Assembly (NCBI GenBank): GCA_017473615.1
Contig: JAFUKL010000026.1
Location: 1-63,727, forward strand
Reading direction: 5' to 3'
Source of the DNA: Muribaculaceae bacterium
GTDB lineage: Bacteria; Bacteroidota; Bacteroidia; Bacteroidales; Muribaculaceae
Length of the DNA: 63,727 nucleotides
How positions within the stretch are numbered: position 1 is the first letter of the stretch; each line of letters begins with the position of its first letter. The notes below the pieces were generated by a model. It was not told the DNA's origin. It made no database searches and saw only the letters and a program-made list of their open reading frames with translations. Made by a program: the position numbers and the translations under genes. Shown here piece after piece: positions 1-63,727 of this stretch.

Positions 1-49
<49 letters not shown>

Positions 50-346
50 TTTTATCTTTTTTTTCAACTTTTTCGTTTTTCCTCGCCCGTTACGCTCGAT
101 TCATTGACTTGGAGTAAAGATGTGTTCATCACATCTTCTTTCTCAAGGCTTTCTTGACAAGGACGTTTCTTCGACATCTATATTATTCTATCTAATTAAC
201 GCCGAAGCCGCATCCCTTGGTTTTACACTCTTCCTTGTGCTTCCTGTCTTTTGTCTATCGCAATTACTTCAATGCTCTCTTCTTTTTATCTTCACCCCGG
301 AGAATCTTTGTCGCAACTCTTGCGACTATCTCAATCCCCGAAAGCG
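50..346 (-). other. rRNA operon 5' leader
   Basis: The ~300 bases between the promoter at 351-380 and the 16S start hold no convincing gene on either strand; the short reading frames here look like chance. A small hairpin, AAGATGTG/CACATCTT, lies at about 117-136. This fits the transcribed and processed leader of a ribosomal RNA operon. Confidence 0.6.
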
Positions 347-350
347 AGTG

Positions 351-380
351 CAAAGTTAATACCTTTTTCTGAAATACAAA
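351..380 (-). promoter_or_regulatory. Probable rRNA operon promoter
   Basis: On the minus strand TAACTTTG (351-358) matches the Bacteroidota -7 element TAnnTTTG, with TTTG (377-380) 18 bp upstream. It is correctly oriented toward 16S and would give a leader of about 300 nt. Confidence 0.6.
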
Positions 381-478
381 ATAATGCAAAGAAAATTATT
401 AGCAGAAAAACCGGTTTTTCCCGTTCAACACCCTATAGCTCCGAGGGTTAAGTGTAAATGTTATTAAAGGTTAAAAAT

Positions 479-492
479 ATGTTCTATAACAT
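479..492. promoter_or_regulatory. Palindrome ATGTTCTATAACAT, possible operator
   Basis: Palindrome of the form ATGTTnTATAACAT, about 100 bp upstream of the rRNA promoter -33 element. The partial copy TTCTATAACA follows at 505-514. The same motif recurs at 3303-3316 and 50973-50986. The binding protein is unknown. Confidence 0.4.
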
Positions 493-524
493 ATACTTCA
501 TTTTTCTATAACACAAATACCGGT

Positions 525-1277
525 TTAATCCCCTTTCGCATAATACACTCGAACTTCACCAATAGGCAAACTACCGCGCAACATCAACGGTATGCGAGAA
601 TCATCCATAGAAATCCACGTATCCATGTCATCACTCGACTTCTTCTTACCTTCTTGCGTAAAAGAGAATTTAATATGATAAGCATCATGCTTTGACTTAT
701 CACGCAATTTTATATTTTCCACACCCACATACTTTATGTTCAGTGTTTCTTTTCGCTTTCCTGAAAACACCGTAGTTTTATAACTCCCCTCGGCAGCCAA
801 CTTCTCCATATCCAAAATACGCAAAACATAAAATATGCTCAACATATCATAAGCCTCACCTTCAGTCTCCAAGATTTTTTCCACATTATCTTTTCCCTTT
901 CTTATTCTCACGCATCTGCCTATCGTAGCACTATCCGTATAAGAAAATTCCACAATATCACGCGCAACATATCCCTTTTCATGCGTTGCTTTCACATATT
1001 TCAAGGGAACAAAAGCGTCTTTCTCTATCGTAGAATATAATGTATCTCTCACCTTATATATCTTATCCACCCACGACAGTGTGCGAGCATGCAAACGCGC
1101 ATCATAATTATCGCCACCATCTTTTATCTCCAATGTAGCATTGGCTGCATGTTTCCAAATAAGCCCCCAATGATAAACAATCTGATAGTTGAGCGACTCA
1201 TCAGAGAATCTTCCGCCAAGCACAGCATTCGCACAACACATCAGAATCACACATATTATATATATTCGCTTTTTCAT
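525..1277 (-). CDS. DUF3108 family secreted protein
   Basis: A 250-residue protein with an N-terminal signal peptide (basic MKKR, then a hydrophobic stretch ending near residue 21). The rest is predicted beta-rich and resembles the DUF3108 family, common in Bacteroidota and Proteobacteria envelopes, with features such as LNYQIVYHWGLIWKHAANA near the start and a WISMDDSRIPL segment near the end. The function of DUF3108 proteins is not established; they are thought to be periplasmic. It stands alone, transcribed toward the rRNA operon and divergent from murI. A copy of the dispersed repeat lies just upstream. Family assignment is from remembered sequence pattern. Confidence 0.8.
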   Translation of the reverse strand: MKKRIYIICVILMCCANAVLGGRFSDESLNYQIVYHWGLIWKHAANATLEIKDGGDNYDARLHARTLSWVDKIYKVRDTLYSTIEKDAFVPLKYVKATHEKGYVARDIVEFSYTDSATIGRCVRIRKGKDNVEKILETEGEAYDMLSIFYVLRILDMEKLAAEGSYKTTVFSGKRKETLNIKYVGVENIKLRDKSKHDAYHIKFSFTQEGKKKSSDDMDTWISMDDSRIPLMLRGSLPIGEVRVYYAKGD

Positions 1278-1323
1278 ATTACATATTTATTTTCCTTTTA
1301 GACTGCAAAATAAAGAAAAAGAT

Positions 1324-1390
1324 TAAGAATCTGTTTAAAATTTTCTTATTTTTTTATTACGGCTTTATTTGGGAGCTGTTTCGGATTCTA
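1324..1390 (+). repeat. Dispersed intergenic repeat, copy 1
   Basis: Starts TAAGAATCTGTTTAAAATTT and ends TTTCGGATTCTA, with the core ATTACGGCTTTATTTGGGA. It sits between the divergent starts of the DUF3108 gene and murI, an unusual place because most copies follow a stop codon. Confidence 0.75.
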
Positions 1391-1472
1391 CTAATTTTAG
1401 TTCTACACACCACACAGAGCCAACAATCGACATATTTTTATTCCAAAGAAAGAATCTTTCACAGAAAGTACT

Positions 1473-1480
1473 TATCTTTG
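1473..1480 (+). promoter_or_regulatory. murI -7 promoter element
   Basis: TATCTTTG matches TAnnTTTG, 18 bp before the murI start codon. No clear TTTG element is seen at the usual distance upstream. Confidence 0.55.
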
Positions 1481-1498
1481 TAAAAAGTACAATAAGGC

Positions 1499-2335
1499 AT
1501 GATTTCTTCAAAAAACGACATAGGACCTATAGGAATTTTCGACTCGGGATACGGAGGCTTGACAATCCTAAACGCAATACGCAAAAAACTGCCGCAATAT
1601 GACTACCTCTATTTAGGTGACAATGCCCGCGCTCCATACGGATCACGGTCATTCAATATCGTATATCGTTTCACTATAGAAGCTGTAAAATATCTGTTTT
1701 CGCAAGGGTGCAATCTTGTGATTCTTGCCTGCAACACGGCATCAGCAAAAGCATTGCGTACCATACAACAGAACGACTTGCCGGTAATAGATCCCTCCAA
1801 ACGAGTATTAGGCGTAATACGCCCTACCGTTGAAAAGATCGGTGAAATATCAAGAAACGGGAACATAGGCATATTAGGCACATCGGGAACGATACAAAGC
1901 CGCTCCTATGACATGGAAATCGAAAAATTGTATCCATCATTCAAAGTGTTTTCGCAAAGCTGCCCTCTATGGGTTCCTTTAGTAGAGAACTTTGAAGCTG
2001 ACAAGGATGGAGCGGATTACTTCGTGCAAAAATACCTTAACATGCTGTTTGAGCAAAGCTCGGAAATCGACAGCATAATATTAGGATGCACTCACTACCC
2101 CATCCTATTCAATAAGATAAGGCAATATACTCCGAAACATATACACATAATAGAACAAGGCGGTATTGTAGCCGACAGTTTGAAAGACTACTTGTCCCGA
2201 CATCCCGAAATGGAATGCAGATGTTCGCATAGCGGTACTTGCACATATCTCACCACCGAAGACGAAGATAAATTCAACGGTATGGCTTCGGTGTTTCTCA
2301 ATGAAGAAGTAAAATCAAAACACATTAATTTATAA
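1499..2335 (+). CDS. murI: Glutamate racemase
   Basis: Interconverts L- and D-glutamate to supply D-glutamate for peptidoglycan; cytoplasmic and normally essential. The 278-residue protein has the usual length. Visible family motifs are GIFDSGYGGLT (residues 12-22), LACNTASA with the first catalytic Cys at about 78, and LGCTHYP with the second catalytic Cys at about 197. Both cysteines needed for the two-base mechanism are present. The ATG follows a -7 promoter element by 18 bp, so the leader would be very short. The DUF4465 lipoprotein gene follows 12 bp later and may be co-transcribed. Confidence 0.97.
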   Translation: MISSKNDIGPIGIFDSGYGGLTILNAIRKKLPQYDYLYLGDNARAPYGSRSFNIVYRFTIEAVKYLFSQGCNLVILACNTASAKALRTIQQNDLPVIDPSKRVLGVIRPTVEKIGEISRNGNIGILGTSGTIQSRSYDMEIEKLYPSFKVFSQSCPLWVPLVENFEADKDGADYFVQKYLNMLFEQSSEIDSIILGCTHYPILFNKIRQYTPKHIHIIEQGGIVADSLKDYLSRHPEMECRCSHSGTCTYLTTEDEDKFNGMASVFLNEEVKSKHINL

Positions 2336-2347
2336 CACATAAAAAAA

Positions 2348-3121
2348 ATGAATACGCTTTTAAAAATCACATTGTCGGCACTGATTGCCACAACATTCCT
2401 TTCATCTTGTGAGAAGAACGATGAAGACAACAGCATTATAACCGTGCACCTCAACCAGACCGAAATACCATACGATGAAAACGGCGTATGGAGTCAAGCT
2501 ATGACTGAGAATGCACGTATCATATCCCAAGGCGTGGCATTCTCGCATCAAGCCATACCGGAATGGAACACATGGAACGGATTCATTGCATCTCGCAACA
2601 ACGACACCGAAGACTATTCTGCCGATTTCTCATGGATGGATCATCAGGCTACAGCCATTACCGGCGGCGGACTTTCAGGAGAGGGTACACCTTATCTTAT
2701 TGCATACTGGAACTCCAGTGAAGGAGAAAACGTAGACCATACCACCGCATCGTGTGCAGTCACTTACGGTAACGGCACTTTCATACCGCAATCTATTCAG
2801 ATAACAAACACTACTTACGCATATTACACCATGACTAATGGTTCTTCCTTTTCAAAACAATTCAAGAAAGGAGACTATCTGCACTTGCTTATATATGGAG
2901 TGAAACCCGATGGAACGAAAACCGGACCGGTAACATTCACCCTTGCCGACTATTCTGAAGACACTTCTAAGCCCCTCAGTCAGTGGGAATATGTAAATAT
3001 CGAAGAATTAGGAGAGGTTTCAGGAATTTATTTCCAAATGGACTCCAGCGACAAAGGAATATGGGGGATGAACACTCCAGCATACTTTGCAGCAGATCGC
3101 CTGACGATTAAGAAACCCTAA
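2348..3121 (+). CDS. DUF4465 lipoprotein
   Basis: A 257-residue protein with a lipoprotein signal (ATTFLSSC, lipid-bearing Cys near residue 21). The mature part matches the DUF4465 pattern: WNTWNGFIASRNNDTED, then an ACAVTYG-like segment, FKKGDYLHLLIYG, and a C-terminal YFAADRLTI. Such proteins occur in Bacteroidota as surface or periplasmic lipoproteins, often predicted to be beta-sandwich folds; the ligand is unknown. It is 12 bp from murI, but nothing links the two functionally. The stop codon runs straight into a repeat copy (TAAAGCTGTTTTAAAT). Confidence 0.8.
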   Translation: MNTLLKITLSALIATTFLSSCEKNDEDNSIITVHLNQTEIPYDENGVWSQAMTENARIISQGVAFSHQAIPEWNTWNGFIASRNNDTEDYSADFSWMDHQATAITGGGLSGEGTPYLIAYWNSSEGENVDHTTASCAVTYGNGTFIPQSIQITNTTYAYYTMTNGSSFSKQFKKGDYLHLLIYGVKPDGTKTGPVTFTLADYSEDTSKPLSQWEYVNIEELGEVSGIYFQMDSSDKGIWGMNTPAYFAADRLTIKKP

Positions 3122-3228
3122 AGCTGTTTTAAATGAAGCTGTTTTAAATTTTCTTCAAAATGTTATTTCGGTTTTATTTGGGTATAGTTTAGGATTCTTT
3201 AAGGAATAAAATTAAAACAGCATCTAAA
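3119..3228 (+). repeat. Dispersed repeat, copy 2, with both ends
   Basis: A partial left end (3119-3133, its TAA being the stop codon of the DUF4465 gene) is followed by a second left end at 3134. The core TTTCGGTTTTATTTGGG leads to the right end AAAATTAAAACAGCATCTAA at about 3208-3227. The right end is the imperfect inverse of the left end. The first 14 bases are thus tandemly duplicated. Confidence 0.7.
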
Positions 3229-3262
3229 AGGTCGAAATCGTTAGTTTTTCGACCTTTTTAGT
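3227..3262 (+). terminator. Hairpin terminator after DUF4465 gene
   Basis: AAAGGTCGAAA and TTTTCGACCTTTTT form a strong stem closed by a short loop and followed by a T run. It would terminate murI-DUF4465 transcription. Confidence 0.75.
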
Positions 3263-3302
3263 TAAAAAACATTATTTCCAACATTTTTCTTATTTTAAAA
3301 CT

Positions 3303-3316
3303 ATGTTATATAACAT
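3303..3316. promoter_or_regulatory. Palindrome ATGTTATATAACAT, possible operator
   Basis: A perfect 14-bp palindrome ending 8 bp before the -7 element at 3325, so it covers the region where RNA polymerase would contact the -33 side. Same motif as at 479-492 and 50973-50986. Confidence 0.45.
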
Positions 3317-3324
3317 AAAAACAT

Positions 3325-3332
3325 TACCTTTG
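3325..3332 (+). promoter_or_regulatory. -7 promoter of candidate small RNA
   Basis: TACCTTTG matches TAnnTTTG. No protein-coding frame follows until 3745; instead a structured stretch with a terminator follows. Confidence 0.5.
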
Positions 3333-3339
3333 CATCAAG

Positions 3340-3490
3340 TTTTCATGGTAATAGTTTTAAGGTTATTCTAAAAACAAGATGTCGTGACGACATGGTTTTT
3401 AAGATTTAGTTTTATGGTTTATGTAAATAGTATTAAAAGGTTAATACTGAAAGCGGATCTTCGGCGTGAGTCGAGGATTTGATTTTTTAT
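3340..3490 (+). ncRNA. Candidate orphan small RNA
   Basis: Between the promoter at 3325 and a terminator-like hairpin at 3455-3490 (ATCTTCG/CGAGGAT then a T-rich tail) there is no gene. In the middle a strong stem is visible: AAAAAC (3370-3375) and ATGTCG (3379-3384) pair with CGACAT (3388-3393) and GTTTTT (3395-3400). Two related segments of the form ATGGT...TTAAGGTTA flank that hairpin. It could instead be a long leader of the TPR gene, but the terminator and a repeat copy lie between. I do not recognise a named family. Confidence 0.4.
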
Positions 3491-3534
3491 ATACCTCATT
3501 ATTTCTTATCTTTACAGCCGGATTACAAAAGAAC

Positions 3535-3736
3535 TAAGAAGCTGTTTTGAATTTTCTTCAAAATATTATTACAGCTTTACTTGGGTCTTATTTCGGATTC
3601 TTTAAGGCTCTTTTGATTGTCTTTGTCATCAAACCTCTTGGATTATGGCACGCTATTACTTTCGCAATTTGACGACAAATCCATTCCAAAATATTCCTTA
3701 AAACAATCTCGAAATAAAATTAAAACGACTTCTAAA
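3535..3736 (+). repeat. Dispersed repeat, longest copy, MITE-like
   Basis: About 200 bp. Left end TAAGAAGCTGTTTTGAATTT; right end AAAATTAAAACGACTTCTAA. The right end reversed reads TTAGAAGTCGTTTTAATTTT, an imperfect terminal inverted repeat of about 20 bp. An internal TTATTTCGGATTC is mirrored by CTCGAAATAA near the right end. It ends 8 bp before the TPR gene start. No reading frame is inside, so any movement would need proteins from elsewhere. Confidence 0.7.
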
Positions 3737-3744
3737 TTTCGAAT

Positions 3745-4017
3745 ATGAGCAATTTGCAAGAAATAAAAAAACTTATCAACGATAACCAAACAGACGCTGC
3801 GACAGAATTACTGAAAGCTATCATCCAAAACGATAACGACAATGACGAAGCATATTTCCTCTTAGGAAATATATACAGCAAAAAGAACGAATGGAGCAAA
3901 GCCATCAACGCCTATAGCCAAGCCACCGCCATAAACCCACAAAGCCCGGCACGCATTGCGAACGAACAATTATTAAAAATTCTTGATTTCTACCACCACG
4001 ACCTATACAACCCATAG
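3745..4017 (+). CDS. Small TPR protein
   Basis: A 90-residue cytoplasmic protein (no signal peptide) made almost entirely of tetratricopeptide-type helices. The clearest repeat is AYFLLGNIYSKKNEWSKAI at about residues 36-54, with canonical G and Y/A positions; a degenerate repeat precedes it. TPR units bind partner proteins; which one is unknown. The gene begins 8 bp after a full repeat copy and has no visible promoter of its own. It converges on the 4041-5402 gene with only 23 bp between the stops. Similar small TPR proteins are common in Bacteroidales. Confidence 0.8.
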   Translation: MSNLQEIKKLINDNQTDAATELLKAIIQNDNDNDEAYFLLGNIYSKKNEWSKAINAYSQATAINPQSPARIANEQLLKILDFYHHDLYNP

Positions 4018-4040
4018 GCGATTTATCAACGGGCTCGCAA

Positions 4041-5402
4041 CTACAAAGTTTTCCAAATTTCACTATCCCTCATCAATTCTTTCTTTCCGGAGACACTGTC
4101 AAGCACATAAACCTTAGCTGAATCAACCTTAACAGAAAGAACATCATCAACAGTTTCCGGAATATACAGCTTTTTATTATCCAGTAATTCCAGTTCACTC
4201 AACTTTTTCTTTATTCTTGACAAAGAGGCAGGCAAGCCGGGAGTAATATAAGTTTTTTCTTCATCATTCTCCCACTTCCCCACCATATTATATATCTTGT
4301 TAAAAACAATGTTCAAACGTTTCACTCTTGTCATAGAAGTGTCATTCCTCCTCACTACTTTCCCCATAACATCAGCATAAAGCAGGAATACATACAAAGC
4401 CCTTTCATAAGCCGACAAATCCAATTCGGCATTTATATCCTCAAACAAAATCCTATGACGTGATACGTCTATCAAAATACGGCTGTCAAACTTCTTTCCC
4501 GGAAACGCCAACAAATCAAAAATTGATTTATTAAATCCGCGGTATTCAAACCTACTGCCATTATGTGTCTCCTGTCGTACCGTTATACCGCCGTCCTTGA
4601 CTATATGCCTATAGCAATCTATAAAATAACGTATATCATCCAGCACATTTCCGGTAATAATGAATTTAAAATAATTATGAACCGGTTTAAAGGCTACCCT
4701 CGAATCTGCAATCTTAACAAGGAATGACGGCTCGGTATCATACAGGCTCTTAAGCCCCATCTTATTATACAGCAAAGAACGACAGAAATCTACTGTAGTC
4801 AAATTACACATTTTATCATATACAGCCTTTATGCCGCTATCCGACACTGTGGGTGCCAAATGCCTTATTATAGACATCAATTGTCCCTGTTCTACTTGAG
4901 AAAAATATCGGCTCTTACAGGGTATATACACGAAATCAAAACCAGCCAACCGCAATTCATTATCTATAGTTCGGTAATTAGCCTTTATTACATCGTTAGT
5001 GCCTTCATCATAATCACTTTCAACATAAAATACTGTAAAAGGTTCTATATTATCCAATTCACCTGTGCTACAATCGATAATATCCCCTCCACCACTCTCA
5101 AGCACATAGCGTAAAGCTAATACAAGCAAGGCTTCCGAGCTTTCACATTTCCCATCAGCAAAAGCCAACCGTTCAAGATGAGAAACCAAAATTTGTCTTT
5201 TTGCTGCCGACAAGCCCTTCAACTCATTGACAGCATCAGCCAATGTAATATTTTGCGCCTCGGCAAGAACCGCAGAACCGTCTATATTATAACTGTCACA
5301 TATCTCACCGAACAGTTCTATTTCACGCATATCGATTACCGTATCCGACTTAACCAAATCCGTAAGGAAACGAACTATGGCTATCTTTTCTCTTTGTTTC
5401 AT
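4041..5402 (-). CDS. Unknown protein with TerB-like N-terminal region
   Basis: A 453-residue soluble protein without signal peptide or membrane segment. Residues 1-110 are helical and acidic, with spaced acidic positions (for example FLTDLVKSDTVIDMREIELF and LAFADGKCESSE) that resemble TerB-type helical domains. The middle is mixed alpha/beta with no motif that I recognise. The C-terminal third (about 330-453) looks like a winged-helix or helix-turn-helix region, ending in LPASLSRIKKKLSELELL and a beta-rich tail. Role unknown; the TerB link is inference from pattern only. It stands alone, convergent with the TPR gene and divergent from the membrane-protein gene at 5508. Confidence 0.6.
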   Translation of the reverse strand: MKQREKIAIVRFLTDLVKSDTVIDMREIELFGEICDSYNIDGSAVLAEAQNITLADAVNELKGLSAAKRQILVSHLERLAFADGKCESSEALLVLALRYVLESGGGDIIDCSTGELDNIEPFTVFYVESDYDEGTNDVIKANYRTIDNELRLAGFDFVYIPCKSRYFSQVEQGQLMSIIRHLAPTVSDSGIKAVYDKMCNLTTVDFCRSLLYNKMGLKSLYDTEPSFLVKIADSRVAFKPVHNYFKFIITGNVLDDIRYFIDCYRHIVKDGGITVRQETHNGSRFEYRGFNKSIFDLLAFPGKKFDSRILIDVSRHRILFEDINAELDLSAYERALYVFLLYADVMGKVVRRNDTSMTRVKRLNIVFNKIYNMVGKWENDEEKTYITPGLPASLSRIKKKLSELELLDNKKLYIPETVDDVLSVKVDSAKVYVLDSVSGKKELMRDSEIWKTL

Positions 5403-5473
5403 AATTGAATCTCATTTACTGAAATTTCGGTAAATTTAATCAAAAAATATATCGAAAGCCGAATAATATTTGA

Positions 5474-5481
5474 TACTTTTG
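5474..5481 (+). promoter_or_regulatory. -7 promoter element for 5508 gene
   Basis: TACTTTTG matches TAnnTTTG, 26 bp before the start codon. Confidence 0.55.
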
Positions 5482-5507
5482 CATATTACAACAAATTTAT
5501 CCGTATT

Positions 5508-6134
5508 ATGGCAAAACAAGCATCTGCATATTTCAAAATTTCAGCCGTTTCGGCTATTTACATGATACTTTGTTTCTTTGCTTTTTACGATATAGCCATT
5601 CCTTATAAAATAGCATTTCCTGCAATTTCATTATTTATTTCAGCCCTTTGGATATCGCCGTGGCAAATAGCTACAGCCATAATACTATTTGCATCAGGTG
5701 ACATTATGCGAGCACAGGGCAATTTCCCATTGCAGACAGGAGCCTACGGAATTGCAGCTATATTTTTCTCATGGTTCTTTATAACTCGTTTTTTCAAAAT
5801 GAACGGTAAAGCATCTGTGGGCAACATCATTCTCACCACATTGCTTGTAATAGGAATATGCACACTGGAATTATTTATAATCATACCCCAAGTTCCGGAA
5901 GGAACTCTACGTCACGGAGCTGTCGCTTACGCAATAATTACATCGGTACTACTTTGGTGTGCATTGCTGCAAAAAGATTTGGTTTACGCCTTAACCGGAC
6001 TTGCATTTACTTTTTCAAGCATCATGCTTGCGTGGAATAAATACATATCAGACGTTCCTTATGCTGTTTACCTGACATATATTCCCTATTATATCTCTAT
6101 TCTCATATCCTTTATACGTTCGTCTAAAATATAA
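5508..6134 (+). CDS. Polytopic inner-membrane protein, unknown
   Basis: 208 residues, overwhelmingly hydrophobic, with about seven predicted membrane segments separated by very short loops. The last segment is followed by a basic end (FIRSSKI). No transporter or enzyme motif is recognisable. The fold size suits a YhhN-like or small integral membrane protein, but I do not claim that family. It has its own promoter. The TAA stop codon is also the first three bases of a dispersed repeat copy. Confidence 0.7.
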   Translation: MAKQASAYFKISAVSAIYMILCFFAFYDIAIPYKIAFPAISLFISALWISPWQIATAIILFASGDIMRAQGNFPLQTGAYGIAAIFFSWFFITRFFKMNGKASVGNIILTTLLVIGICTLELFIIIPQVPEGTLRHGAVAYAIITSVLLWCALLQKDLVYALTGLAFTFSSIMLAWNKYISDVPYAVYLTYIPYYISILISFIRSSKI

Positions 6135-6193
6135 GAAACTATTTAAATTTTCTTACAGTTATACTTGTAACACGTTTCGGTTTCTTTAAAGTT
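6132..6193 (+). repeat. Dispersed repeat, copy 4
   Basis: TAAGAAACTATTTAAATTTT, then CAGTTATACTTG and CGTTTCGGTTTCTTTAAAG. Its first TAA is the stop codon of the preceding gene. Downstream sequence to about 6245 (TTCTTCC..CTGTCTTTTTAG) weakly matches the interior of the 3535-3736 copy, so a decayed longer element is possible. Confidence 0.65.
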
Positions 6194-6374
6194 CTTCCGG
6201 CTGTCTTTTTAGTTGTGCAACGAACTTCTTGCAGCTTTACAACCGGGCAAATTTCAAGAAGTAAAAGCATTATTCTCATACGGCGTGCATTTTAACTTAT
6301 TTTACAATACATGTGAAACATTAATGCACACCAAGGAATGAACTTTGCATTAAGAAATTCTAAAAGATACAATT

Positions 6375-6668
6375 ATGGCTGACACAAGAACAATAAACCG
6401 GGAAGACAACATCTTTGCAACACTTGCATCAAAAGGAAAACCAATAAAAGCCCTTATGGGACAAAATTTCTCAGGTATCAGCGAAGTCATAAAAACAATA
6501 TGCTCATATACCGACGATTTCAGAGGATTGGCACAATTGAACATCAGAAATCAATCTCAGGGATGGAGCATAAACATGCTGCTACGAATCGACACCAAAC
6601 CACAACCACAATTACAAACTGAGCCTGAACCTCCACATGACGGATTGCAGTACCGATTCGCATTCTGA
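6375..6668 (+). CDS. Small unknown protein, 97 residues
   Basis: A soluble 97-residue protein with no signal peptide. Residues 1-60 look like a compact alpha/beta unit (KALMGQNFSGISEVIKTICS and LAQLNIRNQSQGWSINMLL); the C-terminal part is rich in Pro and Gln (TKPQPQLQTEPEPP) and probably unstructured. I cannot name a family, though I think similar small proteins are found in related genomes. The ATG is 10 bp from an A-rich stretch and has no clear SD. Neighbours give no functional clue. Confidence 0.6.
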   Translation: MADTRTINREDNIFATLASKGKPIKALMGQNFSGISEVIKTICSYTDDFRGLAQLNIRNQSQGWSINMLLRIDTKPQPQLQTEPEPPHDGLQYRFAF

Positions 6669-6754
6669 AAAAAGCGAACCCTTAGAACTTTTTCATACCG
6701 TGAAATGTTGTTTAGGTAGTTATTAATTGAAATACAAACTAAAAGTTAATACGT

Positions 6755-7213
6755 ATGAAAAAGTTAATGTTTTACGCTCTTGCATTAGGAATTTTAGCCT
6801 CATGTGGGAATTCAAAAAATGCAAATGGAATATTAGATGAAAATGTTTTGCCCGGTGACACAATGATAGAAATCATAGGCGAATGGATAGAAGTGCCTGC
6901 TGAAGGAGACACCAACATGTTGCAACAACCTAAAAAAGTGAAATTCAACAAAGACAATACTATGGAAGGTACTCCTATAGTAAAAAAAGAGAAAAAGAAA
7001 GGCATCAAGAATGCCGCTGATTCCATCACCGTAACCACTATGGTTTATCAATTATGGGATCAGCAAGGAGATACCTTGACAATGATTTCACAAAGCGCAA
7101 TCGATCCACAATTGCAAGACACCGTTACTTGGGGTATCGTTTCACTTACCGGTGACTCATTAAAACTAAACAACGACGCTCAAGGTACTAAAAACTACGT
7201 AAGACAAAAATAA
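6755..7213 (+). CDS. Lipocalin-like lipoprotein
   Basis: 152 residues with a lipoprotein signal peptide, LGILASCG, Cys at about 17. The mature part is beta-rich and follows the lipocalin-like layout seen in many Bacteroidota lipoproteins: IIGEWIEVPA near residue 40, a VKFNKDNTMEG strand pair, YQLWDQQGDTLTMIS, and a closing GDSLKLNN strand. Probably anchored in the periplasm or outer membrane; ligand unknown. The TAA stop overlaps the start of a repeat copy, and a terminator follows at 7353. Confidence 0.75.
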   Translation: MKKLMFYALALGILASCGNSKNANGILDENVLPGDTMIEIIGEWIEVPAEGDTNMLQQPKKVKFNKDNTMEGTPIVKKEKKKGIKNAADSITVTTMVYQLWDQQGDTLTMISQSAIDPQLQDTVTWGIVSLTGDSLKLNNDAQGTKNYVRQK

Positions 7214-7260
7214 GAATCCGTTTAAAATTTAAACATATTCTAAGACCAAAACGGCATCTA
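7211..7260 (+). repeat. Dispersed repeat, short degenerate copy
   Basis: Left end TAAGAATCCGTTTAAAATTT (its TAA is the stop codon of the lipoprotein gene) and right end CAAAACGGCATCTAA about 30 bp later; the two ends pair as an imperfect hairpin. The core is lost. Confidence 0.6.
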
Positions 7261-7352
7261 ACACACTTATTATGCCCGGCACAGAAGTTGTTTTAAGAAA
7301 ATTCAAAGCAACTTCTTATAACACGCAGATCGTCTTATTCGAAATTTTTATT

Positions 7353-7390
7353 AAAAAAGGCTCATTCCTTATTGCGGAGTGAGCTTTTTT
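7353..7390 (+). terminator. Hairpin terminator
   Basis: AAAAAAGGCTCA and TGAGCTTTTTT pair around a 15-nt loop, ending in a T run. It closes the 6755-7213 transcript. Confidence 0.75.
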
Positions 7391-7505
7391 ATGTAATTTT
7401 ACACTGAATATGGCATAGAGTGTGCAAAAGAGTACAATCAAGCCGTATAGAGAGATTAAAGAGAGAAAAAAACTATAACATTTCAAGATTTAAACAAAAA
7501 CAATT

Positions 7506-8198
7506 ATGGTTTATTCACATGAAGTACAAGAAATGTGCTGTGTAAAGAAGGGTGCAAACCACCCATCAGCGCCAATTCCTGAAGAAGGAAAATGGGTTAG
7601 ATCAAAAGAAATCAAAGACATTTCAGGTCTTACTCACGGTATCGGCTGGTGCGCTCCTCAACAAGGCGCATGTAAGCTAACTCTTAACGTTAAGGAAGGT
7701 ATCATCCAAGAAGCATTGGTTGAAACTATCGGATGTTCCGGTATGACACACTCTGCTGCAATGGCAAGTGAAGTTCTTCCGGGTAAGACAATCCTTGAAG
7801 CATTGAACACCGACCTTGTGTGCGACGCAATCAACACCGCAATGCGCGAATTGTTCTTGCAAATCGTTTACGGACGTACACAATCCGCATTCTCTGAAGG
7901 CGGTCTTGTAGTAGGAGCATCATTGGAAGACCTTGGAAAGGGACTTCGCAGTCAAGTAGGTACTATGTTCGGTACTTTGGCTAAAGGACCTCGTTACTTG
8001 GAAATGGCAGAAGGCTATTGCACACGCATGGCTCTTGACGAAGAAAACCAAGTTATCGGTTACGAATTCCTTCACTTAGGCAAGTTCACCGACTTCTTGA
8101 AAAAGGGCGTTCCCGCAGAAGAAGCACTACAACAAGCTAAAGGTCACTACGGACGTTTTGAAGAAGCAGCTAAATACATTGATCCACGTAAAGAATAA
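7506..8198 (+). CDS. NifU-like iron-sulfur cluster scaffold protein
   Basis: 230 residues, soluble. The sequence resembles the IscU/NifU N-terminal scaffold fold, with conserved Cys in GWCAPQQGACKL (about 45-56) and TIGCSGMTHSAAMASEVLPG (about 76-95), where the scaffold family has cluster-binding cysteines. The longer C-terminal part holds an LEMAEGYCTRMAL segment. It is followed 17 bp later by the GGGtGRT gene, and the two are a recurring pair in anaerobes. The likely role is handling Fe-S clusters for a partner enzyme, but the substrate is not known. Codon use looks like a highly expressed gene. Confidence 0.8.
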   Translation: MVYSHEVQEMCCVKKGANHPSAPIPEEGKWVRSKEIKDISGLTHGIGWCAPQQGACKLTLNVKEGIIQEALVETIGCSGMTHSAAMASEVLPGKTILEALNTDLVCDAINTAMRELFLQIVYGRTQSAFSEGGLVVGASLEDLGKGLRSQVGTMFGTLAKGPRYLEMAEGYCTRMALDEENQVIGYEFLHLGKFTDFLKKGVPAEEALQQAKGHYGRFEEAAKYIDPRKE

Positions 8199-8215
8199 TA
8201 AGGAGGAATACAACT

Positions 8216-9226
8216 ATGATTAGAGAAGTAAAATTTGAAAGTCAAGACCGTCGTATTAAGCAAATTATCGCTGCTTTGAACGAAAACGGCATTAAAGATA
8301 TTGAAGAAGCTAACGCTATCTGCGATTCTTATGGTATCGATCCTTATAAGGCTTGTGAAGAAACTCAACCTATCTGTTTCGAGAATGCAAAATGGGCTTA
8401 CGTAGTGGGTTGTGCTATCGCATTGAAGAAAGGTTGCAAAAATGCTGCCGAAGCTGCCGAAGCCATCGGTATCGGTCTTCAAGCATTCTGTATCCCGGGC
8501 TCTGTTGCAGACGATCGTAAGGTAGGTTTGGGTCATGGTAACCTTGCAGCACGCCTTCTTCGCGAAGAAACAAAGTGTTTCGCATTCTTGGCAGGTCACG
8601 AATCATTCGCCGCTGCCGAAGGTGCTATCAAGATTGCCGCTAAGGCTGACAAGGTACGTAAAGAACCTCTTCGCGTAATTTTGAACGGTCTTGGAAAAGA
8701 TGCTGCTATGATTATCTCACGAATCAATGGTTTCACTTACGTTCAAACTGAATTCGATTACGCTACAGGCGAATTGAATGTGGTTAAGGAAATCGCTTAC
8801 TCAAAAGGCCCTCGTGCCAAAGTTAAATGCTACGGTGTAGACGATGTGCGTGAAGGTGTAAAGGTTATGTGGCACGAAGGCGTTGACGTATCTATCACAG
8901 GTAACTCAACCAACCCAACCCGTTTCCAACACCCGGTAGCAGGTACTTACAAGAAAGAACGTGTACTTGCAGGTAAGCCTTATTTCTCTGTAGCATCAGG
9001 TGGCGGTACAGGTCGTACTCTTCACCCGGATAATATGGCTGCAGGTCCTGCATCATACGGTATGACCGATACACTTGGTCGTATGCACTCAGATGCTCAA
9101 TTCGCCGGTTCTTCTTCAGTTCCTGCACACGTTGAGATGATGGGCTTCTTGGGTATAGGTAACAACCCGATGGTAGGCTGTACAGTAGCTTGTGCCGTTG
9201 ACGTTGCAACTGCTCTTAACAAGTAA
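8216..9226 (+). CDS. GGGtGRT protein
   Basis: A 336-residue protein named for its motif, seen here as SGGGTGRTLHPDNMAAGP near residue 261. Other conserved points are CDSYGIDPYKACEE near residue 42, PGSVADDRKVGLGHGNLAARLL near 100, and a C-terminal GNNPMVGCTVACAVDVA with two Cys. No enzyme activity is established for the family. It always appears with a NifU-like scaffold, as here (17 bp gap, with an AAGGAGG-like sequence, rare in this genome, just before the start). It is probably an oxygen-sensitive metalloenzyme; that is inference. Codon use suggests high expression. Confidence 0.85.
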   Translation: MIREVKFESQDRRIKQIIAALNENGIKDIEEANAICDSYGIDPYKACEETQPICFENAKWAYVVGCAIALKKGCKNAAEAAEAIGIGLQAFCIPGSVADDRKVGLGHGNLAARLLREETKCFAFLAGHESFAAAEGAIKIAAKADKVRKEPLRVILNGLGKDAAMIISRINGFTYVQTEFDYATGELNVVKEIAYSKGPRAKVKCYGVDDVREGVKVMWHEGVDVSITGNSTNPTRFQHPVAGTYKKERVLAGKPYFSVASGGGTGRTLHPDNMAAGPASYGMTDTLGRMHSDAQFAGSSSVPAHVEMMGFLGIGNNPMVGCTVACAVDVATALNK

Positions 9227-9259
9227 AATCTATATCAATAGAGTTTTAAATACAACTTT

Positions 9260-9298
9260 GAACTCCTGCCCCATCATCGGCGCAGGAGTTCTTTTTTT
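9260..9298 (+). terminator. Hairpin terminator after GGGtGRT gene
   Basis: GAACTCCTGC pairs with GCAGGAGTTC, followed by a run of T. Strong intrinsic terminator. Confidence 0.85.
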
Positions 9299-9336
9299 AT
9301 GCAACTAATACTTATCTAAATTTACAGGAAAATTCA

Positions 9337-10542
9337 TCACAATCCATTTGAAAGAAACTGCCTTAATCCTAAATGTACAATCCCATCATCTATAGTTCTA
9401 TTCACCATAGGGGTCATTGAAATAACATATTTTGGATAATTATCTTTTATTTCTTTCAAATTTCCGAACTCACGTTTACGAGTATGTTCATCTATTATGA
9501 GATATGCAACTTGAATATATATACGCTCTCCTCCTGCTTTAGTACAAACAAAATCTATTTCACCTACTTGCAATTGCCCAACGGTAACATTCCAGCCTAA
9601 TCGTAATAATTGTTGATAAACCAAACTTTCTATCACCTTTTCAATATCACCATCCCTCGTTCCACCGGCAAGAGCATTCCTAATACCTATATCTTCAAAA
9701 TAATACTTATCATTACATTCAAACAATTTCTTCCCATGAATATCATACCTATTTACCTTATGAATTATATAAGCCTCAGACAAATAACGTAAATAGTTCA
9801 AAATCAACGCAGTTGTAACAGAATCATTCTGCGATTTCATAAATTTACTTATATTATTCGCTGAGATAAGTTTACCGGTATTATCAGCTATAAATGTAAC
9901 CAGATTATTCAAAAAAGTAATATTACGAATGCTATTACGCTGTATTACATCTTTAAGCAACACAGTATTAAATATATCTGCTTGATATTCCCTTACATCA
10001 CTTTCTTCCAATCCTATTCTTTTCAATCCCGGCAAACCACCATAACTTAAATACATGGAAAGTGAGAGATCGTTATTATTCAATTCATGAAACTCAAGAA
10101 ACTCAGTATAGCTTAACGGTTGGATATAAATTTCCTTGTACCTACCGCCTATAATTGTCGTAAGTTCACTGCTAAGCATTCTCGCATTACTACCGGTAAT
10201 AATTATATCTGTATGAGGTTCAGTGCGAAAACTTCTTATACTACGCTCAAACTCTTTTATATCTTGAATTTCATCAATCAATATATAATTATGCCTATCC
10301 TTGTCTATCTTTGATTCCAAATATTCATTTAAATCAAGATAATCTTTTATTGCATCAAATTCACGCTTTTCCTTGTCTATAAATATAACATTATTACCCG
10401 GTTCTGAAGATTTTAAAGTAAAGAACTGTCTCAGCATATAACTCTTTCCCACACGCCTTTGACCTGTAAGAGCAATAATAGTCTCCATTCCAACATACTT
10501 TAAAATTTTATCTATGTATGCCTGCCTAAAAATAGTATTCAT
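9337..10542 (-). CDS. AAA ATPase with DUF4143 C-terminal domain
   Basis: 401 residues. Walker A GQRRVGKSYML (about 27-37), Walker B YILIDEIQDI (about 86-95) and an arginine-bearing segment ITGSNARMLSSEL (about 114-126) define an AAA_14-type ATPase; the C-terminal half matches DUF4143, with IDFVCTKAGGERIYIQVAY resembling a PD-(D/E)XK-type nuclease core. These proteins are widespread in Bacteroidota, and their function is unknown; nuclease-linked or mobile-element roles have been suggested. Its promoter diverges from that of the ADP-ribosylglycohydrolase gene. AT-rich compared with the neighbours. Confidence 0.85.
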   Translation of the reverse strand: MNTIFRQAYIDKILKYVGMETIIALTGQRRVGKSYMLRQFFTLKSSEPGNNVIFIDKEKREFDAIKDYLDLNEYLESKIDKDRHNYILIDEIQDIKEFERSIRSFRTEPHTDIIITGSNARMLSSELTTIIGGRYKEIYIQPLSYTEFLEFHELNNNDLSLSMYLSYGGLPGLKRIGLEESDVREYQADIFNTVLLKDVIQRNSIRNITFLNNLVTFIADNTGKLISANNISKFMKSQNDSVTTALILNYLRYLSEAYIIHKVNRYDIHGKKLFECNDKYYFEDIGIRNALAGGTRDGDIEKVIESLVYQQLLRLGWNVTVGQLQVGEIDFVCTKAGGERIYIQVAYLIIDEHTRKREFGNLKEIKDNYPKYVISMTPMVNRTIDDGIVHLGLRQFLSNGL

Positions 10543-10569
10543 AAAAGTATCATATTAGATTATCCTAAG

Positions 10570-10577
10570 CAAAGATA
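10570..10577 (-). promoter_or_regulatory. -7 promoter of AAA-DUF4143 gene
   Basis: On the minus strand TATCTTTG, 27 bp before the start codon. Confidence 0.55.
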
Positions 10578-10581
10578 ACAT

Positions 10582-10638
10582 TTTTATTCTTTATAAAAAA
10601 CAAAACATATAAAATCTACACTTTTATTCTTTATAAAA
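10582..10638. repeat. Two 17-bp direct repeats between divergent promoters
   Basis: TTTTATTCTTTATAAAA occurs at 10582-10598 and again, identical, at 10622-10638: exactly 40 bp apart, about four helical turns. The pair lies between the -7 elements of the two divergent genes, so it is well placed as a shared operator. Confidence 0.6.
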
Positions 10639-10663
10639 TACAAATTTCCCATAGCACCAATCT

Positions 10664-10671
10664 TAATTTTG
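10664..10671 (+). promoter_or_regulatory. -7 promoter of ADP-ribosylglycohydrolase gene
   Basis: TAATTTTG, about 100 bp before the start codon, implying a leader of about 90 nt. Confidence 0.45.
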
Positions 10672-10771
10672 CGCAACAAAACACTCATTAACATTAAGAA
10701 CAACCACCACATTTTTTATAATTCCTATATTTATAAACACACGACAATCACCCAAAATTAATTAATTAGAA

Positions 10772-11725
10772 ATGACCAAGCAAGAACTTATATATAACAA
10801 ATTTTCTGGTTGCCTTTTCGGTCAGGCTATTGGTGACGCCTTGGGTCTTGGAACAGAATTTCTAACAAAAGAAGAAGTAAAACGAATATATCCCGACAAA
10901 TTAGATTACTATAGTAGAATCATTGGTGATTACCATCGTTGTAGATGGACAAAAGGAGATTGGACTAACGACACAGATATGATGATGTGTATAGCAAGAG
11001 CACTTATTGAAGATAAATCAGTTAATCTCACAACAATTGCTCAGAATTTCAAGAATTGGTTTGAAGGAAATCCAATGGGTATAGGAAAACATACTTTTAA
11101 AGTTTTAGCATTTACAGATTACTCGAAATACCCTCAAAAGATAGCAAACGTAATATGGGAATTATCTCATAAAACTTCTGCTGCTAATGGCGGTATTATG
11201 CGTACTTCTGTTGTAGGGTTATTAAAAAAAGATGTGGAACAACATGCATGTGATATATGCAGTTTAACACATGCAGTTCCTCGTTGTATTGGTTCATGTG
11301 CAATAATATCCTTGCTCATTAATTCATTAGTATATCAAAACCAAGAATTATCGTATGAAGATATTATTTGTATAGCAAAAAAATACGATAGCAGAATTGA
11401 AGAATATATTAATTTAGCTCAAAACTCTGATGACATAAAGCTATTAGAACTAGATGAGTACAAATCAATGGGATATACATTGAAAACACTTGGAGCTGCT
11501 TTGTGGGCGTTATGGCATAGCGAAAACTTTGAAAATGGCTTATTAGCAGTTGTACATGCCGGCGGAGACGCCGACACCAATGCCGCTGTTGCTTGTAGCA
11601 TATTGGGTGCAAAATACGGCTATAATTCAATCCCAATTAAATATATTAATGGACTTATTAAACGTGACGAATTGAAAAATACAATTGATAAACTATATCA
11701 GATAATTAATATAGAAACCACATAA
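10772..11725 (+). CDS. ADP-ribosylglycohydrolase family protein
   Basis: 317 residues; DraG/ARH-type hydrolases remove ADP-ribose from proteins, nucleic acids or small molecules using two Mg ions. Both metal-binding signatures are present: WTNDTDMM (about 64-71) and HAGGDADTNA near the C-terminus, and the N-terminal GCLFGQAIGDALG is typical. The substrate cannot be read from sequence. No ADP-ribosyltransferase is nearby. It is divergent from the AAA-DUF4143 gene. AT-rich, with a codon pattern unlike the core genes, which suggests transfer. The stop is followed at once by a repeat copy. Confidence 0.9.
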   Translation: MTKQELIYNKFSGCLFGQAIGDALGLGTEFLTKEEVKRIYPDKLDYYSRIIGDYHRCRWTKGDWTNDTDMMMCIARALIEDKSVNLTTIAQNFKNWFEGNPMGIGKHTFKVLAFTDYSKYPQKIANVIWELSHKTSAANGGIMRTSVVGLLKKDVEQHACDICSLTHAVPRCIGSCAIISLLINSLVYQNQELSYEDIICIAKKYDSRIEEYINLAQNSDDIKLLELDEYKSMGYTLKTLGAALWALWHSENFENGLLAVVHAGGDADTNAAVACSILGAKYGYNSIPIKYINGLIKRDELKNTIDKLYQIINIETT

Positions 11726-11726
11726 T

Positions 11727-11792
11727 TAAGAACCGGTTTTGAATTTTCTTAAAATGTTATTACAATTATGCTCAAAACATGTTTCGGATTCC
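11727..11792 (+). repeat. Dispersed repeat, copy 6
   Basis: TAAGAACCGGTTTTGAATTT at the left, core ATTACAATTATGCTCAAAAC diverged, and CATGTTTCGGATTCC at the right. It fills the gap between the convergent glycohydrolase and sugar-transferase genes. Confidence 0.7.
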
Positions 11793-11811
11793 ATGAAAAC
11801 AATGTTCTTTT

Positions 11812-13191
11812 TTAATAGGCGTTTTTCTCACCCTTAAAGACATTCCACACTGTTAAGAAGATAATCTTTAAATCTAACAAAAGATTCCAGTTTTCAGCAT
11901 ACCATACATCGTGTTCCACGCGTTTTTCCATCTGCCATAAGTGATCGGTTTGTCCGCGGAAACCATTTACTTGCGCCCAACCCGTTATACCGGGCTTTAT
12001 CGTATGGCGCAACATGTATTTGTCTATTAATGCACTATAGTCAGCTGTGTGTTTCAGCATGTGCGGACGAGGTCCCACTATTGACATATCACCTTTCCAT
12101 ACATTATAGAATTGTGGCAATTCATCTATACTGGTTTTGCGCAGAAAATCTCCTAACCGTGTTTTTCTCGGGTCAGTTTTGGTTGCCTGTACCCTATCGG
12201 CATCATTATTCACCTTCATAGTGCGGAATTTATAACACACAAACTCCTTTCCTCTGAATCCGGTACGTTTCTGCTTGAAAAACACGGGGCCGGGTGATGA
12301 CAATTTAATTGCCAACCCTACAGGAATCAACACAATAGGAGATAAGAGCATCACCACCGATGACACAATGAAGTCAAAACTCCTTTTTACAAAGCGATTA
12401 AACACACTGCTCAACGGGTTAGAACGTATCGACATTACCGGTACACGTCCTATGGCATCAAGCGTGAATTGGCGTATTATGCCATGATTAATCTGAGGTA
12501 CATAATAAAAATCCACAGCATTAGATTCGGCTATATTTACCATTTTACCAAGAATATCATCACCGGTCATGGCACAATACATTTCATCTACGCCATATTT
12601 TTTCACAAACGGCTCTATATCCTCAAGTCCGCCTTTATAATATTCACAGCCGTCAGCCTTATCCTTAGCGTCAAACATGCCGAGTACCTTATAACCATAT
12701 CCTTGGTCGGAATTAAATTCCTGTAGCAGTCCCCTACCCACATTTCCGCAGCCTACGATTATAACTCTTTTATAATTAAAACCTCGCATACGGTATGCTT
12801 TCAATATCTTTCTTGACATCAACCACCATACACTTAGGACAACCGAAAACGATGTATAAAATATCAAATACACCTCCGTTGAAATATCGGCAAAGTCCAA
12901 AAAGGCTACAACCGACATAAACACTACGGCATGCAATGCGACCAGCTTTAAGGTGTTCAGAACCACCTTATCGGCAAATACGGTACGCTTACTATGAATA
13001 TCGGCAATAAGGACGTGTGCCAAAGCAAAACTCACATTCAGGGCAAACCAAACACGTTTCGTAAAAAACATTTCAATACCGTCACCGACTCCGCATACCC
13101 CCATCATCACAAATATGATATTAAGTATGACGAAATCAGAGATTGTCAATATTCCGCTTAGAAAATGTCCGTATCCTCCGCCTTTATTCAT
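11812..13191 (-). CDS. Undecaprenyl-phosphate sugar phosphotransferase (WcaJ type)
   Basis: 459 residues. It begins polysaccharide repeat units by moving a sugar-1-phosphate from a nucleotide sugar to undecaprenyl phosphate at the inner membrane. Layout: four membrane segments (about 10-115), a nucleotide-binding-like region (VIIVGCGNVGRGLL near 145), a fifth membrane segment (about 275-300), then the catalytic domain with SSPGPVFFKQKRTG, YKFRTM, LRKTSIDELPQFYNV and IVGPRP (Asp-Glu pair present), and GITGWAQVNGFRG. Length is typical. No other polysaccharide genes are close, so the sugar is not predictable. It starts facing away from the DUF349 gene stop by 88 bp. Confidence 0.92.
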   Translation of the reverse strand: MNKGGGYGHFLSGILTISDFVILNIIFVMMGVCGVGDGIEMFFTKRVWFALNVSFALAHVLIADIHSKRTVFADKVVLNTLKLVALHAVVFMSVVAFLDFADISTEVYLIFYTSFSVVLSVWWLMSRKILKAYRMRGFNYKRVIIVGCGNVGRGLLQEFNSDQGYGYKVLGMFDAKDKADGCEYYKGGLEDIEPFVKKYGVDEMYCAMTGDDILGKMVNIAESNAVDFYYVPQINHGIIRQFTLDAIGRVPVMSIRSNPLSSVFNRFVKRSFDFIVSSVVMLLSPIVLIPVGLAIKLSSPGPVFFKQKRTGFRGKEFVCYKFRTMKVNNDADRVQATKTDPRKTRLGDFLRKTSIDELPQFYNVWKGDMSIVGPRPHMLKHTADYSALIDKYMLRHTIKPGITGWAQVNGFRGQTDHLWQMEKRVEHDVWYAENWNLLLDLKIIFLTVWNVFKGEKNAY

Positions 13192-13279
13192 AGCAATTCA
13201 TCTTAAGCCAACCTTAAAACAACATCGGCTGCACCGGTTCAATGCAGCTCGATGTCTTCACTCCAATATAAAATTAATC

Positions 13280-15154
13280 TTATACTTTGCTATCAATCAA
13301 AGTAATTTTCTTCTCGATCAACGCCAAGTCATCCTTTATTTTCTGTATGCGACGCTCCATCTCCTTCAACATGGAATTTCCGTTCTTCGATGTTGCATTA
13401 AAGAAACCCATATTGTTTTCAAACGTCTTCAATTCGTTACGCTTCTGCTCATAACTTCTTACAAGATATTCCCGCTCACGATATATTTTATCCTTATCGG
13501 TCATCTGGCTTATTGAGTTTTCATAATTGCTCAATGCAGCTCTCACCTCTTTCATATCAAACTTTTCGAACGCCTTATCTATAGCCTCCTTATACTCGGT
13601 GTATATCTTGTCCTTTTCTTTGAACGGCACATGCCCCACTTCCTGCCATTTCTTCATAAGCTCACGCACCTTCTTTCCACCTTCGGTCTCGGTTTCATCG
13701 CTTAATACAGCATTGATGGCAGCAATTATTTCCTTTTTAGCTTTCAAGTTATCATGTTCTACCTTTCTTGTACTTGAAGTCTGCTTGTTTTTAGCCTCAA
13801 AGAATGCATCACACGCCGTAATAAAACGTTTCCACACGGCATCACTTTGCTTTTTGGCAACAGCACCTATAGTTTTCCATTCCTTTTGCAATGCAACAAG
13901 TTGGTCGGATGTTTTCTTCCAATCGGTAGAATCCTTCAAAGCCTCTGCCTTTTCGCATAAAGCGATCTTTTTCTGCAAGTTAACAGAAAGTTCTTCTTTC
14001 ATGGTCTTGAAGAATTCTGCTTTCTTGGCGAAGAAGTCATCACACGACTTTCTGAATCGCGCAAACAAATCGGCATTCACTTTACGCGAAGCAAAACCAA
14101 GTTTCTTCCACTCTTCTTGTAACGCTATTACCGCCTTCGTTGCATCGTCCCATGAAAGATATGTTTTCAAACCGCTTAAATCCAATGACTCCAACTTTTC
14201 ACAAATAGCGACTTTTGCAGTCTCGTTTTCTTTTTCCTTAGACTTTCTGTCTTCAAAGAATGCCTGATATTTTTTATTTATCACAGATGACGCATCCTTG
14301 AATTTATTCCACAATTCTTCACGTAGTTCCTTAGCTACCGGTCCTGTCTCGCGCCACTGATTATGCAATTCCTGTAAACGACGGAAAGCCAATACCACAT
14401 CATCCTTTTCGGCAAGTGTTTCGGCATCAGCACACAACTGCTGCTTAATTTCAAGATTTTTCTTGAAATCATAATCGCGTAGCTCCTTATTTATCTTCAA
14501 TAAATCATAAAAACTTTCGGCAGCCTGTTGATAATCCTTCCACAACTCGGTTGCATCGGTTGCCGGAACTTCGCCTATCGATTTAAATTCTTGTTGCAAC
14601 TGCTGCACACGGTTATATTGCTTATTCACACTGTCAGGATCCACAGCAATTGCTTTGATTTCATCTATTATGGCACGTTTGCGCTCCAAATTCTGCATGC
14701 GTAACGCCTCTTGGGCATTATTGTATTCTGCGCGTTTCTCCTTTAACTGCCCGAGAACGTCTTTGAGCCTTGCCTCTTCAGTATCCTCTGCCGCTGCAAA
14801 AGCCGCCTCTTCATTCCCTTTTGCAAGGAATTCAGCCTTTTCTGCCTCTATCTCTGCTTTTCTTATGGCATAAAAAGCCATTTTTATTTGCGACACGGCA
14901 TCACGTACACTGTCGATAGGCTCATCAAGCAATCCCACCAAAGCGTCTACCAATTCACTTTTCGTAAGAGAACTGTAATCGACATGAGCCTTACCGGATA
15001 CTGCCGTTTCTTCAGCCAAAGTTATCACTTCCGAAGTCGTTTCGGTCTTTTCATTCACAGATTCTGTAGCACTTTCTACAGTTTCTTCATTCAAGGTTAC
15101 ATCTTTTTCCAAGTTTTCACCGGTTAAAGATTCTTCACGCAAATCCATAATCAT
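13280..15154 (-). CDS. DUF349 repeat coiled-coil protein
   Basis: 624 residues, strongly helical and charged. After an acidic low-complexity N-terminus (about 1-50), units of 70-75 residues repeat, each with a W near the start and the pattern LQxEWKxxGxVxK...LWxxFxxxxxxFF: visible as WKDYQQAAESFYDLL, WNKFKDASSVINKKY, LFARFRKSCDDFFAKK and WKRFITACDAFFEAK. This is the DUF349 family, common in Bacteroidota and Actinobacteria, with no settled biochemical role. No signal peptide, so cytoplasmic. Its own promoter is at 15201. Confidence 0.88.
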   Translation of the reverse strand: MIMDLREESLTGENLEKDVTLNEETVESATESVNEKTETTSEVITLAEETAVSGKAHVDYSSLTKSELVDALVGLLDEPIDSVRDAVSQIKMAFYAIRKAEIEAEKAEFLAKGNEEAAFAAAEDTEEARLKDVLGQLKEKRAEYNNAQEALRMQNLERKRAIIDEIKAIAVDPDSVNKQYNRVQQLQQEFKSIGEVPATDATELWKDYQQAAESFYDLLKINKELRDYDFKKNLEIKQQLCADAETLAEKDDVVLAFRRLQELHNQWRETGPVAKELREELWNKFKDASSVINKKYQAFFEDRKSKEKENETAKVAICEKLESLDLSGLKTYLSWDDATKAVIALQEEWKKLGFASRKVNADLFARFRKSCDDFFAKKAEFFKTMKEELSVNLQKKIALCEKAEALKDSTDWKKTSDQLVALQKEWKTIGAVAKKQSDAVWKRFITACDAFFEAKNKQTSSTRKVEHDNLKAKKEIIAAINAVLSDETETEGGKKVRELMKKWQEVGHVPFKEKDKIYTEYKEAIDKAFEKFDMKEVRAALSNYENSISQMTDKDKIYREREYLVRSYEQKRNELKTFENNMGFFNATSKNGNSMLKEMERRIQKIKDDLALIEKKITLIDSKV

Positions 15155-15200
15155 ATCATTTTATGAGGGGCTACATTGCCACCTCAACATTTCTGAATTA

Positions 15201-15208
15201 CAAATATA
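15201..15208 (-). promoter_or_regulatory. -7 promoter of DUF349 gene
   Basis: TATATTTG on the minus strand, 46 bp before the start codon. Confidence 0.55.
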
Positions 15209-15272
15209 CAATAATTCTGATTGTTTCAGAAAACTTTACAAGTTTTTTTCATCTGCCGGAAGAACAATTCAC

Positions 15273-16517
15273 CTAAGAACGTTCTCTTTTTCCATAGAAA
15301 AGCGTAGTACAATTGTTTTCCGACAGCATTTCACGTGCCACACGACTTATATCATCACTCGTTATGGCGTTATATTTACCCGATTCCTTATTTATATCAT
15401 CGGCACATGAAAAGAACTCATAAGAGCATAATTTTGTGGCTTTCTCCAAATAGCTTATATTCTCAAACTGCTCCCTTGAGTCAAGTTTGTTCACATACTT
15501 GGCTATTTCATAATCACTTGCACCTTCACAGAGAAAAGCATCCAGCTCCTCCAATATTTTTTCATTACCCGCATCATAGGACACTCCGTCACGTAAATAT
15601 CCGCGGATATAGAACAGCCCGGGATCGGCACTTCCTCCTATCGAAGCATCGAGAGAAGAGAACACATCACTCCGCATCAATACATTACGAAAAAATCTGG
15701 CTGAATTACCGTTTGCCAATATATCGCTTATTATGTCGCAAGTCTGATAATCTTTATCCATTCTCCCACACATGTGATATGCTTTAAGTATCATGTTTTT
15801 AGGTACATCTCGCTCTACTACGACTTTACGCGGAGCGGTCTGCATCGGTTCCATCGGCAATTGCTTTCGCATAATATTTCTGCGTTCTATATCACCAAAC
15901 CACTTCTCAGTCAATTCTATAGCCCGCCCGAAATCCACGTTGCCCGACACGCACAATATAAGATTATCCGTTGAATAATGTCCGTTAAAGAAATCCCGGG
16001 CGTCATCAAGCGTTGCCGATGCTATAACATCGGTACTGCGTCCTATAACAGGCCACCTGTAAGGATGAACAGTATAAGCATTCTCCCTTATTATATGCCC
16101 CACATCGCCATAGGGTGTATTCAGGCATCTCTGCTTAAATTCCTCAATAACAACACTTTTCTGAGCCTCAAATTTCTTTTCTGTCAATGAAAGTTGCAAC
16201 AGGCGATCGCTTTCCAACCAGAAAGCCGTCTCTATATTATGAGCCGGTATGATGTCATAATAATTAGTCATGTCATTGCTTGTCCATGCATTACTTTCAC
16301 CACCCGCCGCCTGTAGCGGTTCATCAAAAGACTCGGAATTGGCCGAGCCGCTGAACATCAAATGCTCAAACAAATGGGCATAACCCGTTTTTTCCGGATC
16401 TTCATCCCTTGCACCCACTTTATACAATAAATTTAACGCTACCATTCTTGTGGTAGCGTCTTTATGATGGAGCAACCTCAGCCCATTCTCAAGAGTATAC
16501 GAATTAACTTCTATCAT
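15273..16517 (-). CDS. M16 family zinc peptidase (pitrilysin-like)
   Basis: 414 residues, the length of a single M16B-type subunit. The inverted zinc motif HLFEH lies at about 48-52, and the third zinc ligand Glu at about 125-126 in VVIEEFKQR, so the catalytic site is intact. The C-terminal domain contains the R/Y-type pattern of active M16 halves only weakly. No signal peptide is seen, so it is likely cytoplasmic. The start codon overlaps the stop of the upstream cyclophilin gene by 4 bp, showing translational coupling. M16 enzymes degrade short peptides; the true substrate is unknown. Confidence 0.92.
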   Translation of the reverse strand: MIEVNSYTLENGLRLLHHKDATTRMVALNLLYKVGARDEDPEKTGYAHLFEHLMFSGSANSESFDEPLQAAGGESNAWTSNDMTNYYDIIPAHNIETAFWLESDRLLQLSLTEKKFEAQKSVVIEEFKQRCLNTPYGDVGHIIRENAYTVHPYRWPVIGRSTDVIASATLDDARDFFNGHYSTDNLILCVSGNVDFGRAIELTEKWFGDIERRNIMRKQLPMEPMQTAPRKVVVERDVPKNMILKAYHMCGRMDKDYQTCDIISDILANGNSARFFRNVLMRSDVFSSLDASIGGSADPGLFYIRGYLRDGVSYDAGNEKILEELDAFLCEGASDYEIAKYVNKLDSREQFENISYLEKATKLCSYEFFSCADDINKESGKYNAITSDDISRVAREMLSENNCTTLFYGKRERS

Positions 16518-17383
16518 TCAATCACCTTGGCTGAAATTATCTTAATATCTTCTTTCGGGCGGTCATTTCTGTCGGTAGCCGCACCTTCTATCTTAGCCAC
16601 AACATCCATGCCCTCAAGCACTTCACCAAACACAGTGTATTGGTTATCCAAATGCGGAGTTCCCCCCACTGTACTATAAGCCTCACGCTGTTCATCGGTG
16701 AATTTCACCGGATTTTTTGCTGCCTCAGCCTCAGTCTCTGCTATCAGCTGTTGGCGCAACGCCTCTACAGCAGCCGTATCTCTTGCTGCCATGAGTTTTT
16801 TCAACTCATCCCTATACTTGGCAGCCTTGGCTTGGAAGATATTCTGTTTATTCATCATATCCATCTGATGTTCCATTTGAGCCAACTGCTGTTCATTATA
16901 CGGCTTACCGGTAACTATATAAAACTGCGAGCCGCTTGAACGGCGTTCAGGATTCACATTATCTCCTGTTCTTGCTGCTGCCAAAGCACCTCGTTTATGA
17001 AAGAATTTAGGATATATAAACTCAGCTTCAACCGTATATCCCGGATCGCCTGTACCCAGCATCTGACCCGGTTTTGCAGTCTTCGAATCACCGTCTCCGG
17101 TTTGAATCATAAACTGGTTGATTACACGATGGAACAATACACCATCATAATATCCTTCTTTCACAAGTTTCACGAAATTGTCATGATGCTTTGGTGTCTC
17201 TTTATACAATCCAACGATTATATCACCTAACGAAGTTTTTAACTCAATCTTTGTCATTTCAGGTTTAATTACATTAATTTTTTTCGTTTCTTCGGTCAAT
17301 TCCTGCTTGCGTACGTTAGAGCCATTACTGCAACCGGCTATAAGCATTACACATGCCGCTATAAGCCAAATAGTATTTTTCAT
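16514..17383 (-). CDS. Cyclophilin-type peptidyl-prolyl isomerase, lipoprotein
   Basis: 289 residues. A lipoprotein signal (CVMLIAGCSNG, Cys at about 19) places it in the periplasm, membrane-anchored. The cyclophilin domain runs from about residue 45 to the end, with FHRVINQFMIQTGD and GSQFYIVTG matching the family active-site segments and NQYTVFGEVLEGMDVV near the end. An insert of about 60 charged residues (MEHQMDMMNKQN to PVKFTDEQREAYS) interrupts the domain, as in other Bacteroidales members. It speeds proline isomerisation in envelope proteins. It overlaps the peptidase gene downstream by 4 bp. Confidence 0.93.
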   Translation of the reverse strand: MKNTIWLIAACVMLIAGCSNGSNVRKQELTEETKKINVIKPEMTKIELKTSLGDIIVGLYKETPKHHDNFVKLVKEGYYDGVLFHRVINQFMIQTGDGDSKTAKPGQMLGTGDPGYTVEAEFIYPKFFHKRGALAAARTGDNVNPERRSSGSQFYIVTGKPYNEQQLAQMEHQMDMMNKQNIFQAKAAKYRDELKKLMAARDTAAVEALRQQLIAETEAEAAKNPVKFTDEQREAYSTVGGTPHLDNQYTVFGEVLEGMDVVAKIEGAATDRNDRPKEDIKIISAKVIE

Positions 17384-17411
17384 ATTCTTCTATGTTTATA
17401 CTGCCCAACAA

Positions 17412-17795
17412 CTAAATACCCACAGGATAGAGCCGTTTATAGATACGTCTGAAATTATCATCGGCTGCAATAAGTTCCTCCGCTCGTTCCTTACAGTCAG
17501 TACCCCATATACTCACCATAAGATCTGCCAGATATTTATGTTCTCTATCTTTCTCAATTGCTGCTTTCACAAGTTTATCTATCGGTTCTGCGTATTTATC
17601 CTTATTTATAGCATTAAGATACCTTGCTGCACTCACGACAAATTGTCCCGACTTATCCACATTAATTATATTTTCAGCCAATTCAAGCATAATATCATCG
17701 ATACTACCTATATTATTGGCTATATACTCATAGGTCAATAAGCCGTCAGGATCTTTTGACAATTGTTTTTTTAAATCTTCATCCATTTTCAACAA
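17412..17795 (-). CDS. Small helical protein, unknown
   Basis: 127 residues, acidic and all-helical, without signal peptide. MDEDLKKQLSKDPDGLL near the start suggests the start may be the second Met (17786). The pattern of short helices (VVSAARYLNAINKDKYAEPIDKLV) resembles HEAT-like or TPR-like repeats, but I recognise no family. It lies 28 bp upstream of the cyclophilin gene in the same direction and so is probably the first gene of a three-gene operon with the cyclophilin and the M16 peptidase. Promoter at 17838. Confidence 0.7.
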   Translation of the reverse strand: MLKMDEDLKKQLSKDPDGLLTYEYIANNIGSIDDIMLELAENIINVDKSGQFVVSAARYLNAINKDKYAEPIDKLVKAAIEKDREHKYLADLMVSIWGTDCKERAEELIAADDNFRRIYKRLYPVGI

Positions 17796-17837
17796 TTATA
17801 AAAAATGTATTTGCTAATTTCCACAAAAAACCGATTG

Positions 17838-17845
17838 CAAATATA
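17838..17845 (-). promoter_or_regulatory. -7 promoter of the 17795-15273 operon
   Basis: TATATTTG on the minus strand, 43 bp before the first start codon. The 45-50 bp around it are nearly the same as around the promoter at 41224. Confidence 0.6.
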
Positions 17846-17999
17846 GCGAAAGGTGAGCGAATAAAAAAAATAAGTCTGCTTAATTTTTATTATTGTGAAC
17901 TGCTGCATCCTATATTCTTAAAATTTTTCATCCCAATTTTTATGTGGTTATTGCGCAAGTTTTACTATCTTAGCTTATTATTTATAACAGATTGTAATC

Positions 18000-20009
18000 A
18001 TGGCTGACATTTTTGAGCAAAGAATCCTTGATTTACGCAAGGAAATAAACGAGCACAACCACCGATATTATGTTCTTAACAACCCTACAATTTCCGATAA
18101 GGAATTTGACGACATGTTACGCGAATTACAGGAATTGGAGGAAACATATCCGCAATTCTTCGATGCTTATTCGCCTACTCAACGTGTGGGGAGCGACATT
18201 ACACAAGGATTCAAGCAGGTTAAGCACGAACGTCCCATGATTTCACTGTCCAATTCATATTCGGTAGATGAAGTAGCCGACTTCCTCACTCGAGCCGAGA
18301 ACGGTTTGCAAGGCGAAAAGTGCGAAATAGTCGGAGAAATGAAATTTGACGGCACGTCAATATCCTTAATCTATGAGCATGGCAGGCTTATCAGAGCCGT
18401 AACAAGAGGCGATGGAGAACGCGGCGACGACGTTACTTCAAATGTGCTTACAATCAAAAGTATTCCGCTTTTATTACCCGAAAACAGCGGCTACCCCGAT
18501 TCTTTTGAAATACGCGGAGAGATACTCTTGCCTTGGAAACAGTTTGAACTGCTCAACAAAGAACGCGCATTCAATGAAGAACCGCTTTTCGCCAATCCCA
18601 GAAATGCAGCTGCAGGAACTCTGAAACTGCAAAATTCAGCCGAAGTGGCACGGCGCGGACTTGATGCTTATTTTTATTACATTCTTGGCGACAATCTTCC
18701 ATGCGATACACATTACGGCAATATGCAGCAAGCCAAAGAATGGGGGTTCAAAGTCGCTCCCGTAATGGACATATTGCCTTCCCTTGACGATGTGAGGAAA
18801 TTCATTTCATATTGGGACATTGAACGCAAAAACCTTCCCGTAGCCACCGATGGATTAGTATTCAAGATAAACAGTTTGCGACAACAACTCAATTTAGGCA
18901 GTACGGCAAAATCTCCGCGTTGGGCTGTAGCATTCAAGTTTCAGGCAGAAAGAGCTTGTACACCACTTAAATTCGTTTCTTTTGAAGTGGGAAGAACGGG
19001 TGTTGTTACTCCGGTTGCCAATCTGGAACCGGTATTACTCTCGGGAACAATAGTGAAACGAGCCTCTTTGCATAACGAAGACATAATACGCTCTCTGGAT
19101 ATTCACGAAAACGACAAACTATATGTAGAAAAAGGAGGAGAAATCATACCTAAAATCGTAGGTGTCGATACAGATAGCCGACTTGCCGGCAGCAAACCGA
19201 TTGAGTTCATTAAAGAATGCCCGGTGTGCGGTTCGGAGTTGAAACGCATCGAAGGCGAAGCGGCTTGGTTCTGCCCGAACAAATATGAGTGCGCTCCTCA
19301 AATCACCGGTAAAATAGAGCATTTCGTAGGACGCCACATGATGAATATCGATGGAATAGGCGAAGAAGTTGCCGAACAATTGTTTACATCAGGATTGGTA
19401 AAGAGCATTGCCGATTTATATGATTTAACCGAGGAAAAACTCATGACACTTGAGAGATTCAAGGAACGGTCGGCTCGTCGTATCATCAACGGTATCGAAG
19501 AGAGCAAAAAAGTACCGTTTGAACGCGTGATTTTTGCCCTATCGATACCTTTTGTCGGAGAAACTACCGCTAAAGTCTTGGCAGGAGCCGCTCATGACAT
19601 TGACACTCTAATGGCAATGGACGAAACCGGGCTGTCCTCTATCAACGAAATCGGCGATAAAATAGCTCACAGCGTCGTTGAATATTTCAGCAGAAATGAT
19701 AACAGAATCATTATTGAACGGCTGCGGCAAGCCGGGCTGCAAATGGCTGTTTCCGAAGAAGAATTATTGAACAAAACCGACAAACTGGCAGGAAAATCCA
19801 TTGTAATAAGCGGAACTTTTGCACATCACTCACGCGATGAATATAAGAAAATGATTACCCAAAACGGAGGAAAAAACGTTGGGTCTATCTCATCTAAAAC
19901 CGATTTCGTATTCGCAGGCGAAAACATGGGACCGGCAAAATTGGAAAAAGCACAAAAACTTGGAATACCTATAATAAGTGAAGAAGAGTTCTTGAAAATG
20001 ATAGAATAA
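18000..20009 (+). CDS. ligA: NAD-dependent DNA ligase
   Basis: Seals nicks in DNA using NAD+; essential for replication and repair. At 669 residues it has the full family length. The adenylated lysine is in EMKFDG (K115, KxDG motif), preceded by the N-terminal NAD-binding helices ([11 protein letters not shown]). The OB-fold follows, then a four-cysteine zinc finger (CPVC...C...C, about 406-428), a helix-hairpin-helix region (about 440-580), and a C-terminal BRCT domain (about 590-669, [20 protein letters not shown]). All catalytic pieces are present. A repeat copy begins directly after its stop codon. Confidence 0.98.
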
Positions 20010-20062
20010 TAAGCAGTTTTGATTTTTCTTAAAATATTATTCCGGCTTTACTTGGGACATTT
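20010..20062 (+). repeat. Dispersed repeat, copy between ligA and ogt
   Basis: Starts TAAGCAGTTTTGATTTTTCT, core ATTATTCCGGCTTTACTTGG, ends near GGACATTTC. It fills the space between ligA and the convergent ogt gene, whose last codons it contains. Confidence 0.75.
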
Positions 20063-20566
20063 CAACGATGACACATCTATATGTTCCAATTGTAGCAGGC
20101 TTACTTTTTTATCAATCCCGCCGGCATATCCGGTAAGAGTGCCTCCGCAACCGATAACCCGATGACATGGCACTATAATACTCACAGGATTACGACCGAC
20201 AGCGTTACCTACCGCCTGTGCCGACATTGACGCTATTCCCATCAAGTTTGCTGCCTCACAGGCTATATCCTTGTATATGACAACTCTTCCGTAAGGTATT
20301 CGTTTCAATATATTCCACACCAAAAGTTGAAACGGTGTTCCGTCAAGCTCTACATCAGGCATAAAATCAGGACATATACCGCAGAAATACAGGTCAAGCC
20401 AACTCCTGACCTTAACAAAAGCATTGGAATCACGCACATATTTTTCGATAGTCCGGTTTTCGGCAAAATACTTTTGACCGGCGAACCACAACCCGGTCAA
20501 ATGCGTCCCTGTGCCTGCAAGTGTTATTTCTCCAAGCGGAGAATAATATTTATCGGTATAAATCAT
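20048..20566 (-). CDS. ogt: Methylated-DNA--protein-cysteine methyltransferase
   Basis: 172 residues. Repairs O6-methylguanine by moving the methyl group to its own Cys. The active-site motif VPCHRVIG is present (about 134-141), with the preceding GNAVGRNP and the helix-turn-helix region around IPYGRVVIYKDIA. Length is right for the Ogt type without the AdaA domain. The final residues (LKCPK) and the stop codon are encoded by a dispersed repeat copy, so the natural C-terminus may have been replaced. Start chosen at the first ATG after the terminator at 20621. Confidence 0.93.
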   Translation of the reverse strand: MIYTDKYYSPLGEITLAGTGTHLTGLWFAGQKYFAENRTIEKYVRDSNAFVKVRSWLDLYFCGICPDFMPDVELDGTPFQLLVWNILKRIPYGRVVIYKDIACEAANLMGIASMSAQAVGNAVGRNPVSIIVPCHRVIGCGGTLTGYAGGIDKKVSLLQLEHIDVSSLKCPK

Positions 20567-20620
20567 ATCATATACACAAAAAAATCACTGCCCTTGCTTT
20601 TTGTCAATTCTTATAAATCT

Positions 20621-20660
20621 AAAGGAGCTGAGCCAACATAAATTTCGGCTCAGCTCCTTT
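20621..20660 (-). terminator. Bidirectional hairpin terminator, pspC side
   Basis: AAAGGAGCTGAGCC and GGCTCAGCTCCTTT form a 14-bp perfect stem, flanked by A and T runs. It lies downstream of pspC (minus strand) and just upstream of ogt. Confidence 0.85.
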
Positions 20661-20681
20661 GCATTTTTTTACAACCGGGGG

Positions 20682-20867
20682 TTATGCAGCTTTTGGCATT
20701 ATCAATGCCAATAACAAATAAGCCAAGATACCTGTTCCGAAACATATCACCAATATTACAAATATTGCTCTGAAAAGTACAGGATCCATTCCGAAATATT
20801 CACCCAATCCGCCACACACACCGGCAATTTTCTTGTTAGTCACTGACTTTTGTAACTTCTTTCCCAT
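20682..20867 (-). CDS. PspC domain protein
   Basis: 61 residues. The whole protein is the PspC domain: a short basic N-terminus, the conserved KKIAGVCGGLGEYFGMDP (about 12-29), and one long hydrophobic segment (about 31-57) that places it in the inner membrane. PspC proteins take part in phage-shock or envelope-stress responses in other bacteria; here no other psp genes are present, so the role is only presumed. Promoter at 20913. Confidence 0.9.
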   Translation of the reverse strand: MGKKLQKSVTNKKIAGVCGGLGEYFGMDPVLFRAIFVILVICFGTGILAYLLLALIMPKAA

Positions 20868-20912
20868 TATAGTTTCTATTTGATTAATTGTTAATATTAT
20901 CTCTAATTTTCA

Positions 20913-20920
20913 CAAAGATA
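20913..20920 (-). promoter_or_regulatory. -7 promoter of PspC gene
   Basis: TATCTTTG on the minus strand, 46 bp before the start codon. Confidence 0.55.
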
Positions 20921-20990
20921 CACAATTTTCCACAATTTATAATCAGAACATGCTTTATTTTATCCAATTGTACATTTTTTAGGAACTATC

Positions 20991-21010
20991 TAAGAAACTA
21001 TTTTGTTTTT
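20991..21010 (+). repeat. Dispersed repeat, left-end fragment
   Basis: TAAGAAACTATTTTGTTTTT resembles the repeat left end. It abuts the stop codon of the HMA gene on the minus strand. Confidence 0.5.
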
Positions 21011-21216
21011 TAATCCTCTATACCCAAGAAATCAAAACCCGTATTTTCTATTGCAGCAGCCACATCATCATCAGAAACTTCACCTGTCACTGCTGCTATC
21101 CCGGCAGATAAATCCACTTTTACCGCTACTACACCCGGTAACATCTTCAACGCACGTTCAACGCTCGCCGCACAGCCGCCACAAGCCATGCCTCCTACCT
21201 TATATTTCTTTTCCAT
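21010..21216 (-). CDS. Heavy-metal-associated (HMA) domain protein
   Basis: 68 residues: one ferredoxin-like HMA domain of the CopZ/MerP size. The metal site GGMACGGCAAS (MxCxxC, about 8-18) is intact, followed by VERALKMLPGV and a final DFLGIED. It probably carries copper or another soft metal. No P-type ATPase or metal regulator is nearby, so the partner is unknown. Its left and right sides carry the two ends of the dispersed repeat, so the gene may sit inside a composite element. Confidence 0.9.
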   Translation of the reverse strand: MEKKYKVGGMACGGCAASVERALKMLPGVVAVKVDLSAGIAAVTGEVSDDDVAAAIENTGFDFLGIED

Positions 21217-21242
21217 AGCTCTTATTATTCAGAATAACATTT

Positions 21243-21269
21243 TTTAGAAAATTCAAAACTGCATCTAAA
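21243..21269 (+). repeat. Dispersed repeat, right-end fragment
   Basis: TTTAGAAAATTCAAAACTGC followed by ATCTAAA matches the right ends at 3208-3228 and 3716-3736. It lies upstream of the HMA gene start. Confidence 0.6.
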
Positions 21270-21338
21270 TACAAGAACGGAAAGTAAAACGAGATGTTCA
21301 CCTTCCGCTCCCCTTATTTCTTATCTAAACAATATTAA

Positions 21339-21941
21339 TTACTTCTTTTCTACTTTATTATAACGCTTATTCAAGCCTTCCACCACATCCTGTGTAACAT
21401 CATATTTGGCATCCATATAGAATGTAGCAGTTTTTCTAAGCACCACATTAAAGCCTTTCTCTTTACAATATGCTTTCAAGTAATTGTTTATCGAGTCATT
21501 CAGCTGGATTGAGTTTTGCTGCATTTCGCTTTGTATGTCGCGCTGCAAACGAGCAAGATAATTTTCGGCATCGCTTTGCATCTTTGCCAATTTGTTTTGG
21601 TCGGCATTAAAACTCTCTTCTGTAAGATAACCGTTACTCTTATACTTATTCTCAATGTCAGCGGCCAACTTCTGGATGTCTCTTGCACGACGCTGTTGTT
21701 CCGAGTCAAACTGATTAGAGCGTCTCAGCATAGCCTCATTAATATCCTTGGCGAGATTATATTGTGCAAGCAGGGAATCTTCATCTATATATCTGATTAC
21801 CATTTGAGACGTTTCGGTTTCTGTAGCGACAGCTGCAGTACCTGCACCTTTGTTTTCCTCTTTGTTTCCTGCACAAGATGCCATCATCGCAATACTCATA
21901 AATACTAATACTAAACCGGCAAGTTTATTCAAAATTTTCAT
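21339..21941 (-). CDS. OmpH/Skp-like lipoprotein
   Basis: 200 residues. A lipoprotein signal (SIAMMASCAGN, Cys at about 23) and a long coiled-coil of about 90 residues (NEAMLRRSNQFDSEQQ to LQRDIQSEMQQNS) are the hallmarks of Skp-type periplasmic chaperones; the C-terminal VLRKTATFYMDAKYDVT pairs with the start of the OmpH domain. Skp family members hold unfolded outer-membrane proteins. Unlike the usual soluble form, this one should be lipid-anchored. The gene lies 21 bp after the 61-residue membrane-protein gene in the same direction. Confidence 0.85.
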   Translation of the reverse strand: MKILNKLAGLVLVFMSIAMMASCAGNKEENKGAGTAAVATETETSQMVIRYIDEDSLLAQYNLAKDINEAMLRRSNQFDSEQQRRARDIQKLAADIENKYKSNGYLTEESFNADQNKLAKMQSDAENYLARLQRDIQSEMQQNSIQLNDSINNYLKAYCKEKGFNVVLRKTATFYMDAKYDVTQDVVEGLNKRYNKVEKK

Positions 21942-21962
21942 TTCAGTTTATGTTTTCTATTA

Positions 21963-22148
21963 TTATTTTTCTTCATTACTTGACACACATGTGATATTAT
22001 GCTTTTTCATACCTTCATTGGAATGGATGTGAGTATCGGGAAATTTTCCGCCTTTTACAAAGAACACCCGCACACCCAACAGCAGTACAGACACTCCCAA
22101 TATCAATATGCAAAGCAGCAGTATTTTCACCTCTATGTCAAATTTCAA
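21963..22148 (-). CDS. Small conserved membrane protein
   Basis: 61 residues: one membrane segment (about 9-30), then a soluble tail with KGGKFPDTHIHSNEGMKKHN and a Cys near the end. I have seen this GKFP...N..M/L+K+GI.C pattern repeatedly in Bacteroidales small membrane proteins, but no function is known. A -7-like TATATTTG lies only 3 bp before the start (22151-22158), too close for a normal leader, so either translation is leaderless or another promoter is used. Confidence 0.65.
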   Translation of the reverse strand: MKFDIEVKILLLCILILGVSVLLLGVRVFFVKGGKFPDTHIHSNEGMKKHNITCVSSNEEK

Positions 22149-22290
22149 TGCAAATATAGGAAAGGTTAACCGATTATTTGCTCAACTCAAATTATTTTTT
22201 GTAACTTAGAGGGCAAATAAAGAATATTTTAACATAATTTTCCATTTGAGATACTATTAACAACATATTTAGAATTTAAATATTTCAATT

Positions 22291-23748
22291 ATGACACTTA
22301 AAGATTTAAAACCGGCTTTGGTTTGGGAAATCTTCGACCAAATTACCAAAGTGCCTCGACCATCAAAAAAAGAGGAGAAAATTATCGAATACCTTGTTAA
22401 CTTTGCTAAGGAACACAACATCGAACACAAAGTTGACGCCGTAGGTAATGTAGCTATGTTCAAACCGGCTACTCCGGGATATGAAAACGCTCCCGCAGTA
22501 GTACTTCAATCACACATGGACATGGTGTGTGAGAAAGCCGGTGACAGCACACATAATTTTGAGACCGACCCTATTGAGACACATATTGAAGGCGAATGGC
22601 TGTATGCAAACAAGACCACTCTTGGAGCCGATAACGGTATAGGCATGGCAGCCGGTCTTGCAGTAATGATAGACAACACACTTGCACACGGTCCTGTAGA
22701 AGCCCTGTTTACAGTTGACGAAGAAACCGGTATGACAGGAGCCAACAACCTTGGCGATGGTATGATTCAAGGCAACATAATCCTAAACCTTGACTCCGAA
22801 GATGAAGCTGAAGTCTTTATAGGCTGTGCCGGGGGTATCGACACTACTGCCACTTTCACTTACACTCCTATTGCCGCTCCTGCAGGATATGAATTCATAA
22901 AAGTCAATATCAGCAAGTTATTAGGAGGACACTCAGGTTGTGACATTCATCGCGGACGCGCATGTGCCAACAAATTGATGTCACGTTTCATCTGGGCTGA
23001 AATGAAGCAGTTCCCTGTAGCCTTGGCATCAATTTCAGGAGGTAACCTGCGTAACGCCATAGCGCACGAAGGTGAGTTTGTTGTAGGAGTAGCATCGGAG
23101 AACAAGCACACACTTGTTGCCGACCTCAACAAGTTCATTGCCGATGTAGAATTTGAGTTCAAAGGTATCGAGCCTAATATGACATTTGAAGTTGCAAGCG
23201 TTGAAGCTCCGGCTACAGTTATTGACGAGAAGACTGCAAAGAACCTAATTTACGCTCTTTACTGCGCTCCTCACGGAGTTATTGCAATGAATCAAAACAT
23301 TGAAGGCCTTACCGAAACATCAACCAATCTTGCGTCCGTAAAGATGAAAGAAGGAAATACCATTCTTATCACAACATCTCAACGCAGCTTGATTGAAAGT
23401 TCTAAGATTGACATCTGCCGTCAAGTAGAATCGGTATTTGTTCTTGCCGGAGCAAACGTTACACACGGCGACGGCTATCCGGCATGGCCTGCCAACGTAG
23501 ATTCCAAGATTCTAAAGATTGCCATCAAAGCATACGAAGAGCTATACAACATAACACCTGCCGTTAAGGCTATACATGCAGGTCTTGAATGTGCGCTGTT
23601 CCGTGCTAAATATGACAACTTGGATATGGTGTCATTCGGTCCTACTCTTAACGACGTACACTCTCCAAAAGAACGTATGCACATTCCTGCTGTAGAAAAA
23701 TTCTGGAATCACTTGGTTAAGATTCTTGAACTTGTAGGTAAAGAATAA
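22291..23748 (+). CDS. pepD: Aminoacyl-histidine dipeptidase (M20/PepD)
   Basis: 485 residues, full length for PepD. Cytosolic metallopeptidase of the M20 family that cleaves X-His dipeptides and other short peptides. Zinc-ligand segments are visible: VLQSHMDMVCE (His and Asp about 72-74), TLGADNGIG (about 112-120), FTVDEETGMTG with the catalytic Glu (about 147) and the His of HSGCDIHRGRA (about 217), and the C-terminal GLECALF (Glu) and the late DVHSPKE. All are in place. It stands alone with a strong terminator after it. Confidence 0.94.
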   Translation: MTLKDLKPALVWEIFDQITKVPRPSKKEEKIIEYLVNFAKEHNIEHKVDAVGNVAMFKPATPGYENAPAVVLQSHMDMVCEKAGDSTHNFETDPIETHIEGEWLYANKTTLGADNGIGMAAGLAVMIDNTLAHGPVEALFTVDEETGMTGANNLGDGMIQGNIILNLDSEDEAEVFIGCAGGIDTTATFTYTPIAAPAGYEFIKVNISKLLGGHSGCDIHRGRACANKLMSRFIWAEMKQFPVALASISGGNLRNAIAHEGEFVVGVASENKHTLVADLNKFIADVEFEFKGIEPNMTFEVASVEAPATVIDEKTAKNLIYALYCAPHGVIAMNQNIEGLTETSTNLASVKMKEGNTILITTSQRSLIESSKIDICRQVESVFVLAGANVTHGDGYPAWPANVDSKILKIAIKAYEELYNITPAVKAIHAGLECALFRAKYDNLDMVSFGPTLNDVHSPKERMHIPAVEKFWNHLVKILELVGKE

Positions 23749-23770
23749 ACGACAACAAAAACACAATAAA

Positions 23771-23810
23771 AAGAAAATGCTGTAAAACAATTTTACAGCA
23801 TTTTCTTTTT
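23771..23810 (+). terminator. Hairpin terminator between pepD and secreted-protein gene
   Basis: AAAATGCTGTAAAA pairs with TTTTACAGCATTTT, with A and T runs on both sides, so it can act on both converging transcripts. Confidence 0.85.
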
Positions 23811-23834
23811 ATTTACTATCATCAAAGATGATGT

Positions 23835-25043
23835 TTATTTTCTTGAAATTTTTTCGATATTTGACAATGGGAACGCCTTTCCGCGTGCATTTATCATTTC
23901 CATATATCCGAAACCTTGATACCAATATCCGTCATTCAAATTATATGCGCCAAAAACTCCACCTTCAATAATCAGACCTTCATCGATAAGATTATATCTC
24001 AATTCTTCTGTAGTATTTATTGTAACTCCACCGTCAACAGTCCATGCCAAGACAATATTATACGTTTGACCTACACCACCAAACAAGCATTGACCCAATG
24101 GTATCGACAATGTATTGGCACTTTCATCATACATTGCATAAATAGGATTTATGTCTTCAGCTGCAAGACCTCCGAACATAAATACCGGATGTATCCACAC
24201 CTTGTTTGGATTATCAGCATCACGAGTGATTTTTACAGTCCACTCTTCATCGGGTTCACCTTCAAAAGCACTCATTCCGTACCCATTGTATGTACCGGCT
24301 ATTTTATCAGTCGTATATTCCTTTCCGGTGGTTACACACATTTCACCATTCACTTCATTGAAATATAATTCATCAGCCTTTACCGTAGTAGGTTCTGCGT
24401 TTCCTTTTTCATATATATTTACTTCAGGTGCTTCATTCTCCTTAGTATATCTTACATTATACACAGCCTGCCACCACCACTGATTTCCGACAGTATTACC
24501 TACCCCAACATAACAATTATCTGCAAAAGATATTATCTTACCGTCTTCTGATACATTCATTGTTATTAAGCTGGTAACATCAACCGTTTCACCGGTTACA
24601 GATGTCCCTAAAATTAAATTATAATTCGGGCTTTGAGCAAAGACGATTTGTCCCATAGGTAGGCTTAATGTTCCGTCTGCATTAAGTGTGGCATACACAG
24701 GATTAACAGCCGCATCAGGAAGACCATTTGCCACCAACGAAAGTATCGGTTGAATCCATACTTTGTTTGCATCAGTTTCATCTTTTGTAATTTCCACTGT
24801 CCACTCTTCATCGGGTTCACCTTCAAAAGCACTAAAAGCATAAGCACTATAAGTGCCGCAGATGTCATCAATCGCGACAGCTTTTGTAGTTACTGCTTTT
24901 GCAGACAATGATTTCTGCTTTGCTTGTTTAATAGTTGTTTTTTGCTTTACAGCTTTAAAATCTCCCGCAATAGGACTAAATTGCGCCTGCATGCTGAATA
25001 CGGCACACAATGCAATAGAAAGAATTGTATATATCTTTTTCAT
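23835..25043 (-). CDS. Secreted protein with an internal tandem duplication
   Basis: 402 residues with a signal peptide (cleavage near AQF, residue 21). Two related units of about 160 residues follow: the first begins DDICGTYSAYAFSAFEGEP, the second DKIAGTYNGYGMSAFEGEPD; each has EEWTV(E/K)ITxD, NKVWI(Q/H)P, and a SLPMGQ/SIPLGQ strand. This looks like two beta-rich, lipocalin-like domains. Unlike its upstream partner (25049-25519), it has no T9SS tail. A 35-bp stretch is identical in the two copies (24238-24272 and 24799-24833). Function unknown; gap to the upstream gene is 5 bp, so they form an operon. Confidence 0.75.
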   Translation of the reverse strand: MKKIYTILSIALCAVFSMQAQFSPIAGDFKAVKQKTTIKQAKQKSLSAKAVTTKAVAIDDICGTYSAYAFSAFEGEPDEEWTVEITKDETDANKVWIQPILSLVANGLPDAAVNPVYATLNADGTLSLPMGQIVFAQSPNYNLILGTSVTGETVDVTSLITMNVSEDGKIISFADNCYVGVGNTVGNQWWWQAVYNVRYTKENEAPEVNIYEKGNAEPTTVKADELYFNEVNGEMCVTTGKEYTTDKIAGTYNGYGMSAFEGEPDEEWTVKITRDADNPNKVWIHPVFMFGGLAAEDINPIYAMYDESANTLSIPLGQCLFGGVGQTYNIVLAWTVDGGVTINTTEELRYNLIDEGLIIEGGVFGAYNLNDGYWYQGFGYMEMINARGKAFPLSNIEKISRK

Positions 25044-25048
25044 AGCGA

Positions 25049-25519
25049 TTATTTTTTAACGAATTTCACTGTCGTTTCTTTCACCTTCAACACATAAGTA
25101 CCTGCCGAAAGATCAGATACATTAATATTCCCGTTTCCTTGTCCAAGTTCAGCTTCTATGAGCAACGCACCACTTAATGAATAAATTTGAGCTTTCACGT
25201 CCTCTCGAAGACCTTTCAGATTAAGTTCGTTTACCACAGGATTAGGAAATACCGATACTTCCACTGCGCCATTGCTAATACCTTCCACTGCACCGGCAGC
25301 ATTTTGACTGAAACTAACCTCACTGACCGGAGCCACTATGCTTCCGTCATTTTTCACGATAGAAAAATCTTCAGCCTCATCGGTAAATAACAGATAAGCA
25401 ACATCTTCCACTGCAACAGAAGTCTTGCCGTCTGCCACTACATACCATTTGGTCTGTGCCGACATGCCACAAATGCACATCATGAAGAAAGCACTTAATA
25501 AAAGTAATTTTTTTACCAT
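25049..25519 (-). CDS. Short secreted protein with T9SS type A sorting domain
   Basis: 156 residues. A signal peptide ends near residue 21 (CGMSAQT). The middle (YLLFTDEAEDFSIVKNDGSI) is a short beta region. The last ~75 residues are a type IX secretion sorting domain: SVFPNPVVNELNLKG, a LSGALL strand and LSAGTYVLKVKE, then KFVKK. It should cross the outer membrane through T9SS and be anchored or released. Most of the protein is the sorting tail; the cargo part is very small. It is the first gene of a two-gene operon. Confidence 0.85.
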   Translation of the reverse strand: MVKKLLLLSAFFMMCICGMSAQTKWYVVADGKTSVAVEDVAYLLFTDEAEDFSIVKNDGSIVAPVSEVSFSQNAAGAVEGISNGAVEVSVFPNPVVNELNLKGLREDVKAQIYSLSGALLIEAELGQGNGNINVSDLSAGTYVLKVKETTVKFVKK

Positions 25520-25672
25520 AAATAATTTGTTTAAAGTTTATAAATATTGATAGTAAACAGTATAAATTTACCGTCATTCAAATTTTTGGCTCAAAATTAT
25601 ACAAATTCAGCCGTTCATCCTACGTTAATCAATTAAAATTAGTTAAAATACATCATTTTTCCACATAAACAC

Positions 25673-25721
25673 TTAGAATCTGTTTAAATTTTATTTTGAG
25701 ATTATTTAAACAGATTCTTAA
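25673..25721. repeat. Dispersed repeat reduced to a perfect hairpin
   Basis: TTAGAATCTGTTTAAAT (25673-25689) is inverted as ATTTAAACAGATTCTTAA (25704-25721). Only the left end, mirrored, remains. It sits between the HipA stop side and the start of the T9SS protein gene. Confidence 0.7.
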
Positions 25722-25830
25722 ACTCATTTATTATCATTATTACGGTACTTAATGGCAAAAAACGGTACAGCGTAATGCTATTACGGTTTTAAGAAGCCCT
25801 TTTGCCTGCAAGTTTTTATAAAAGAAATGA

Positions 25831-27108
25831 TTATGAATTTACTCGTTCGATTCTATAATTTATTTCCTTCAAAATTCTGTTTGTCCATTCGTCACTTATG
25901 CCGACTAATTGAGCATAATGAGCATAATTTGATACAACTTCTTTCGCTCTGTTAATGATAGATTCTGCGCCCTTTATGTTATACCGTTTTGCGATTTGGA
26001 GCAAATCAGCTTTCTCTATATCTGCATTCTTGTTGTTTACAGTCATGCAATGACGATTGATATATCCCGGACCGGAAGTGTCGACCGAGAATGTAAAGTC
26101 ATATGCCGGTGCTATGTGCCACACGCCATCATCAGCCATCATAAAACTGAAGTTTTTGTTATGGTCATCAATATTTCCACTGAGTATGTTCATTGTCATC
26201 AACAAGAATAGTTGTGATAACTCAGAGGGAACAATACCAATGCAACATGCAACATCAAAGAGATCTTCATAACTATCAGACAACGGATTCATCGCTGCCA
26301 ATGTTTGGGTATGATTTTTTTTGTTGCCAACTCGATCAAAGCGTTCAGTCAAGAAATGCGTTGACGCTTCCCCTTCGAGAAGTCTTGATGGCATCATTTT
26401 CAGACCGGCATCTTGTGCCATAAGATAAAAACTATACTCAATGCGAGTGGTGGGCATGTGGAGATGCTCATCAAACTTTATAATCATCGGCACAAAGCCC
26501 GGCATTGGTGTGACAACTTGCCCCGAATAACACTCATTGGTTTCAGTATTGAGATTGATTATCGCTTTTGGGCGACGACCTCCTGCTGATGTTCCTACCT
26601 TAAACAGGCTCTCCATTATCAAGTCGGGCTGTAATTTCGCTTTGAATTTATGAGCTTCGTCCAAAGTGGTATGAGCCAAGTGATATAAGTCGGCAATTTC
26701 AACCTTGAAAGGACGTTCCATTTCTTCAGCCATTGATGGGACAAATTCCAATGCCCCCATCCCTCTGCGACCAATATATGTCAATCTATCGAGTGCCGAT
26801 AGATTGCGAGTGCTGATGTTGCGTAGTTTCGCCCATTCATTAAACACCTTATTACCCCAATGGTCGGGTAATGAATCGGCAATAAACGAAGGAAGACCGG
26901 CGAATAATTTGCCATTGTCGGCATATATCGGCAGTCCATTCTTTACAGATACGCTATGAATTGATGCTCGCAACGGAGCTATATCGTAGCCTTGCTTCAA
27001 AAACTCATCATCGAAATAGAAACATACCCTTTCGTTATATTTCTCTTTGTAGGTTACTAATGTACCTACTTTCGCATTCCAAAGGAAAACATCAAGAGTT
27101 TGTATCAT
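25831..27108 (-). CDS. hipA: HipA-type toxin kinase
   Basis: 425 residues, full length. HipA kinases phosphorylate a cell target (GltX in E. coli) and slow growth; HipB restrains them. Visible are the N-terminal HipA domain (LDVFLWNAKVGTLV and FAGLPSFIADSLPDHWGN), the GTSAGGRRPK loop (about 172-181) in the position of the autophosphorylation and ATP loop, the catalytic GNIDDHNKNF (about 311-320) and the metal-binding APAYDFTFS (about 333-341). All catalytic parts are present, so it should be active. It overlaps hipB by 4 bp. The target here is not known. Confidence 0.93.
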   Translation of the reverse strand: MIQTLDVFLWNAKVGTLVTYKEKYNERVCFYFDDEFLKQGYDIAPLRASIHSVSVKNGLPIYADNGKLFAGLPSFIADSLPDHWGNKVFNEWAKLRNISTRNLSALDRLTYIGRRGMGALEFVPSMAEEMERPFKVEIADLYHLAHTTLDEAHKFKAKLQPDLIMESLFKVGTSAGGRRPKAIINLNTETNECYSGQVVTPMPGFVPMIIKFDEHLHMPTTRIEYSFYLMAQDAGLKMMPSRLLEGEASTHFLTERFDRVGNKKNHTQTLAAMNPLSDSYEDLFDVACCIGIVPSELSQLFLLMTMNILSGNIDDHNKNFSFMMADDGVWHIAPAYDFTFSVDTSGPGYINRHCMTVNNKNADIEKADLLQIAKRYNIKGAESIINRAKEVVSNYAHYAQLVGISDEWTNRILKEINYRIERVNS

Positions 27109-27416
27109 TGTTTCTTCCTCCTCACATGTTTAGGGATGTACTTATTTATCTGTTTCAAAGCTATCGGTGGCATTGGCAATTCGGGCAATAGGTCGTTGAG
27201 CCGCAGCTCCATGCCGATTACACGTAAGAGCGAAATAAGATTATTTAATGTCAAATTCCGGTTTACACCCTGCTCAAAATGGCTGATTGTAGCCATCCCC
27301 ACACCCGATTTTTCCGCCATTTCTTTTTGACTGATTCGAGCAGCAAGACGATATTCTTTAATGCGTTTACTGAGCATTAATATAATTTCTTGATTTGTTG
27401 TAAATTCGCCATTCAT
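27105..27416 (-). CDS. hipB: HipB-type antitoxin, XRE repressor
   Basis: A helix-turn-helix protein with RIKEYRLAARISQKEMAEKSG and VGMATISHFEQG as recognition helices, and a proline-rich C-terminal tail (LPELPMPPIALKQINKY) that would contact HipA. It binds HipA and represses its own operon. I place the start at 27416: the open frame extends to 27464, but the -7 element (27442-27449) would then lie inside the gene, so a start upstream of 27435 cannot be in the transcript. Later ATGs at 27377 are possible. It overlaps hipA by 4 bp, giving coupled translation. Confidence 0.88.
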   Translation of the reverse strand: MNGEFTTNQEIILMLSKRIKEYRLAARISQKEMAEKSGVGMATISHFEQGVNRNLTLNNLISLLRVIGMELRLNDLLPELPMPPIALKQINKYIPKHVRRKKQ

Positions 27417-27421
27417 ATAGT

Positions 27422-27473
27422 CATACATTACCAATCTAACGCAAATATACGAAATAATATCCATATATTACCA
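27422..27473 (-). promoter_or_regulatory. hipBA promoter between two operator-like repeats
   Basis: On the minus strand -7 element TATATTTG at 27442-27449. Flanking it are TGGTAATGTATG (27422-27433) and TGGTAATATATG (27462-27473), 11 of 12 bases alike and 40 bp apart, in direct orientation. This fits HipB binding on both sides of the promoter. Confidence 0.6.
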
Positions 27474-27498
27474 TTTAACAAGTCAAAAATGTACATAA

Positions 27499-27525
27499 AA
27501 AAAGGAACTCGATTGAGTTCCTTTT
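27499..27525 (-). terminator. Terminator of tRNA-Arg
   Basis: AAAGGAACTC and GAGTTCCTTT pair around a short loop; on the minus strand a T run follows. It lies just after the tRNA. Confidence 0.8.
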
Positions 27526-27527
27526 AG

Positions 27528-27601
27528 TGATTCGCACAGGATTCAAACCTGTAACCTTCTGATCCGTAGTCAGATGCTCTATTCAGTTGAGCTAGCGAAC
27601 C
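27528..27601 (-). tRNA. tRNA-Arg (anticodon ACG)
   Basis: On the minus strand a 74-nt cloverleaf: acceptor GGTTCGC/GCGAATC, D arm GCTC/GAGC, anticodon stem TCTGA/TCAGA around CTACGGA, so anticodon ACG, and T arm ACAGG/CCTGT with TTTGAAT. Discriminator A. CCA is not encoded. Promoter at 27620. Confidence 0.97.
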
Positions 27602-27619
27602 ATTTCTGTTTTGCGACTG

Positions 27620-27627
27620 CAAAGATA
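27620..27627 (-). promoter_or_regulatory. -7 promoter of tRNA-Arg
   Basis: TATCTTTG on the minus strand, 19 bp before the tRNA 5' end. A TTTG at 27645-27648 is 17 bp upstream, slightly short of the usual spacing. Confidence 0.55.
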
Positions 27628-27677
27628 ATCATTATTTTTGAAACCAAAAAATATTTTGCCGAGTTTTTGAGGTAATA

Positions 27678-28973
27678 TTACTCCGATTTCATCTTTTCAT
27701 AAATCAAATTATAGAATTCTGCGAGCATATAAGCTCGTTTATTGTATTCCACAACCGTAGTTAACAGCTGAATATATTCATCGGTATGTGTCTTTTTGGA
27801 TTCGCTTAACTCTTCCATAAGTTTGTGTTTCTTTTCAATATCGGCATGTAACTCTTTAACACGATACCGGACACTGGCAAGTTCTTTATCAGTACCTTTC
27901 ACCGCAAAATTTTTCAGATCATAGCCGGCATTTACTCCTATCTGCTCCACCCTGCTCATCCACTTCATATCCACATTTCCATCGGCTACGGAAAAAGTCT
28001 TTTTCTGCTTTTTTACCTGCTTTTTCTTCTCAACACGGCTGTTACTGCCGCCATTGAACCTGTTTTCAAACAACTTACTGCGCTTGACATACAATCGCGC
28101 GCGTTCTTCATATAGTTTTCCGCGTTCCACATACAGTTTGCCTCTCTTTACGTATAAGTCGCTTCGCTCTGCATATAATTTATTGCGTTCCGAATGGTTT
28201 TTGGCTTTTCCTATTTTTTCGTCTGCTTTTCTTATATCTTTCTCTATTGCGCGTAATTTTTTATTGTCCAAATCCGATATTTTCTTATCCAGCTCAGCCA
28301 ACTCATGCTCTATAAGTTTCAGTTCTTCCTCAAAGTCATCCTCGGCGGCAGTATCCCAACCAACCCATGAGCCTGATATACTTAAGCTTTCAAGCCCATC
28401 CAATCCTTTCAAAGATCCACCTAAATCATTCAAACTCTCTATTCCGGACAAATCAATCGAGAAAACAGTACTATTTGACGGTATTGTTATAGAATAGCTC
28501 CTGCTTGTACGCTTTTCAGCTTTTCGTGACAATTCATCAAAACAATTCTGACCGATATTACCCACCATATAAACAACAGTGATTTCATCGCCCTCATCTA
28601 CACACATGTATAATTTGGAGTATTTTCCGTCGGCGGTCTTCACACCATACATATCGGTACGCTCATCATCGTTCTTCATTTTCATAATCACTTCCATGTC
28701 TTTCCCCACCGCCCTCAATTTACTCCGCACTTTACCTGCTGCCGTTTCATCAGCAGTAAGCACTTGTAATGAGTTCAGATCCTTGGCAACCTTGGATATA
28801 TTCAAACCGCCTATTTTTATATTGCTGTTCCCCATAGAATGCAACATACCTTTAGTAATATACGTTACATCCACTCCATCCATTGCCGCTACCTCCTCAA
28901 GCACTTTTTCTTGCGTATGCGCATTCATTAACACCATTCCGCAACACACCAGCATCAATATCAGTCGTTTCAT
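27678..28973 (-). CDS. DUF4252 protein with heptad coiled coil
   Basis: 431 residues when started at the Met giving a clear signal peptide (MKRLILMLVCCGMVLMNAHTQ); a longer frame to 29063 would overlap the anti-sigma gene and lacks a signal. Residues about 25-160 match DUF4252, a domain often next to ECF sigma genes in Bacteroidota (VTYITKGMLHSM, ELSRKAEK). A charged helical region follows, including a near-perfect heptad run at about 258-300 with repeating [EK]R-x-K/R-L-Y. The rest is mixed. Probably periplasmic. Third gene of the sigma operon; 13 bp after the anti-sigma gene. Confidence 0.8.
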   Translation of the reverse strand: MKRLILMLVCCGMVLMNAHTQEKVLEEVAAMDGVDVTYITKGMLHSMGNSNIKIGGLNISKVAKDLNSLQVLTADETAAGKVRSKLRAVGKDMEVIMKMKNDDERTDMYGVKTADGKYSKLYMCVDEGDEITVVYMVGNIGQNCFDELSRKAEKRTSRSYSITIPSNSTVFSIDLSGIESLNDLGGSLKGLDGLESLSISGSWVGWDTAAEDDFEEELKLIEHELAELDKKISDLDNKKLRAIEKDIRKADEKIGKAKNHSERNKLYAERSDLYVKRGKLYVERGKLYEERARLYVKRSKLFENRFNGGSNSRVEKKKQVKKQKKTFSVADGNVDMKWMSRVEQIGVNAGYDLKNFAVKGTDKELASVRYRVKELHADIEKKHKLMEELSESKKTHTDEYIQLLTTVVEYNKRAYMLAEFYNLIYEKMKSE

Positions 28974-28986
28974 AACTATATTTTTT

Positions 28987-29514
28987 TTAGAAATAAGAAT
29001 AATTCTCTTCATAAGGCATATATTCCACATTGTCGTTTGCCTCATTAAGTTTATCAGAGACAAGAATTAATGCCCTTGTAGCTTCAGTAAAAGCCTCTTC
29101 TTCTGTTTGTGGCACATAAACATTTTTCATCGGGGCAGCATCAGCCATATATACATTGTCCTTTGAATGCTTAAGCATAAAATGGATACCTATTACAAGT
29201 ATTAAACATACGCTTGCTGCAAAAGCTATAGCACTCCGCCATCTTGACAAGAACGCCTTACGATGATTATTCGCATTCTCATTGTCTATCAACATGGATA
29301 ATTCATCAGCAAAGCCTTCGGGGACATCCGTTTCACTCCCAATGCCATCAGCCGTTTCCTTTAACAAGGAAAACACCTCCTTATCGGCTTTTAAATCATC
29401 AGGCAAACTGTCATTCTCCGCGAAAAACTCCATCAGCAAACGCTCATCTTCATCTGACGACGTTCCTTCATAGAATTTATTCAGCAATAGCCTTATTTCT
29501 TTTTCCCTTTTCAT
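28987..29514 (-). CDS. Membrane anti-sigma factor-like protein
   Basis: 175 residues with one membrane segment (about 92-112, AIAFAASVCLILVIGIHFML). The cytoplasmic N-terminal part is acidic and helical (KEIRLLLNKFYEGTSSDEDE), the layout of an anti-sigma domain that holds the ECF factor; the periplasmic tail is about 60 residues (NVYVPQTEEEAFTEATRALILV). It starts 1 bp after the sigma gene. No zinc-binding HxxxCxxC is present, so it is not a ZAS-type anti-sigma. Role inferred from layout and position. Confidence 0.75.
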   Translation of the reverse strand: MKREKEIRLLLNKFYEGTSSDEDERLLMEFFAENDSLPDDLKADKEVFSLLKETADGIGSETDVPEGFADELSMLIDNENANNHRKAFLSRWRSAIAFAASVCLILVIGIHFMLKHSKDNVYMADAAPMKNVYVPQTEEEAFTEATRALILVSDKLNEANDNVEYMPYEENYSYF

Positions 29515-29515
29515 T

Positions 29516-30022
29516 TTACAGCTCCATTAATTCCGATTCACATAATTCTCTTAATCTCTTTCTTGCCCGTGACAGCAGCGTGCGCACATTAATGCTTGAC
29601 AACCCCGTCATCCGAGCAATTTCATCCATCGACAGTTCTTGTACACTTCTCATCAGCAGTATCTGTTTCTGACGATAAGGTAACTTTTCCAATTTCAACA
29701 TTATACCGCTTAACCGATTACCGTTCTCCAATAGAGCATCAGCCCGAAGATTCTCGTCTACGACATCGGCAGCATCATCTATCATGTTGTAAATATGCGT
29801 TGTACGCAAATAATCTATACAACGGTTTTTAAGAACTTTTACGGCAAAAGACTCTACATTAACCAATTCATCAAGGATTTCACGCTTGTGCCACAGGGCA
29901 ATAAACGTATCCTGAACCATATCTTTCGCTACATCGGCATCCCGCACTATCCGGTATGCAATGCGGAACAATGTCGCATTAAGCGGAATAATATATTGTT
30001 TAAACCGTGATGAATCCATCAA
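29516..30022 (-). CDS. ECF RNA polymerase sigma factor
   Basis: 168 residues, typical length. Region 2 is seen in FRIAYRIVRDADVAKDMVQDTFIALW (quoted in pieces: RIVRDADVAKDMVQD, then TFIALW) and region 4 in LPYRQKQILLMRS and MDEIARMTGLSSINVRTLL, with the helix-turn-helix that reads the -35. It directs polymerase to a set of target genes. The partner anti-sigma and the DUF4252 gene follow in one operon. The target genes and inducing signal are not visible in this window. Confidence 0.92.
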   Translation of the reverse strand: MMDSSRFKQYIIPLNATLFRIAYRIVRDADVAKDMVQDTFIALWHKREILDELVNVESFAVKVLKNRCIDYLRTTHIYNMIDDAADVVDENLRADALLENGNRLSGIMLKLEKLPYRQKQILLMRSVQELSMDEIARMTGLSSINVRTLLSRARKRLRELCESELMEL

Positions 30023-30113
30023 TCTGTTTCGCCGTTTCGTATTGTTTCTTTACCTCTTCGCCTATTACACGAACAACCGAGTCAAATGTTGCACTAAAAT
30101 ATCGTTTTTTTAG

Positions 30114-30121
30114 TAAATTTG
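30114..30121 (+). promoter_or_regulatory. -7 promoter of ATP-grasp-like gene
   Basis: TAAATTTG, 16 bp before the start codon. Confidence 0.55.
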
Positions 30122-30137
30122 CAAAAAATCAAAGGAA

Positions 30138-31325
30138 ATGCCTCAAATACGCATATTCAATCCCGAGCATGATTTAGCTTTGGCTTTCGGTGGCACTAAT
30201 TACACACCGCCGCCTATGGCAAGGCTTTTGCGACGAGACTTGCAAATGTTACCGTACTGGATAGCAAAACCGCAAGACAGCATATTGACAGAAAACGTCG
30301 AAGTGGATTCAGAATGGCTGAACACCCTTAACCGCATATACAACACAGATATATACATAAGCCCCATTAAGGACATTGACAAATTTGACAAATTTGAGCC
30401 TTGGGGCTGGAATCGTTTCCTATGGCACAGGTTGCAACTTGACGGAGTTCCGGCAATGGTTTTACCCCCGGAAGAAACAATCAAAGATATACGTGCTTTG
30501 TCACACAGACGAATCTCAATAAAAATTCACGAATTGTTTCATGAATATATTCCGTCTCTCCCCGACAATACACCGGAAGAAATAGACAATTTAGAAAACA
30601 TCTTATGCTTTGCACGACGACATCCTAATGCATACGTAAAAGCTCCGTGGTCATCAAGTGGTAAAGGCATATATCGTGCATTGGATATCGATGCCCTCGA
30701 CTTCATCCGCCGATGCAGCGGCATTCTGAAACGACAAGGTTCCGTATTGTGTGAGAAACCGCTGGATGCAATAACAGATTTTGCAATGGAGTTCAGTATT
30801 TCGACCGGGAAAACCGAGTTTATAGGTTATTCCTTATTCAACAATGACACACATAGCTCATTTTCGGGCGGATTGTTGCAATCCACACCACAATTACACC
30901 GGAAGATAGCCGAAACCCTTGGAAACGAAGAATTACTCTACGATGTAAAAATGGCAGCACTGAAGATTCTCGACACGCTCATTGCACCGCACTATAACGG
31001 ATATGCAGGCATCGACATGATGATATACCGGGATTCGGCAAACAAGACACAAATTAATCCATGCATCGAGCTTAATCTGCGCACTACAATGGGAGTTGTA
31101 AGCAGCATTATAGGGAACAAGTTGCTTGCCGAAGACTCTACCGGCTTATTCCAAACTGAGTTTCATAAATCGGTCATTACGCGCTCATATATCAATTCAC
31201 TTGAGAATCATAATAAACTGCGTATTTCCGATAACGGAAAAATAATAAGCGGAGTGCAGATGCTCACCCCGCTTTATCCCGGTTCGCAATATTGCGCCTA
31301 TATCAAAGTAAGCAGTTCACGATAA
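30138..31325 (+). CDS. ATP-grasp-like protein of Bacteroidales, unknown substrate
   Basis: 395 residues, soluble. The N-terminus, MPQIRIFNPEHDLALA, and the middle and C-terminal segments YVKAPWSSSGKGIYRA (about 170-185), CEKPLDAITDFAMEF (about 211-225) and INPCIELNLRTTMG (about 312-325) follow the order of an ATP-grasp enzyme: nucleotide lysine, glycine-rich loop, and a metal-binding E-x-N pair. Such enzymes join a carboxylate to an amine or thiol. I recognise it only as a conserved Bacteroidales protein of unknown substrate. The last 28 bp overlap the convergent maf gene. Confidence 0.7.
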   Translation: MPQIRIFNPEHDLALAFGGTNYTPPPMARLLRRDLQMLPYWIAKPQDSILTENVEVDSEWLNTLNRIYNTDIYISPIKDIDKFDKFEPWGWNRFLWHRLQLDGVPAMVLPPEETIKDIRALSHRRISIKIHELFHEYIPSLPDNTPEEIDNLENILCFARRHPNAYVKAPWSSSGKGIYRALDIDALDFIRRCSGILKRQGSVLCEKPLDAITDFAMEFSISTGKTEFIGYSLFNNDTHSSFSGGLLQSTPQLHRKIAETLGNEELLYDVKMAALKILDTLIAPHYNGYAGIDMMIYRDSANKTQINPCIELNLRTTMGVVSSIIGNKLLAEDSTGLFQTEFHKSVITRSYINSLENHNKLRISDNGKIISGVQMLTPLYPGSQYCAYIKVSSSR

Positions 31326-31891
31326 AGTTTCTGAATGGGCAGCCCCATTACATTATAATAGCTGCCACGCATGCCCGTTACACCTATACATCCTATCCAT
31401 TCTTGTATTCCGTATGCACCGGCTTTATCAAACGGTTTGAAAGTATCGATGTAATATGCTATTTCATCATCGGTCAATTCGGCAAAATCCACTTCTGTTA
31501 CACTGCTGAACGTTTTCTCGACATTCTTTCCCGTTATTGTCACACCGGTGATTACCTTATGCGTAACTCCCGATAGCGTTCTGAGCATGCTATATGCGTC
31601 ATCGGCATTTTGAGGTTTACCCAGCACCATATTTCCACAAACCACTACGGTATCGGCAGTTATAACAAGTTCATTCTCTCCCATTGTCTCACGATAGACT
31701 GCCGCTTTTTTCCTTGAAATGTATGCAGCAATCTCATCGACAGGTAAATCGTCAGGATAACTTTCATCAATTCCTTCAAGAACCCTTACGGCGAAATTCA
31801 CACCAAGTTGTCCCAGTAACCGGTGTCTGCGCGGTGAATTTGATGCCAGCACCACATCATATCGTTCTATATTCTTTAACGGATGTACCAT
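31298..31891 (-). CDS. maf: Maf-like nucleotide pyrophosphatase
   Basis: 197 residues. Maf proteins hydrolyse dTTP, UTP or modified nucleotides. Motifs: VLASNSPRRHRLL (about 14-26), ADTVVV (about 79-84), LGKPQNADDA (about 91-100) and the GVTHKVITGV loop. The open frame begins at 31900 with TTG, which would overlap kdsC; I choose the ATG at 31891, giving a 2-bp gap. The 3' end overlaps the convergent ATP-grasp-like gene by 28 bp. Last gene of a dnaB-nitroreductase-kdsC-maf series. Confidence 0.92.
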   Translation of the reverse strand: MVHPLKNIERYDVVLASNSPRRHRLLGQLGVNFAVRVLEGIDESYPDDLPVDEIAAYISRKKAAVYRETMGENELVITADTVVVCGNMVLGKPQNADDAYSMLRTLSGVTHKVITGVTITGKNVEKTFSSVTEVDFAELTDDEIAYYIDTFKPFDKAGAYGIQEWIGCIGVTGMRGSYYNVMGLPIQKLYRELLTLI

Positions 31892-31893
31892 AA

Positions 31894-32418
31894 TTACCAA
31901 CCAAAAGATCGTTTATCGGCAAGCCATTCCCCTTTTGCCTTCATTACTTGTTCCACTACATCACGCCCCACACCATAACCGCCATTATAAGGACTTATAT
32001 ACTTGGCTACGGCTTTCACTTCCGGCGCGGCATCGGCAGGCGCTACAGAAAGTCCTGCTGCAAGCATCACTTCCATATCGGGTATATCGTCACCCACATA
32101 TAAGACTTCCTCCGGGTTAAGTCCCGAGCGTTGCATCCATTCATTGAAATACGAGAGTTTAACACTTGCACCCATTATAACGTCCTTGATACCAAGTCCC
32201 TCAAAACGTTTCCTTACAGATTCGGTTCGTCCCCCGGTTATAATGGCTATTGCATAACCGTGCTTAACCGCAAGTTGCAAGGCATAGCCATCTTTAATGT
32301 TCACACATCGCATAGGCTCACCATTGGGATGCAATGGAATAACCGATGGAGACAATACGCCATCGACATCAAAAGCAAACGCCTTTATCTTGGTTAAATC
32401 ATAATTTATGGAACTCAT
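31894..32418 (-). CDS. kdsC: HAD-III phosphatase, KdsC-like
   Basis: 174 residues, right for 3-deoxy-D-manno-octulosonate 8-phosphate phosphatase. Motif [10 protein letters not shown] (about 14-22, nucleophile D), motif [10 protein letters not shown] (about 59-66) with Thr, and the Lys region plus motif III in [10 protein letters not shown] (about 109-118). The [16 protein letters not shown] segment fits KdsC. It would make Kdo for lipopolysaccharide. The nitroreductase gene ends 9 bp upstream. Confidence 0.9.
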
Positions 32419-32427
32419 ACCATAATC

Positions 32428-32967
32428 TTATTCCTGAGGACGCCATTCCCCTATATGCACACGCTCCCAAAGCATCTTCTCGGGATTGAATGGCTTTCGC
32501 TCCTCTCCTTTCTGACCAAGGGAAATAATACACTCCACCTGCATTTCCGGCGGTATGCTCAGCAAAGCCTTCACATAATCATCGGAACTTTCCTCATCAT
32601 CACGCATTCTGCCCCTGATTTGCACCCAGCAACTGCCAATACCCAAATCTTCAGCCTGCAACTGAACGAACGTTGCAGCAACAGCCGCATCTTCTATCCA
32701 AGCCTCGCTCTTCATGGGGTCGACAAGCACAACTATGGCAAGACTGCACTTCGCTATTGAACCGGCACCGAATTCCTTGCATTTCGACAGTTCTTCAAGT
32801 ACTTTTTTATCCTCGACGGTTACAAAATACCATGGACGGCTGTTCTTTGAGGTGGGAGCCACAAGTGCCGCTTCCAAGATAAGTTTCACATCCTCGGCAG
32901 GTATTTCATCCTCAGTATATTTTCTTATGCTACGGCGTTGCATAAGCAACTCATGAAAATTTTCCAT
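32428..32967 (-). CDS. Nitroreductase family protein
   Basis: 179 residues, an FMN-dependent oxidoreductase of the NfsA/NfsB-like group. N-terminal RRSIRKYTEDEIP (about 12-24) binds the FMN phosphate; LEAALVAPTSKNSRPWYFV (about 31-49) and DLGIGSCWVQIRG (about 112-124) complete the family pattern. Substrate not predictable. It lies between dnaB (44 bp) and kdsC (9 bp) in the same direction. Confidence 0.92.
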   Translation of the reverse strand: MENFHELLMQRRSIRKYTEDEIPAEDVKLILEAALVAPTSKNSRPWYFVTVEDKKVLEELSKCKEFGAGSIAKCSLAIVVLVDPMKSEAWIEDAAVAATFVQLQAEDLGIGSCWVQIRGRMRDDEESSDDYVKALLSIPPEMQVECIISLGQKGEERKPFNPEKMLWERVHIGEWRPQE

Positions 32968-33011
32968 AATTTATTTCATATTATTTTGTCATTCTATATA
33001 TATAAACCCAA

Positions 33012-34580
33012 TCAAAACGGAACCGGCTCTTCCCCTTTTGACATCAGAAAATCCACATTGCGGGGAGGCTGATTCTCAGGCATAGGTACATTCATATTTA
33101 TGCTGCCTGTATCAGCCGGTTCTTCATCATTCATTTTTGACTCATACGGTTCGGTATTACGTATGGAGTTATAGTTGTCATCCCAGTTATCAAAGCGTGC
33201 ATAGCTGCCGATAAAGCGCATTTTCACATCTCCTACACCTCCACTACGATGCTTTGCCAATATAAATTCGGCAAGTCCTCTGATATCATTGCCTTCACTA
33301 TCCTCCGATGCCTTTGTGTAATATTCGGGACGGTGGATAAAGCACACAATATCGGCATCTTGCTCAATTGCACCGGACTCACGCAAATCGGAAAGTTGCG
33401 GACGCTTGCCGTCAGTACGATTTTCGACACTACGATTCAACTGAGACAAGGCAATGATAGGAATTGACAATTCTTTGGCAAGCTGCTTTAAAGAACGGGA
33501 AATCATACTCACTTCCTGTTCGCGACTGCCGAATTTCATTCCACTCGCATTCATCAACTGCAAATAGTCTATAATGATGATTTTCACGCCATGCTCGCGC
33601 ACAAGACGACGCGCTTTGGTTCTCAATTCAAATACCGAAAGGCTCGGTGTGTCATCGACGTAAAGCGGTGCCGAATATAACAGTTTTATCTTATTCATCA
33701 ATTTGTCCCATTCCAACTGCGACAATTGTCCGCTTTTGATTTTCTCACCCTCCAACTCGCAAACATTACTGATAAGACGATTTACAAGCTGAATGTTGGA
33801 CATTTCCAATGAGAATATCGCCACCGGAGTATTGAAATTCACCGCCATATTTTTAGCCATTGAAAGGACGAAAGCCGTTTTACCCATCGCAGGACGAGCT
33901 GCAATGATAATCAAATCACTATCTTGCCAACCCGATGTTTTCTTGTCCAAATCATGATAGCCGGTCTGTAGCCCGCTTAATCCGCTTTCTCGGTTTGCGG
34001 CATCTTCTATTTTCTTGATTGCCTCACTGATTACGGGGTCAATCTGCGTAACATCCTTTTTAACATTATGCTGGGTTATTTCAAACAATCTGCCTTCAGC
34101 TTCCTGCAACAAGTCATCCACGTCATTGGACTCATCAAAAGCCTTACCCTCAATACTTGAGCAGAAACTTATCAATTCGCGCGCCAAATACTTCTGTGCC
34201 ACAATGCGGGCATGATACTCCACATTGGCCGCACTCGACACTCTACCCGTAAGTTCCGATATGCGTAACGGACCACCCACATCCTCCAAGTTCCCATCGA
34301 GACGTAATTGTTCGGTAACCGTAAGCATGTCTATAGGACGCTGCATTGCTCCGAGTGACTGAATAGAGGCATAAATTTTCTGGTTGCGCACATCATAGAA
34401 ACTCTCAGGCTTCAATATGTCACACACCACAACATAAGCATCTTTTTCAAGCATCAATGCTCCAAGTACCGCCTCTTCCAGTTCTGTATCCTGAGGCTGC
34501 AGCTTACCCATTTCAAGAGCAGGGTCTTTCTTCTGTGAATTATATCTTCTATATGGTCTTTGTTCCTCTGCCATACCCAT
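33012..34580 (-). CDS. dnaB: Replicative DNA helicase
   Basis: 522 residues. The hexameric helicase that opens the replication fork. N-terminal helical domain (QDTELEEAVLGALMLEKDAY), Walker A AARPAMGKTAF (about 228-238), Walker B VKIIIIDYLQLM (about 331-342), then EVSMISRSLKQLAKEL and RSVENRTDGKRPQLSDLRES, and the C-terminal GGVGDVKMRF. No intein is present. N- and C-terminal tails are somewhat longer than in E. coli. Promoter at 34602. First of a likely four-gene series with nitroreductase, kdsC and maf. Confidence 0.97.
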   Translation of the reverse strand: MGMAEEQRPYRRYNSQKKDPALEMGKLQPQDTELEEAVLGALMLEKDAYVVVCDILKPESFYDVRNQKIYASIQSLGAMQRPIDMLTVTEQLRLDGNLEDVGGPLRISELTGRVSSAANVEYHARIVAQKYLARELISFCSSIEGKAFDESNDVDDLLQEAEGRLFEITQHNVKKDVTQIDPVISEAIKKIEDAANRESGLSGLQTGYHDLDKKTSGWQDSDLIIIAARPAMGKTAFVLSMAKNMAVNFNTPVAIFSLEMSNIQLVNRLISNVCELEGEKIKSGQLSQLEWDKLMNKIKLLYSAPLYVDDTPSLSVFELRTKARRLVREHGVKIIIIDYLQLMNASGMKFGSREQEVSMISRSLKQLAKELSIPIIALSQLNRSVENRTDGKRPQLSDLRESGAIEQDADIVCFIHRPEYYTKASEDSEGNDIRGLAEFILAKHRSGGVGDVKMRFIGSYARFDNWDDNYNSIRNTEPYESKMNDEEPADTGSINMNVPMPENQPPRNVDFLMSKGEEPVPF

Positions 34581-34601
34581 TTCTTATTTATTTTCCACAT
34601 G

Positions 34602-34609
34602 CAAAGTTA
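34602..34609 (-). promoter_or_regulatory. -7 promoter of dnaB
   Basis: TAACTTTG on the minus strand, 21 bp before the start codon. Confidence 0.55.
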
Positions 34610-34640
34610 ATCAAAGGCAACCTATCTCAAAAGTATTTCG

Positions 34641-34648
34641 TACCTTTG
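34641..34648 (+). promoter_or_regulatory. -7 promoter of ispE
   Basis: TACCTTTG, 22 bp before the start codon. Confidence 0.55.
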
Positions 34649-34670
34649 TAAATCAAAAATCATTAAAAGC

Positions 34671-35492
34671 ATGATAAAATTCCCTAATGCGAAGATTAAT
34701 CTCGGACTGAACATCGTAAACCGACGTCCCGACGGTTATCACGACATCGAGACCGTATTCTACCCGATAAATCTACAGGATGCCGTGGAGATAGTGCCGG
34801 CTAAAGGAAATGAAACCACACTTACGACCTACGGCAGAAAGATTAACTGCCCCGTAGAGAAAAATCTTGTCATGAAAGCTTTCAGAGCCTTAGAAAAAGA
34901 TTTCAACCTTCCTCCTGTGGACATTCACCTGCACAAGAATATCCCCGATGGAGCCGGATTAGGGGGCGGCTCTTCTGATGCTGCAAGCACTCTTCTCATA
35001 CTCAACGAGATGTTCAAATTAGGCATTCCGACGAGCGATTTGGCAAAACGGGCAGCCCGGTTAGGTGCCGATTGTGCTTTTTTTATATACAACACGCCCA
35101 TGAAAGCAACCGGCATAGGCGACATTCTGTCTCCGGCTGAAGTACGACTGCAAGGAAAGACGCTATTGCTGGTAAAGCCCGATGTAAGCGTTCCCACTGC
35201 AGAGGCATATTCCATGGTCAAGCCACAGAAGAGTGAAACCGACATCATATCCATTCTAAATTCTCCTGTAGACACATGGCACAACACTTTAAAAAATGAT
35301 TTTGAAACGAGCGTTTTCGCCAAGCATCCGGAACTGGCAACCATTAAGGCTCAAATCTACGAAAAAGGTGCAATCTATGCCTCAATGAGCGGCTCAGGTT
35401 CTTCCATTTTCGGCATATTCGATTGTGCCAATATGGCAGAAAAGGCGAAAAATATTTTTTCAAGAATGAATGTTTATGTTATAAATCTCTAA
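34671..35492 (+). CDS. ispE: 4-diphosphocytidyl-2-C-methyl-D-erythritol kinase
   Basis: 273 residues. A GHMP kinase of the MEP pathway to isoprenoids. N-terminal FPNAKINLGLNIVNRRPDGYHDI is the IspE signature (catalytic Lys and Asp neighbourhood), IPDGAGLGGGSSDAAST (about 87-103) is the ATP-binding motif 2, and MSGSGSSIFGIF (about 239-250) is motif 3. All intact. Divergent from dnaB. A repeat copy follows within 75 bp. Confidence 0.97.
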   Translation: MIKFPNAKINLGLNIVNRRPDGYHDIETVFYPINLQDAVEIVPAKGNETTLTTYGRKINCPVEKNLVMKAFRALEKDFNLPPVDIHLHKNIPDGAGLGGGSSDAASTLLILNEMFKLGIPTSDLAKRAARLGADCAFFIYNTPMKATGIGDILSPAEVRLQGKTLLLVKPDVSVPTAEAYSMVKPQKSETDIISILNSPVDTWHNTLKNDFETSVFAKHPELATIKAQIYEKGAIYASMSGSGSSIFGIFDCANMAEKAKNIFSRMNVYVINL

Positions 35493-35564
35493 AAGAGAAC
35501 GTAAAGCCACCATTCATTGTTATGATAATGACATTTTGGCAACGTTTTTGCTAAGAGAGTGTTC

Positions 35565-35630
35565 AGAATCTGTTTGAATTTTATTGAAAAACATTATTAG
35601 TGTTTTACTTGGTTCATGTTTCGGATTCTG
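35565..35630 (+). repeat. Dispersed repeat, copy between ispE and grpE
   Basis: AGAATCTGTTTGAATTTTAT, core ACATTATTAGTGTTTTACTT, end CATGTTTCGGATTCT. The first six bases AGAATC and last six GATTCT are perfect inverses. Confidence 0.75.
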
Positions 35631-35695
35631 AAATTTAAACGCTTTTTAAGCATACAACTTAAAAATACAACAAAGAATATAAAGAAACTATATAT

Positions 35696-36265
35696 ATGAG
35701 CAAAAAGGAAGACATAAAAAACGAAGAAACAGTAGAAGAAATAACTGAAACTGCCGAAAACGGTGCATGCGCCGAAGAAACGGCAGAAGAACAGCAAGTA
35801 GAACCTACTCCGGAGGAACATATTGCCACTCTTGAAGCAGAACTTGAGAAAGAGAAAAGAGAATATATGTTCCTAATGGCTGAGTTTGACAATTTCCGTA
35901 AGCGTACATTAAGAGAAAAAGCTGAAATAATTCAGAACGGGGCTGAAAATGCAATGCGCAACATACTGCCCATTATAGACGATTTCGACCGCGCCATTCA
36001 AGCAACAACCACCAGCGAAGATGTTGCAGCAGTAAGGGAAGGTGTGGAACTTATCTATAACAAGTTTATAAAATATCTTGAAAGCAATGGCGTGAAAGAA
36101 ATGATTACCACCGGAGAAAATTTCGATGCCGACATACATGAGGCTGTAACCACATTCCCTGCGCCAAGTGAAGATTTGAAAGGCAAGATTATAGATACCG
36201 TACAAAAAGGGTATTCAATCAACGATAAGGTTTTGCGTCATGCCAAAGTGGTTGTGGGGCAATAA
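35696..36265 (+). CDS. grpE: Nucleotide exchange factor GrpE
   Basis: 189 residues. Releases ADP from DnaK. The acidic N-terminus (about 1-45) and long helix LEAELEKEKREYMFLMAEF lead to the core FDNFRKRT (about 61-68) and the C-terminal beta region GENFDADIHEAV... GYSINDKVLRHAKVVV (about 141-188). dnaJ follows 32 bp later; dnaK is not in this window. Confidence 0.97.
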   Translation: MSKKEDIKNEETVEEITETAENGACAEETAEEQQVEPTPEEHIATLEAELEKEKREYMFLMAEFDNFRKRTLREKAEIIQNGAENAMRNILPIIDDFDRAIQATTTSEDVAAVREGVELIYNKFIKYLESNGVKEMITTGENFDADIHEAVTTFPAPSEDLKGKIIDTVQKGYSINDKVLRHAKVVVGQ

Positions 36266-36297
36266 AATCACACTCTACAAAAAACAGTTGATAAACA

Positions 36298-37473
36298 ATG
36301 GAAAAAAGAGACTACTACGAAGTGCTTGGTGTTGCAAAAACAGCAACAGCCGATGAACTGAAAAAAGCATATCGTAAAAAGGCAATACAATATCACCCCG
36401 ACCGTCAGCAAGGCAAAAGCGAGGCGGAAAAGAAAGAAGCTGAAGATAAGTTTAAAGAGGCAGCCGAGGCATACGATGTGCTTAGCAACCCCGACAAGCG
36501 CGCCCGCTACGATCAGTTCGGTCATGCAGGCATGAACGGAGCCGGAGGATTCGGCGGTTTCGGTGGTGGCGGTATGTCGATGGAAGATATATTCAGTCAC
36601 TTCGGCGATATATTCGGAGGTGCTTTCGGGGGTGGATTCGGAGGATTCGGCGGTAGCAGTCGCCGCGGTTCACGCCGTCGCCAAAACGTAGGAGATGACT
36701 TGCGAATCACGGTTCACGTCACACTGAAAGACGTTGCTCACGGTTTAACAAAAAAAATCAAGATACCTCGCTACACAGCATGTAAAACATGCAACGGCAC
36801 CGGAGCGGAAAACGGCACCGATTTCACTACATGTAGCGCATGCAACGGTAGCGGAACCCAGATACGTACACAGCAAACAATGTTCGGCGTAATGCAATCA
36901 GAGACCGTATGCCCCAACTGCCACGGCGAAGGAAAAATAATAAACCACAAATGTAAAGATTGTGGTGGCGAAGGTATCGTAAAAAGTGAGGACGTAGTTA
37001 CGATAAACATACCGGCAGGCGTTGCACACGGCAATATGTTGCGTATGCAAGGCAAAGGAAATGCCCCGCGCCACGGCGGTATTCCGGGTGATTTGCTTAT
37101 CGTAATAGCCGAGGATAAAGACCCTGAATTGATTCGTGACGAAAACAATATCATTTATAACCTGATGATAGATTTTCCGACAGCTGTTTTCGGTGGAAAA
37201 GTTGAAGTTCCTACCATAGACGGCATGGCACGCGTCACAATCGAACCCGGAACTCAACCGGGCAAAGTGCTTAGACTTAAAGGCAAAGGTTTGCCATCGC
37301 CAAACTATTACGGTACAGGTGATGAGTACATAAATATATCCGTTTATGTACCTGAACAACTGAACAAAGCCGAACGCGAGGCTATCGAAAAGTTGCGTGA
37401 CAGCGAAAACATCAAGCCAAGCGAAGAAACTAAAAAGAACATATTCCAACGTATGCGTGAATTTTTCCAATAA
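36298..37473 (+). CDS. dnaJ: Chaperone protein DnaJ
   Basis: 391 residues. Full type I J-protein: J domain with QYHPDRQ (HPD about 34-36), Gly/Phe region (about 81-120), four zinc-binding CxxCxGxG motifs ([32 protein letters not shown] between about 160 and 230) and the C-terminal substrate domain. Works with DnaK and GrpE in folding. Same transcript as grpE in all likelihood. Confidence 0.98.
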
Positions 37474-37530
37474 GGAGACTTGGAATAGAAACAATTCAAG
37501 CTCAGTCTGACAAGTTACACAAAATAAATC

Positions 37531-37572
37531 AGAAGGAGATGCGTCGTAATAAATTAAGACACATCTCCTTCA
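37531..37572 (+). terminator. Hairpin after dnaJ
   Basis: GAAGGAGATG and CATCTCCTTC form a 10-bp stem with further partial pairing. The T tail is weak, so termination may be incomplete. Confidence 0.5.
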
Positions 37573-37674
37573 TTATAAAAATAGCCCCACATATTTATAT
37601 CGCTATATGTAATAAGCTACATTCGTAACGTACTCCTCAGAGCTTATCAATATAGAATCATCGTTTTTTACAAA

Positions 37675-39306
37675 TTACTTATATTGTTTAGGTATGAACT
37701 CGCCATCCAATTCAAGCATCAGCCTACCACTCTTGTCTATAAATAAGGTTTTGGGTTCGCTTCCACCTCGCGTGAAAAAGACATAGCAGTTAAACATCAA
37801 ATCCCCTCCATATAAATCATATGTTGTTGAGAATGTTAACTTTCCACTTGAAAGATTATAGAAATCTTCCTTAGTATCTGTAGCAGCTAATGCAAAACAA
37901 AGGTCTTTCTTATCATCTATATACGGCTTTACATAATCATATTCGAGCGGTATTATTAAATTTCCTTCACAATCATATACACCATACAATCCATCAGACT
38001 TTTCTGTTTCGTATGAAATAAAATAATTTTTATGAAACACACTACCGCTTCCGTATAAATTAATCAACTTTCCATCCTTATTGAAATATTTACGTTTACC
38101 ATTGATAGTTCCATAAAACAGACCGCTATCTCTGTCCAAATCGTCAATCTCATTGTATTCATAAGGTACTATCTGTTCACCATCAGCATTTATAAGTCCT
38201 TCTTTTCCATCTTCCCGCACATCATTTAGCGTATTTCCTGATAAACGTGCTTTCGGAAGACCATAATCATTTACTTCTGTTGACAACCACTTGCCAACTT
38301 TGTTTATTACACCTTTAGTTCCATCTTTTGCTGCCCTAAGCAGTTCTTCACTTCCATCATATATCTCATCGTATTCAAATGGCCATACAATATTTCCCTT
38401 AAAATCCACCACACCATATTTGCCCTCTTTTTCGAGACAAATTACATCATCATAGTTTGACAAAAAGCTAATCTCACCATACTCACAAGGAATTACTACC
38501 TTTCCTTCCCTATCAACAAAACCTACTTTCTCATTTTTTTTAATGCAAGATAATAATCCATCATAGGCATTGTATTTGTCAAGTATAATTTCATCATATT
38601 CAATTGGAAGTACTATTTTTCCGGATACATCAACAAGTCCCCATTTACCATTTTTCTTGACACCAAATATATTATCTCCAATATCTGCACTCAATTCTTC
38701 ATACTCGCTAACATTAAACAATGTTTTTCCCTTTAAATCAAGAATGCTTGTGTTTTCACCTTTTTTTGCCATTAAATAATCATTATTTAATAGAACAACC
38801 CACTCACATTCTCCCATTGGTAAAATGAATTCCCCTTTGTTGTTTAGCACTCCGAATTTGTTGTTTGTATCTACAACTACAGCAATTCCGGAATGCCATA
38901 AAGTATTACTCGAGAACATAAAAGGCTGAACAACTTCATTGGTTACTATATTAACCAATCCGATATTGCCATTATGCTCGCCGCCTTCTCTTAAAAATAT
39001 AAGTCCGTTTTCAATATTACTATTAACTGCAAAAATGGAATTACAATATTCCGACGTAATAGTATCACCATTTTCATTTATAAATAAATATGCATCCAAA
39101 TAACCATTCTCCAAATAAATATATTCATTTAAATCTCTCATAGACCATCTCCTAGGAGCTAAGTCTGTGGTGGCATTAATTTTTGTTACATATTCATGGA
39201 TAAGTTTCACCATTTTCCCATTTAGAGTTATTCCCTCCGACTCTTTTTGCCCTGTACAAGAGTATAAAGCTAATGATAACAGAATTAAAAATGCTATTTT
39301 CTTCAT
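37675..39306 (-). CDS. WG-repeat lipoprotein
   Basis: 543 residues. I start at 39306 (MKKIAFLILLSLALYSCTG, lipobox Cys about 17); the open frame runs further back to 39336 but that part lacks a signal. The rest is built from about ten WG-type repeats of roughly 35-50 residues, each with G-x-W/Y-G-L/V-x-D/N...G-K/N-x-V-x-P-x-E/F-Y-D: for example KNGKWGLVDVSGKIVLPIEYD and KEGKYGVVDFKGNIVWPFEYD (both longer than shown by a residue or two). WG repeats form beta-hairpin arrays and are common in Bacteroidota; they usually have no enzyme activity. Outer-membrane lipoprotein is likely. Confidence 0.85.
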   Translation of the reverse strand: MKKIAFLILLSLALYSCTGQKESEGITLNGKMVKLIHEYVTKINATTDLAPRRWSMRDLNEYIYLENGYLDAYLFINENGDTITSEYCNSIFAVNSNIENGLIFLREGGEHNGNIGLVNIVTNEVVQPFMFSSNTLWHSGIAVVVDTNNKFGVLNNKGEFILPMGECEWVVLLNNDYLMAKKGENTSILDLKGKTLFNVSEYEELSADIGDNIFGVKKNGKWGLVDVSGKIVLPIEYDEIILDKYNAYDGLLSCIKKNEKVGFVDREGKVVIPCEYGEISFLSNYDDVICLEKEGKYGVVDFKGNIVWPFEYDEIYDGSEELLRAAKDGTKGVINKVGKWLSTEVNDYGLPKARLSGNTLNDVREDGKEGLINADGEQIVPYEYNEIDDLDRDSGLFYGTINGKRKYFNKDGKLINLYGSGSVFHKNYFISYETEKSDGLYGVYDCEGNLIIPLEYDYVKPYIDDKKDLCFALAATDTKEDFYNLSSGKLTFSTTYDLYGGDLMFNCYVFFTRGGSEPKTLFIDKSGRLMLELDGEFIPKQYK

Positions 39307-39333
39307 AATTTTGTTTATTAAAGTTTTACGTGG

Positions 39334-39341
39334 CAAAAATA
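39334..39341 (-). promoter_or_regulatory. -7 promoter of WG-repeat gene
   Basis: TATTTTTG on the minus strand, 27 bp before the chosen start; it would lie too near a start at 39336, which supports 39306. Confidence 0.5.
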
Positions 39342-39413
39342 AAACAAAAGTTCACATTTTACCCCCACATGTTAAATCGTGTTAATACACATATATTCCT
39401 GCCGTGAGTTTCA

Positions 39414-41063
39414 TCAATGTTGATATAAAAAGCGTTTTATGCTGCGTTTCGGAGTTTTCTCAAACTCTTCGGTCTGTGTCTTTACACCCGCAATCTTTGA
39501 ATACGCAGGCAAATCTTTATTTAAAGCCGAAATATTATCTTCCATAAGTTTAGTTAACGCTGCAAAATCCATTCCTTGTTTTGCTCCATTCTCTATATCA
39601 GGATAAATCAGCGCAACCAACTTACCACCATCTTCTACCACAAGCGACTCACACACATAAGGTAAATTATTTATCTTCTGCTCTATTTCTTCCGGATAAA
39701 TATTCTGTCCCGATGGTCCCAATATCATGGTTTTGCTGCGCCCGCGCAAATGCAGGAATCCCTCATCGTCAATTTCGCATAAGTCACCCGTATTAAGCCA
39801 CCCGTCTTTCATGACAGCATCAGTAGCCTCCTCATTCTTATAATAACCAAGCATCACGTTATCACCGCGCACCCACAATTCTCCGGCCTCATGCTCACTA
39901 TTTCCATGCACGATTTTACCTTCCATGCGGTCGACAATCCTACCGCATGCCCCCACAGGATTTACATTCCACGGTGCATAAGAAATGAGCGGTGCGCATT
40001 CTGTCATACCATAGCCTACGGTAAACGGGAAATTTATACGTTTCAAGAAGTCAGCCACATCCTTATTAAGCGCAGCTCCGCCTATAATAATCTGCAACAG
40101 ATTTCCACCAAATGTTGCAGTCAGTTTTTCCTTTATCTTCCCCAAAAGATAATCATCTACAAACGGAACTTTAAGCAACATACTCATTACAGGCTTTTCC
40201 AATAACGGAAAAACCTTAGTCTTGATAATTTTCTCCAAGATAAGCGGAACTGAAATGATAACCTTGGGCTTTACCAGCGCAAAAGCGTCCATTATAACTT
40301 TCGGAGAGGGAACACGCGTCAAGAAATAAATATGACAGCCTTGAGCCAACGGATGCAACATTTCCACCACCAAGCCAAACATGTGAGCCAAAGGCAACAT
40401 ACATATAATGCCGTCACCGGCATCAAGCATATGCAAACGATCTACACAATACTTCACATTGCTCCACATAGCACGTTGTGGCAACATAACGCCCTTGGAA
40501 AATCCGGTAGAACCCGATGTATAATTTATCAATGCAAGTTCTTCTGCTCCCGGCTCATGATATTTAACATCATCCTTAGTAAATCGTTCCGGGTATTTTT
40601 TCCCAAAGAGTTCGTTCAGTGTACGACGAGCTTCTACAAGCTCACTGCTGCTTGAGGATAACAACGAATAATCACTTATCTTTATTACTCCTTTCAGTCC
40701 CGACATACACGTTATATCCAGATTCTCCCATATAGAAGAATCGGTAAACAGAAGTTTTGACTCGCTATGATTAACCAAATGATGTATATTATCTGGTTTG
40801 AATTCATGCAAAATGGGAACTGTGACTGCCCCGTATGTCATAGAAGCTATTATCGCTATCGACAACTGTGCCGAATTCTTGCCGCATGTAGCTATCTTAT
40901 CACCTTTTTTAATGCCGCTATTCTCAAAAAGTATGTGTAATTTCGCAACTTTTCGCGCTATATCACGGTATTGGTATGAGACACCGTTAAAATCGGTAAG
41001 CGCAAGTTCCTCCCAGTTCTTCTTTATAGACTCCGACAGGATGTGGTTTAATGAATGATCCAT
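39414..41063 (-). CDS. Long-chain fatty acid-CoA ligase-like AMP-binding enzyme
   Basis: 549 residues, adenylate-forming family. Core motifs: INYTSGSTGFSKGVM (about 176-190, P-loop), GYGMTECAPL (about 328-337), GELWVRGDNVMLGYY (about 382-396) and DGWLNTGDL (about 407-415), then RSKTMILGPSGQNIYPEEIE (about 428-447). This part activates a carboxylate as acyl-AMP and then acyl-CoA. The C-terminal catalytic lysine region is represented by TPKRSIKRFL. The acyl substrate is probably a long-chain fatty acid, an inference from family likeness. No membrane segments. Promoter at 41224. Confidence 0.93.
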   Translation of the reverse strand: MDHSLNHILSESIKKNWEELALTDFNGVSYQYRDIARKVAKLHILFENSGIKKGDKIATCGKNSAQLSIAIIASMTYGAVTVPILHEFKPDNIHHLVNHSESKLLFTDSSIWENLDITCMSGLKGVIKISDYSLLSSSSSELVEARRTLNELFGKKYPERFTKDDVKYHEPGAEELALINYTSGSTGFSKGVMLPQRAMWSNVKYCVDRLHMLDAGDGIICMLPLAHMFGLVVEMLHPLAQGCHIYFLTRVPSPKVIMDAFALVKPKVIISVPLILEKIIKTKVFPLLEKPVMSMLLKVPFVDDYLLGKIKEKLTATFGGNLLQIIIGGAALNKDVADFLKRINFPFTVGYGMTECAPLISYAPWNVNPVGACGRIVDRMEGKIVHGNSEHEAGELWVRGDNVMLGYYKNEEATDAVMKDGWLNTGDLCEIDDEGFLHLRGRSKTMILGPSGQNIYPEEIEQKINNLPYVCESLVVEDGGKLVALIYPDIENGAKQGMDFAALTKLMEDNISALNKDLPAYSKIAGVKTQTEEFEKTPKRSIKRFLYQH

Positions 41064-41223
41064 AGTTAGATTTATTTATATACGTTAGATTGAAGAAAAG
41101 GATAAACGGTTTTATCTCCTTTTTTACACATTTTCCTCAATTTTCTTCTTTATAACCCACTTCGGCGCAATGCATCTGCAATTATCCATTGCAACAGCTC
41201 TTTATTACCGAAATAGCACTATG

Positions 41224-41231
41224 CAAATATA
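41224..41231 (-). promoter_or_regulatory. -7 promoter of AMP-binding gene
   Basis: TATATTTG on the minus strand, 161 bp before the start codon, implying a long leader. The gap 41064-41374 holds nothing else that I can recognise. Confidence 0.5.
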
Positions 41232-41374
41232 GCGAAAGGTAAGTAAAGAAAAAACAAACCTGCTTATTTTTTTGTCCCTAACCGCAAAGTATAAAAAAAT
41301 ATTCACATTAGATTAAACCATATTTATAAAAATCCGTCTAAATTATATTAATCCTAAAAACAGATAATATCGTT

Positions 41375-41839
41375 ATGAAAAAATTTATGTTATTAATGGT
41401 TGCTGCCATCCTTGGAATCGGTACTATGTCAGCAGAAAAAGGCGAAAAAGCAGCAGGTATCAACTTAAACTACGGATCTGAAGTAGAAACCATAGGACTT
41501 GGTGTAAAATTCCAATATGGATTCACAAATGAAATACGCGGAGAAGCTGCATTCAATCACTTCTTTGAGAAAAACGGTTTCAAACTATGGAATCTTGATG
41601 TGACAGCGCACTATCTATTCCCGCTAAGCGAAAAAACCACATTCTATCCGTTGGCAGGATTGTGTTTCGCTAAAGGGTCAGCCGGAGAATGGTCCAACAG
41701 TGAATGGGGCGCAAACCTTGGCGGCGGTATAGAATTTGCCCTTGTCGACAATTTCACACTTGATTTTGAAGCAAAATATCAGTTGGTAAGTGACATGGAT
41801 CAAGCCATCATTTCAATAGGTCTTAACTATAAATTCTAA
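41375..41839 (+). CDS. Small outer-membrane beta-barrel protein
   Basis: 154 residues with a signal peptide (cleavage after SAE, about 20). Alternating polar/hydrophobic strands, GLGVKFQYGFTNEIRGEAAF and YFFPLSEKTTFYPLAG-like segments, and a final aromatic (LNYKF) mark an eight-stranded porin-like or OmpX/OmpW-size barrel. Ligand or role unknown. Its own terminator follows. Only weak promoter-like sequence is seen upstream. Confidence 0.8.
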   Translation: MKKFMLLMVAAILGIGTMSAEKGEKAAGINLNYGSEVETIGLGVKFQYGFTNEIRGEAAFNHFFEKNGFKLWNLDVTAHYLFPLSEKTTFYPLAGLCFAKGSAGEWSNSEWGANLGGGIEFALVDNFTLDFEAKYQLVSDMDQAIISIGLNYKF

Positions 41840-41870
41840 CCTTTATAGAATGAAAGCAATAAAGAAAACG

Positions 41871-41908
41871 AGCAACCTTCCTTTTATGACCGGTTGCTCG
41901 TTTTCTTT
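41871..41908 (+). terminator. Hairpin terminator
   Basis: AAAGAAAACGAGCAACC and GGTTGCTCGTTTTCTTT form a 17-bp stem, with T in the final arm. Confidence 0.85.
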
Positions 41909-41939
41909 AGAATCACACATAATTTAGTGATTACTTATT

Positions 41940-41971
41940 ATTGCGAGAAAAAAACCAAAAGTGTATCTTTG
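41940..41971 (+). promoter_or_regulatory. guaA promoter
   Basis: TATCTTTG at 41964-41971, with ATTG at 41940-41943, 20 bp upstream, as an imperfect -33 element. A good match to the Bacteroidota pattern. It rules out a guaA start at 41961. Confidence 0.6.
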
Positions 41972-42020
41972 CACAATTTATTTTCAACGTATATTCAAAA
42001 CCATTTCAAATACATTCGCT

Positions 42021-43328
42021 ATGAAACAAGACATGATTGTTATCTTAGACTTGGGTAGTCACGAAAACACTGTGCTTGCACGCGCAATAAGAGCACTTGG
42101 CGTTTACAGCGAAATCTATCCGCACGACATCACCGTCAATGAACTGAAAGCATTGCCCAACGTAAAAGGCATTATCATTAACGGTGGACCGAACAATGTA
42201 ATAGACGGTGTCGCAATCGATGTTAATCACGAAATTTACGATGCAGGTATTCCCGTTATGTCTGCAGGTCACGACAAAGCCCTATGTGAGGTAAAACTTG
42301 CGCAATTTACCGATGACGAAGAAGCAATAAAGGCTGCAGTTAAGACGTTCGTATTCGACACATGCAAAGCCGAGGCTAACTGGAACATGACCAACTTCGT
42401 GAACGACCAGATTGAGCTTGTTCGTCGTCAAGTAGGCAACAAGAAAGTGCTTCTTGCCCTTTCCGGCGGAGTCGATAGTTCTGTTGTAGCAGCCCTGTTG
42501 CTTAAAGCCATCGGAGACAATCTTGTATGCGTTCACGTGAATCACGGACTTATGCGCAAAGGCGAGTCTGAAAACGTCATAGAAGTTTTCAGAAATAGGC
42601 TCAATGCTAATCTTATATACGTAGACGCAACAGAGCGTTTCCTTGGCAAGCTCGAAGGTGTGGCTGACCCGGAACAAAAGCGTAAAATCATAGGTGGAGA
42701 ATTTATACGTGTATTCGAAGAAGAAGCACGCAAACTTGACGGTATAGATTTCTTGGGTCAAGGAACAATCTATCCTGATATTGTAGAAAGCGGCACAAAG
42801 ACCGCCAAGATGGTAAAATCACACCATAACGTAGGCGGACTGCCGGAAGATTTGCAGTTTGAACTTGTAGAACCTTTGAAACAATTATTCAAGGATGAAG
42901 TACGCGCTTGCGGTATTGAACTCGGCTTACCGTATGATATGGTATATCGTCAACCGTTCCCGGGACCGGGGCTTGGTGTTCGTTGTCTCGGAGCAATCAC
43001 ACGTGATCGCCTTGAGGCAGTACGTGAAGCTGATGCCATTTTGAGAGAAGAATTTAAACTTGCCGGTCTCGACAAGAAAGTATGGCAATATTTCACTGTT
43101 GTTCCCGACTTCAAGTCCGTTGGAGTACGTGACAACGCCCGTTCTTTCGAATATCCGGTAATAATCCGTGCCGTAAACACAATCGATGCAATGACAGCCA
43201 CCATAGAACATGTAGATTGGGCTATACTTGATAAGATAACAGCACGCATACTGAAAGAAGTTAAGAATGTGAACCGCGTGTGTTACGACATGTCTCCGAA
43301 ACCAAACGCAACCATCGAGTGGGAATAA
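42021..43328 (+). CDS. guaA: GMP synthase with degenerate glutaminase domain
   Basis: 435 residues; the family is normally 505-525. The ATP-pyrophosphatase and dimerisation parts are complete: LALSGGVDSSVVA (P-loop, about 145-157), HHNVGGLPE, and the C-terminal VNRVCYDMSPKPNATIEWE. It makes GMP from XMP. The N-terminal amidotransferase domain is shortened: it has the first strands (VILDLGSHEN, GIIINGGPNNV) but where the nucleophile GxCxG should be it reads PVMSAGHDKALC, and the region with the SHGD and GVQFHPE motifs is missing. Glutamine hydrolysis is therefore unlikely; free ammonia would be used. Start at 42021 because the promoter covers 41940-41971. Confidence 0.88.
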   Translation: MKQDMIVILDLGSHENTVLARAIRALGVYSEIYPHDITVNELKALPNVKGIIINGGPNNVIDGVAIDVNHEIYDAGIPVMSAGHDKALCEVKLAQFTDDEEAIKAAVKTFVFDTCKAEANWNMTNFVNDQIELVRRQVGNKKVLLALSGGVDSSVVAALLLKAIGDNLVCVHVNHGLMRKGESENVIEVFRNRLNANLIYVDATERFLGKLEGVADPEQKRKIIGGEFIRVFEEEARKLDGIDFLGQGTIYPDIVESGTKTAKMVKSHHNVGGLPEDLQFELVEPLKQLFKDEVRACGIELGLPYDMVYRQPFPGPGLGVRCLGAITRDRLEAVREADAILREEFKLAGLDKKVWQYFTVVPDFKSVGVRDNARSFEYPVIIRAVNTIDAMTATIEHVDWAILDKITARILKEVKNVNRVCYDMSPKPNATIEWE

Positions 43329-43331
43329 TTT

Positions 43332-43520
43332 ATGAGAAATATATTTAAAGAATCTATTCTGGATGCCATTGTTGTTGTTTTATTATTATGGCTTTCAAAT
43401 AATTTTATTTTAGATATTGATAAAGGAATAGAATATTATCTCAGAAATGGAATTACTTTGGCATTTGTGATTTATCTTATTAGACTTGCAATATACAAGT
43501 TTAAAAATCGCAAGAAGTAA
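43332..43520 (+). CDS. Small membrane protein after guaA
   Basis: 62 residues with two hydrophobic segments (AIVVVLLLWLSNNFI and ITLAFVIYLIRLAIY) and a basic tail (KFKNRKK), so an inner-membrane hairpin with both ends in the cytoplasm. It begins 3 bp after guaA and shares its transcript. No family recognised. A terminator follows at 43568. Confidence 0.65.
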   Translation: MRNIFKESILDAIVVVLLLWLSNNFILDIDKGIEYYLRNGITLAFVIYLIRLAIYKFKNRKK

Positions 43521-43567
43521 TTAGCTCTCGACACAATAAAAAAAATACCTTTTGAGCGTTTAAACAA

Positions 43568-43600
43568 CCCCGAGTAAGCCAAACATGCTTAACTCGGGGT
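43568..43600 (+). terminator. Hairpin terminator after guaA pair
   Basis: CCCCGAGTAAGC pairs with GCTTAACTCGGGG with one bulge, followed by TATTTTAT. Confidence 0.75.
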
Positions 43601-43752
43601 ATTTTATATATACATATTATTTACCACTTTGTGGCAATACAGCAGTAACCACACAATTATTTGTTGAGACAATGAGTGCAAGTAACAATAAACGTTGAAA
43701 ACATTCCACAAATAAGAATATTCATTTTATACTATTTACATTATGCAATTCA

Positions 43753-43771
43753 CATTATGCGATTTGCATAA
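43753..43771. promoter_or_regulatory. Palindrome near AAA ATPase promoter
   Basis: ATTATGC, five bases, GCATAAT: a 19-bp perfect inverted repeat, 15 bp before the -7 element at 43787. A second ATTATGC-type half-site, TTATGCAATT, lies at 43741. Probable operator for an unknown regulator. Confidence 0.5.
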
Positions 43772-43786
43772 TTCTATTCAAATAAT

Positions 43787-43794
43787 TAACTTTG
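43787..43794 (+). promoter_or_regulatory. -7 promoter of AAA ATPase gene
   Basis: TAACTTTG, 18 bp before the ATG at 43813. It overlaps a TTG at 43792 that would otherwise be a start. Confidence 0.6.
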
Positions 43795-43812
43795 CATAAA
43801 ACAACGTTGAAT

Positions 43813-44949
43813 ATGGCTAAAGTCAAAAATCCTTTTATTGTTACAGGGAAAATTGAACCTGAGTACTTCTGCGACAGAGTAAATGAATCAGCAAAACTAA
43901 TTAAGACCATTACCAATGGAAATAATTTAGTTATAATTTCACCTCGTCGCATGGGCAAAACCGGATTGATACAGTTCTGCTATGATAAACCGGAGATTGC
44001 AGAAGAATATTACACATTCTTTATTGATATTCTTCATACTTCAAGCCTGAGAGAATTTACCTATATGCTCGGAAAATCTATATACGACACTTTATTACCT
44101 AAAAGTAAAAAAATGTCTACCCTATTTATTCAAACGATAAAATCGCTCAATGGTAAATTCGGATTTGACCCTATGACCGGTATGCCTATATTCAACCTTG
44201 AACTTGGCAACATAGAGCACCCGGAATATACTCTTGACGAGATTTTTCATTATTTAGCAAATGCCGACAAACCGTGTATTGTTGCTATTGATGAATTTCA
44301 ACAAATTGCGAAATATCCCGAAAAAAATATTGAAGCACTATTACGTACACATATACAGAAACTCCGCAATTGTAATTTTATATTTGCCGGCAGCGAACGA
44401 CACATGATGCAAGAAATGTTTTCGTCTTCAGCCCGTCCATTCTATAAAAGTGCTGATATAATGGAATTAAAAGCTATTGTTCCTGAAATATATATACCAT
44501 TCATTCAAGGACATTTTGAGAAACGTAATAAATATATTTCACAGGAAAACGTTGAAAAAGTATATCGACTATTTAAAGGACATACCTATTTTATACAACG
44601 CACTTTCAACGAAGCCTTTGCCGACACGCAAGAAAGTTATGAATGCACAATCGACATTATTGATTCTGCTATTGACAATATGATAAATAGTAATGATACT
44701 ATTTTTAGAGAAATATTATCAAACATACCGGAGAAGCAAAAAGCCCTCTTATATGCAATTGCAAAAGATGGAGAAGCAGAAAATATTACATCGGCAGATT
44801 TTATAAAACGACATAGTCTGCTTTCGGCAAGTTCCATACAATCAGCAACCAAGAAGTTATTGGAAAAAGACTATATAACTTGTATCAATAAAGTATATTC
44901 CGTTACCGACAAACTTTTTGCAATGTGGATCAGTCGAATTTTTCAATAA
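43813..44949 (+). CDS. AAA ATPase, archaeal-type (ATP-binding protein)
   Basis: 378 residues. Walker A ISPRRMGKTGLI (about 45-56), Walker B PCIVAIDEFQQI (about 153-164) and the sensor/arginine part NFIFAGSERHMM (about 189-200) define the archaeal-type ATPase group (Pfam ATPase_2), common and often multi-copy in Bacteroidales. The C-terminal third is a winged-helix-like region (KALLYAIAKDGEAENIT). No nuclease-type domain is evident, unlike the 9337-10542 protein. Function unknown. AT-rich, likely mobile or accessory. Start placed at the ATG because the upstream TTG lies in the promoter. Confidence 0.85.
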   Translation: MAKVKNPFIVTGKIEPEYFCDRVNESAKLIKTITNGNNLVIISPRRMGKTGLIQFCYDKPEIAEEYYTFFIDILHTSSLREFTYMLGKSIYDTLLPKSKKMSTLFIQTIKSLNGKFGFDPMTGMPIFNLELGNIEHPEYTLDEIFHYLANADKPCIVAIDEFQQIAKYPEKNIEALLRTHIQKLRNCNFIFAGSERHMMQEMFSSSARPFYKSADIMELKAIVPEIYIPFIQGHFEKRNKYISQENVEKVYRLFKGHTYFIQRTFNEAFADTQESYECTIDIIDSAIDNMINSNDTIFREILSNIPEKQKALLYAIAKDGEAENITSADFIKRHSLLSASSIQSATKKLLEKDYITCINKVYSVTDKLFAMWISRIFQ

Positions 44950-45049
44950 AATACAACTATAATTATACTTTTCTCTATATATTTGTAAAGCGATTGAAAA
45001 ATCAATTGCAAGATATTTGGAATAATAGCAACATTCTAAACCGTTAATT

Positions 45050-45964
45050 ATGAATAAATTTCTTCTATTTTTACTTGTTATAATAATTACATGTGGTGTA
45101 AGCATCGTTTCTTGTCCAAAATATGAAGATCACCATTCAACCATTAAACAAGAGATAAATCAAGTTATTAACAAGGAGGTTTCATCTCATATTAATAATG
45201 ATTCCAATGGAGAAAGTTTTTGGACCTTATTGGCATCATCTTTATGTTCTAATATTACAGAATATATTATCGACAACAAGTTATATGTAGAGAACTATAT
45301 CATTTTAAGTGTTGGAAAAATAAATATCGACGGAGAAGAAAAGATTGTTTCTATTGGGGCTTTCAACCACGTTTTCACCCAAATAAAAGAACAGATCAAT
45401 GAATATCTTTCTAAATTAGAATCTCAAAACAGTTCAAAAAAAGAGAAAAGAGTATCAAAGGAAAAACAATCTAAAAAAAATACACAAAAAAAAGAACAAA
45501 AAGTTCCTATACATCCCCAACATAAAGAAGAAATTGAAGAAGAAGACAAACCTACATTCGACACATGCCACAGTAACAATCTTGAAGATAATGGAAAGAA
45601 CGCTAAAGATGAAGAAATAGAAGTTGAAACAAAGGAACATATATATACCGCTGTTGAACAAATGCCACAATTCCCAGGCGGTTATGTAGCTCTTATGAAA
45701 TACTTGAACGAAAACATCAACTATCCGCAAGTAGCATTCGAAAACGGTGTACAAGGATGCGCAATCGTTCAATTCGTTGTAACTAAAAACGGTACTATCG
45801 GTGAAGTGAAAATTATCCGTAGTGTAGACCGAGACCTTGACAAGGAAGCCGTTCGCCTATGCAAATCACTTCCTAAGTTTATCCCGGGTAAGATGAACGG
45901 ACAGGAAGTTAACGTATGGTACACATTGCCTATCACATTTAAGCATCCATCTTCTAATTACTAA
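45050..45964 (+). CDS. Protein with TonB C-terminal domain and unusual N-terminal part
   Basis: 304 residues. N-terminal signal or anchor (about 1-22, ending IVSC, a possible but imperfect lipobox). Residues about 25-120 look like a DUF4359-like domain (YIILSVGKINIDGEEKIVSI). About 122-200 is a lysine/glutamate-rich, probably extended or coiled linker. The C-terminal part (about 205-304) is a TonB domain: EQMPQFPGGYVALMKYLNEN, VQFVVTKNGTIGEVKI and the final YTLPITFK. The TonB part is far richer in GC and in major codons than the rest of the gene. TonB-type domains transmit energy to outer-membrane receptors, but without a membrane-bound ExbB/D partner nearby the role is unknown. Confidence 0.78.
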   Translation: MNKFLLFLLVIIITCGVSIVSCPKYEDHHSTIKQEINQVINKEVSSHINNDSNGESFWTLLASSLCSNITEYIIDNKLYVENYIILSVGKINIDGEEKIVSIGAFNHVFTQIKEQINEYLSKLESQNSSKKEKRVSKEKQSKKNTQKKEQKVPIHPQHKEEIEEEDKPTFDTCHSNNLEDNGKNAKDEEIEVETKEHIYTAVEQMPQFPGGYVALMKYLNENINYPQVAFENGVQGCAIVQFVVTKNGTIGEVKIIRSVDRDLDKEAVRLCKSLPKFIPGKMNGQEVNVWYTLPITFKHPSSNY

Positions 45965-45978
45965 TATCATTTTTCATT

Positions 45979-46176
45979 ATGCTAAAACGTAGTATTATTT
46001 CAGGTGTATTTGCAGGTGTATTGTACACATTGTTTATGTGGCTCGGAGACGTATTTTATTTTAAACAAGAAGTAGCTTTCCATATCTATCTCATTCAAGG
46101 AGCAGTATTTACAATAGCAATGAGTGCGGTTTATTATTTTATATACAAACGCAGAAATAAAAACAACAAAAAATGA
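45979..46176 (+). CDS. Small two-segment membrane protein
   Basis: 65 residues: segments at about 5-22 (ISGVFAGVLYTLFMWLG) and about 33-55 (YLIQGAVFTIAMSAVYYFI) and a basic tail (YKRRNKNNKK). No family recognised. It follows the TonB-C gene by 14 bp, same direction, with a terminator directly after it, so it is probably co-transcribed. Confidence 0.65.
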   Translation: MLKRSIISGVFAGVLYTLFMWLGDVFYFKQEVAFHIYLIQGAVFTIAMSAVYYFIYKRRNKNNKK

Positions 46177-46198
46177 CGGCAACAAACCGTCATTTTTT
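46171..46198 (+). terminator. Hairpin terminator between 46176 and hflX
   Basis: AAATGACGG and CCGTCATTTTTT with a 7-nt loop; it overlaps the stop codon of the small membrane-protein gene and can serve both converging transcripts. Confidence 0.75.
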
Positions 46199-46203
46199 CA
46201 TAT

Positions 46204-47451
46204 CTACCCTTCCATAAGGTCATCATATTTATGGAATAGAAAATCGTTGTATGGGAAACGGGCTTGGTGAATCGCTTTAGCTTTCTCATACAGTAATGTT
46301 TTCAGTTCCTCTATGTTCTGCTTTTTCTTAGCCGAAATAAACACGCAATTTTTCTCCATCTTCGCCATCCATGTTTCTTTCAACTCTTCAAGTGGTATAT
46401 TCTCTCTTGTGCGAGGAGTTAAATCATCTTCATCTTTTTTCACATAGGTGAATGCATCTATTTTATTGAATACAAGTATCATTTCCTTATCGGCTGCATC
46501 ACACACCTCCTGAAGTGTCTTATTCACTATTTCTATCTGCTCTTCAAATTGGGGATGTGATATATCAACCACATGCACCAGTATATCGGCATCGCGCACT
46601 TCGTCAAGCGTACTCTTGAACGACTCCACCAAGTGGTGAGGCAACTTGCGAATAAATCCTACTGTATCGCTAAGCAAAAATGGCAAATTCTCAATCACTA
46701 CCTTGCGACAAGTAGTATCAAGCGTAGCAAACAACTTATTTTCAGCAAACACATCACTTTTGCTCAACAAATTCATCAACGTAGATTTTCCCACATTGGT
46801 ATATCCCACAAGAGCTATACGCGTAAGTTTACCTCGGTTTTTGCGTTGCACCGTAAATTGCGTATCAAGTTCTTTCAACTTCTGCTTCAATAGCGAAATC
46901 TTATCCAAAATGATACGGCGGTCGGTCTCAATCTGAGTTTCACCCGGTCCGCGCATACCGATACCACCCCGCTGACGCTCCAAGTGTGTCCACATTCGAG
47001 TCAATCTCGGTAACAAATAACGATATTGGGCAAGTTCCACCTGCATCTTTGCACTCGCTGTCTGTGCTCGCTTAGCGAAAATGTCGAGGATAAGACTGGT
47101 ACGATCAAGAATCTTGGTTTTTAATTCTTTCTCTATGTTCGACACTTGCTTTGCCGACAAGTCGTCATCAAATACAACAAGACCTATTTCATTTTCCTCC
47201 ACATATTGCGCAATTTCCTGCAATTTACCGGTTCCTACAAATGTAGCACGGTTGGGCTGGTCAATCCTTTGCAAAAACTTCTTGACAACCACAGCACCTG
47301 CCGTATCGGCAAGGAAAGCCAGTTCTTCAAGGTATTCATTCGCTTTAACCTCATTCTGCTGAGGTGTGATAAGCCCCACAAGAACAGCCTTTTCGCTAAG
47401 TTCTTCCGTGATAATATTGTCAATCATTCCGTCTTTTCTCGGTTTTGCCAT
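46204..47451 (-). CDS. hflX: GTPase HflX
   Basis: 415 residues. Ribosome-associated GTPase that splits stalled ribosomes under stress. N-terminal HflX domain with LEELAFLADTAGAVVV and FVGTGKLQEIAQYV (about 65-78), the RGGIGMRGPGETQIETDRR segment (about 163-181), and the G domain: GYTNVGKSTLMNLL (G1, about 213-226), DTVGFI (G3), NKID (G4, about 330), and SAKK (G5). Complete. Promoter at 47516. Confidence 0.95.
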   Translation of the reverse strand: MAKPRKDGMIDNIITEELSEKAVLVGLITPQQNEVKANEYLEELAFLADTAGAVVVKKFLQRIDQPNRATFVGTGKLQEIAQYVEENEIGLVVFDDDLSAKQVSNIEKELKTKILDRTSLILDIFAKRAQTASAKMQVELAQYRYLLPRLTRMWTHLERQRGGIGMRGPGETQIETDRRIILDKISLLKQKLKELDTQFTVQRKNRGKLTRIALVGYTNVGKSTLMNLLSKSDVFAENKLFATLDTTCRKVVIENLPFLLSDTVGFIRKLPHHLVESFKSTLDEVRDADILVHVVDISHPQFEEQIEIVNKTLQEVCDAADKEMILVFNKIDAFTYVKKDEDDLTPRTRENIPLEELKETWMAKMEKNCVFISAKKKQNIEELKTLLYEKAKAIHQARFPYNDFLFHKYDDLMEG

Positions 47452-47515
47452 ATTTCTGTATTTTATATGCTAAAACAGGCGTGTAAGCCTTAAATATAAT
47501 TTTTCTTCAAGACTG

Positions 47516-47523
47516 CAAAATTA
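47516..47523 (-). promoter_or_regulatory. -7 promoter of hflX
   Basis: TAATTTTG on the minus strand, 64 bp before the start codon. Confidence 0.5.
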
Positions 47524-47556
47524 AGCATTTTTCTTGCTATCATGGCAAGATTAAGC

Positions 47557-47564
47557 TAAATTTG
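47557..47564 (+). promoter_or_regulatory. -7 promoter of kinase-RapZ gene
   Basis: TAAATTTG, 32 bp before the start codon. Confidence 0.55.
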
Positions 47565-47596
47565 TAGTTGATTACAAGAAAGTTTACTGTTAAGAC

Positions 47597-49027
47597 ATGA
47601 ATAAAGAAGTTTTAATCAAGTTATATACCGATTTCGTAGGAAAAGAACCCACTGAAATCATTGAATTACCTGCATCCGGTTCTAACCGCCGTTATTTTCG
47701 CCTGTTAGGAAAACAACCCATCATAGGCGCAATAGGCACATGCAAGGAAGAAAACGAAGCATTCCTATACATGGACGAGCATTTTCACCGGAAAGGATTG
47801 CCTGTACCCAAAGTTTATGCCATAAGTGAAGACCGCATGGCTTACATACAGGAAGACCTCGGAGACCTTGCCTTGTTCAAAGCAATCGAGAAAGGACGCC
47901 TCACGCGGGTATTCGGTGAAGACGAAATGCACTTGCTTGTAAAGACCGTGCGCATGCTGCCGAGAATCCAGTTTGAAGGAGCTAAAGGCATGGATTTCTC
48001 TATGTGTTATCCTGTACCCGAACTTGACAAGCGGTCAATCCTATGGGACTTGAACTACTTCAAATACTGCTTTCTGAAAGCTACCGGCATGGAATTTTCA
48101 GAAACTCGACTTGAAGACGATTTCGAGCGCATTGCCGATGCCTTGCTAAAGAACAATTCCGAGACATTCCTCTACCGCGATTTCCAGTCGCGCAACGTAA
48201 TGATAAAGGATGACGAACCTTATTTCATCGATTTTCAAGGAGGACGAAAAGGTCCGTTCTACTACGATGTAGCATCTTTCCTATGGCAAGCTAAAGCCAA
48301 TATCCCCGACAGCACACGTCAAGAGCTGTTGAAAGAATACCTCGATGCTTTACGCCAATACATAGAAATCGATGAAAACGAATTCTATTCACAACTGCGC
48401 ATATTCGTGTTGTTCAGGACGCTTCAAGTTCTGGGAGCATACGGTTTCCGCGGGTATTTCGAGAAAAAGCCTTATTTTATCCAAAGCGTTCCATTCGCAT
48501 TGGATAACCTGAGAGCCTTACTTGAAACCCCATTTGAAGAATTTCCCTATCTTAACGCTATGCTTAATGAACTTATCAACTTGAAACAATTCACCAGTGA
48601 TTCGCAGCAACGCGCACTTACAGTTAAAGTAATGAGTTTTTCTTATAAGAAAGGTATTCCAAGCGACCCCTCCGGCAATGGCGGCGGATTCGTTTTCGAC
48701 TGTCGTGCCATCAACAATCCCGGTAAATATGATCGTTACAAGCCTTTCACCGGTCTTGATGATTGCGTAATCAAATACCTTGAAGACGATGGCGGAGTCA
48801 CAGATTTTTTAAGTCACGCTTATGAACTTGTCGATTCCTCGGTGAAACGCTATATAGAACGCGGATTTACCAACCTTATGGTATGTTTCGGCTGCACGGG
48901 CGGACGTCACCGCTCTGTATATTGCGCACAGCACATGGCAGAACACATCAACAAGAAGTGGAACGTAAAGGTTGAGCTTGTTCACCGCGAACAGAATATA
49001 GAAGAGCATTTGAGAGTAAAGAGTTAA
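47597..49027 (+). CDS. AmgK-like sugar kinase fused to RapZ C-terminal domain
   Basis: 476 residues, two domains. Residues about 1-325 are an aminoglycoside-phosphotransferase-type kinase: ASGSNRRYFRL (about 26-36), catalytic loop YRDFQSRNVM (about 193-202) and metal-binding IDFQGG (about 211-216). Residues about 335-476 match the RapZ C-terminal domain: VMSFSYKKGIPSD, VFDCRAINNPGKYD, and GCTGGRHRSVYCAQHMA. The kinase part is of the AmgK kind, which phosphorylates N-acetylmuramate or GlcNAc at C1; the next gene is MurU-like, its known partner. In E. coli the RapZ C-domain senses glucosamine-6-phosphate. The N-terminal P-loop half of RapZ is absent. Role as a sensing kinase is inference. Confidence 0.85.
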   Translation: MNKEVLIKLYTDFVGKEPTEIIELPASGSNRRYFRLLGKQPIIGAIGTCKEENEAFLYMDEHFHRKGLPVPKVYAISEDRMAYIQEDLGDLALFKAIEKGRLTRVFGEDEMHLLVKTVRMLPRIQFEGAKGMDFSMCYPVPELDKRSILWDLNYFKYCFLKATGMEFSETRLEDDFERIADALLKNNSETFLYRDFQSRNVMIKDDEPYFIDFQGGRKGPFYYDVASFLWQAKANIPDSTRQELLKEYLDALRQYIEIDENEFYSQLRIFVLFRTLQVLGAYGFRGYFEKKPYFIQSVPFALDNLRALLETPFEEFPYLNAMLNELINLKQFTSDSQQRALTVKVMSFSYKKGIPSDPSGNGGGFVFDCRAINNPGKYDRYKPFTGLDDCVIKYLEDDGGVTDFLSHAYELVDSSVKRYIERGFTNLMVCFGCTGGRHRSVYCAQHMAEHINKKWNVKVELVHREQNIEEHLRVKS

Positions 49028-49040
49028 AAGCCGGTTGATT

Positions 49041-49784
49041 ATGAAAGCTATGATATTTGCGGCAGGAATGGGTACGCGTTTACGCCCGCTCACCGACAAT
49101 ATGCCCAAAGCTATGGTTCCTGTAGACGGCAAACCGATGCTTCAGCGTGTTATCGAGAACTTGAGCCACTATGGTTTCAAGGATATTATTGTGAATATCC
49201 ACCATTTTGGCGACCAAATAATCGACTTCCTGCATGAGAACAACAATTTCGGACTTAACATAGCAGTAAGCGACGAACGAGAACAGTTACTTGACACCGG
49301 CGGTGGTATACTTGCAGCCAAAGATTTCCTTAACGATGGCGAACCTTTCATTGTACATAACGCCGACATACTATCGACACTAAATCTTTCTGAGATGTAC
49401 CGACATCACTGCGAAAGTGATGCCGACGCGACTCTCCTTGTAAAATCAAGAAAGACCGAGCGATATTTACTATTCGATGAGAAAAATCACCTTCACGGCT
49501 GGATAAACAAAAGAACAGGAGAAACCCGCCCCTGCGGATTCCGGTTTTCAAATCACGAATATCAAGAATTTGCATTCGGAGGGATACACGTCATTTCACC
49601 CTCAGTTTTCAATGCCTTGGAAAGCTACTCCGAAGAACCTAAGTTTTCCATTACACCATTCTATATCGACAAATGCCGTGAATTAAATATTCTTGGTTAC
49701 AACCCTACGGGATATGACTGGTTCGACATCGGTAAGCCGGAAACACTCGCCCTTGCCAACCAATACTTCCAAAACCCAAAATAG
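49041..49784 (+). CDS. Nucleotidyltransferase, MurU-like
   Basis: 247 residues (starting at the ATG 49041; the frame also has a TTG at 49035). Sugar-1-phosphate nucleotidyltransferase: AAGMGTRLRPLTDNMPKAM (about 7-25) binds the nucleotide, PVDGKPMLQRVIENL follows, FIVHNADILSTL has the metal Asp (about 109), and GYDWFDIGKPETLALA closes the site. It resembles MurU, which makes UDP-MurNAc from MurNAc-1-P in the recycling bypass of Pseudomonas. It lies 13 bp after the kinase-RapZ gene. UTP and MurNAc/GlcNAc-1-P specificity is inferred. Its TAG stop overlaps a repeat copy. Confidence 0.85.
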   Translation: MKAMIFAAGMGTRLRPLTDNMPKAMVPVDGKPMLQRVIENLSHYGFKDIIVNIHHFGDQIIDFLHENNNFGLNIAVSDEREQLLDTGGGILAAKDFLNDGEPFIVHNADILSTLNLSEMYRHHCESDADATLLVKSRKTERYLLFDEKNHLHGWINKRTGETRPCGFRFSNHEYQEFAFGGIHVISPSVFNALESYSEEPKFSITPFYIDKCRELNILGYNPTGYDWFDIGKPETLALANQYFQNPK

Positions 49785-49850
49785 AATCTGTAGTAAAAAT
49801 TTTAAGAAAATTTTACTACAGCTATACTTGGGACATGTTTCGGATTCTAA
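49783..49850 (+). repeat. Dispersed repeat, copy with hairpin left half
   Basis: AGAATCTG start (overlapping the TAG stop codon), then GTAGTAAAA (49790-49798) inverted as TTTTACTAC (49811-49819), core GCTATACTTGGGACATGTTT and end CGGATTCT. The left half has become a perfect hairpin. Confidence 0.75.
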
Positions 49851-49868
49851 ACTTTAATGAATAAAAAA

Positions 49869-49908
49869 AACCGTTACTATCACAAAGTGGATAATAACGG
49901 TATTTTTT
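49869..49908. terminator. Hairpin terminator between MurU-like gene and rpmH
   Basis: AACCGTTA and TAACGGTATTTTTT form a stem with A and T runs at both sides, usable from both converging transcripts. Confidence 0.7.
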
Positions 49909-49980
49909 CTGTTATATTTGCGCCCTCCAAAAATAGGAAAGCCGGTCGATGCACAATTATATGCGCCTTTCTTAAACAGA

Positions 49981-50136
49981 TTAGTTCTTGTAAACTGAAT
50001 CTGATACAGATAGGCTGTAACGACCCTTTGCACGACGACGTGCCAATACCTTACGTCCGTTAGCTGTCTTCATTCTAAGACGGAAACCATGCTTATTAGC
50101 TTTCTTTCTGTTTGAAGGTTGAAATGTTCTTTTCAT
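49981..50136 (-). CDS. rpmH: 50S ribosomal protein L34
   Basis: A 51-residue basic protein, the size of L34. It begins [20 protein letters not shown] and continues with [19 protein letters not shown], the family signature; the tail is [11 protein letters not shown]. Part of the large ribosomal subunit at the exit-tunnel side. Stands alone here without rnpA, dnaA or yidC beside it, which in many bacteria form an rpmH cluster. Promoter at 50185. Confidence 0.97.
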
Positions 50137-50184
50137 TACCGTATTTTATTTTATCAGTTTTTATTATTCTTTATTTTCGGTTTG

Positions 50185-50192
50185 CAAAAATA
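50185..50192 (-). promoter_or_regulatory. -7 promoter of rpmH
   Basis: TATTTTTG on the minus strand, 48 bp before the start codon. Confidence 0.6.
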
Positions 50193-50241
50193 GGCACTTT
50201 TTCGCAAATAACCAAATGTAAATGATTTTTACATGAAACTT

Positions 50242-50273
50242 TTTGTGTTTTTTGGCAATTCTCATTAATTTTG
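50242..50273 (+). promoter_or_regulatory. efp promoter
   Basis: TTTG (50242-50245), 20 bp, then TAATTTTG (50266-50273): a full match to the Bacteroidota consensus, 57 bp before the start codon. Confidence 0.7.
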
Positions 50274-50330
50274 CACTCGAATTGATTTACTGAACACAAT
50301 AATTTTCAAAAATAAATACGACAAAGCATT

Positions 50331-50897
50331 ATGATGAACGCTCAAGACATTAAGAACGGCACATGTATCCGCTTGGATGGCCGTCTTTATTTCTGTATTG
50401 AATTTCTGCACGTAAAACCGGGTAAAGGCAACACTTTCATGCGTACAAAACTGAAAGATGTTGTAGACGGTCGCGTTTTGGAACGCCGCTTTAACATCGG
50501 TGAAAAATTGGAAGACGTGCGAGTAGAACGCCGCGACTATCAGTATCTATATGCCGATGGCGATGATGACATTTTCATGAACAACGAAACATTCGAGCAG
50601 ATCACCATCAGTCGCGACCTTGTAACGGGAGCCGACTATATGAAAGAAGGCGATATTGTATCGGTAGTTTCTGACGCTTCTACCGAAACTGTTCTTTACG
50701 CAGAAATGCCGGTTAAAACCACCCTTAAAATCACTTACACCGAGCCTGGTCTTAAAGGTGATACAGCTACCAACACTTTGAAACCTGCAACAGTGGAAAC
50801 CGGAGCAACAGTACGTGTACCTCTATTTATCAATGAGGGCGAGCTTATCGAAGTTGATACTCGCGACGGTTCATACGTAGGTCGCGTTAAGGCATAA
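50331..50897 (+). CDS. efp: Translation elongation factor P
   Basis: 188 residues. Helps ribosomes stalled at prolines. Three beta domains: KOW-like N-terminal domain with [16 protein letters not shown] (tip-loop lysine at about 32), the OB-fold domain with [20 protein letters not shown] (about 63-82), and the C-terminal domain with [20 protein letters not shown] and the closing [17 protein letters not shown]. It carries a Lys tip; whether it is modified cannot be told. Start may be the first or second of two adjacent ATGs. Confidence 0.97.
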
Positions 50898-50919
50898 CAA
50901 CCAAGCCGCAATAACACAA

Positions 50920-50958
50920 AACGGAGCAGCCGAACAATAAAACGGTTGCTCCGTTTTT
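50920..50958 (+). terminator. Hairpin terminator after efp
   Basis: ACGGAGCAGCCG and CGGTTGCTCCGT (one G-T pair) with a T run after. Confidence 0.85.
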
Positions 50959-50972
50959 ATTGTTCTAAAATC

Positions 50973-50986
50973 ATGTTGTATAACAT
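50973..50986. promoter_or_regulatory. Palindrome ATGTTGTATAACAT upstream of ald
   Basis: Third copy of ATGTTnTATAACAT, 109 bp before the ald start codon. A weak -7-like TAAATTTC lies at about 51032. Possible operator. Confidence 0.4.
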
Positions 50987-51094
50987 TTTAAAAAAGTATG
51001 CAACCAATAATTGCATTTTCATTGAAAATAACTAAATTTCGACCGGATTACAATCCACATTAACTTATTTGTTAACCCTTTAAAATTAACCATT

Positions 51095-52210
51095 ATGATA
51101 GTTGGTATTCCTAAAGAGATTAAGAACAACGAGAGTCGCGTGGGATTAACACCCGCAGGAGTAAAAGAACTTGTTAAGCGCGGTCACACAGTCTATGTGC
51201 AACACACCGCAGGAGAAAATTCAGGATTCTCCGATGAGGAATACATCGACTACGGCGCAAAAATACTCCCTGATATAGCCGACGTGTATGCTGCAGCCGA
51301 TATGATTGTGAAAGTGAAAGAGCCTATTGAACCCGAGTACAATCTCATAAAAGAAGGTCAATTGCTATTCACCTATTTTCATTTCGCATGCGACGAGAAA
51401 CTTACATCAGCCATGAAAGAACGCAAAGCCGTATGTCTTGCCTACGAGACCGTACAATTGGACGACAGTTCTCTTCCATTGCTTATACCTATGAGTGAAG
51501 TAGCAGGACGCATGTCAATTCAAGAAGGCGCACGTTTCCTTGAAAAACCGCAAGGAGGAAAAGGCAAACTTATGGGAGGAGTACCGGGAGTACGCCCGGC
51601 AAGAGTACTTGTTCTTGGAGCCGGAACAGTAGGAACACAAGCAGCCATAATGGCGGCAGGCATGGGAGCTGAAGTGATGATTACCGACATCAGTCTGAAA
51701 CGCCTGCGCTACCTGTCGGATGTACTGCCTAAAAATGTCAAGACTATATATTCCAATACGCATAACATCACAATGGAATTGCCCAATATAGACCTTATCG
51801 TGGGTTCTGTACTCATTCCGGGCGACAAAGCCCCTCATTTGATAACAAAAGACATGCTTAAAATGATGAAACCGGGTACGGTTCTTGTGGACGTGGCGAT
51901 AGATCAAGGCGGATGTTTTGAGACATCCCGCCCCACTACACACTCCGAGCCTACTTACACAGTAGACGGCATTGTACACTATGCCGTGGCAAACATACCG
52001 GGAGCTGTCCCCTATACCTCAACCATCGCTCTAAGCAATGCTACTCTGCCATACGCCCTACGTCTCGCCGACAAAGGTTGGAAAAAAGCGTGCCAAGACG
52101 ACCCGGCTCTTGCCAAAGGGCTTAACATGGTAGAGGGTAAAGTGACTTATGAAGCAGTTGCAAAAGTGTTCGGACTGCCATATACTCCGGTAGAAGAAGT
52201 TTTGGATTAA
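51095..52210 (+). CDS. ald: Alanine dehydrogenase
   Basis: 371 residues, full length. Converts L-alanine and NAD+ to pyruvate and ammonia, or the reverse. N-terminal MIVGIPKEIKNNESRVGLTP with the pyruvate-binding Arg (about 15), ADMIVKVKEPIEPEY with Lys (about 75), the NAD-binding VLVLGAGTVGTQAAIMA (about 170-186), and VDVAIDQGGCFETSRPTTH (about 267-285) with the catalytic Asp. All are intact. A palindrome is upstream. Own terminator after it. Confidence 0.97.
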   Translation: MIVGIPKEIKNNESRVGLTPAGVKELVKRGHTVYVQHTAGENSGFSDEEYIDYGAKILPDIADVYAAADMIVKVKEPIEPEYNLIKEGQLLFTYFHFACDEKLTSAMKERKAVCLAYETVQLDDSSLPLLIPMSEVAGRMSIQEGARFLEKPQGGKGKLMGGVPGVRPARVLVLGAGTVGTQAAIMAAGMGAEVMITDISLKRLRYLSDVLPKNVKTIYSNTHNITMELPNIDLIVGSVLIPGDKAPHLITKDMLKMMKPGTVLVDVAIDQGGCFETSRPTTHSEPTYTVDGIVHYAVANIPGAVPYTSTIALSNATLPYALRLADKGWKKACQDDPALAKGLNMVEGKVTYEAVAKVFGLPYTPVEEVLD

Positions 52211-52226
52211 CCAACGATATTTTACG

Positions 52227-52262
52227 ATAAAACGCCTCCGCTCCTGGGCGTTTTATTTTTTT
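52227..52262 (+). terminator. Hairpin terminator after ald
   Basis: ATAAAACGCC and GGGCGTTTTAT with a 9-nt loop and a long T run. Confidence 0.85.
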
Positions 52263-52291
52263 TACAATAGCATTTTACAAAATAAAATTAC

Positions 52292-52299
52292 TACATTTG
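52292..52299 (+). promoter_or_regulatory. -7 promoter of glycosyltransferase-radC pair
   Basis: TACATTTG, 29 bp before the start codon. Confidence 0.55.
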
Positions 52300-52328
52300 T
52301 AAAAATGTAATATTGAAAACAGCACGAT

Positions 52329-53327
52329 ATGCCATATTTTTCTGTTATAGTGCCGGTATATAACCGGATTGATGAAGTTCACGACCTTCTTGAGAGCCTT
52401 TCGCACCAAACATGCAAGGACTTTGAGGTAATAATCGTTGAGGACGGCTCCACTGAACCATGTAAAGACACAGCCGAGCATTTCTCAAATATTATCGATG
52501 TAAAATACTTTTATAAAAGCAATGAAGGGCGCAGCATAGCAAGAAATTACGGCATAGAACACGCAACAGGGGAATATTTCATATTTTTTGACTCCGATTG
52601 TGTTATACCAGAAACATATTTTCACGAATTGGGGAAACGACTGAAAGAACGATTTACCGATTGTTTCGGAGGGCCCGATGCTGCACACACTTCATTTACC
52701 GACACGCAGAAAGCCATAAACTACAGTATGACATCATTCCTCACCACAGGAGGAATACGCGGAGGCAAAGTGCAAATGGAAAAATTCGTGCCACGTTCAT
52801 TCAACATGGGATACTCACGTAAAGTGTGGAACACAGTAGGAGGCTTTAGGGAAATGTTCTCCGAAGACATAGACATGAGTACGCGTATACGGCAAGCCGG
52901 ATTCTCTATACAGCTCATCCGAGATGCCTACGTTTACCACAAGCGACGCACATCACTGCCCAAATTTTGCAGGCAAACCTACGTATTCGGCATGTCACGT
53001 ATTACACTCAAACTTCTGTATCCCGGTTCTTTGAAAGCAGTGCATTGCCTCCCTGCGGCGTTCGTCTTAGGCAGTATTGCCATGATTATTCTGTCTTTAA
53101 CGTGGCATTGGTATGCCATACTTCCGCTTACCGCTTACTTATTCGCTGTGTGGATTACGGCACTCATCTCTACGAAAAGTCTGAAAATAGGCAGTCTTGC
53201 TGTCATCACCAGCATAATACAATTAGGAGCATACGGCTGCGGATTCATCAAAGCCTACACATGGAAAATCATTTTAGGACACGGGCGCAACATAGAGGAA
53301 GAAATCTTAATAAGAAAAGGCAAATAA
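52329..53327 (+). CDS. Family 2 glycosyltransferase with C-terminal membrane segments
   Basis: 332 residues. The GT-A fold is shown by SVIVPVYNRIDEVHDLL (about 5-21), VIIVEDGSTEPC (about 38-49), IFFDSDCVIP (the DxD-type metal site, about 86-95) and FSEDIDMSTRIRQAGF (about 178-193, catalytic ED). Two to three hydrophobic segments (about 237-320) anchor it to the inner membrane. It adds a sugar to a lipid or saccharide, identity unknown. radC begins 7 bp after it, so they share a transcript. Confidence 0.9.
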   Translation: MPYFSVIVPVYNRIDEVHDLLESLSHQTCKDFEVIIVEDGSTEPCKDTAEHFSNIIDVKYFYKSNEGRSIARNYGIEHATGEYFIFFDSDCVIPETYFHELGKRLKERFTDCFGGPDAAHTSFTDTQKAINYSMTSFLTTGGIRGGKVQMEKFVPRSFNMGYSRKVWNTVGGFREMFSEDIDMSTRIRQAGFSIQLIRDAYVYHKRRTSLPKFCRQTYVFGMSRITLKLLYPGSLKAVHCLPAAFVLGSIAMIILSLTWHWYAILPLTAYLFAVWITALISTKSLKIGSLAVITSIIQLGAYGCGFIKAYTWKIILGHGRNIEEEILIRKGK

Positions 53328-53334
53328 TCACATT

Positions 53335-54045
53335 ATGAGCAACGACAGTCCCTCCTATACAAGAGCCATTAAAGACCTCGCGGCAGAAGACCGTCCGAGA
53401 GAAAAAGCGGCAAGCAAGGGTTTCCGCGCGCTCACCACAGCCGAGCTGCTCGCCATTCTTATCGGCAGTGGAAGTCGCGGTGAATCGGTAGTAGACCTAT
53501 GCCAACGTATTCTCAACTCCAACGACAACAAACTTTACAATCTGGGAAGAAGAAACATTCAGGATCTCACCGGCGCATTCCACGGTGTGGGGGAAGCCAA
53601 AGCAACCACAATACTCGCCGCACTGGAAATCGCACGCAGATACAGGGAAGAAGACGCATTTGAAGAACGTCCGCAATTGACTTCTTCCAAGAGTGTATAT
53701 GATTATATCAAGTATGACCTATGGGATTTGGAACATGAAGAATTTTGGATTATCACGCTCAACAGGTCAAAACGCATTACCGGCAAATTCCAAATAAGCC
53801 ACGGCGGAACGGCAAGTACAGATGTTGACATAAAGATTCTGCTCAAAACTGCACTTCAGCAACTCGCCGATTGCATCATCGCCATACACAATCACCCGTC
53901 GGGCAATCTCACACCGAGCCGCCCCGATGACATTATCACCGAGAGCATCAAAAAAGGATGTTCTGCCATAGGCATTCCGTTACTCGATCATATCATAGTA
54001 AGCAGAAACGGATTTTACAGCTACTTAGACGAAGGAAAACTATAA
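53335..54045 (+). CDS. radC: RadC family JAB-domain protein
   Basis: 236 residues. N-terminal helix-hairpin-helix region (about 20-95, LLAILIGSGSRGESV) and a C-terminal JAB/MPN metalloprotein domain with HNHPSGNLTPSRPD (about 187-200), the zinc-binding His-His-Asp set. RadC was named for DNA repair but its true activity is not settled. The JAB fold suggests a protease or nuclease. It lies downstream of a glycosyltransferase, with no evident functional link. Confidence 0.93.
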   Translation: MSNDSPSYTRAIKDLAAEDRPREKAASKGFRALTTAELLAILIGSGSRGESVVDLCQRILNSNDNKLYNLGRRNIQDLTGAFHGVGEAKATTILAALEIARRYREEDAFEERPQLTSSKSVYDYIKYDLWDLEHEEFWIITLNRSKRITGKFQISHGGTASTDVDIKILLKTALQQLADCIIAIHNHPSGNLTPSRPDDIITESIKKGCSAIGIPLLDHIIVSRNGFYSYLDEGKL

Positions 54046-54102
54046 CACTCCGACTTTTATAATTACAACATAACTAACAACTTAAAAATAACAAACTACA
54101 TT

Positions 54103-57100
54103 ATGAGAATCATTAGTATCATTACTGCTATCGTAGCATTTACGATCAGCGTCTCGGCACAACCGCTGCTTGTGGGACACCGAGGAAGCATCTGGGGATT
54201 GGAAAACTCCTCGGAAGCATTCATCAACGGAGCAAAGAAAGGATATCATTACCTTGAAACCGATGTTAAAGTAACTAAAGACGGTAAGCATGTGTGCTGT
54301 CATAACGATGATCTGACAACCTGGGGCGGAACGCTCACCATCGCATCGAGTACGCTCGAACAGCTGCAAGCAGAAACTCTTACACAAACACGCAGCGGAG
54401 TGACATATACAGGTCATTTATGCTCCTTGGAGGAATACCTTGACATTTGTAAGGAACACAACGTAAAGCCGCTTATCGAATTGAAATGGGCTACAGGTAT
54501 CAACAGCAACGACTGTTCGGGTATCCCTGCTCTTATTAAAGTCATCGAGGATAAGGGTTTCCGTTCCACTTGTATCATACTTACGTCTATGAAACCCTGC
54601 CTTGAATACATTCGCACAAATTATTCCGACATAGAGCTGCAATTCCTCACCGGAGAGTATTGGGCAAACCATTTCGATTGGTGTGTACAATGGGACATCG
54701 ATGTCGATATCCAAGCCGGATATTTTTCAAAATCAACAGTTACGCAATACCACGAAAAGGGTTTGAAAGTAAATATGTGGACAGCAAACGATAACGCATC
54801 CTATCAGACTTACGGCAATTTCGGATGTGACTTTATTACAACCGACAAATTGGATTCGGCAACACTCCCCGACCTCAACGCCGAAGCTACATTGCCTCCA
54901 AACGTGATAGACTATCCCACAATGAACGGTGTAATAAAGGAAAGTTATACAGCCCAGAAGGTAACAAGTGCTGCTACTCCCACTCATTTACAAGGTATGA
55001 CAATACGCCGTGCTTTGATAAACAATGACAAATGGTATGTACTTGCACACGATACCGACAAATCACCCATCCTATCGGTTGTAAATGCCGAAACAGGAAC
55101 AGAAATCAAGCATATGGACTTAACCGGCGTAGAAGGCGGAGAAGTAACACTTAGCGATATCGCATTCACTGCCGACGGCGTACTGCTCGGTTGCAATCAG
55201 GCTATAGTCAATTATGGTGGTGGCGGAGATGTTTTTAAAATATATAAATGGACAAGTGACGACGCCGCACCCGAAGTGTTTACCACAATCGACAATGCCT
55301 CTTATCTCGGCAATTGGACCAATTCTTATGCCGGCGAAACATTCACCGTAAGCGGAAATCTGAACGAGTTGTATGTATACGTTTCTACGCACTCAAGCTC
55401 AGGCACCGCATTCCGTATTGCCGGCATTCAATACTCCGGCGCAACCGCAGGTACTTATGTATACGCACTTGACAGCAGTTACAATCAAGAAAATTGGGGC
55501 ACAGATGTAAAATTCTCTTCCACCCCTTTCTCGCGCAACAACATTCTTGTTGACAGCGACATAATGAATGCCACAGAGTTCACACTAAACTGGGAAGGCA
55601 CTCGTATACCGATGACTGAATACTCTTCTTTGTCAGCCGATGACATCGATACAAAGGCAACCGGTATCGATTTCATACGCATAGGCGCAAAGGTGTATGC
55701 CTATATAGCCGATTGCGATGATACACAGGCAAACACATCGGCTGCACTATATGACGCTACCAGCAAACTTGAAGCAATCACCTCTGTCAGCGGCAGCACA
55801 ACCGGTAATTCAAGCACAGAAATCATTTCCTACGTAAACACGCAACTCGAATATAGCAACAACACCCTATATCTATATTTGTTCACACAAGGGGAAGGTA
55901 TCTCCAAATATGCCATAGAATTTGAAAAAGACGAAGTGGTTAGGGATGTGGAACTCACACTTGAATTACTTTGGGAAAACAGCCGCACCGAAGGCACTTT
56001 GCCACAGAACATAGATGGTACTAATGCTCAACAAGGCAACGCACATAAAGGTCTGTTCTACGTCAACAATTGCGTCGACAAGAAGATATATATCTTCGAC
56101 AAAACAGGATGCTTAGGCAGCATAGAGGGCGGTGCAGGTTTCGGTACTGCATGTGATGATGCAGGAAACATCATTGTACGTAATGACAAGCTCTCCGGTA
56201 CTGAACACTCGTTCATAATATATCCTTCAGGTGCAACCGTTGAGAATCCGGGTACATACGTATCTATCGATGTCACTGTGCCTCTATCGGGACAAACCAA
56301 TTTCATAAGCGCATCGGGTGACGTACTCGGTGATGGCGGTGCAATATACCTGTTCCCGAACGGCAATAATGCAGTTAACATCATTTCATTGGAAAACGGA
56401 GAAGTAACCGGAACACGGACATCCACTACCGATCTTTCCATTACGGCATCCACTGCAGGATACGTGATTCCGATTAACAACAATACAGAGAACTGGATTT
56501 ACCACGTTCGCGCCAACGGTTTCTATATGTACAACGGCGGTAGCAGTGAATCACTTTTAACGACAAAAGCTTCTACTACTGCTCCGGCTCGCAACTCTAC
56601 CGGCGGTGGCGACTATTTCACTATCGGCGGCCATAACATACTGCTGCACAATAGCGGAGCAAACTATCGTGGTGGTTTTGCAGTGAGAGACATGACCGAT
56701 GACAAGGTTATCGCCAACATCGACCCGATAGGTACATTAGGATATGAGGAAGGCGGTAATTATTCCACATTCAACTGGCTGTTTGCCGAAAAGATTGATG
56801 ACAACAGCTACTATATCTATCAATACTGCCCGTCAAACGGTATGGCTGTATATCGTCTGTATGACAAAAATTCAACATCAGCTATAGAAGATACATTTAC
56901 CGCAGAAACCGGCAAACTATCAATCTATCCTAATCCGGCTACCGATGCCGTGAATATCCTTGCCGATGAAGAAATTACAGCTATAGCTTTATTCAATATT
57001 TCAGGTGCGCTATTAAATACTGAGGCTGAAATAAACGGCAACACGGCTCGCATGAATATAGAAGAGCTGCCTGCCGGAACTTATATTCTTCGTGTCAATG

Positions 57101-57129
57101 ACAAATCAGCCAAATTAATAAAGAAATAA
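54103..57129 (+). CDS. Secreted glycerophosphodiesterase-like protein with beta-propeller and T9SS tail
   Basis: 1008 residues. Signal peptide about 1-19 (cleavage after SAQ). Residues about 20-270 are a GDPD domain: VGHRGSIWGLENSSEAF, LETDVKVTKDG and CCHNDD contain the catalytic His-Arg, Glu-x-Asp and His. About 285-930 is a repetitive beta-rich region, probably a propeller, with GYVxP, DDAGNIIVRND and FYxxNxxxKxIYIF-like units. The last ~75 residues are a T9SS type A sorting domain (LSIYPNPATDAVNIL, LFNISGALL, LPAGTYILRVNDKS, KLIKK). It should act on glycerophosphodiesters outside the cell. Fifty-seven bp after radC, possibly its own transcript. Confidence 0.88.
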   Translation: MRIISIITAIVAFTISVSAQPLLVGHRGSIWGLENSSEAFINGAKKGYHYLETDVKVTKDGKHVCCHNDDLTTWGGTLTIASSTLEQLQAETLTQTRSGVTYTGHLCSLEEYLDICKEHNVKPLIELKWATGINSNDCSGIPALIKVIEDKGFRSTCIILTSMKPCLEYIRTNYSDIELQFLTGEYWANHFDWCVQWDIDVDIQAGYFSKSTVTQYHEKGLKVNMWTANDNASYQTYGNFGCDFITTDKLDSATLPDLNAEATLPPNVIDYPTMNGVIKESYTAQKVTSAATPTHLQGMTIRRALINNDKWYVLAHDTDKSPILSVVNAETGTEIKHMDLTGVEGGEVTLSDIAFTADGVLLGCNQAIVNYGGGGDVFKIYKWTSDDAAPEVFTTIDNASYLGNWTNSYAGETFTVSGNLNELYVYVSTHSSSGTAFRIAGIQYSGATAGTYVYALDSSYNQENWGTDVKFSSTPFSRNNILVDSDIMNATEFTLNWEGTRIPMTEYSSLSADDIDTKATGIDFIRIGAKVYAYIADCDDTQANTSAALYDATSKLEAITSVSGSTTGNSSTEIISYVNTQLEYSNNTLYLYLFTQGEGISKYAIEFEKDEVVRDVELTLELLWENSRTEGTLPQNIDGTNAQQGNAHKGLFYVNNCVDKKIYIFDKTGCLGSIEGGAGFGTACDDAGNIIVRNDKLSGTEHSFIIYPSGATVENPGTYVSIDVTVPLSGQTNFISASGDVLGDGGAIYLFPNGNNAVNIISLENGEVTGTRTSTTDLSITASTAGYVIPINNNTENWIYHVRANGFYMYNGGSSESLLTTKASTTAPARNSTGGGDYFTIGGHNILLHNSGANYRGGFAVRDMTDDKVIANIDPIGTLGYEEGGNYSTFNWLFAEKIDDNSYYIYQYCPSNGMAVYRLYDKNSTSAIEDTFTAETGKLSIYPNPATDAVNILADEEITAIALFNISGALLNTEAEINGNTARMNIEELPAGTYILRVNDKSAKLIKK

Positions 57130-57151
57130 GTAAAGTATTGGAGCTGTATAT

Positions 57152-57166
57152 AAACAGATTCTAAAA
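57152..57166 (+). repeat. Dispersed repeat fragment
   Basis: AAACAGATTCTAAAA matches the inverted left end (as in the hairpin at 25704-25721). The rest of the element is missing. Confidence 0.4.
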
Positions 57167-57182
57167 TTAAAAGTTATTTCAA

Positions 57183-57221
57183 AGAAGGCGAGATGCGGAT
57201 TTGAACCGCATCTCGCCTTCT
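57183..57221. terminator. Hairpin terminator after T9SS protein gene
   Basis: GAAGGCGAGATGCGG and CCGCATCTCGCCTTC form a perfect 15-bp stem with an 8-nt loop; T run is weak. It sits between converging genes. Confidence 0.75.
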
Positions 57222-57267
57222 CCTCATTTATTAGTGTCAACTACCTCCGTTCCTAATCACGGCACGC

Positions 57268-58038
57268 CTAAACATCCAATTCCGATTTTCCTTGAAATTT
57301 CACTTCTATATATTCGTTTTCTTTTGCATCTATAATTACTTTATCCGCATCTATTTCAGGCATTTCACATTTTCCACTACCTTCAAGCCACAAGGTCTCC
57401 ACATCCAACTTCCCATTACCGTATAAAGTGTTATTACTCAATAGAACATGTAACTTATTCACCTCATTACTACCGATAAAATTCACACTACCACCTAAAT
57501 TCGATAACCCAAGATTACCGATTCTGCTGTTTTTTAACGTAAACCGCCATCCATAAGAAACGTCTAAACTATCAGTAGAATAATTGTTCACTTCCAATTC
57601 AACAAAATTTCTACACTCTTTCGTATTCAAACATTTTATAACATTTTGTGGCACTTTAAGAACTATTCTACTTGTATGTACTTCAAAGCTGCCTATAGCA
57701 TTAAGTTCAGTCCTTATTTTCTCCAAGTCAAAGAAAAAAGTTAAGGTATCACTATTCTCTTTTATAGTCAAATATTTGTCCCAATCCGAGTCATATTGAC
57801 ATTCAATACTGTCACCTTCACATGACTCAATCATAATATTTTGATCATAACGACTATAATTCTCGTCATTCACAACCACTTTCATTACGCTTACCGGAGC
57901 ATATTTAACAAGTTTGCTTTTACCGGCTATAACAATACTTTCATCATATCTATTCCTATAATCATAAAGAAACGGCGTAACCAAAAACCAAAAAAGCACC
58001 ATTCCTATCAGCATATATGTCGAACGTTTCATAATCAT
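57268..58038 (-). CDS. Membrane-anchored beta-helix-like protein (DUF2807-like)
   Basis: 256 residues. One N-terminal membrane segment (about 8-25, YMLIGMVLFWFLVTPFLY). The rest is beta-rich with regularly spaced strands (ENSDTLTFFFDLEKI, VGNLGLSNLGGSVNFIG-like, LDVETLWLEGSGKCEMPEID, DAKENEYIEVKF), similar in style to DUF2807 auto-transporter-like adhesin folds; I am not sure of the family. It is the last gene of the ABC transporter operon, 9 bp after the GntR gene. Probably faces the periplasm. Confidence 0.6.
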   Translation of the reverse strand: MIMKRSTYMLIGMVLFWFLVTPFLYDYRNRYDESIVIAGKSKLVKYAPVSVMKVVVNDENYSRYDQNIMIESCEGDSIECQYDSDWDKYLTIKENSDTLTFFFDLEKIRTELNAIGSFEVHTSRIVLKVPQNVIKCLNTKECRNFVELEVNNYSTDSLDVSYGWRFTLKNSRIGNLGLSNLGGSVNFIGSNEVNKLHVLLSNNTLYGNGKLDVETLWLEGSGKCEMPEIDADKVIIDAKENEYIEVKFQGKSELDV

Positions 58039-58047
58039 CCTCCTCTG

Positions 58048-58416
58048 TTATCTTTTATTATTACAATATTCATTATACATATCTTTCAGTTCATCTCCAT
58101 CCATTCCCAAGCTACGTATTTGCTTAAAGAAATAGTCTATCTCATTTTTTAAGAAATATTCTTTTCTCAATTGCAACACTCGGGATTTTGCCCCGGCTAT
58201 GACAAAGTACCCTATTCCTCGCTTGTTAAAGATTATTTCATGTGCCTGAAGATAGTCGAAAGAACGCATTACCGTATTTGCGTTCACCTCTACAATTGCA
58301 GCATACTCGCGTACCGAAGGTATACGTTCCTCCTCTTTGTACTGCCCACCAAGTATCTCATCGCATATTCTATCGGCAATTTGCAAATAAATAGCTTTAT
58401 TTTCATTAAAAATCAT
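58048..58416 (-). CDS. GntR family regulator, YtrA type
   Basis: 122 residues: a winged helix DNA-binding domain (IYLQIADRICDEILGGQYKEEERIPSVREYAAIVEVN, in pieces) with recognition helix region VNANTVMRSFDYL (about 47-59) and a very short C-terminal helical part, which is the YtrA subfamily form. Such regulators usually repress neighbouring ABC transporter genes. Its likely operator is at 60073-60096 in front of the operon. It lies between the permease and the DUF2807-like gene. Confidence 0.9.
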   Translation of the reverse strand: MIFNENKAIYLQIADRICDEILGGQYKEEERIPSVREYAAIVEVNANTVMRSFDYLQAHEIIFNKRGIGYFVIAGAKSRVLQLRKEYFLKNEIDYFFKQIRSLGMDGDELKDMYNEYCNNKR

Positions 58417-58430
58417 ACGCTCTCCTTTCT

Positions 58431-59180
58431 TTATAACAATTTGTAGTTTACAGTTTCTTCCTTATATCTGTAATATGCCAAGCACCATAGCATTACCGTT
58501 ATGACACCCAAAAATATTCTTGCATCCCAATATGTATCCGCCGGATATAAATCAAACAGCACACCGGCAAAAGATCCTATCACATTATAATATATACCAA
58601 AAACAAGCATGCACACAAACAGCAACACGGATGTTTTCACAAACGACAATTTAGGCATAGCCACTCCACCCCATATATAGAATGCCTGCATCAACAAATA
58701 TGCCACCACAAAAGTTATTAACTCATTTTTCCCGAGATGATTCACTCCTATCAGAGGAGCATCAGGATGAACAGCCATAATTATTAAAGAACTCACATAA
58801 ATGGCGCAGAAAAGCACAAATACGAAAACGGCAACAAAGAGAACCACTGCAATCAGCCACTTTACCATGAATTTTTCTAAAGCCGATGCCGGGAGTACTA
58901 TCTCCGATATTCGTTTTGCCTTGCTCTGCATTCTGCCGAAAACCACAGATGAAAATATTAAGGAGAACCCTAATATAGAGAAACATATATAATCATAGTT
59001 CAAATCTATAGTTTCAGGAACAATAGAACCGATCTTACCAAATCCAAACATTGATATCACAATTACTGATATACCGAACATTACCAATGTACCCAACAAG
59101 TAAAATTTCCTGTTTTCCACAATGTCCTTACGAAACAACAATGCAAAACGCATAAAACTGAATGTATTATTATTTCTCAT
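58431..59180 (-). CDS. ABC transporter permease, ABC-2-like
   Basis: 249 residues with about six membrane segments (for example YLLGTLVMFGISVIVISMF at about 28-46, LIAVVLFVAVFVFVLFCAIYV from about 109 and VLLFVCMLVFGIYYNVIGSF from about 185, each longer than quoted). No catalytic motif is expected; it forms the membrane part of the ATPase at 59191. It begins 10 bp after the ATPase gene. Substrate unknown; YtrA-linked transporters are often tied to envelope or antibiotic stress. Confidence 0.82.
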   Translation of the reverse strand: MRNNNTFSFMRFALLFRKDIVENRKFYLLGTLVMFGISVIVISMFGFGKIGSIVPETIDLNYDYICFSILGFSLIFSSVVFGRMQSKAKRISEIVLPASALEKFMVKWLIAVVLFVAVFVFVLFCAIYVSSLIIMAVHPDAPLIGVNHLGKNELITFVVAYLLMQAFYIWGGVAMPKLSFVKTSVLLFVCMLVFGIYYNVIGSFAGVLFDLYPADTYWDARIFLGVITVMLWCLAYYRYKEETVNYKLL

Positions 59181-59190
59181 TTTTCTGATG

Positions 59191-60039
59191 TTATTTTGAA
59201 GTGAATAAATCCTTTATCTTTTCTCTATTTTCATGTGCCGCAATAAACAAAGTCTCAAGGTTGACTTCACTTTCTTCATTGTACTTATTTTCAAGCACAA
59301 GGCTGCTGCCTGCCAACGAGTTCTGTGCATATATCGCACTACTAAGCAATTCAGGATCGGCACTCTCTACAAACAACAATTTCTCAGTTACCTTGTCCAT
59401 TCCGGCGTTAATTATTATACCACAATCATCCAATATCAAAACACGATCTATTATTTTATCAATATCTTTCACTTGATGAGTGGAAATTAATATAATTCTG
59501 TTCTCATTCATTCCTGACGCAATGAATTTACGGAACTGGCTTTTACCGGGAATATCAAGCCCGTTGGTAGGCTCATCCATTAGCAACAATGAAGTGTTGG
59601 TAGCAAGAGCAAAACTCATAAACACTTTTTTCTTCTGCCCCAACGACAACGTACCTAAGTTCACATCACCCTCTATTCCAAACACATTCAAGCACCGCAC
59701 CATATCCTCTTCACTGAATTTAGGATAAAAAGGAGCATAAGTTTTCACATAACTTGAGAGTTTTACATCAGGCAAATCAAATTCCTCGGGTACGAGAAAA
59801 ATATCACACAGGGTCTCAGGCAAACGCTTTCTCGCATCTTTCCCCTTGATTATCACCCCACCGCTTACCGGTATCAACAATCCCGAAATAAGATATAACA
59901 ATGTGGATTTGCCTGCTCCATTCTTCCCCAGCAACCCATATACATTACCGCTTTCAAGATTTAAAGAAAAATCCTTGAATACCGGCTTTTTCGACTTGCC
60001 GTAAGAATAACTTAAATTTTCAATTTTTACCATATACAT
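59191..60039 (-). CDS. ABC transporter ATP-binding protein
   Basis: 282 residues. Walker A GLLGKNGAGKSTLLYL (about 35-50), signature LSLGQKKKVFM (about 134-144), Walker B LLLMDEPTNGLD (about 154-165), and the switch His in LISTHQVKD (about 189-197). A C-terminal extension of about 70 residues follows. It powers the permease next to it. First gene of the four-gene operon; start may be at 60039 or the second ATG at 60033. Confidence 0.95.
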   Translation of the reverse strand: MYMVKIENLSYSYGKSKKPVFKDFSLNLESGNVYGLLGKNGAGKSTLLYLISGLLIPVSGGVIIKGKDARKRLPETLCDIFLVPEEFDLPDVKLSSYVKTYAPFYPKFSEEDMVRCLNVFGIEGDVNLGTLSLGQKKKVFMSFALATNTSLLLMDEPTNGLDIPGKSQFRKFIASGMNENRIILISTHQVKDIDKIIDRVLILDDCGIIINAGMDKVTEKLLFVESADPELLSSAIYAQNSLAGSSLVLENKYNEESEVNLETLFIAAHENREKIKDLFTSK

Positions 60040-60072
60040 TTTTTTTAGATTATTATATCACCCTACCACTAT

Positions 60073-60096
60073 AGTGCATTAGTTCAATAGAACACT
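60073..60096 (-). promoter_or_regulatory. Probable GntR (YtrA-type) operator
   Basis: AGTG and CACT at the ends of a 24-bp interrupted palindrome that begins 2 bp downstream of the -7 element. A YtrA-type repressor bound here would block the start of transcription, so the operon would control itself. Confidence 0.5.
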
Positions 60097-60097
60097 G

Positions 60098-60128
60098 CAA
60101 AAGTATGTATATTTTTTTATATTCCAAA
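60098..60128 (-). promoter_or_regulatory. Promoter of the ABC-GntR operon
   Basis: On the minus strand TTTG (60125-60128), 19 bp, then TACTTTTG (60098-60105): full match to the Bacteroidota promoter consensus. Confidence 0.7.
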
Positions 60129-60199
60129 TAAAAACTTATTTTTTTCTCAAAATTTTCACCAAATTTCAACTAAATACAGAAGAGCTGTAAAAAAAGATG

Positions 60200-60207
60200 T
60201 ATTTTTG
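60200..60207 (+). promoter_or_regulatory. -7 promoter of rarA
   Basis: TATTTTTG, 7 bp before the ATG at 60215, so the transcript would be almost leaderless. It falls inside the extra coding frame that starts at 60197, which rules out that earlier start. Confidence 0.55.
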
Positions 60208-60214
60208 CAGCATT

Positions 60215-61489
60215 ATGTATGAACCGTTAGCAGAAAGATTGAGACCTAAAACACTCGATGAATACATCGGGCAGAAACATCTTGTGGGAGAAGGTGCTAT
60301 ACTTCGCCGCATGATAGAATCGGGCAATATAGCATCATTTATTCTATGGGGGCCTCCGGGAGTGGGAAAAACCACCATTGCACGAATTATCGCAGAACAG
60401 GCACAAGTGCCGTTCTATACACTGTCGGCAGTCACTTCAGGCGTAAAAGAGGTGCGCGACATAATAGAGCGATGCAAACGCGATGCACAAAGCATGTTCA
60501 CCAAAGGTCGCCCCATCCTATTCATCGATGAAATTCACCGTTTCAATAAGTCGCAACAGGATTCATTGCTGGGCGCAGTAGAGAATGGGACGGTAACACT
60601 TATCGGCGCCACTACCGAAAATCCGTCTTTTGAAGTGATTCGCCCTTTGCTGTCAAGAGCACAGGTATATGTCCTCAATCCGCTTGACAAAAGCGATTTG
60701 CTTGAACTACTCGACAGAGCCGTTTCCACCGACAGTATGTTCCTCAACCGAGAAGTACGTATAGAAAGCACCGAAGCCCTTCTACGTTTCTCCGGAGGCG
60801 ATGCCCGCAAACTACTCAACATACTTGACCTGATAATGCAATCCGTTTCAGCCAAAGAGCCGTTTGTAATCAACGACGAGATAGTTACTCAACGCCTGCA
60901 ACAGAATCCTATGGCATTCGATAAAAACGGAGAACTTCACTACGACATCATCTCGGCATTTATCAAGAGCGTGAGAGGCAGTGACCCCGATGCAGCAATA
61001 TACTGGCTTGCCCGGCTTATTGCCGGAGGAGAAGACCCGAAATTCATAGCCAGAAGACTCGTTATACTTGCCGGCGAAGATATTGGTCTCGCCAACCCCA
61101 ATGCCCTGCTGCTGGCAAATGCCACTTTCGACATATTACAGAAGATAGGTTGGCCCGAAGGACGCATTCCGCTTGCCGAATGCACCATTTACCTTGCCAC
61201 ATCTCCCAAAAGCAACTCTGCATATATGGCTATCAACAGTGCATTGGAGTTTGTGGAGCGCACCGGCAATATTCCAGTCCCATTGCATCTGCGTAACGCA
61301 CCCACAAAACTTATGGAAGAACTCGGATACGGACAGGATTACAAATATGCTCACGACTACCCCAACCATTTCGTAATGCAGGAATATATGCCTCACGAAA
61401 TAAATCACCCCACATTTTGGAATCCGTGTGACAACCCGCCGGAAACGAAAATGAAAGAGCGTATGAACGAACTTTGGCGAAAAAAATAG
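60215..61489 (+). CDS. rarA: Replication-associated recombination protein A
   Basis: 424 residues from the ATG at 60215 (MYEPLAERLRPK). AAA+ ATPase acting at stalled replication forks. Walker A WGPPGVGKTTIA (about 46-57), Walker B ILFIDEIHRF (about 104-113), sensor 1 GATTENPSF (about 134-142), arginine region LLSRAQVYVL (about 149-158), and the MgsA C-terminal clamp-like part with GSDPDAAIYWLARLIAGGED (about 258-277). Complete. Orphan transcript, promoter at 60200. Confidence 0.96.
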   Translation: MYEPLAERLRPKTLDEYIGQKHLVGEGAILRRMIESGNIASFILWGPPGVGKTTIARIIAEQAQVPFYTLSAVTSGVKEVRDIIERCKRDAQSMFTKGRPILFIDEIHRFNKSQQDSLLGAVENGTVTLIGATTENPSFEVIRPLLSRAQVYVLNPLDKSDLLELLDRAVSTDSMFLNREVRIESTEALLRFSGGDARKLLNILDLIMQSVSAKEPFVINDEIVTQRLQQNPMAFDKNGELHYDIISAFIKSVRGSDPDAAIYWLARLIAGGEDPKFIARRLVILAGEDIGLANPNALLLANATFDILQKIGWPEGRIPLAECTIYLATSPKSNSAYMAINSALEFVERTGNIPVPLHLRNAPTKLMEELGYGQDYKYAHDYPNHFVMQEYMPHEINHPTFWNPCDNPPETKMKERMNELWRKK

Positions 61490-61778
61490 CAATAAGCCCC
61501 ACCCCTCACATCCCCAAAAGATGCAAGGAGAACGTGGGCTATATAACCACAGAGTCAAGTGCAATCTGTGGAGAACAGGGCTTGACGGCAAATGTTTACG
61601 CTAAAAAATACGTTGAAAATAAGTATCAAATCACTTGCATATTCAGAGAAAAATTAGTAACTTTATACTTGTAAATCAGAGGATTAAACACACTATATGT
61701 AGGCTTTCGGCATATACCGCTTTATATCGAAAAAATAAAAACAGTTCACAAAAAAACGCTTATTTGCTAAATATTTTT
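61490..61778. other. Intergenic region, nothing clear
   Basis: Between rarA and the 6S-like RNA I see no convincing gene, terminator or repeat; a short open frame on the plus strand here has no signal of being coding. Confidence 0.4.
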
Positions 61779-61786
61779 TAAATTTG
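61779..61786 (+). promoter_or_regulatory. -7 promoter of 6S-like RNA
   Basis: TAAATTTG in front of the structured RNA. No TTTG at the normal upstream distance is seen. Confidence 0.5.
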
Positions 61787-61790
61787 TAGC

Positions 61791-62024
61791 GTTGCAAGTG
61801 TGCAACACGACATATTAGGAAAGCGTTTAGCATATTCCATTTAGATGAATCTGGACAATTCATTATGAGACAGGAATAGTGGAGCGTTCTCCTTTGGTAG
61901 TGTATATATGTGCAATCACAATCATATACAAGCCAAAGGTGTGAACTGTTTTTTACTTATCTGTCTCAGGGCAGTCCAGAGCCTATCTATAGGATAAGTT
62001 AAAGAGGTTCACACCTTTCTTTTA
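61791..62024 (+). ncRNA. ssrS: 6S-like RNA (Bacteroidales-1 type)
   Basis: No gene here, but a long hairpin is built from nested perfect stems: TCTGGAC/GTCCAGA (61850-61856 with 61974-61980), GAGACAG/CTGTCTC (61867-61873 with 61961-61967), CCTTTGG/CCAAAGG (61891-61897 with 61933-61939), and TGTATAT/ATATACA (61901-61907 with 61924-61930). The loop between the second and third stems is about 17 and 21 nt wide, like the 6S central bubble. A 5' hairpin GTTGCA/TGCAAC and a final AGGTTCACACCT hairpin with T run mark the ends. I recall this pattern as the Rfam Bacteroidales-1 motif, a likely 6S RNA that binds RNA polymerase. Ends are approximate. Confidence 0.72.
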
Positions 62025-62094
62025 TGTCCACACATAAACAAAACTTAATAACACGCACCCTCCCGAACCTCACGGTGCAAACAAAAAAAAAGCG

Positions 62095-63727
62095 TATGAA
62101 ACAAAAGAAATTCACGGACTTATTTTTAGTCTGTTTTGCTGTTGTATTCTTTGGTATTACAGCAAAAGCACAAAGTATTGTCCCCAAATGGGAATGTTCG
62201 GCACTAACCGACACCATTGTAAATACTAATGGTCAGATAGTATTCGAAGCGAGCGGTGCCAGGAAGGCAATAGGTGTAAATAATAGAATATATTTACCGA
62301 ATAATACTACCGGTTGTGTAGAAGAGTGGGAAAATGGTCTAAAGAGAAAAGTTTGGGATGTAAATTCTTTCATGATTGAAAAGGAACAAACTTATACCGA
62401 CAGCAATGGTGAAACCAAAGCAGACTTTTATAAACTTTGGTGTTTTGGCGCATCTGATGATGCAGGTAATATAATAGTAAATGCAGGAAGTTATGCTGAT
62501 AGGGGTCATGGAACTAAATGGGTTGTTATACCTGCTGATGGCTCTGCTATGCGACTTCTTGATATTAAAGAATTTCCAAATAGTATTACCACTGGACGCG
62601 TATATAATGGAGTGCATGTTGTAGGCAACTTAATGAAAGAGGCTTACCTATTTACGGCAGATGAAAACAGTGGTTATATAATTGCTATGAATGTTTTTCC
62701 TAATGGAACAGATATGGGATATAACCTGCAAAAATCATGGGCAATTCCATGTTCATACATAGGTTCTCTTCTTGAATGTAATATCGCTTCAAATACTGAT
62801 TATGAGACGCTCTCGAATGCAACAACCTTAAATGATTTTGCATCATTAATATTTGTTCGAAAAAGAACCGAAAATAGAATTTTCGCATGGGATGGCAGCA
62901 ATATGTATTACTATATAGTGAATAATATTTCAATTGGAACTGACGGATGTACTGCACATGGATTTGACATCTTTAAAATAAATAATGTTACATATTATAT
63001 TGTTCCTTTTAAAAATATGATTGATGGTACAGGTAACGGACGTAATGGTTCTTTTGAGATTCGTAATTTTGATACCGGTGAAATCGTTGCACAATATAAT
63101 ATGTCAGGTTTAGTGGACAATGTGAACCAGTCCTTTTCCGTTGAAACAGATTCTGATGGAAAAAGTGCAACTATATATGCTTATTGTCAAAGTAATAAAA
63201 TGGGGGTATATTCATTTTATCCCCAAAATAATGATGAAACTATATTGGCAGAATCGTTAATTATTGAGAGTGAAAAGGTTCTTAAGGTAGGAGAAACCGC
63301 TGAGATAACAGCAACAATCTCACCAACAAACGTGTCTAATCAAAATTTAAATTGGACTTCAAGCAATGAAGATGTCGCAATTGTTTCCAATGGATATGTC
63401 ATAGCTATATCTGCAGGTACTGCTAAATTGACCGCTACAACAACTGATGGATCTAATCTTACATCTACTTGTAATATAACTGTGATTGATGATGAAGAAA
63501 ATTACCTCACAATGCCGTCTGTTGATCTATATAAAGGTAAAATAGTCACAATTCCTATATCATTGAACAATCAGGCATCTTTCACAGCATTTCAGTGTGA
63601 TTTAACGCTACCCGATGGTGTGACGTGCAGTAAAGTGACATTGTCGGACAGAGCCTCCGATCACACTATTACAAAGTCACAATATAGTGACAACGTAGTA
63701 AGAATTGCATCCATTTCATTCACATCA
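62095..63727 (+). CDS. Large secreted protein with bacterial Ig-like domain, 3' end missing
   Basis: Open frame from ATG 62095 to the window edge, 544 residues so far with no stop. Signal peptide about 1-25 (ITAKAQS). Residues about 45-390 are beta-rich, with IGVNNRIYLPNN and FGASDDAGNIIVNAG, the second closely like FGTACDDAGNIIVRND in the 54103-57129 protein, so a propeller is likely. About 392-475 is a BIG2-type Ig-like domain (GETAEITATISPTNVSNQNL, WTSSNEDVAIVSNGYVIAIS). The last part (about 480-544) resembles a cohesin-like unit (VTIPISLNNQASFTAFQCDL). Probably extracellular, likely with a T9SS tail beyond the window. Confidence 0.85.

Follow-up and report, generated by a model that had tools for sequence, protein, structure and literature searches.

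Repeats at the locus

The window, i.e. the whole stretch of 63,727 nucleotides that was analysed (contig JAFUKL010000026.1 of a gut bacterium of the Muribaculaceae), carries a dispersed family of non-coding repeats (Table 1). A preliminary description had listed at least ten copies or fragments, and those near 1324, 3134, 3535, 6132, 11727, 20010, 35565 and 49783 were recovered both by a repeat finder (families D1-D3) and by a sequence profile, with E values from 7e-21 to 3e-11. Two further copies were borne out in part: the one near 7211 is a two-ended mini element, accompanied by a fragment at 7291-7318, and the one near 25673 is a palindrome of two ends, but the former matches the profile weakly and the latter with an E value of only 9.7. 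Among the proposed fragments, that near 21243 is a significant match. The one at 20991 is not and could be paired under a loose pattern only, and the one at 57152, in which 11 letters resemble the right end, has no profile match up to an E value of 10.

Table 1. Copies, fragments and the central hairpin of the repeat family in the window (F, main form; S, short form; both are described in the text)
Feature	Position	Strand	Remarks
S-form (65-bp type)	1324..1391	+	TAA left, TAC right; flanking genes divergent; repeat finder and profile
F-type, middle deleted	3118..3227	+	left part 3132-3204 fused to right end 3205-3227
full-length F	3535..3735	+	long foldback; flanked by TAA left and right
central hairpin of the F copy at 3535	3609..3692	+	end-to-end match of family-wide core model R2
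eroded F left part	6132..6213	+	begins on stop codon TAA of frame 5508-6134
29-bp mini element, two ends	7211..7243	+	TAA on both sides; weak profile match, E 0.035
left-end fragment	7291..7318	-	profile E 3e-4
S-form, right end changed to GATTCC	11727..11794	+	repeat finder and profile; weak fold, z -0.8
S-form without right end	20008..20064	+	immediately 3′ of stop codon TAA 20007-20009; profile
end fragment between two genes	21233..21266	-	profile E 7.7e-6
44-bp palindromic mini element made of two ends	25673..25720	.	TTA on both sides; fold z -7.4
S-form	35563..35632	+	TCA left, TGA right; 10-bp terminal stem
S-form, left arm turned hairpin (CTGTAGTAAAA..TTTTACTACAG)	49781..49851	+	ATA left, TAA right

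The full-length copy at 3535 has an MFE of -41.6 (z -4.2), and the copy at 1324 folds as single-stranded DNA with a z value of -3.1. The copy at 3118 contains an additional partial left end (3119-3131) and begins at the stop codon TAA of 3119-3121; a right end was sought for the copy at 6132 and none was found. The left TAA of the mini element at 7211 is the stop codon of the gene 6755-7213, and in the congeneric genomes G001 and G002 the stop codon is present at this place and the element is absent. A reading of 20993-21266 as a cargo element, with two ends and a small gene that reads as heavy-metal-domain-like, was rejected: its left end is weak, and a homologous frame (35% identity) occupies the same place in G001.

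Forms, ends and target sites

A profile search of the 2.0-Mb genome (78% complete), based on the leftmost 67 nt, revealed 54 copies at E<1e-5, eight of them inside the window. The profile (69 positions) was built from 16 copies, including these eight, and the rest of the genome served as an independent test, yielding 46 further matches at the same threshold (at least ten had been looked for), a few of which also belonged to the training set. General AT-richness, raised at the outset as an alternative source of the similarity, fails to account for it: in the genome the end pattern, with one mismatch allowed, occurs 37 times in forward and 27 times in reverse orientation, vs. 0 and 0 for the reversed control. 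The density of one copy per 5 kb holds within the window but is local: this stretch makes up 3.2% of the genome and contains 8 of the 54 strong copies, where 1.7 would be expected (the choice of the window preceded this comparison).

The main form, designated F, is a foldback element of ~197 bp, represented in the genome by 19 two-ended copies, which show 70.8-99.0% identity to their consensus (at least 96% in nine). It is almost entirely self-complementary and folds strongly (z -6.3), and its young copies carry AGAATCTGTTTAAA terminal inverted repeats at both ends. MITEs measure <600 bp and do not encode a transposase; the length of F limits its coding capacity to at most 65 codons, into which a transposase would not fit. 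The short form, S (~65 bp), to which the majority of the copies first described belong, corresponds to the left part of F and stops at an internal GATTCT. The inverted AGAATC and GATTCT, previously given as the left and right ends, are correct for S, but the full element runs ~130 bp further; the inverted ends of S comprise 6-10 bp only. In the mechanism proposed below, the internal GATTCT acts as an alternative right end, and S illustrates the way in which a new, smaller mobile unit can derive from an old one through use of an internal end. One S copy (C6:10350) shares 98.5% identity with the left part of F and has TTA on both flanks. Further size classes, of 82-115 bp and 29-88 bp, have the same kind of end as F, and many copies in the genome are truncated.

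Of 47 two-ended elements listed by hand, 32 are bordered by TNA on both sides (this TNA includes the A of AGAA or the T of TTCT, so that the information lies in the outer letters only). The middle letter is equal in 24 of these 32, compared with a mean of 13.8 after shuffling, a value reached in 1 of 20,000 shuffles; the exceptions are eight elements with unequal TNA and 15 of the 47 lacking TNA on a side. Inclusion of 12 pairs first left out gave TNA on both sides in 34/59 and an equal letter in 25/34 (shuffled mean 14.4; again 1 of 20,000), and for the S form alone the values are 5/11 and 4/5. Among 32 motif rows examined in four other genomes, ten are two-ended hairpin MITEs of a related kind, with the end AGAAACTGTTTAAA, and all ten have equal TNA (TAA, TTA, TCA); the remaining 22 lack such an end pair. 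Another two-ended set from other genomes of the family, picked by ends alone and with some ends placed by a loose pattern, had equal triplets in 5/12 cases.

Candidate partner, genomic placement and age

Matching ends were found in an IS5-family insertion sequence of 872 bp, present in other Bacteroidales, with the ends AGAATCTGTTTAAATTT...AAATTTAAACAGNTTCT and a TNA target; 14 left letters match F exactly, as do 20 of 21 right letters. Its protein, encoded by a single frame in all but one of the seven copies read, matches NF033580 (IS5 family transposase) with 220 bits (cut-off 110), as well as DUF4096 (PF13340) and DDE_Tnp_1 (PF01609). Seven intact copies of this type all have TNA on both sides, the right TNA being required by the search pattern, and their triplets are equal in three cases (L226, L230 and L240) and unequal in four. 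An IS5 element of another genome of the family (G153) starts with AGAAACTGTTTAAAATT, and its protein is 42-43% identical. From these ends and the target, we infer that the partner belongs to the IS1031 type of the IS5 family.

The ends and the TNA target shared with the 872-bp element lead us to read the family as MITEs, very probably mobilised by an IS5/IS1031-type transposase of an insertion sequence sharing their ends; the role of the transposase is what we infer. Such an enzyme would act in trans, with predicted binding at the AGAANCTGTTTAAA ends of the gene-less elements, and would move them into TNA sites, leaving a 3-bp TNA duplication behind. The resemblance to MITEs noted at the start is supported by the terminal inverted repeats, the duplicated TNA, the ends shared with an IS5-family element and the unoccupied sites in congeners (see below).

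The resemblance to REP elements, suggested alongside, was not supported. REP/REPIN families are palindromes of 20-40 nt that are associated with a RAYT gene and lack a target duplication. An origin of this type, with palindromes moved single-stranded by a Y1 (RAYT) transposase, would suit the high copy number, the intergenic location and the palindromic short forms, and the genome does contain one Y1_Tnp gene (C16:52320-52661). However, no significant copy lies within 1.5 kb of this gene, the only one of its kind found (best E value 0.3), and the 3-bp target duplication, the ~197-bp main form and the IS5-like ends make such an origin extremely improbable.

No IS5/IS1031-type transposase was detected at E<=1e-10 in the genome under study, G001 or G002, and no DDE_Tnp_1 in the former (78% complete). 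Four end pairs 0.9-1.5 kb apart (C41:21374-22854, C9:7904-9268, C11:36641-37868 and C6:70569-71503) were rejected as autonomous elements: the frames between or around them, judged by reading, are not transposases. In relatives, no pair of such ends was present at 30 DDE_Tnp_1 loci, and among ten frames located beside ends, eight represent ordinary Pfam families and two match none. Plasmids and phages gave no match to the family by blastn, and in viral contigs a 30-letter pattern had no exact counterpart.

Spaces between tandem, divergent and convergent genes total 20.4, 12.6 and 7.2 kb and contain 20, 14 and 7 copies, respectively; placement thus follows intergenic length, and no regulatory role is supported. 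None of the 47 listed elements lies inside a gene according to the gene caller used for these counts, which misses some frames (e.g. 5508-6134); earlier, cruder calling, which missed known genes, placed one element (C21:12232) inside a gene. The location of the listed copies between genes is what a loss of insertions into genes would produce. Orientation is linked neither with that of genes (27/54 copies) nor with GC skew or replication direction (24/54).

The element had also been thought potentially useful. It might constitute a selected feature that is only secondarily mobile, e.g. a bidirectional terminator or an mRNA 3′ end located after stop codons, as the strong fold of F and the window copies that begin at a stop codon TAA or immediately behind it (at 3119, 6132, 7211 and 20007) could suggest. 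Stop-codon targeting, striking in the window, was nevertheless rejected, since genome-wide the overlap (5/47 vs. 2.2 expected, P 0.06) is not significant. The equal number of copies per kb in the three kinds of space, the missing orientation links and the four examined sites, which are not common to congeners, also argue against such a function, and we consider it very unlikely.

Corresponding sites in congeners are unoccupied: the element is absent at all four places examined, in G001 for 3118, and in both G001 and G002 for 3535, 7211 and 20008 (the matched pieces are 65-91% identical with diverged flanks, these genomes being congeners, not same-species strains). The only full-length match listed in G001 (80% identical) adjoins the same gene as the F copy C51:38651, with a different other flank; this copy may be old. 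Recent movement of the family is supported by the near-identical copies and the unoccupied sites. Numerous truncated copies, and a genome in which no transposase gene was found, are what would be expected of mere decaying remains, i.e. old fragments of one insertion sequence without recent movement, but this explanation has little credibility given the nine F copies of at least 96% identity at different places and the S copy C6:10350 with its TTA/TTA flanks. The earlier view of an active element is thus supported in the sense of recent movement.

The hairpin core and comparison with known systems

Related hairpin MITEs beyond the window share a core with compensatory base changes in 19 of 25 pairs (one of five covariation measures was not beyond its shuffles), which is present in 118 of 196 genomes of the family. 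Its loop letters (GTCA / TCC-TC), partly fixed by the search pattern used, surround a stem of changing sequence. The core model R2 matched 13 of the 16 F copies given from this genome end to end (15.6-27.3 bits, E 0.00045-0.62) and did not match the remaining copies L024, L025 and L031. For the hairpin at 3609-3692 the score is 25.0 bits, with an E value of 0.0018 in 118.6 kb. A whole-genome search with R2 gave no match at E<=0.001, and the loop motif is absent. At the gathering score, Rfam identified only a tRNA in the window, and nothing in ten loci with hairpins.

Judging by these matches, F is probably a divergent member of the Muribaculaceae hairpin-core elements, whose shared folded core apparently evolves as a paired structure. 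A more far-reaching proposal assumes one mobile hairpin throughout the Muribaculaceae, of which F would be a divergent branch; the core of this hairpin would be selected for its structure and its terminal repeats exchanged to suit whichever IS5 transposase is present. We hold this to be doubtful, the more so because of the partly pattern-fixed loop letters, the one covariation measure and the three F copies without a match. If it were true, the core would be the working part, e.g. folded ssDNA or RNA recognised by the transposase, host replication or an RNase, and not passive filler. A real core would raise the questions of why a gene-less mobile element keeps it paired across many genera while the ends change, and whether the hairpin is needed for movement or its symmetry is kept by palindrome repair.

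IS5-linked MITEs are already known in Porphyromonas; P. gingivalis belongs to the same order as the Muribaculaceae. The literature searched contained no description of such elements in Muribaculaceae and, among the matches listed, no published name for the present family. The P. gingivalis MITEs BrickBuilt, MITE239 and MITE464/PgRS have IS5-family ends and, like the present family, are non-coding and intergenic (GAGACTGTTGCA and GAATCTGTTTAAA are ends of a similar kind), but their end sequence is different; moreover, BrickBuilt contains 23-nt tandem repeats and generates target duplications of variable length, in contrast to the foldback structure and TNA duplication found here (PMC4596501). 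Correia (204 bp) and ERIC are also MITEs of similar length and mostly intergenic, but occur in other bacteria and have other ends (PMC10969869). MITECca01 of Cardinium is, like the present family, a lineage-specific MITE of Bacteroidetes (~240 bp); it was named from ends common to an insertion sequence, and its partner, unlike that proposed here, is an IS982 element located in the same genome (PMC9769881). ISLrh (857 bp), of the IS1031 subgroup of the IS5 family, has two overlapping frames, whereas the 872-bp element has one in most copies and the MITEs code for nothing; its target repeat is 3 bp long, and its ends (GAACCTGTCTAGTATCT) and TNA target agree with those of both the 872-bp element and the MITEs (PMC12016507).

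Copy number and anatomy of the repeats

A repeat finder applied to the window revealed a family of 54 nt with eight copies, overlapped by two further repeat-finder families. Of the 16 copies on which a sequence-only profile was trained, eight lie in the window; the profile recovered the same eight (each at E ≤ 3.4e-11), as well as weaker matches, giving 24 in total up to E 10. The preliminary description had proposed a genome-wide count by profile. Such a count in the source genome (51 contigs totalling 2,006,793 bases and 78.08% complete, with the window as contig 17) yielded at least 54 matches at E < 1e-5, split as 27 per strand and with eight within the window, and at least 125 at E up to 10; these are lower bounds, because 150 of 2011 first-look candidates were scored. 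There are 64 genome matches to the end pattern AAGAANCTGTTTNAANTTT when one mismatch is allowed, and 0 for its reversed control.

Using a 201-nt window copy as the query, 45 matches were obtained, 19 of which span at least 167 nt. When the copies are oriented alike, their alignment shows a full form (F, about 197 bp) that begins with GAATCTGTTTAAAATTTT, ends with AAAATTTAAACAGATTC and is bordered on each side by T(N)A, the consensus being 201 nt with both triplets counted. Folding showed F to be self-complementary along nearly its whole length; the copy at locus L027 has an MFE of -53.4 (z -6.3; shuffled sequences average -29.3). The core ATTACGGCTTTACTTGGG and right part CATGTTTCGGATTCT of the preliminary description are both located within the left 67 nt of F.

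This left part also stands alone as a shorter form (S, about 65 bp), terminating in ...TTTCGGATTCT. TNA triplets are present on both sides of 5 of the 11 S copies and are equal in 4 of those 5, with flanks of their own: TAA/TAA in contigs C1 and C42, and TTA/TTA in C28 and at C6:10350. The last of these copies shares 98.5% identity with the left part of F, and the S units are therefore considered recently derived from F. Other forms are of 82-115 bp and 29-88 bp, the latter consisting mostly of two ends back to back.

Repeat copies and neighbouring features (window positions unless a contig or locus is named)
Position	Feature	Details	Corresponding place in congeners G001 and G002
1337, 3146, 3549, 6133, 11740, 20020, 35577, 49796	54-nt repeat family	eight copies	
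21233	weaker profile match	E 7.7e-6	
7291	weaker profile match	E 3e-4	
7211	weaker profile match, element	E 0.035	no element after the homologue of gene 6755-7213 in G001 or G002
3118-3227	element		no element in G001
3535-3735	F copy	MFE -41.6, z -4.2	no element in G001 or G002
20008	element		no element after the counterpart of gene 18000-20009 in G001 or G002
3609-3692	core-model match	25.0 bits, E 0.0018 in 118.6 kb searched	
6755-7213	gene		stop at the same codon (TAA in G002, TAG in G001)
18000-20009	gene		same TAA stop in both
3235-3536	conserved non-coding DNA flanked by two MITE copies	possibly an sRNA of the FopS type (a Bacteroidetes family of paralogous sRNAs)	83-87% identity in both; second copy (79%) near murI in both
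3339-3404	weak Rfam FopS match	31.7 bits (gathering 56), E 0.007	
7342-7636	hairpin resembling a terminator (7354-7390), plus leader, ahead of gene 7506-8198		89-91% identical in both
7506-8198	gene		protein 99% identical in G002
1-45	window start, apparently inside the 5′ part of a minus-strand 16S rRNA gene	absent from the Rfam matches at gathering score in the window	
G000:C16:52320-52661	single Y1-type transposase gene (REP- or IS200-like) of the source genome	153-aa frame	
L245 1238-2434	insertion sequence (G115)	hairpin MITEs directly on both sides	

Target duplication and placement

Forty-seven two-ended elements (19 F, 11 S, 5 of the 82-115-bp form, 10 of the 29-88-bp form and 2 others) were hand-picked from the end pairs; the S end that lies inside F copies was excluded, as were pairs more than 300 bp apart and those judged weak. 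TNA, taken as a 3-bp target duplication, occurs on both sides of 32 of them, the outer letters being the informative ones, because each triplet takes in one letter of the element's own end (A of AGAA, T of TTCT). In 24 of these 32 the two middle letters agree (16 A/A, 8 T/T); shuffling gave a mean of 13.8, and 1 of 20,000 shuffles reached the observed 24. When 12 excluded pairs were restored, TNA was present on both sides in 34 of 59 and equal in 25 of the 34 (shuffled mean 14.4; again 1 of 20,000).

According to a simple gene caller (307 genes on 80 sequence pieces, coding 81%), none of the 47 elements lies within a gene; a cruder caller placed one, C21:12232, inside a gene. The 41 elements situated between two called genes occupy tandem (20), divergent (14) and convergent (7) spaces, comprising 20,369, 12,554 and 7,163 bases, respectively, which gives a nearly equal rate per class. 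TNA falls on a stop codon in 5 of the 47 elements; the expectation based on every TAA/TTA site is 2.2 (P 0.06). The orientation of the strong genome matches is linked neither to gene strand (27 of 54) nor to GC skew (24 of 54). Based on these counts, a TNA target together with the loss of harmful insertions would account for the stop-codon starts observed in the window, and a role of the elements as terminators or regulators is not supported.

A 20-kb stretch of the window was mapped onto two genomes of the same genus (G001 and G002), the matched pieces being 65-91% identical. The places compared in the table are corresponding ones rather than exact empty sites, because the flanks have diverged. 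The sole full-length F match among those listed for G001 is 80% identical. This copy and that at C51:38651 of the source genome have the same neighbouring gene in the same orientation (77% identity over 283 residues; from reading, we take the protein to be OmpA-like), and differ in the other flank. One F copy may thus be common to both genomes.

A candidate mobilising insertion sequence

Exact matches to AGAANCTGTTTNAANTTT were found in 27 of 198 family genomes, including the source genome (reversed control, 3 matches overall). Two of the genomes searched (G105 and G068) have contigs that break within an element whose inner end resembles the C-terminus of an IS5 transposase. A pattern combining this C-terminus with the right end and its TNA identified 47 stretches in named genomes, which we assign by record title to Bacteroidales (40), Acidobacteria (six) and Ilyomonas limi (one). 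The left end was sought in 15 of these. This gave seven intact elements to read; the Ilyomonas one measures 852 bp and the other six 871-872 bp. All seven have TNA on both sides, the right-hand one being demanded by the pattern; the triplets are equal in three (L226, L230 and L240), and L231 contains a frame break.

The left 14 letters of L226, an 872-bp element of the IS5 family, are identical to those of F, and 20 of 21 letters agree at the right end. Its protein matches NF033580 (220 bits), DUF4096 and DDE_Tnp_1. Relatives at E ≤ 1e-10 are present in 39 of 198 family genomes; none was found at this threshold in the source genome, G001 or G002. An element of G153, with the end AGAAACTGTTTAAAATT, encodes a protein 42-43% identical. 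Elements of the IS1031 group prefer TNA and generate 3-bp repeats (PMC12016507). The repeats constitute a MITE family, which we infer to be mobilised by a transposase of the IS5/IS1031 type.

Among the right ends compared (L196-L242), the last ~56 letters of the 872-bp element are near-identical across Bacteroidales species, with the exception of one varying letter of the terminal repeat AGAANCTG, which is constant within 6 of the 9 genomes having at least two rows.

A hairpin core in related MITEs

End pairs were found in 12 of 16 loci with such ends from other family genomes. Nine of the 12 are 156-195 bp apart, with strong folds and interiors mostly unlike F, and the triplets are equal in 5 of these 12 end-selected pairs. 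Several have in common, at their centre, the motif TTC[A/G]GTCA-stem-loop-stem-TCC[C/T]TCATC. A pattern search with this motif gave 47 matches in 16 family genomes of the 59 searched (control 1), a few of which lack a stem. Across the order it matched 25 times, in 22 of 149 genomes (control 4); there the intervening letters appear, by eye, unpaired except in G255. Both AGAAACTGTTTAAA-type ends are present in 10 of 32 motif rows, originating from four genomes, with equal TNA in all 10; the remaining 22 are without such a pair. The same core lies between GAGATTGTCTAAA ends in G115 (L245) and G166 (L386), and between GAGCTTGTTTAATA ends in G115. An end pair with equal TNA, equality being demanded, was found beside 9 of 41 cores and not beside 29, with 3 outside the test; some cores have a quite different border, GACCCCGTTCCCC.

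At loci L316-L395, this Muribaculaceae-wide mobile hairpin core, with its compensatory changes, has three or more kinds of IS5-like ends around it. The right-hand MITE at L245 carries the insertion sequence's own end, GAGATTGTCTAAA, and the two apparently have one TTA in common. At four places in G115 the core hairpin is located at a constant distance from the transposase gene.

In 21 aligned cores, (i) 93.0% of pair cells are standard (74.8% shuffled), (ii) 19 of 25 pairs are changed on both sides (11.8 shuffled) and (iii) the covariation score is 0.514 (0.194 shuffled); relatedness can inflate measures of this sort, and the structure was derived from the same alignment. These three values were reached by 0 of 500 shuffles and are far lower when slid; further pair types number 32 (29.5 shuffled; reached by 81 of 500). 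Palindrome repair, without any function, could keep the stems paired. Because the pattern fixed the loop letters of most rows, their constancy is to be judged from the end-found elements of G093, G064, G178, G194 and G160 (with changes). The covariance model of the core matched at least 118 of 196 family genomes, and at least 21 of 30 genera, at E ≤ 0.001, with up to 23 scored per genome. Ten loci with hairpins gave no Rfam family match.

Of the 16 F copies of the source genome given to this model, 13 align with it over its full length (15.6-27.3 bits, E 0.00045 to 0.62), as does the G001 copy (22.5 bits); L024, L025 and L031 gave no match up to E 1. The whole-genome search of the source genome gave none at E ≤ 0.001 among the matches scored, a pattern search found no loop motif in this genome, and part of the score of F is attainable by a generic hairpin. 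For these reasons, F is regarded as a probable, divergent member of the hairpin-core group.

No published description of this MITE family was found in the literature searched, and its kind is already known. It stands above the routine in having a short form, S, nested inside the long one, and a structured core that is found family-wide. The nearest published elements found are the IS5-ended MITEs of Porphyromonas gingivalis (PMC4596501).
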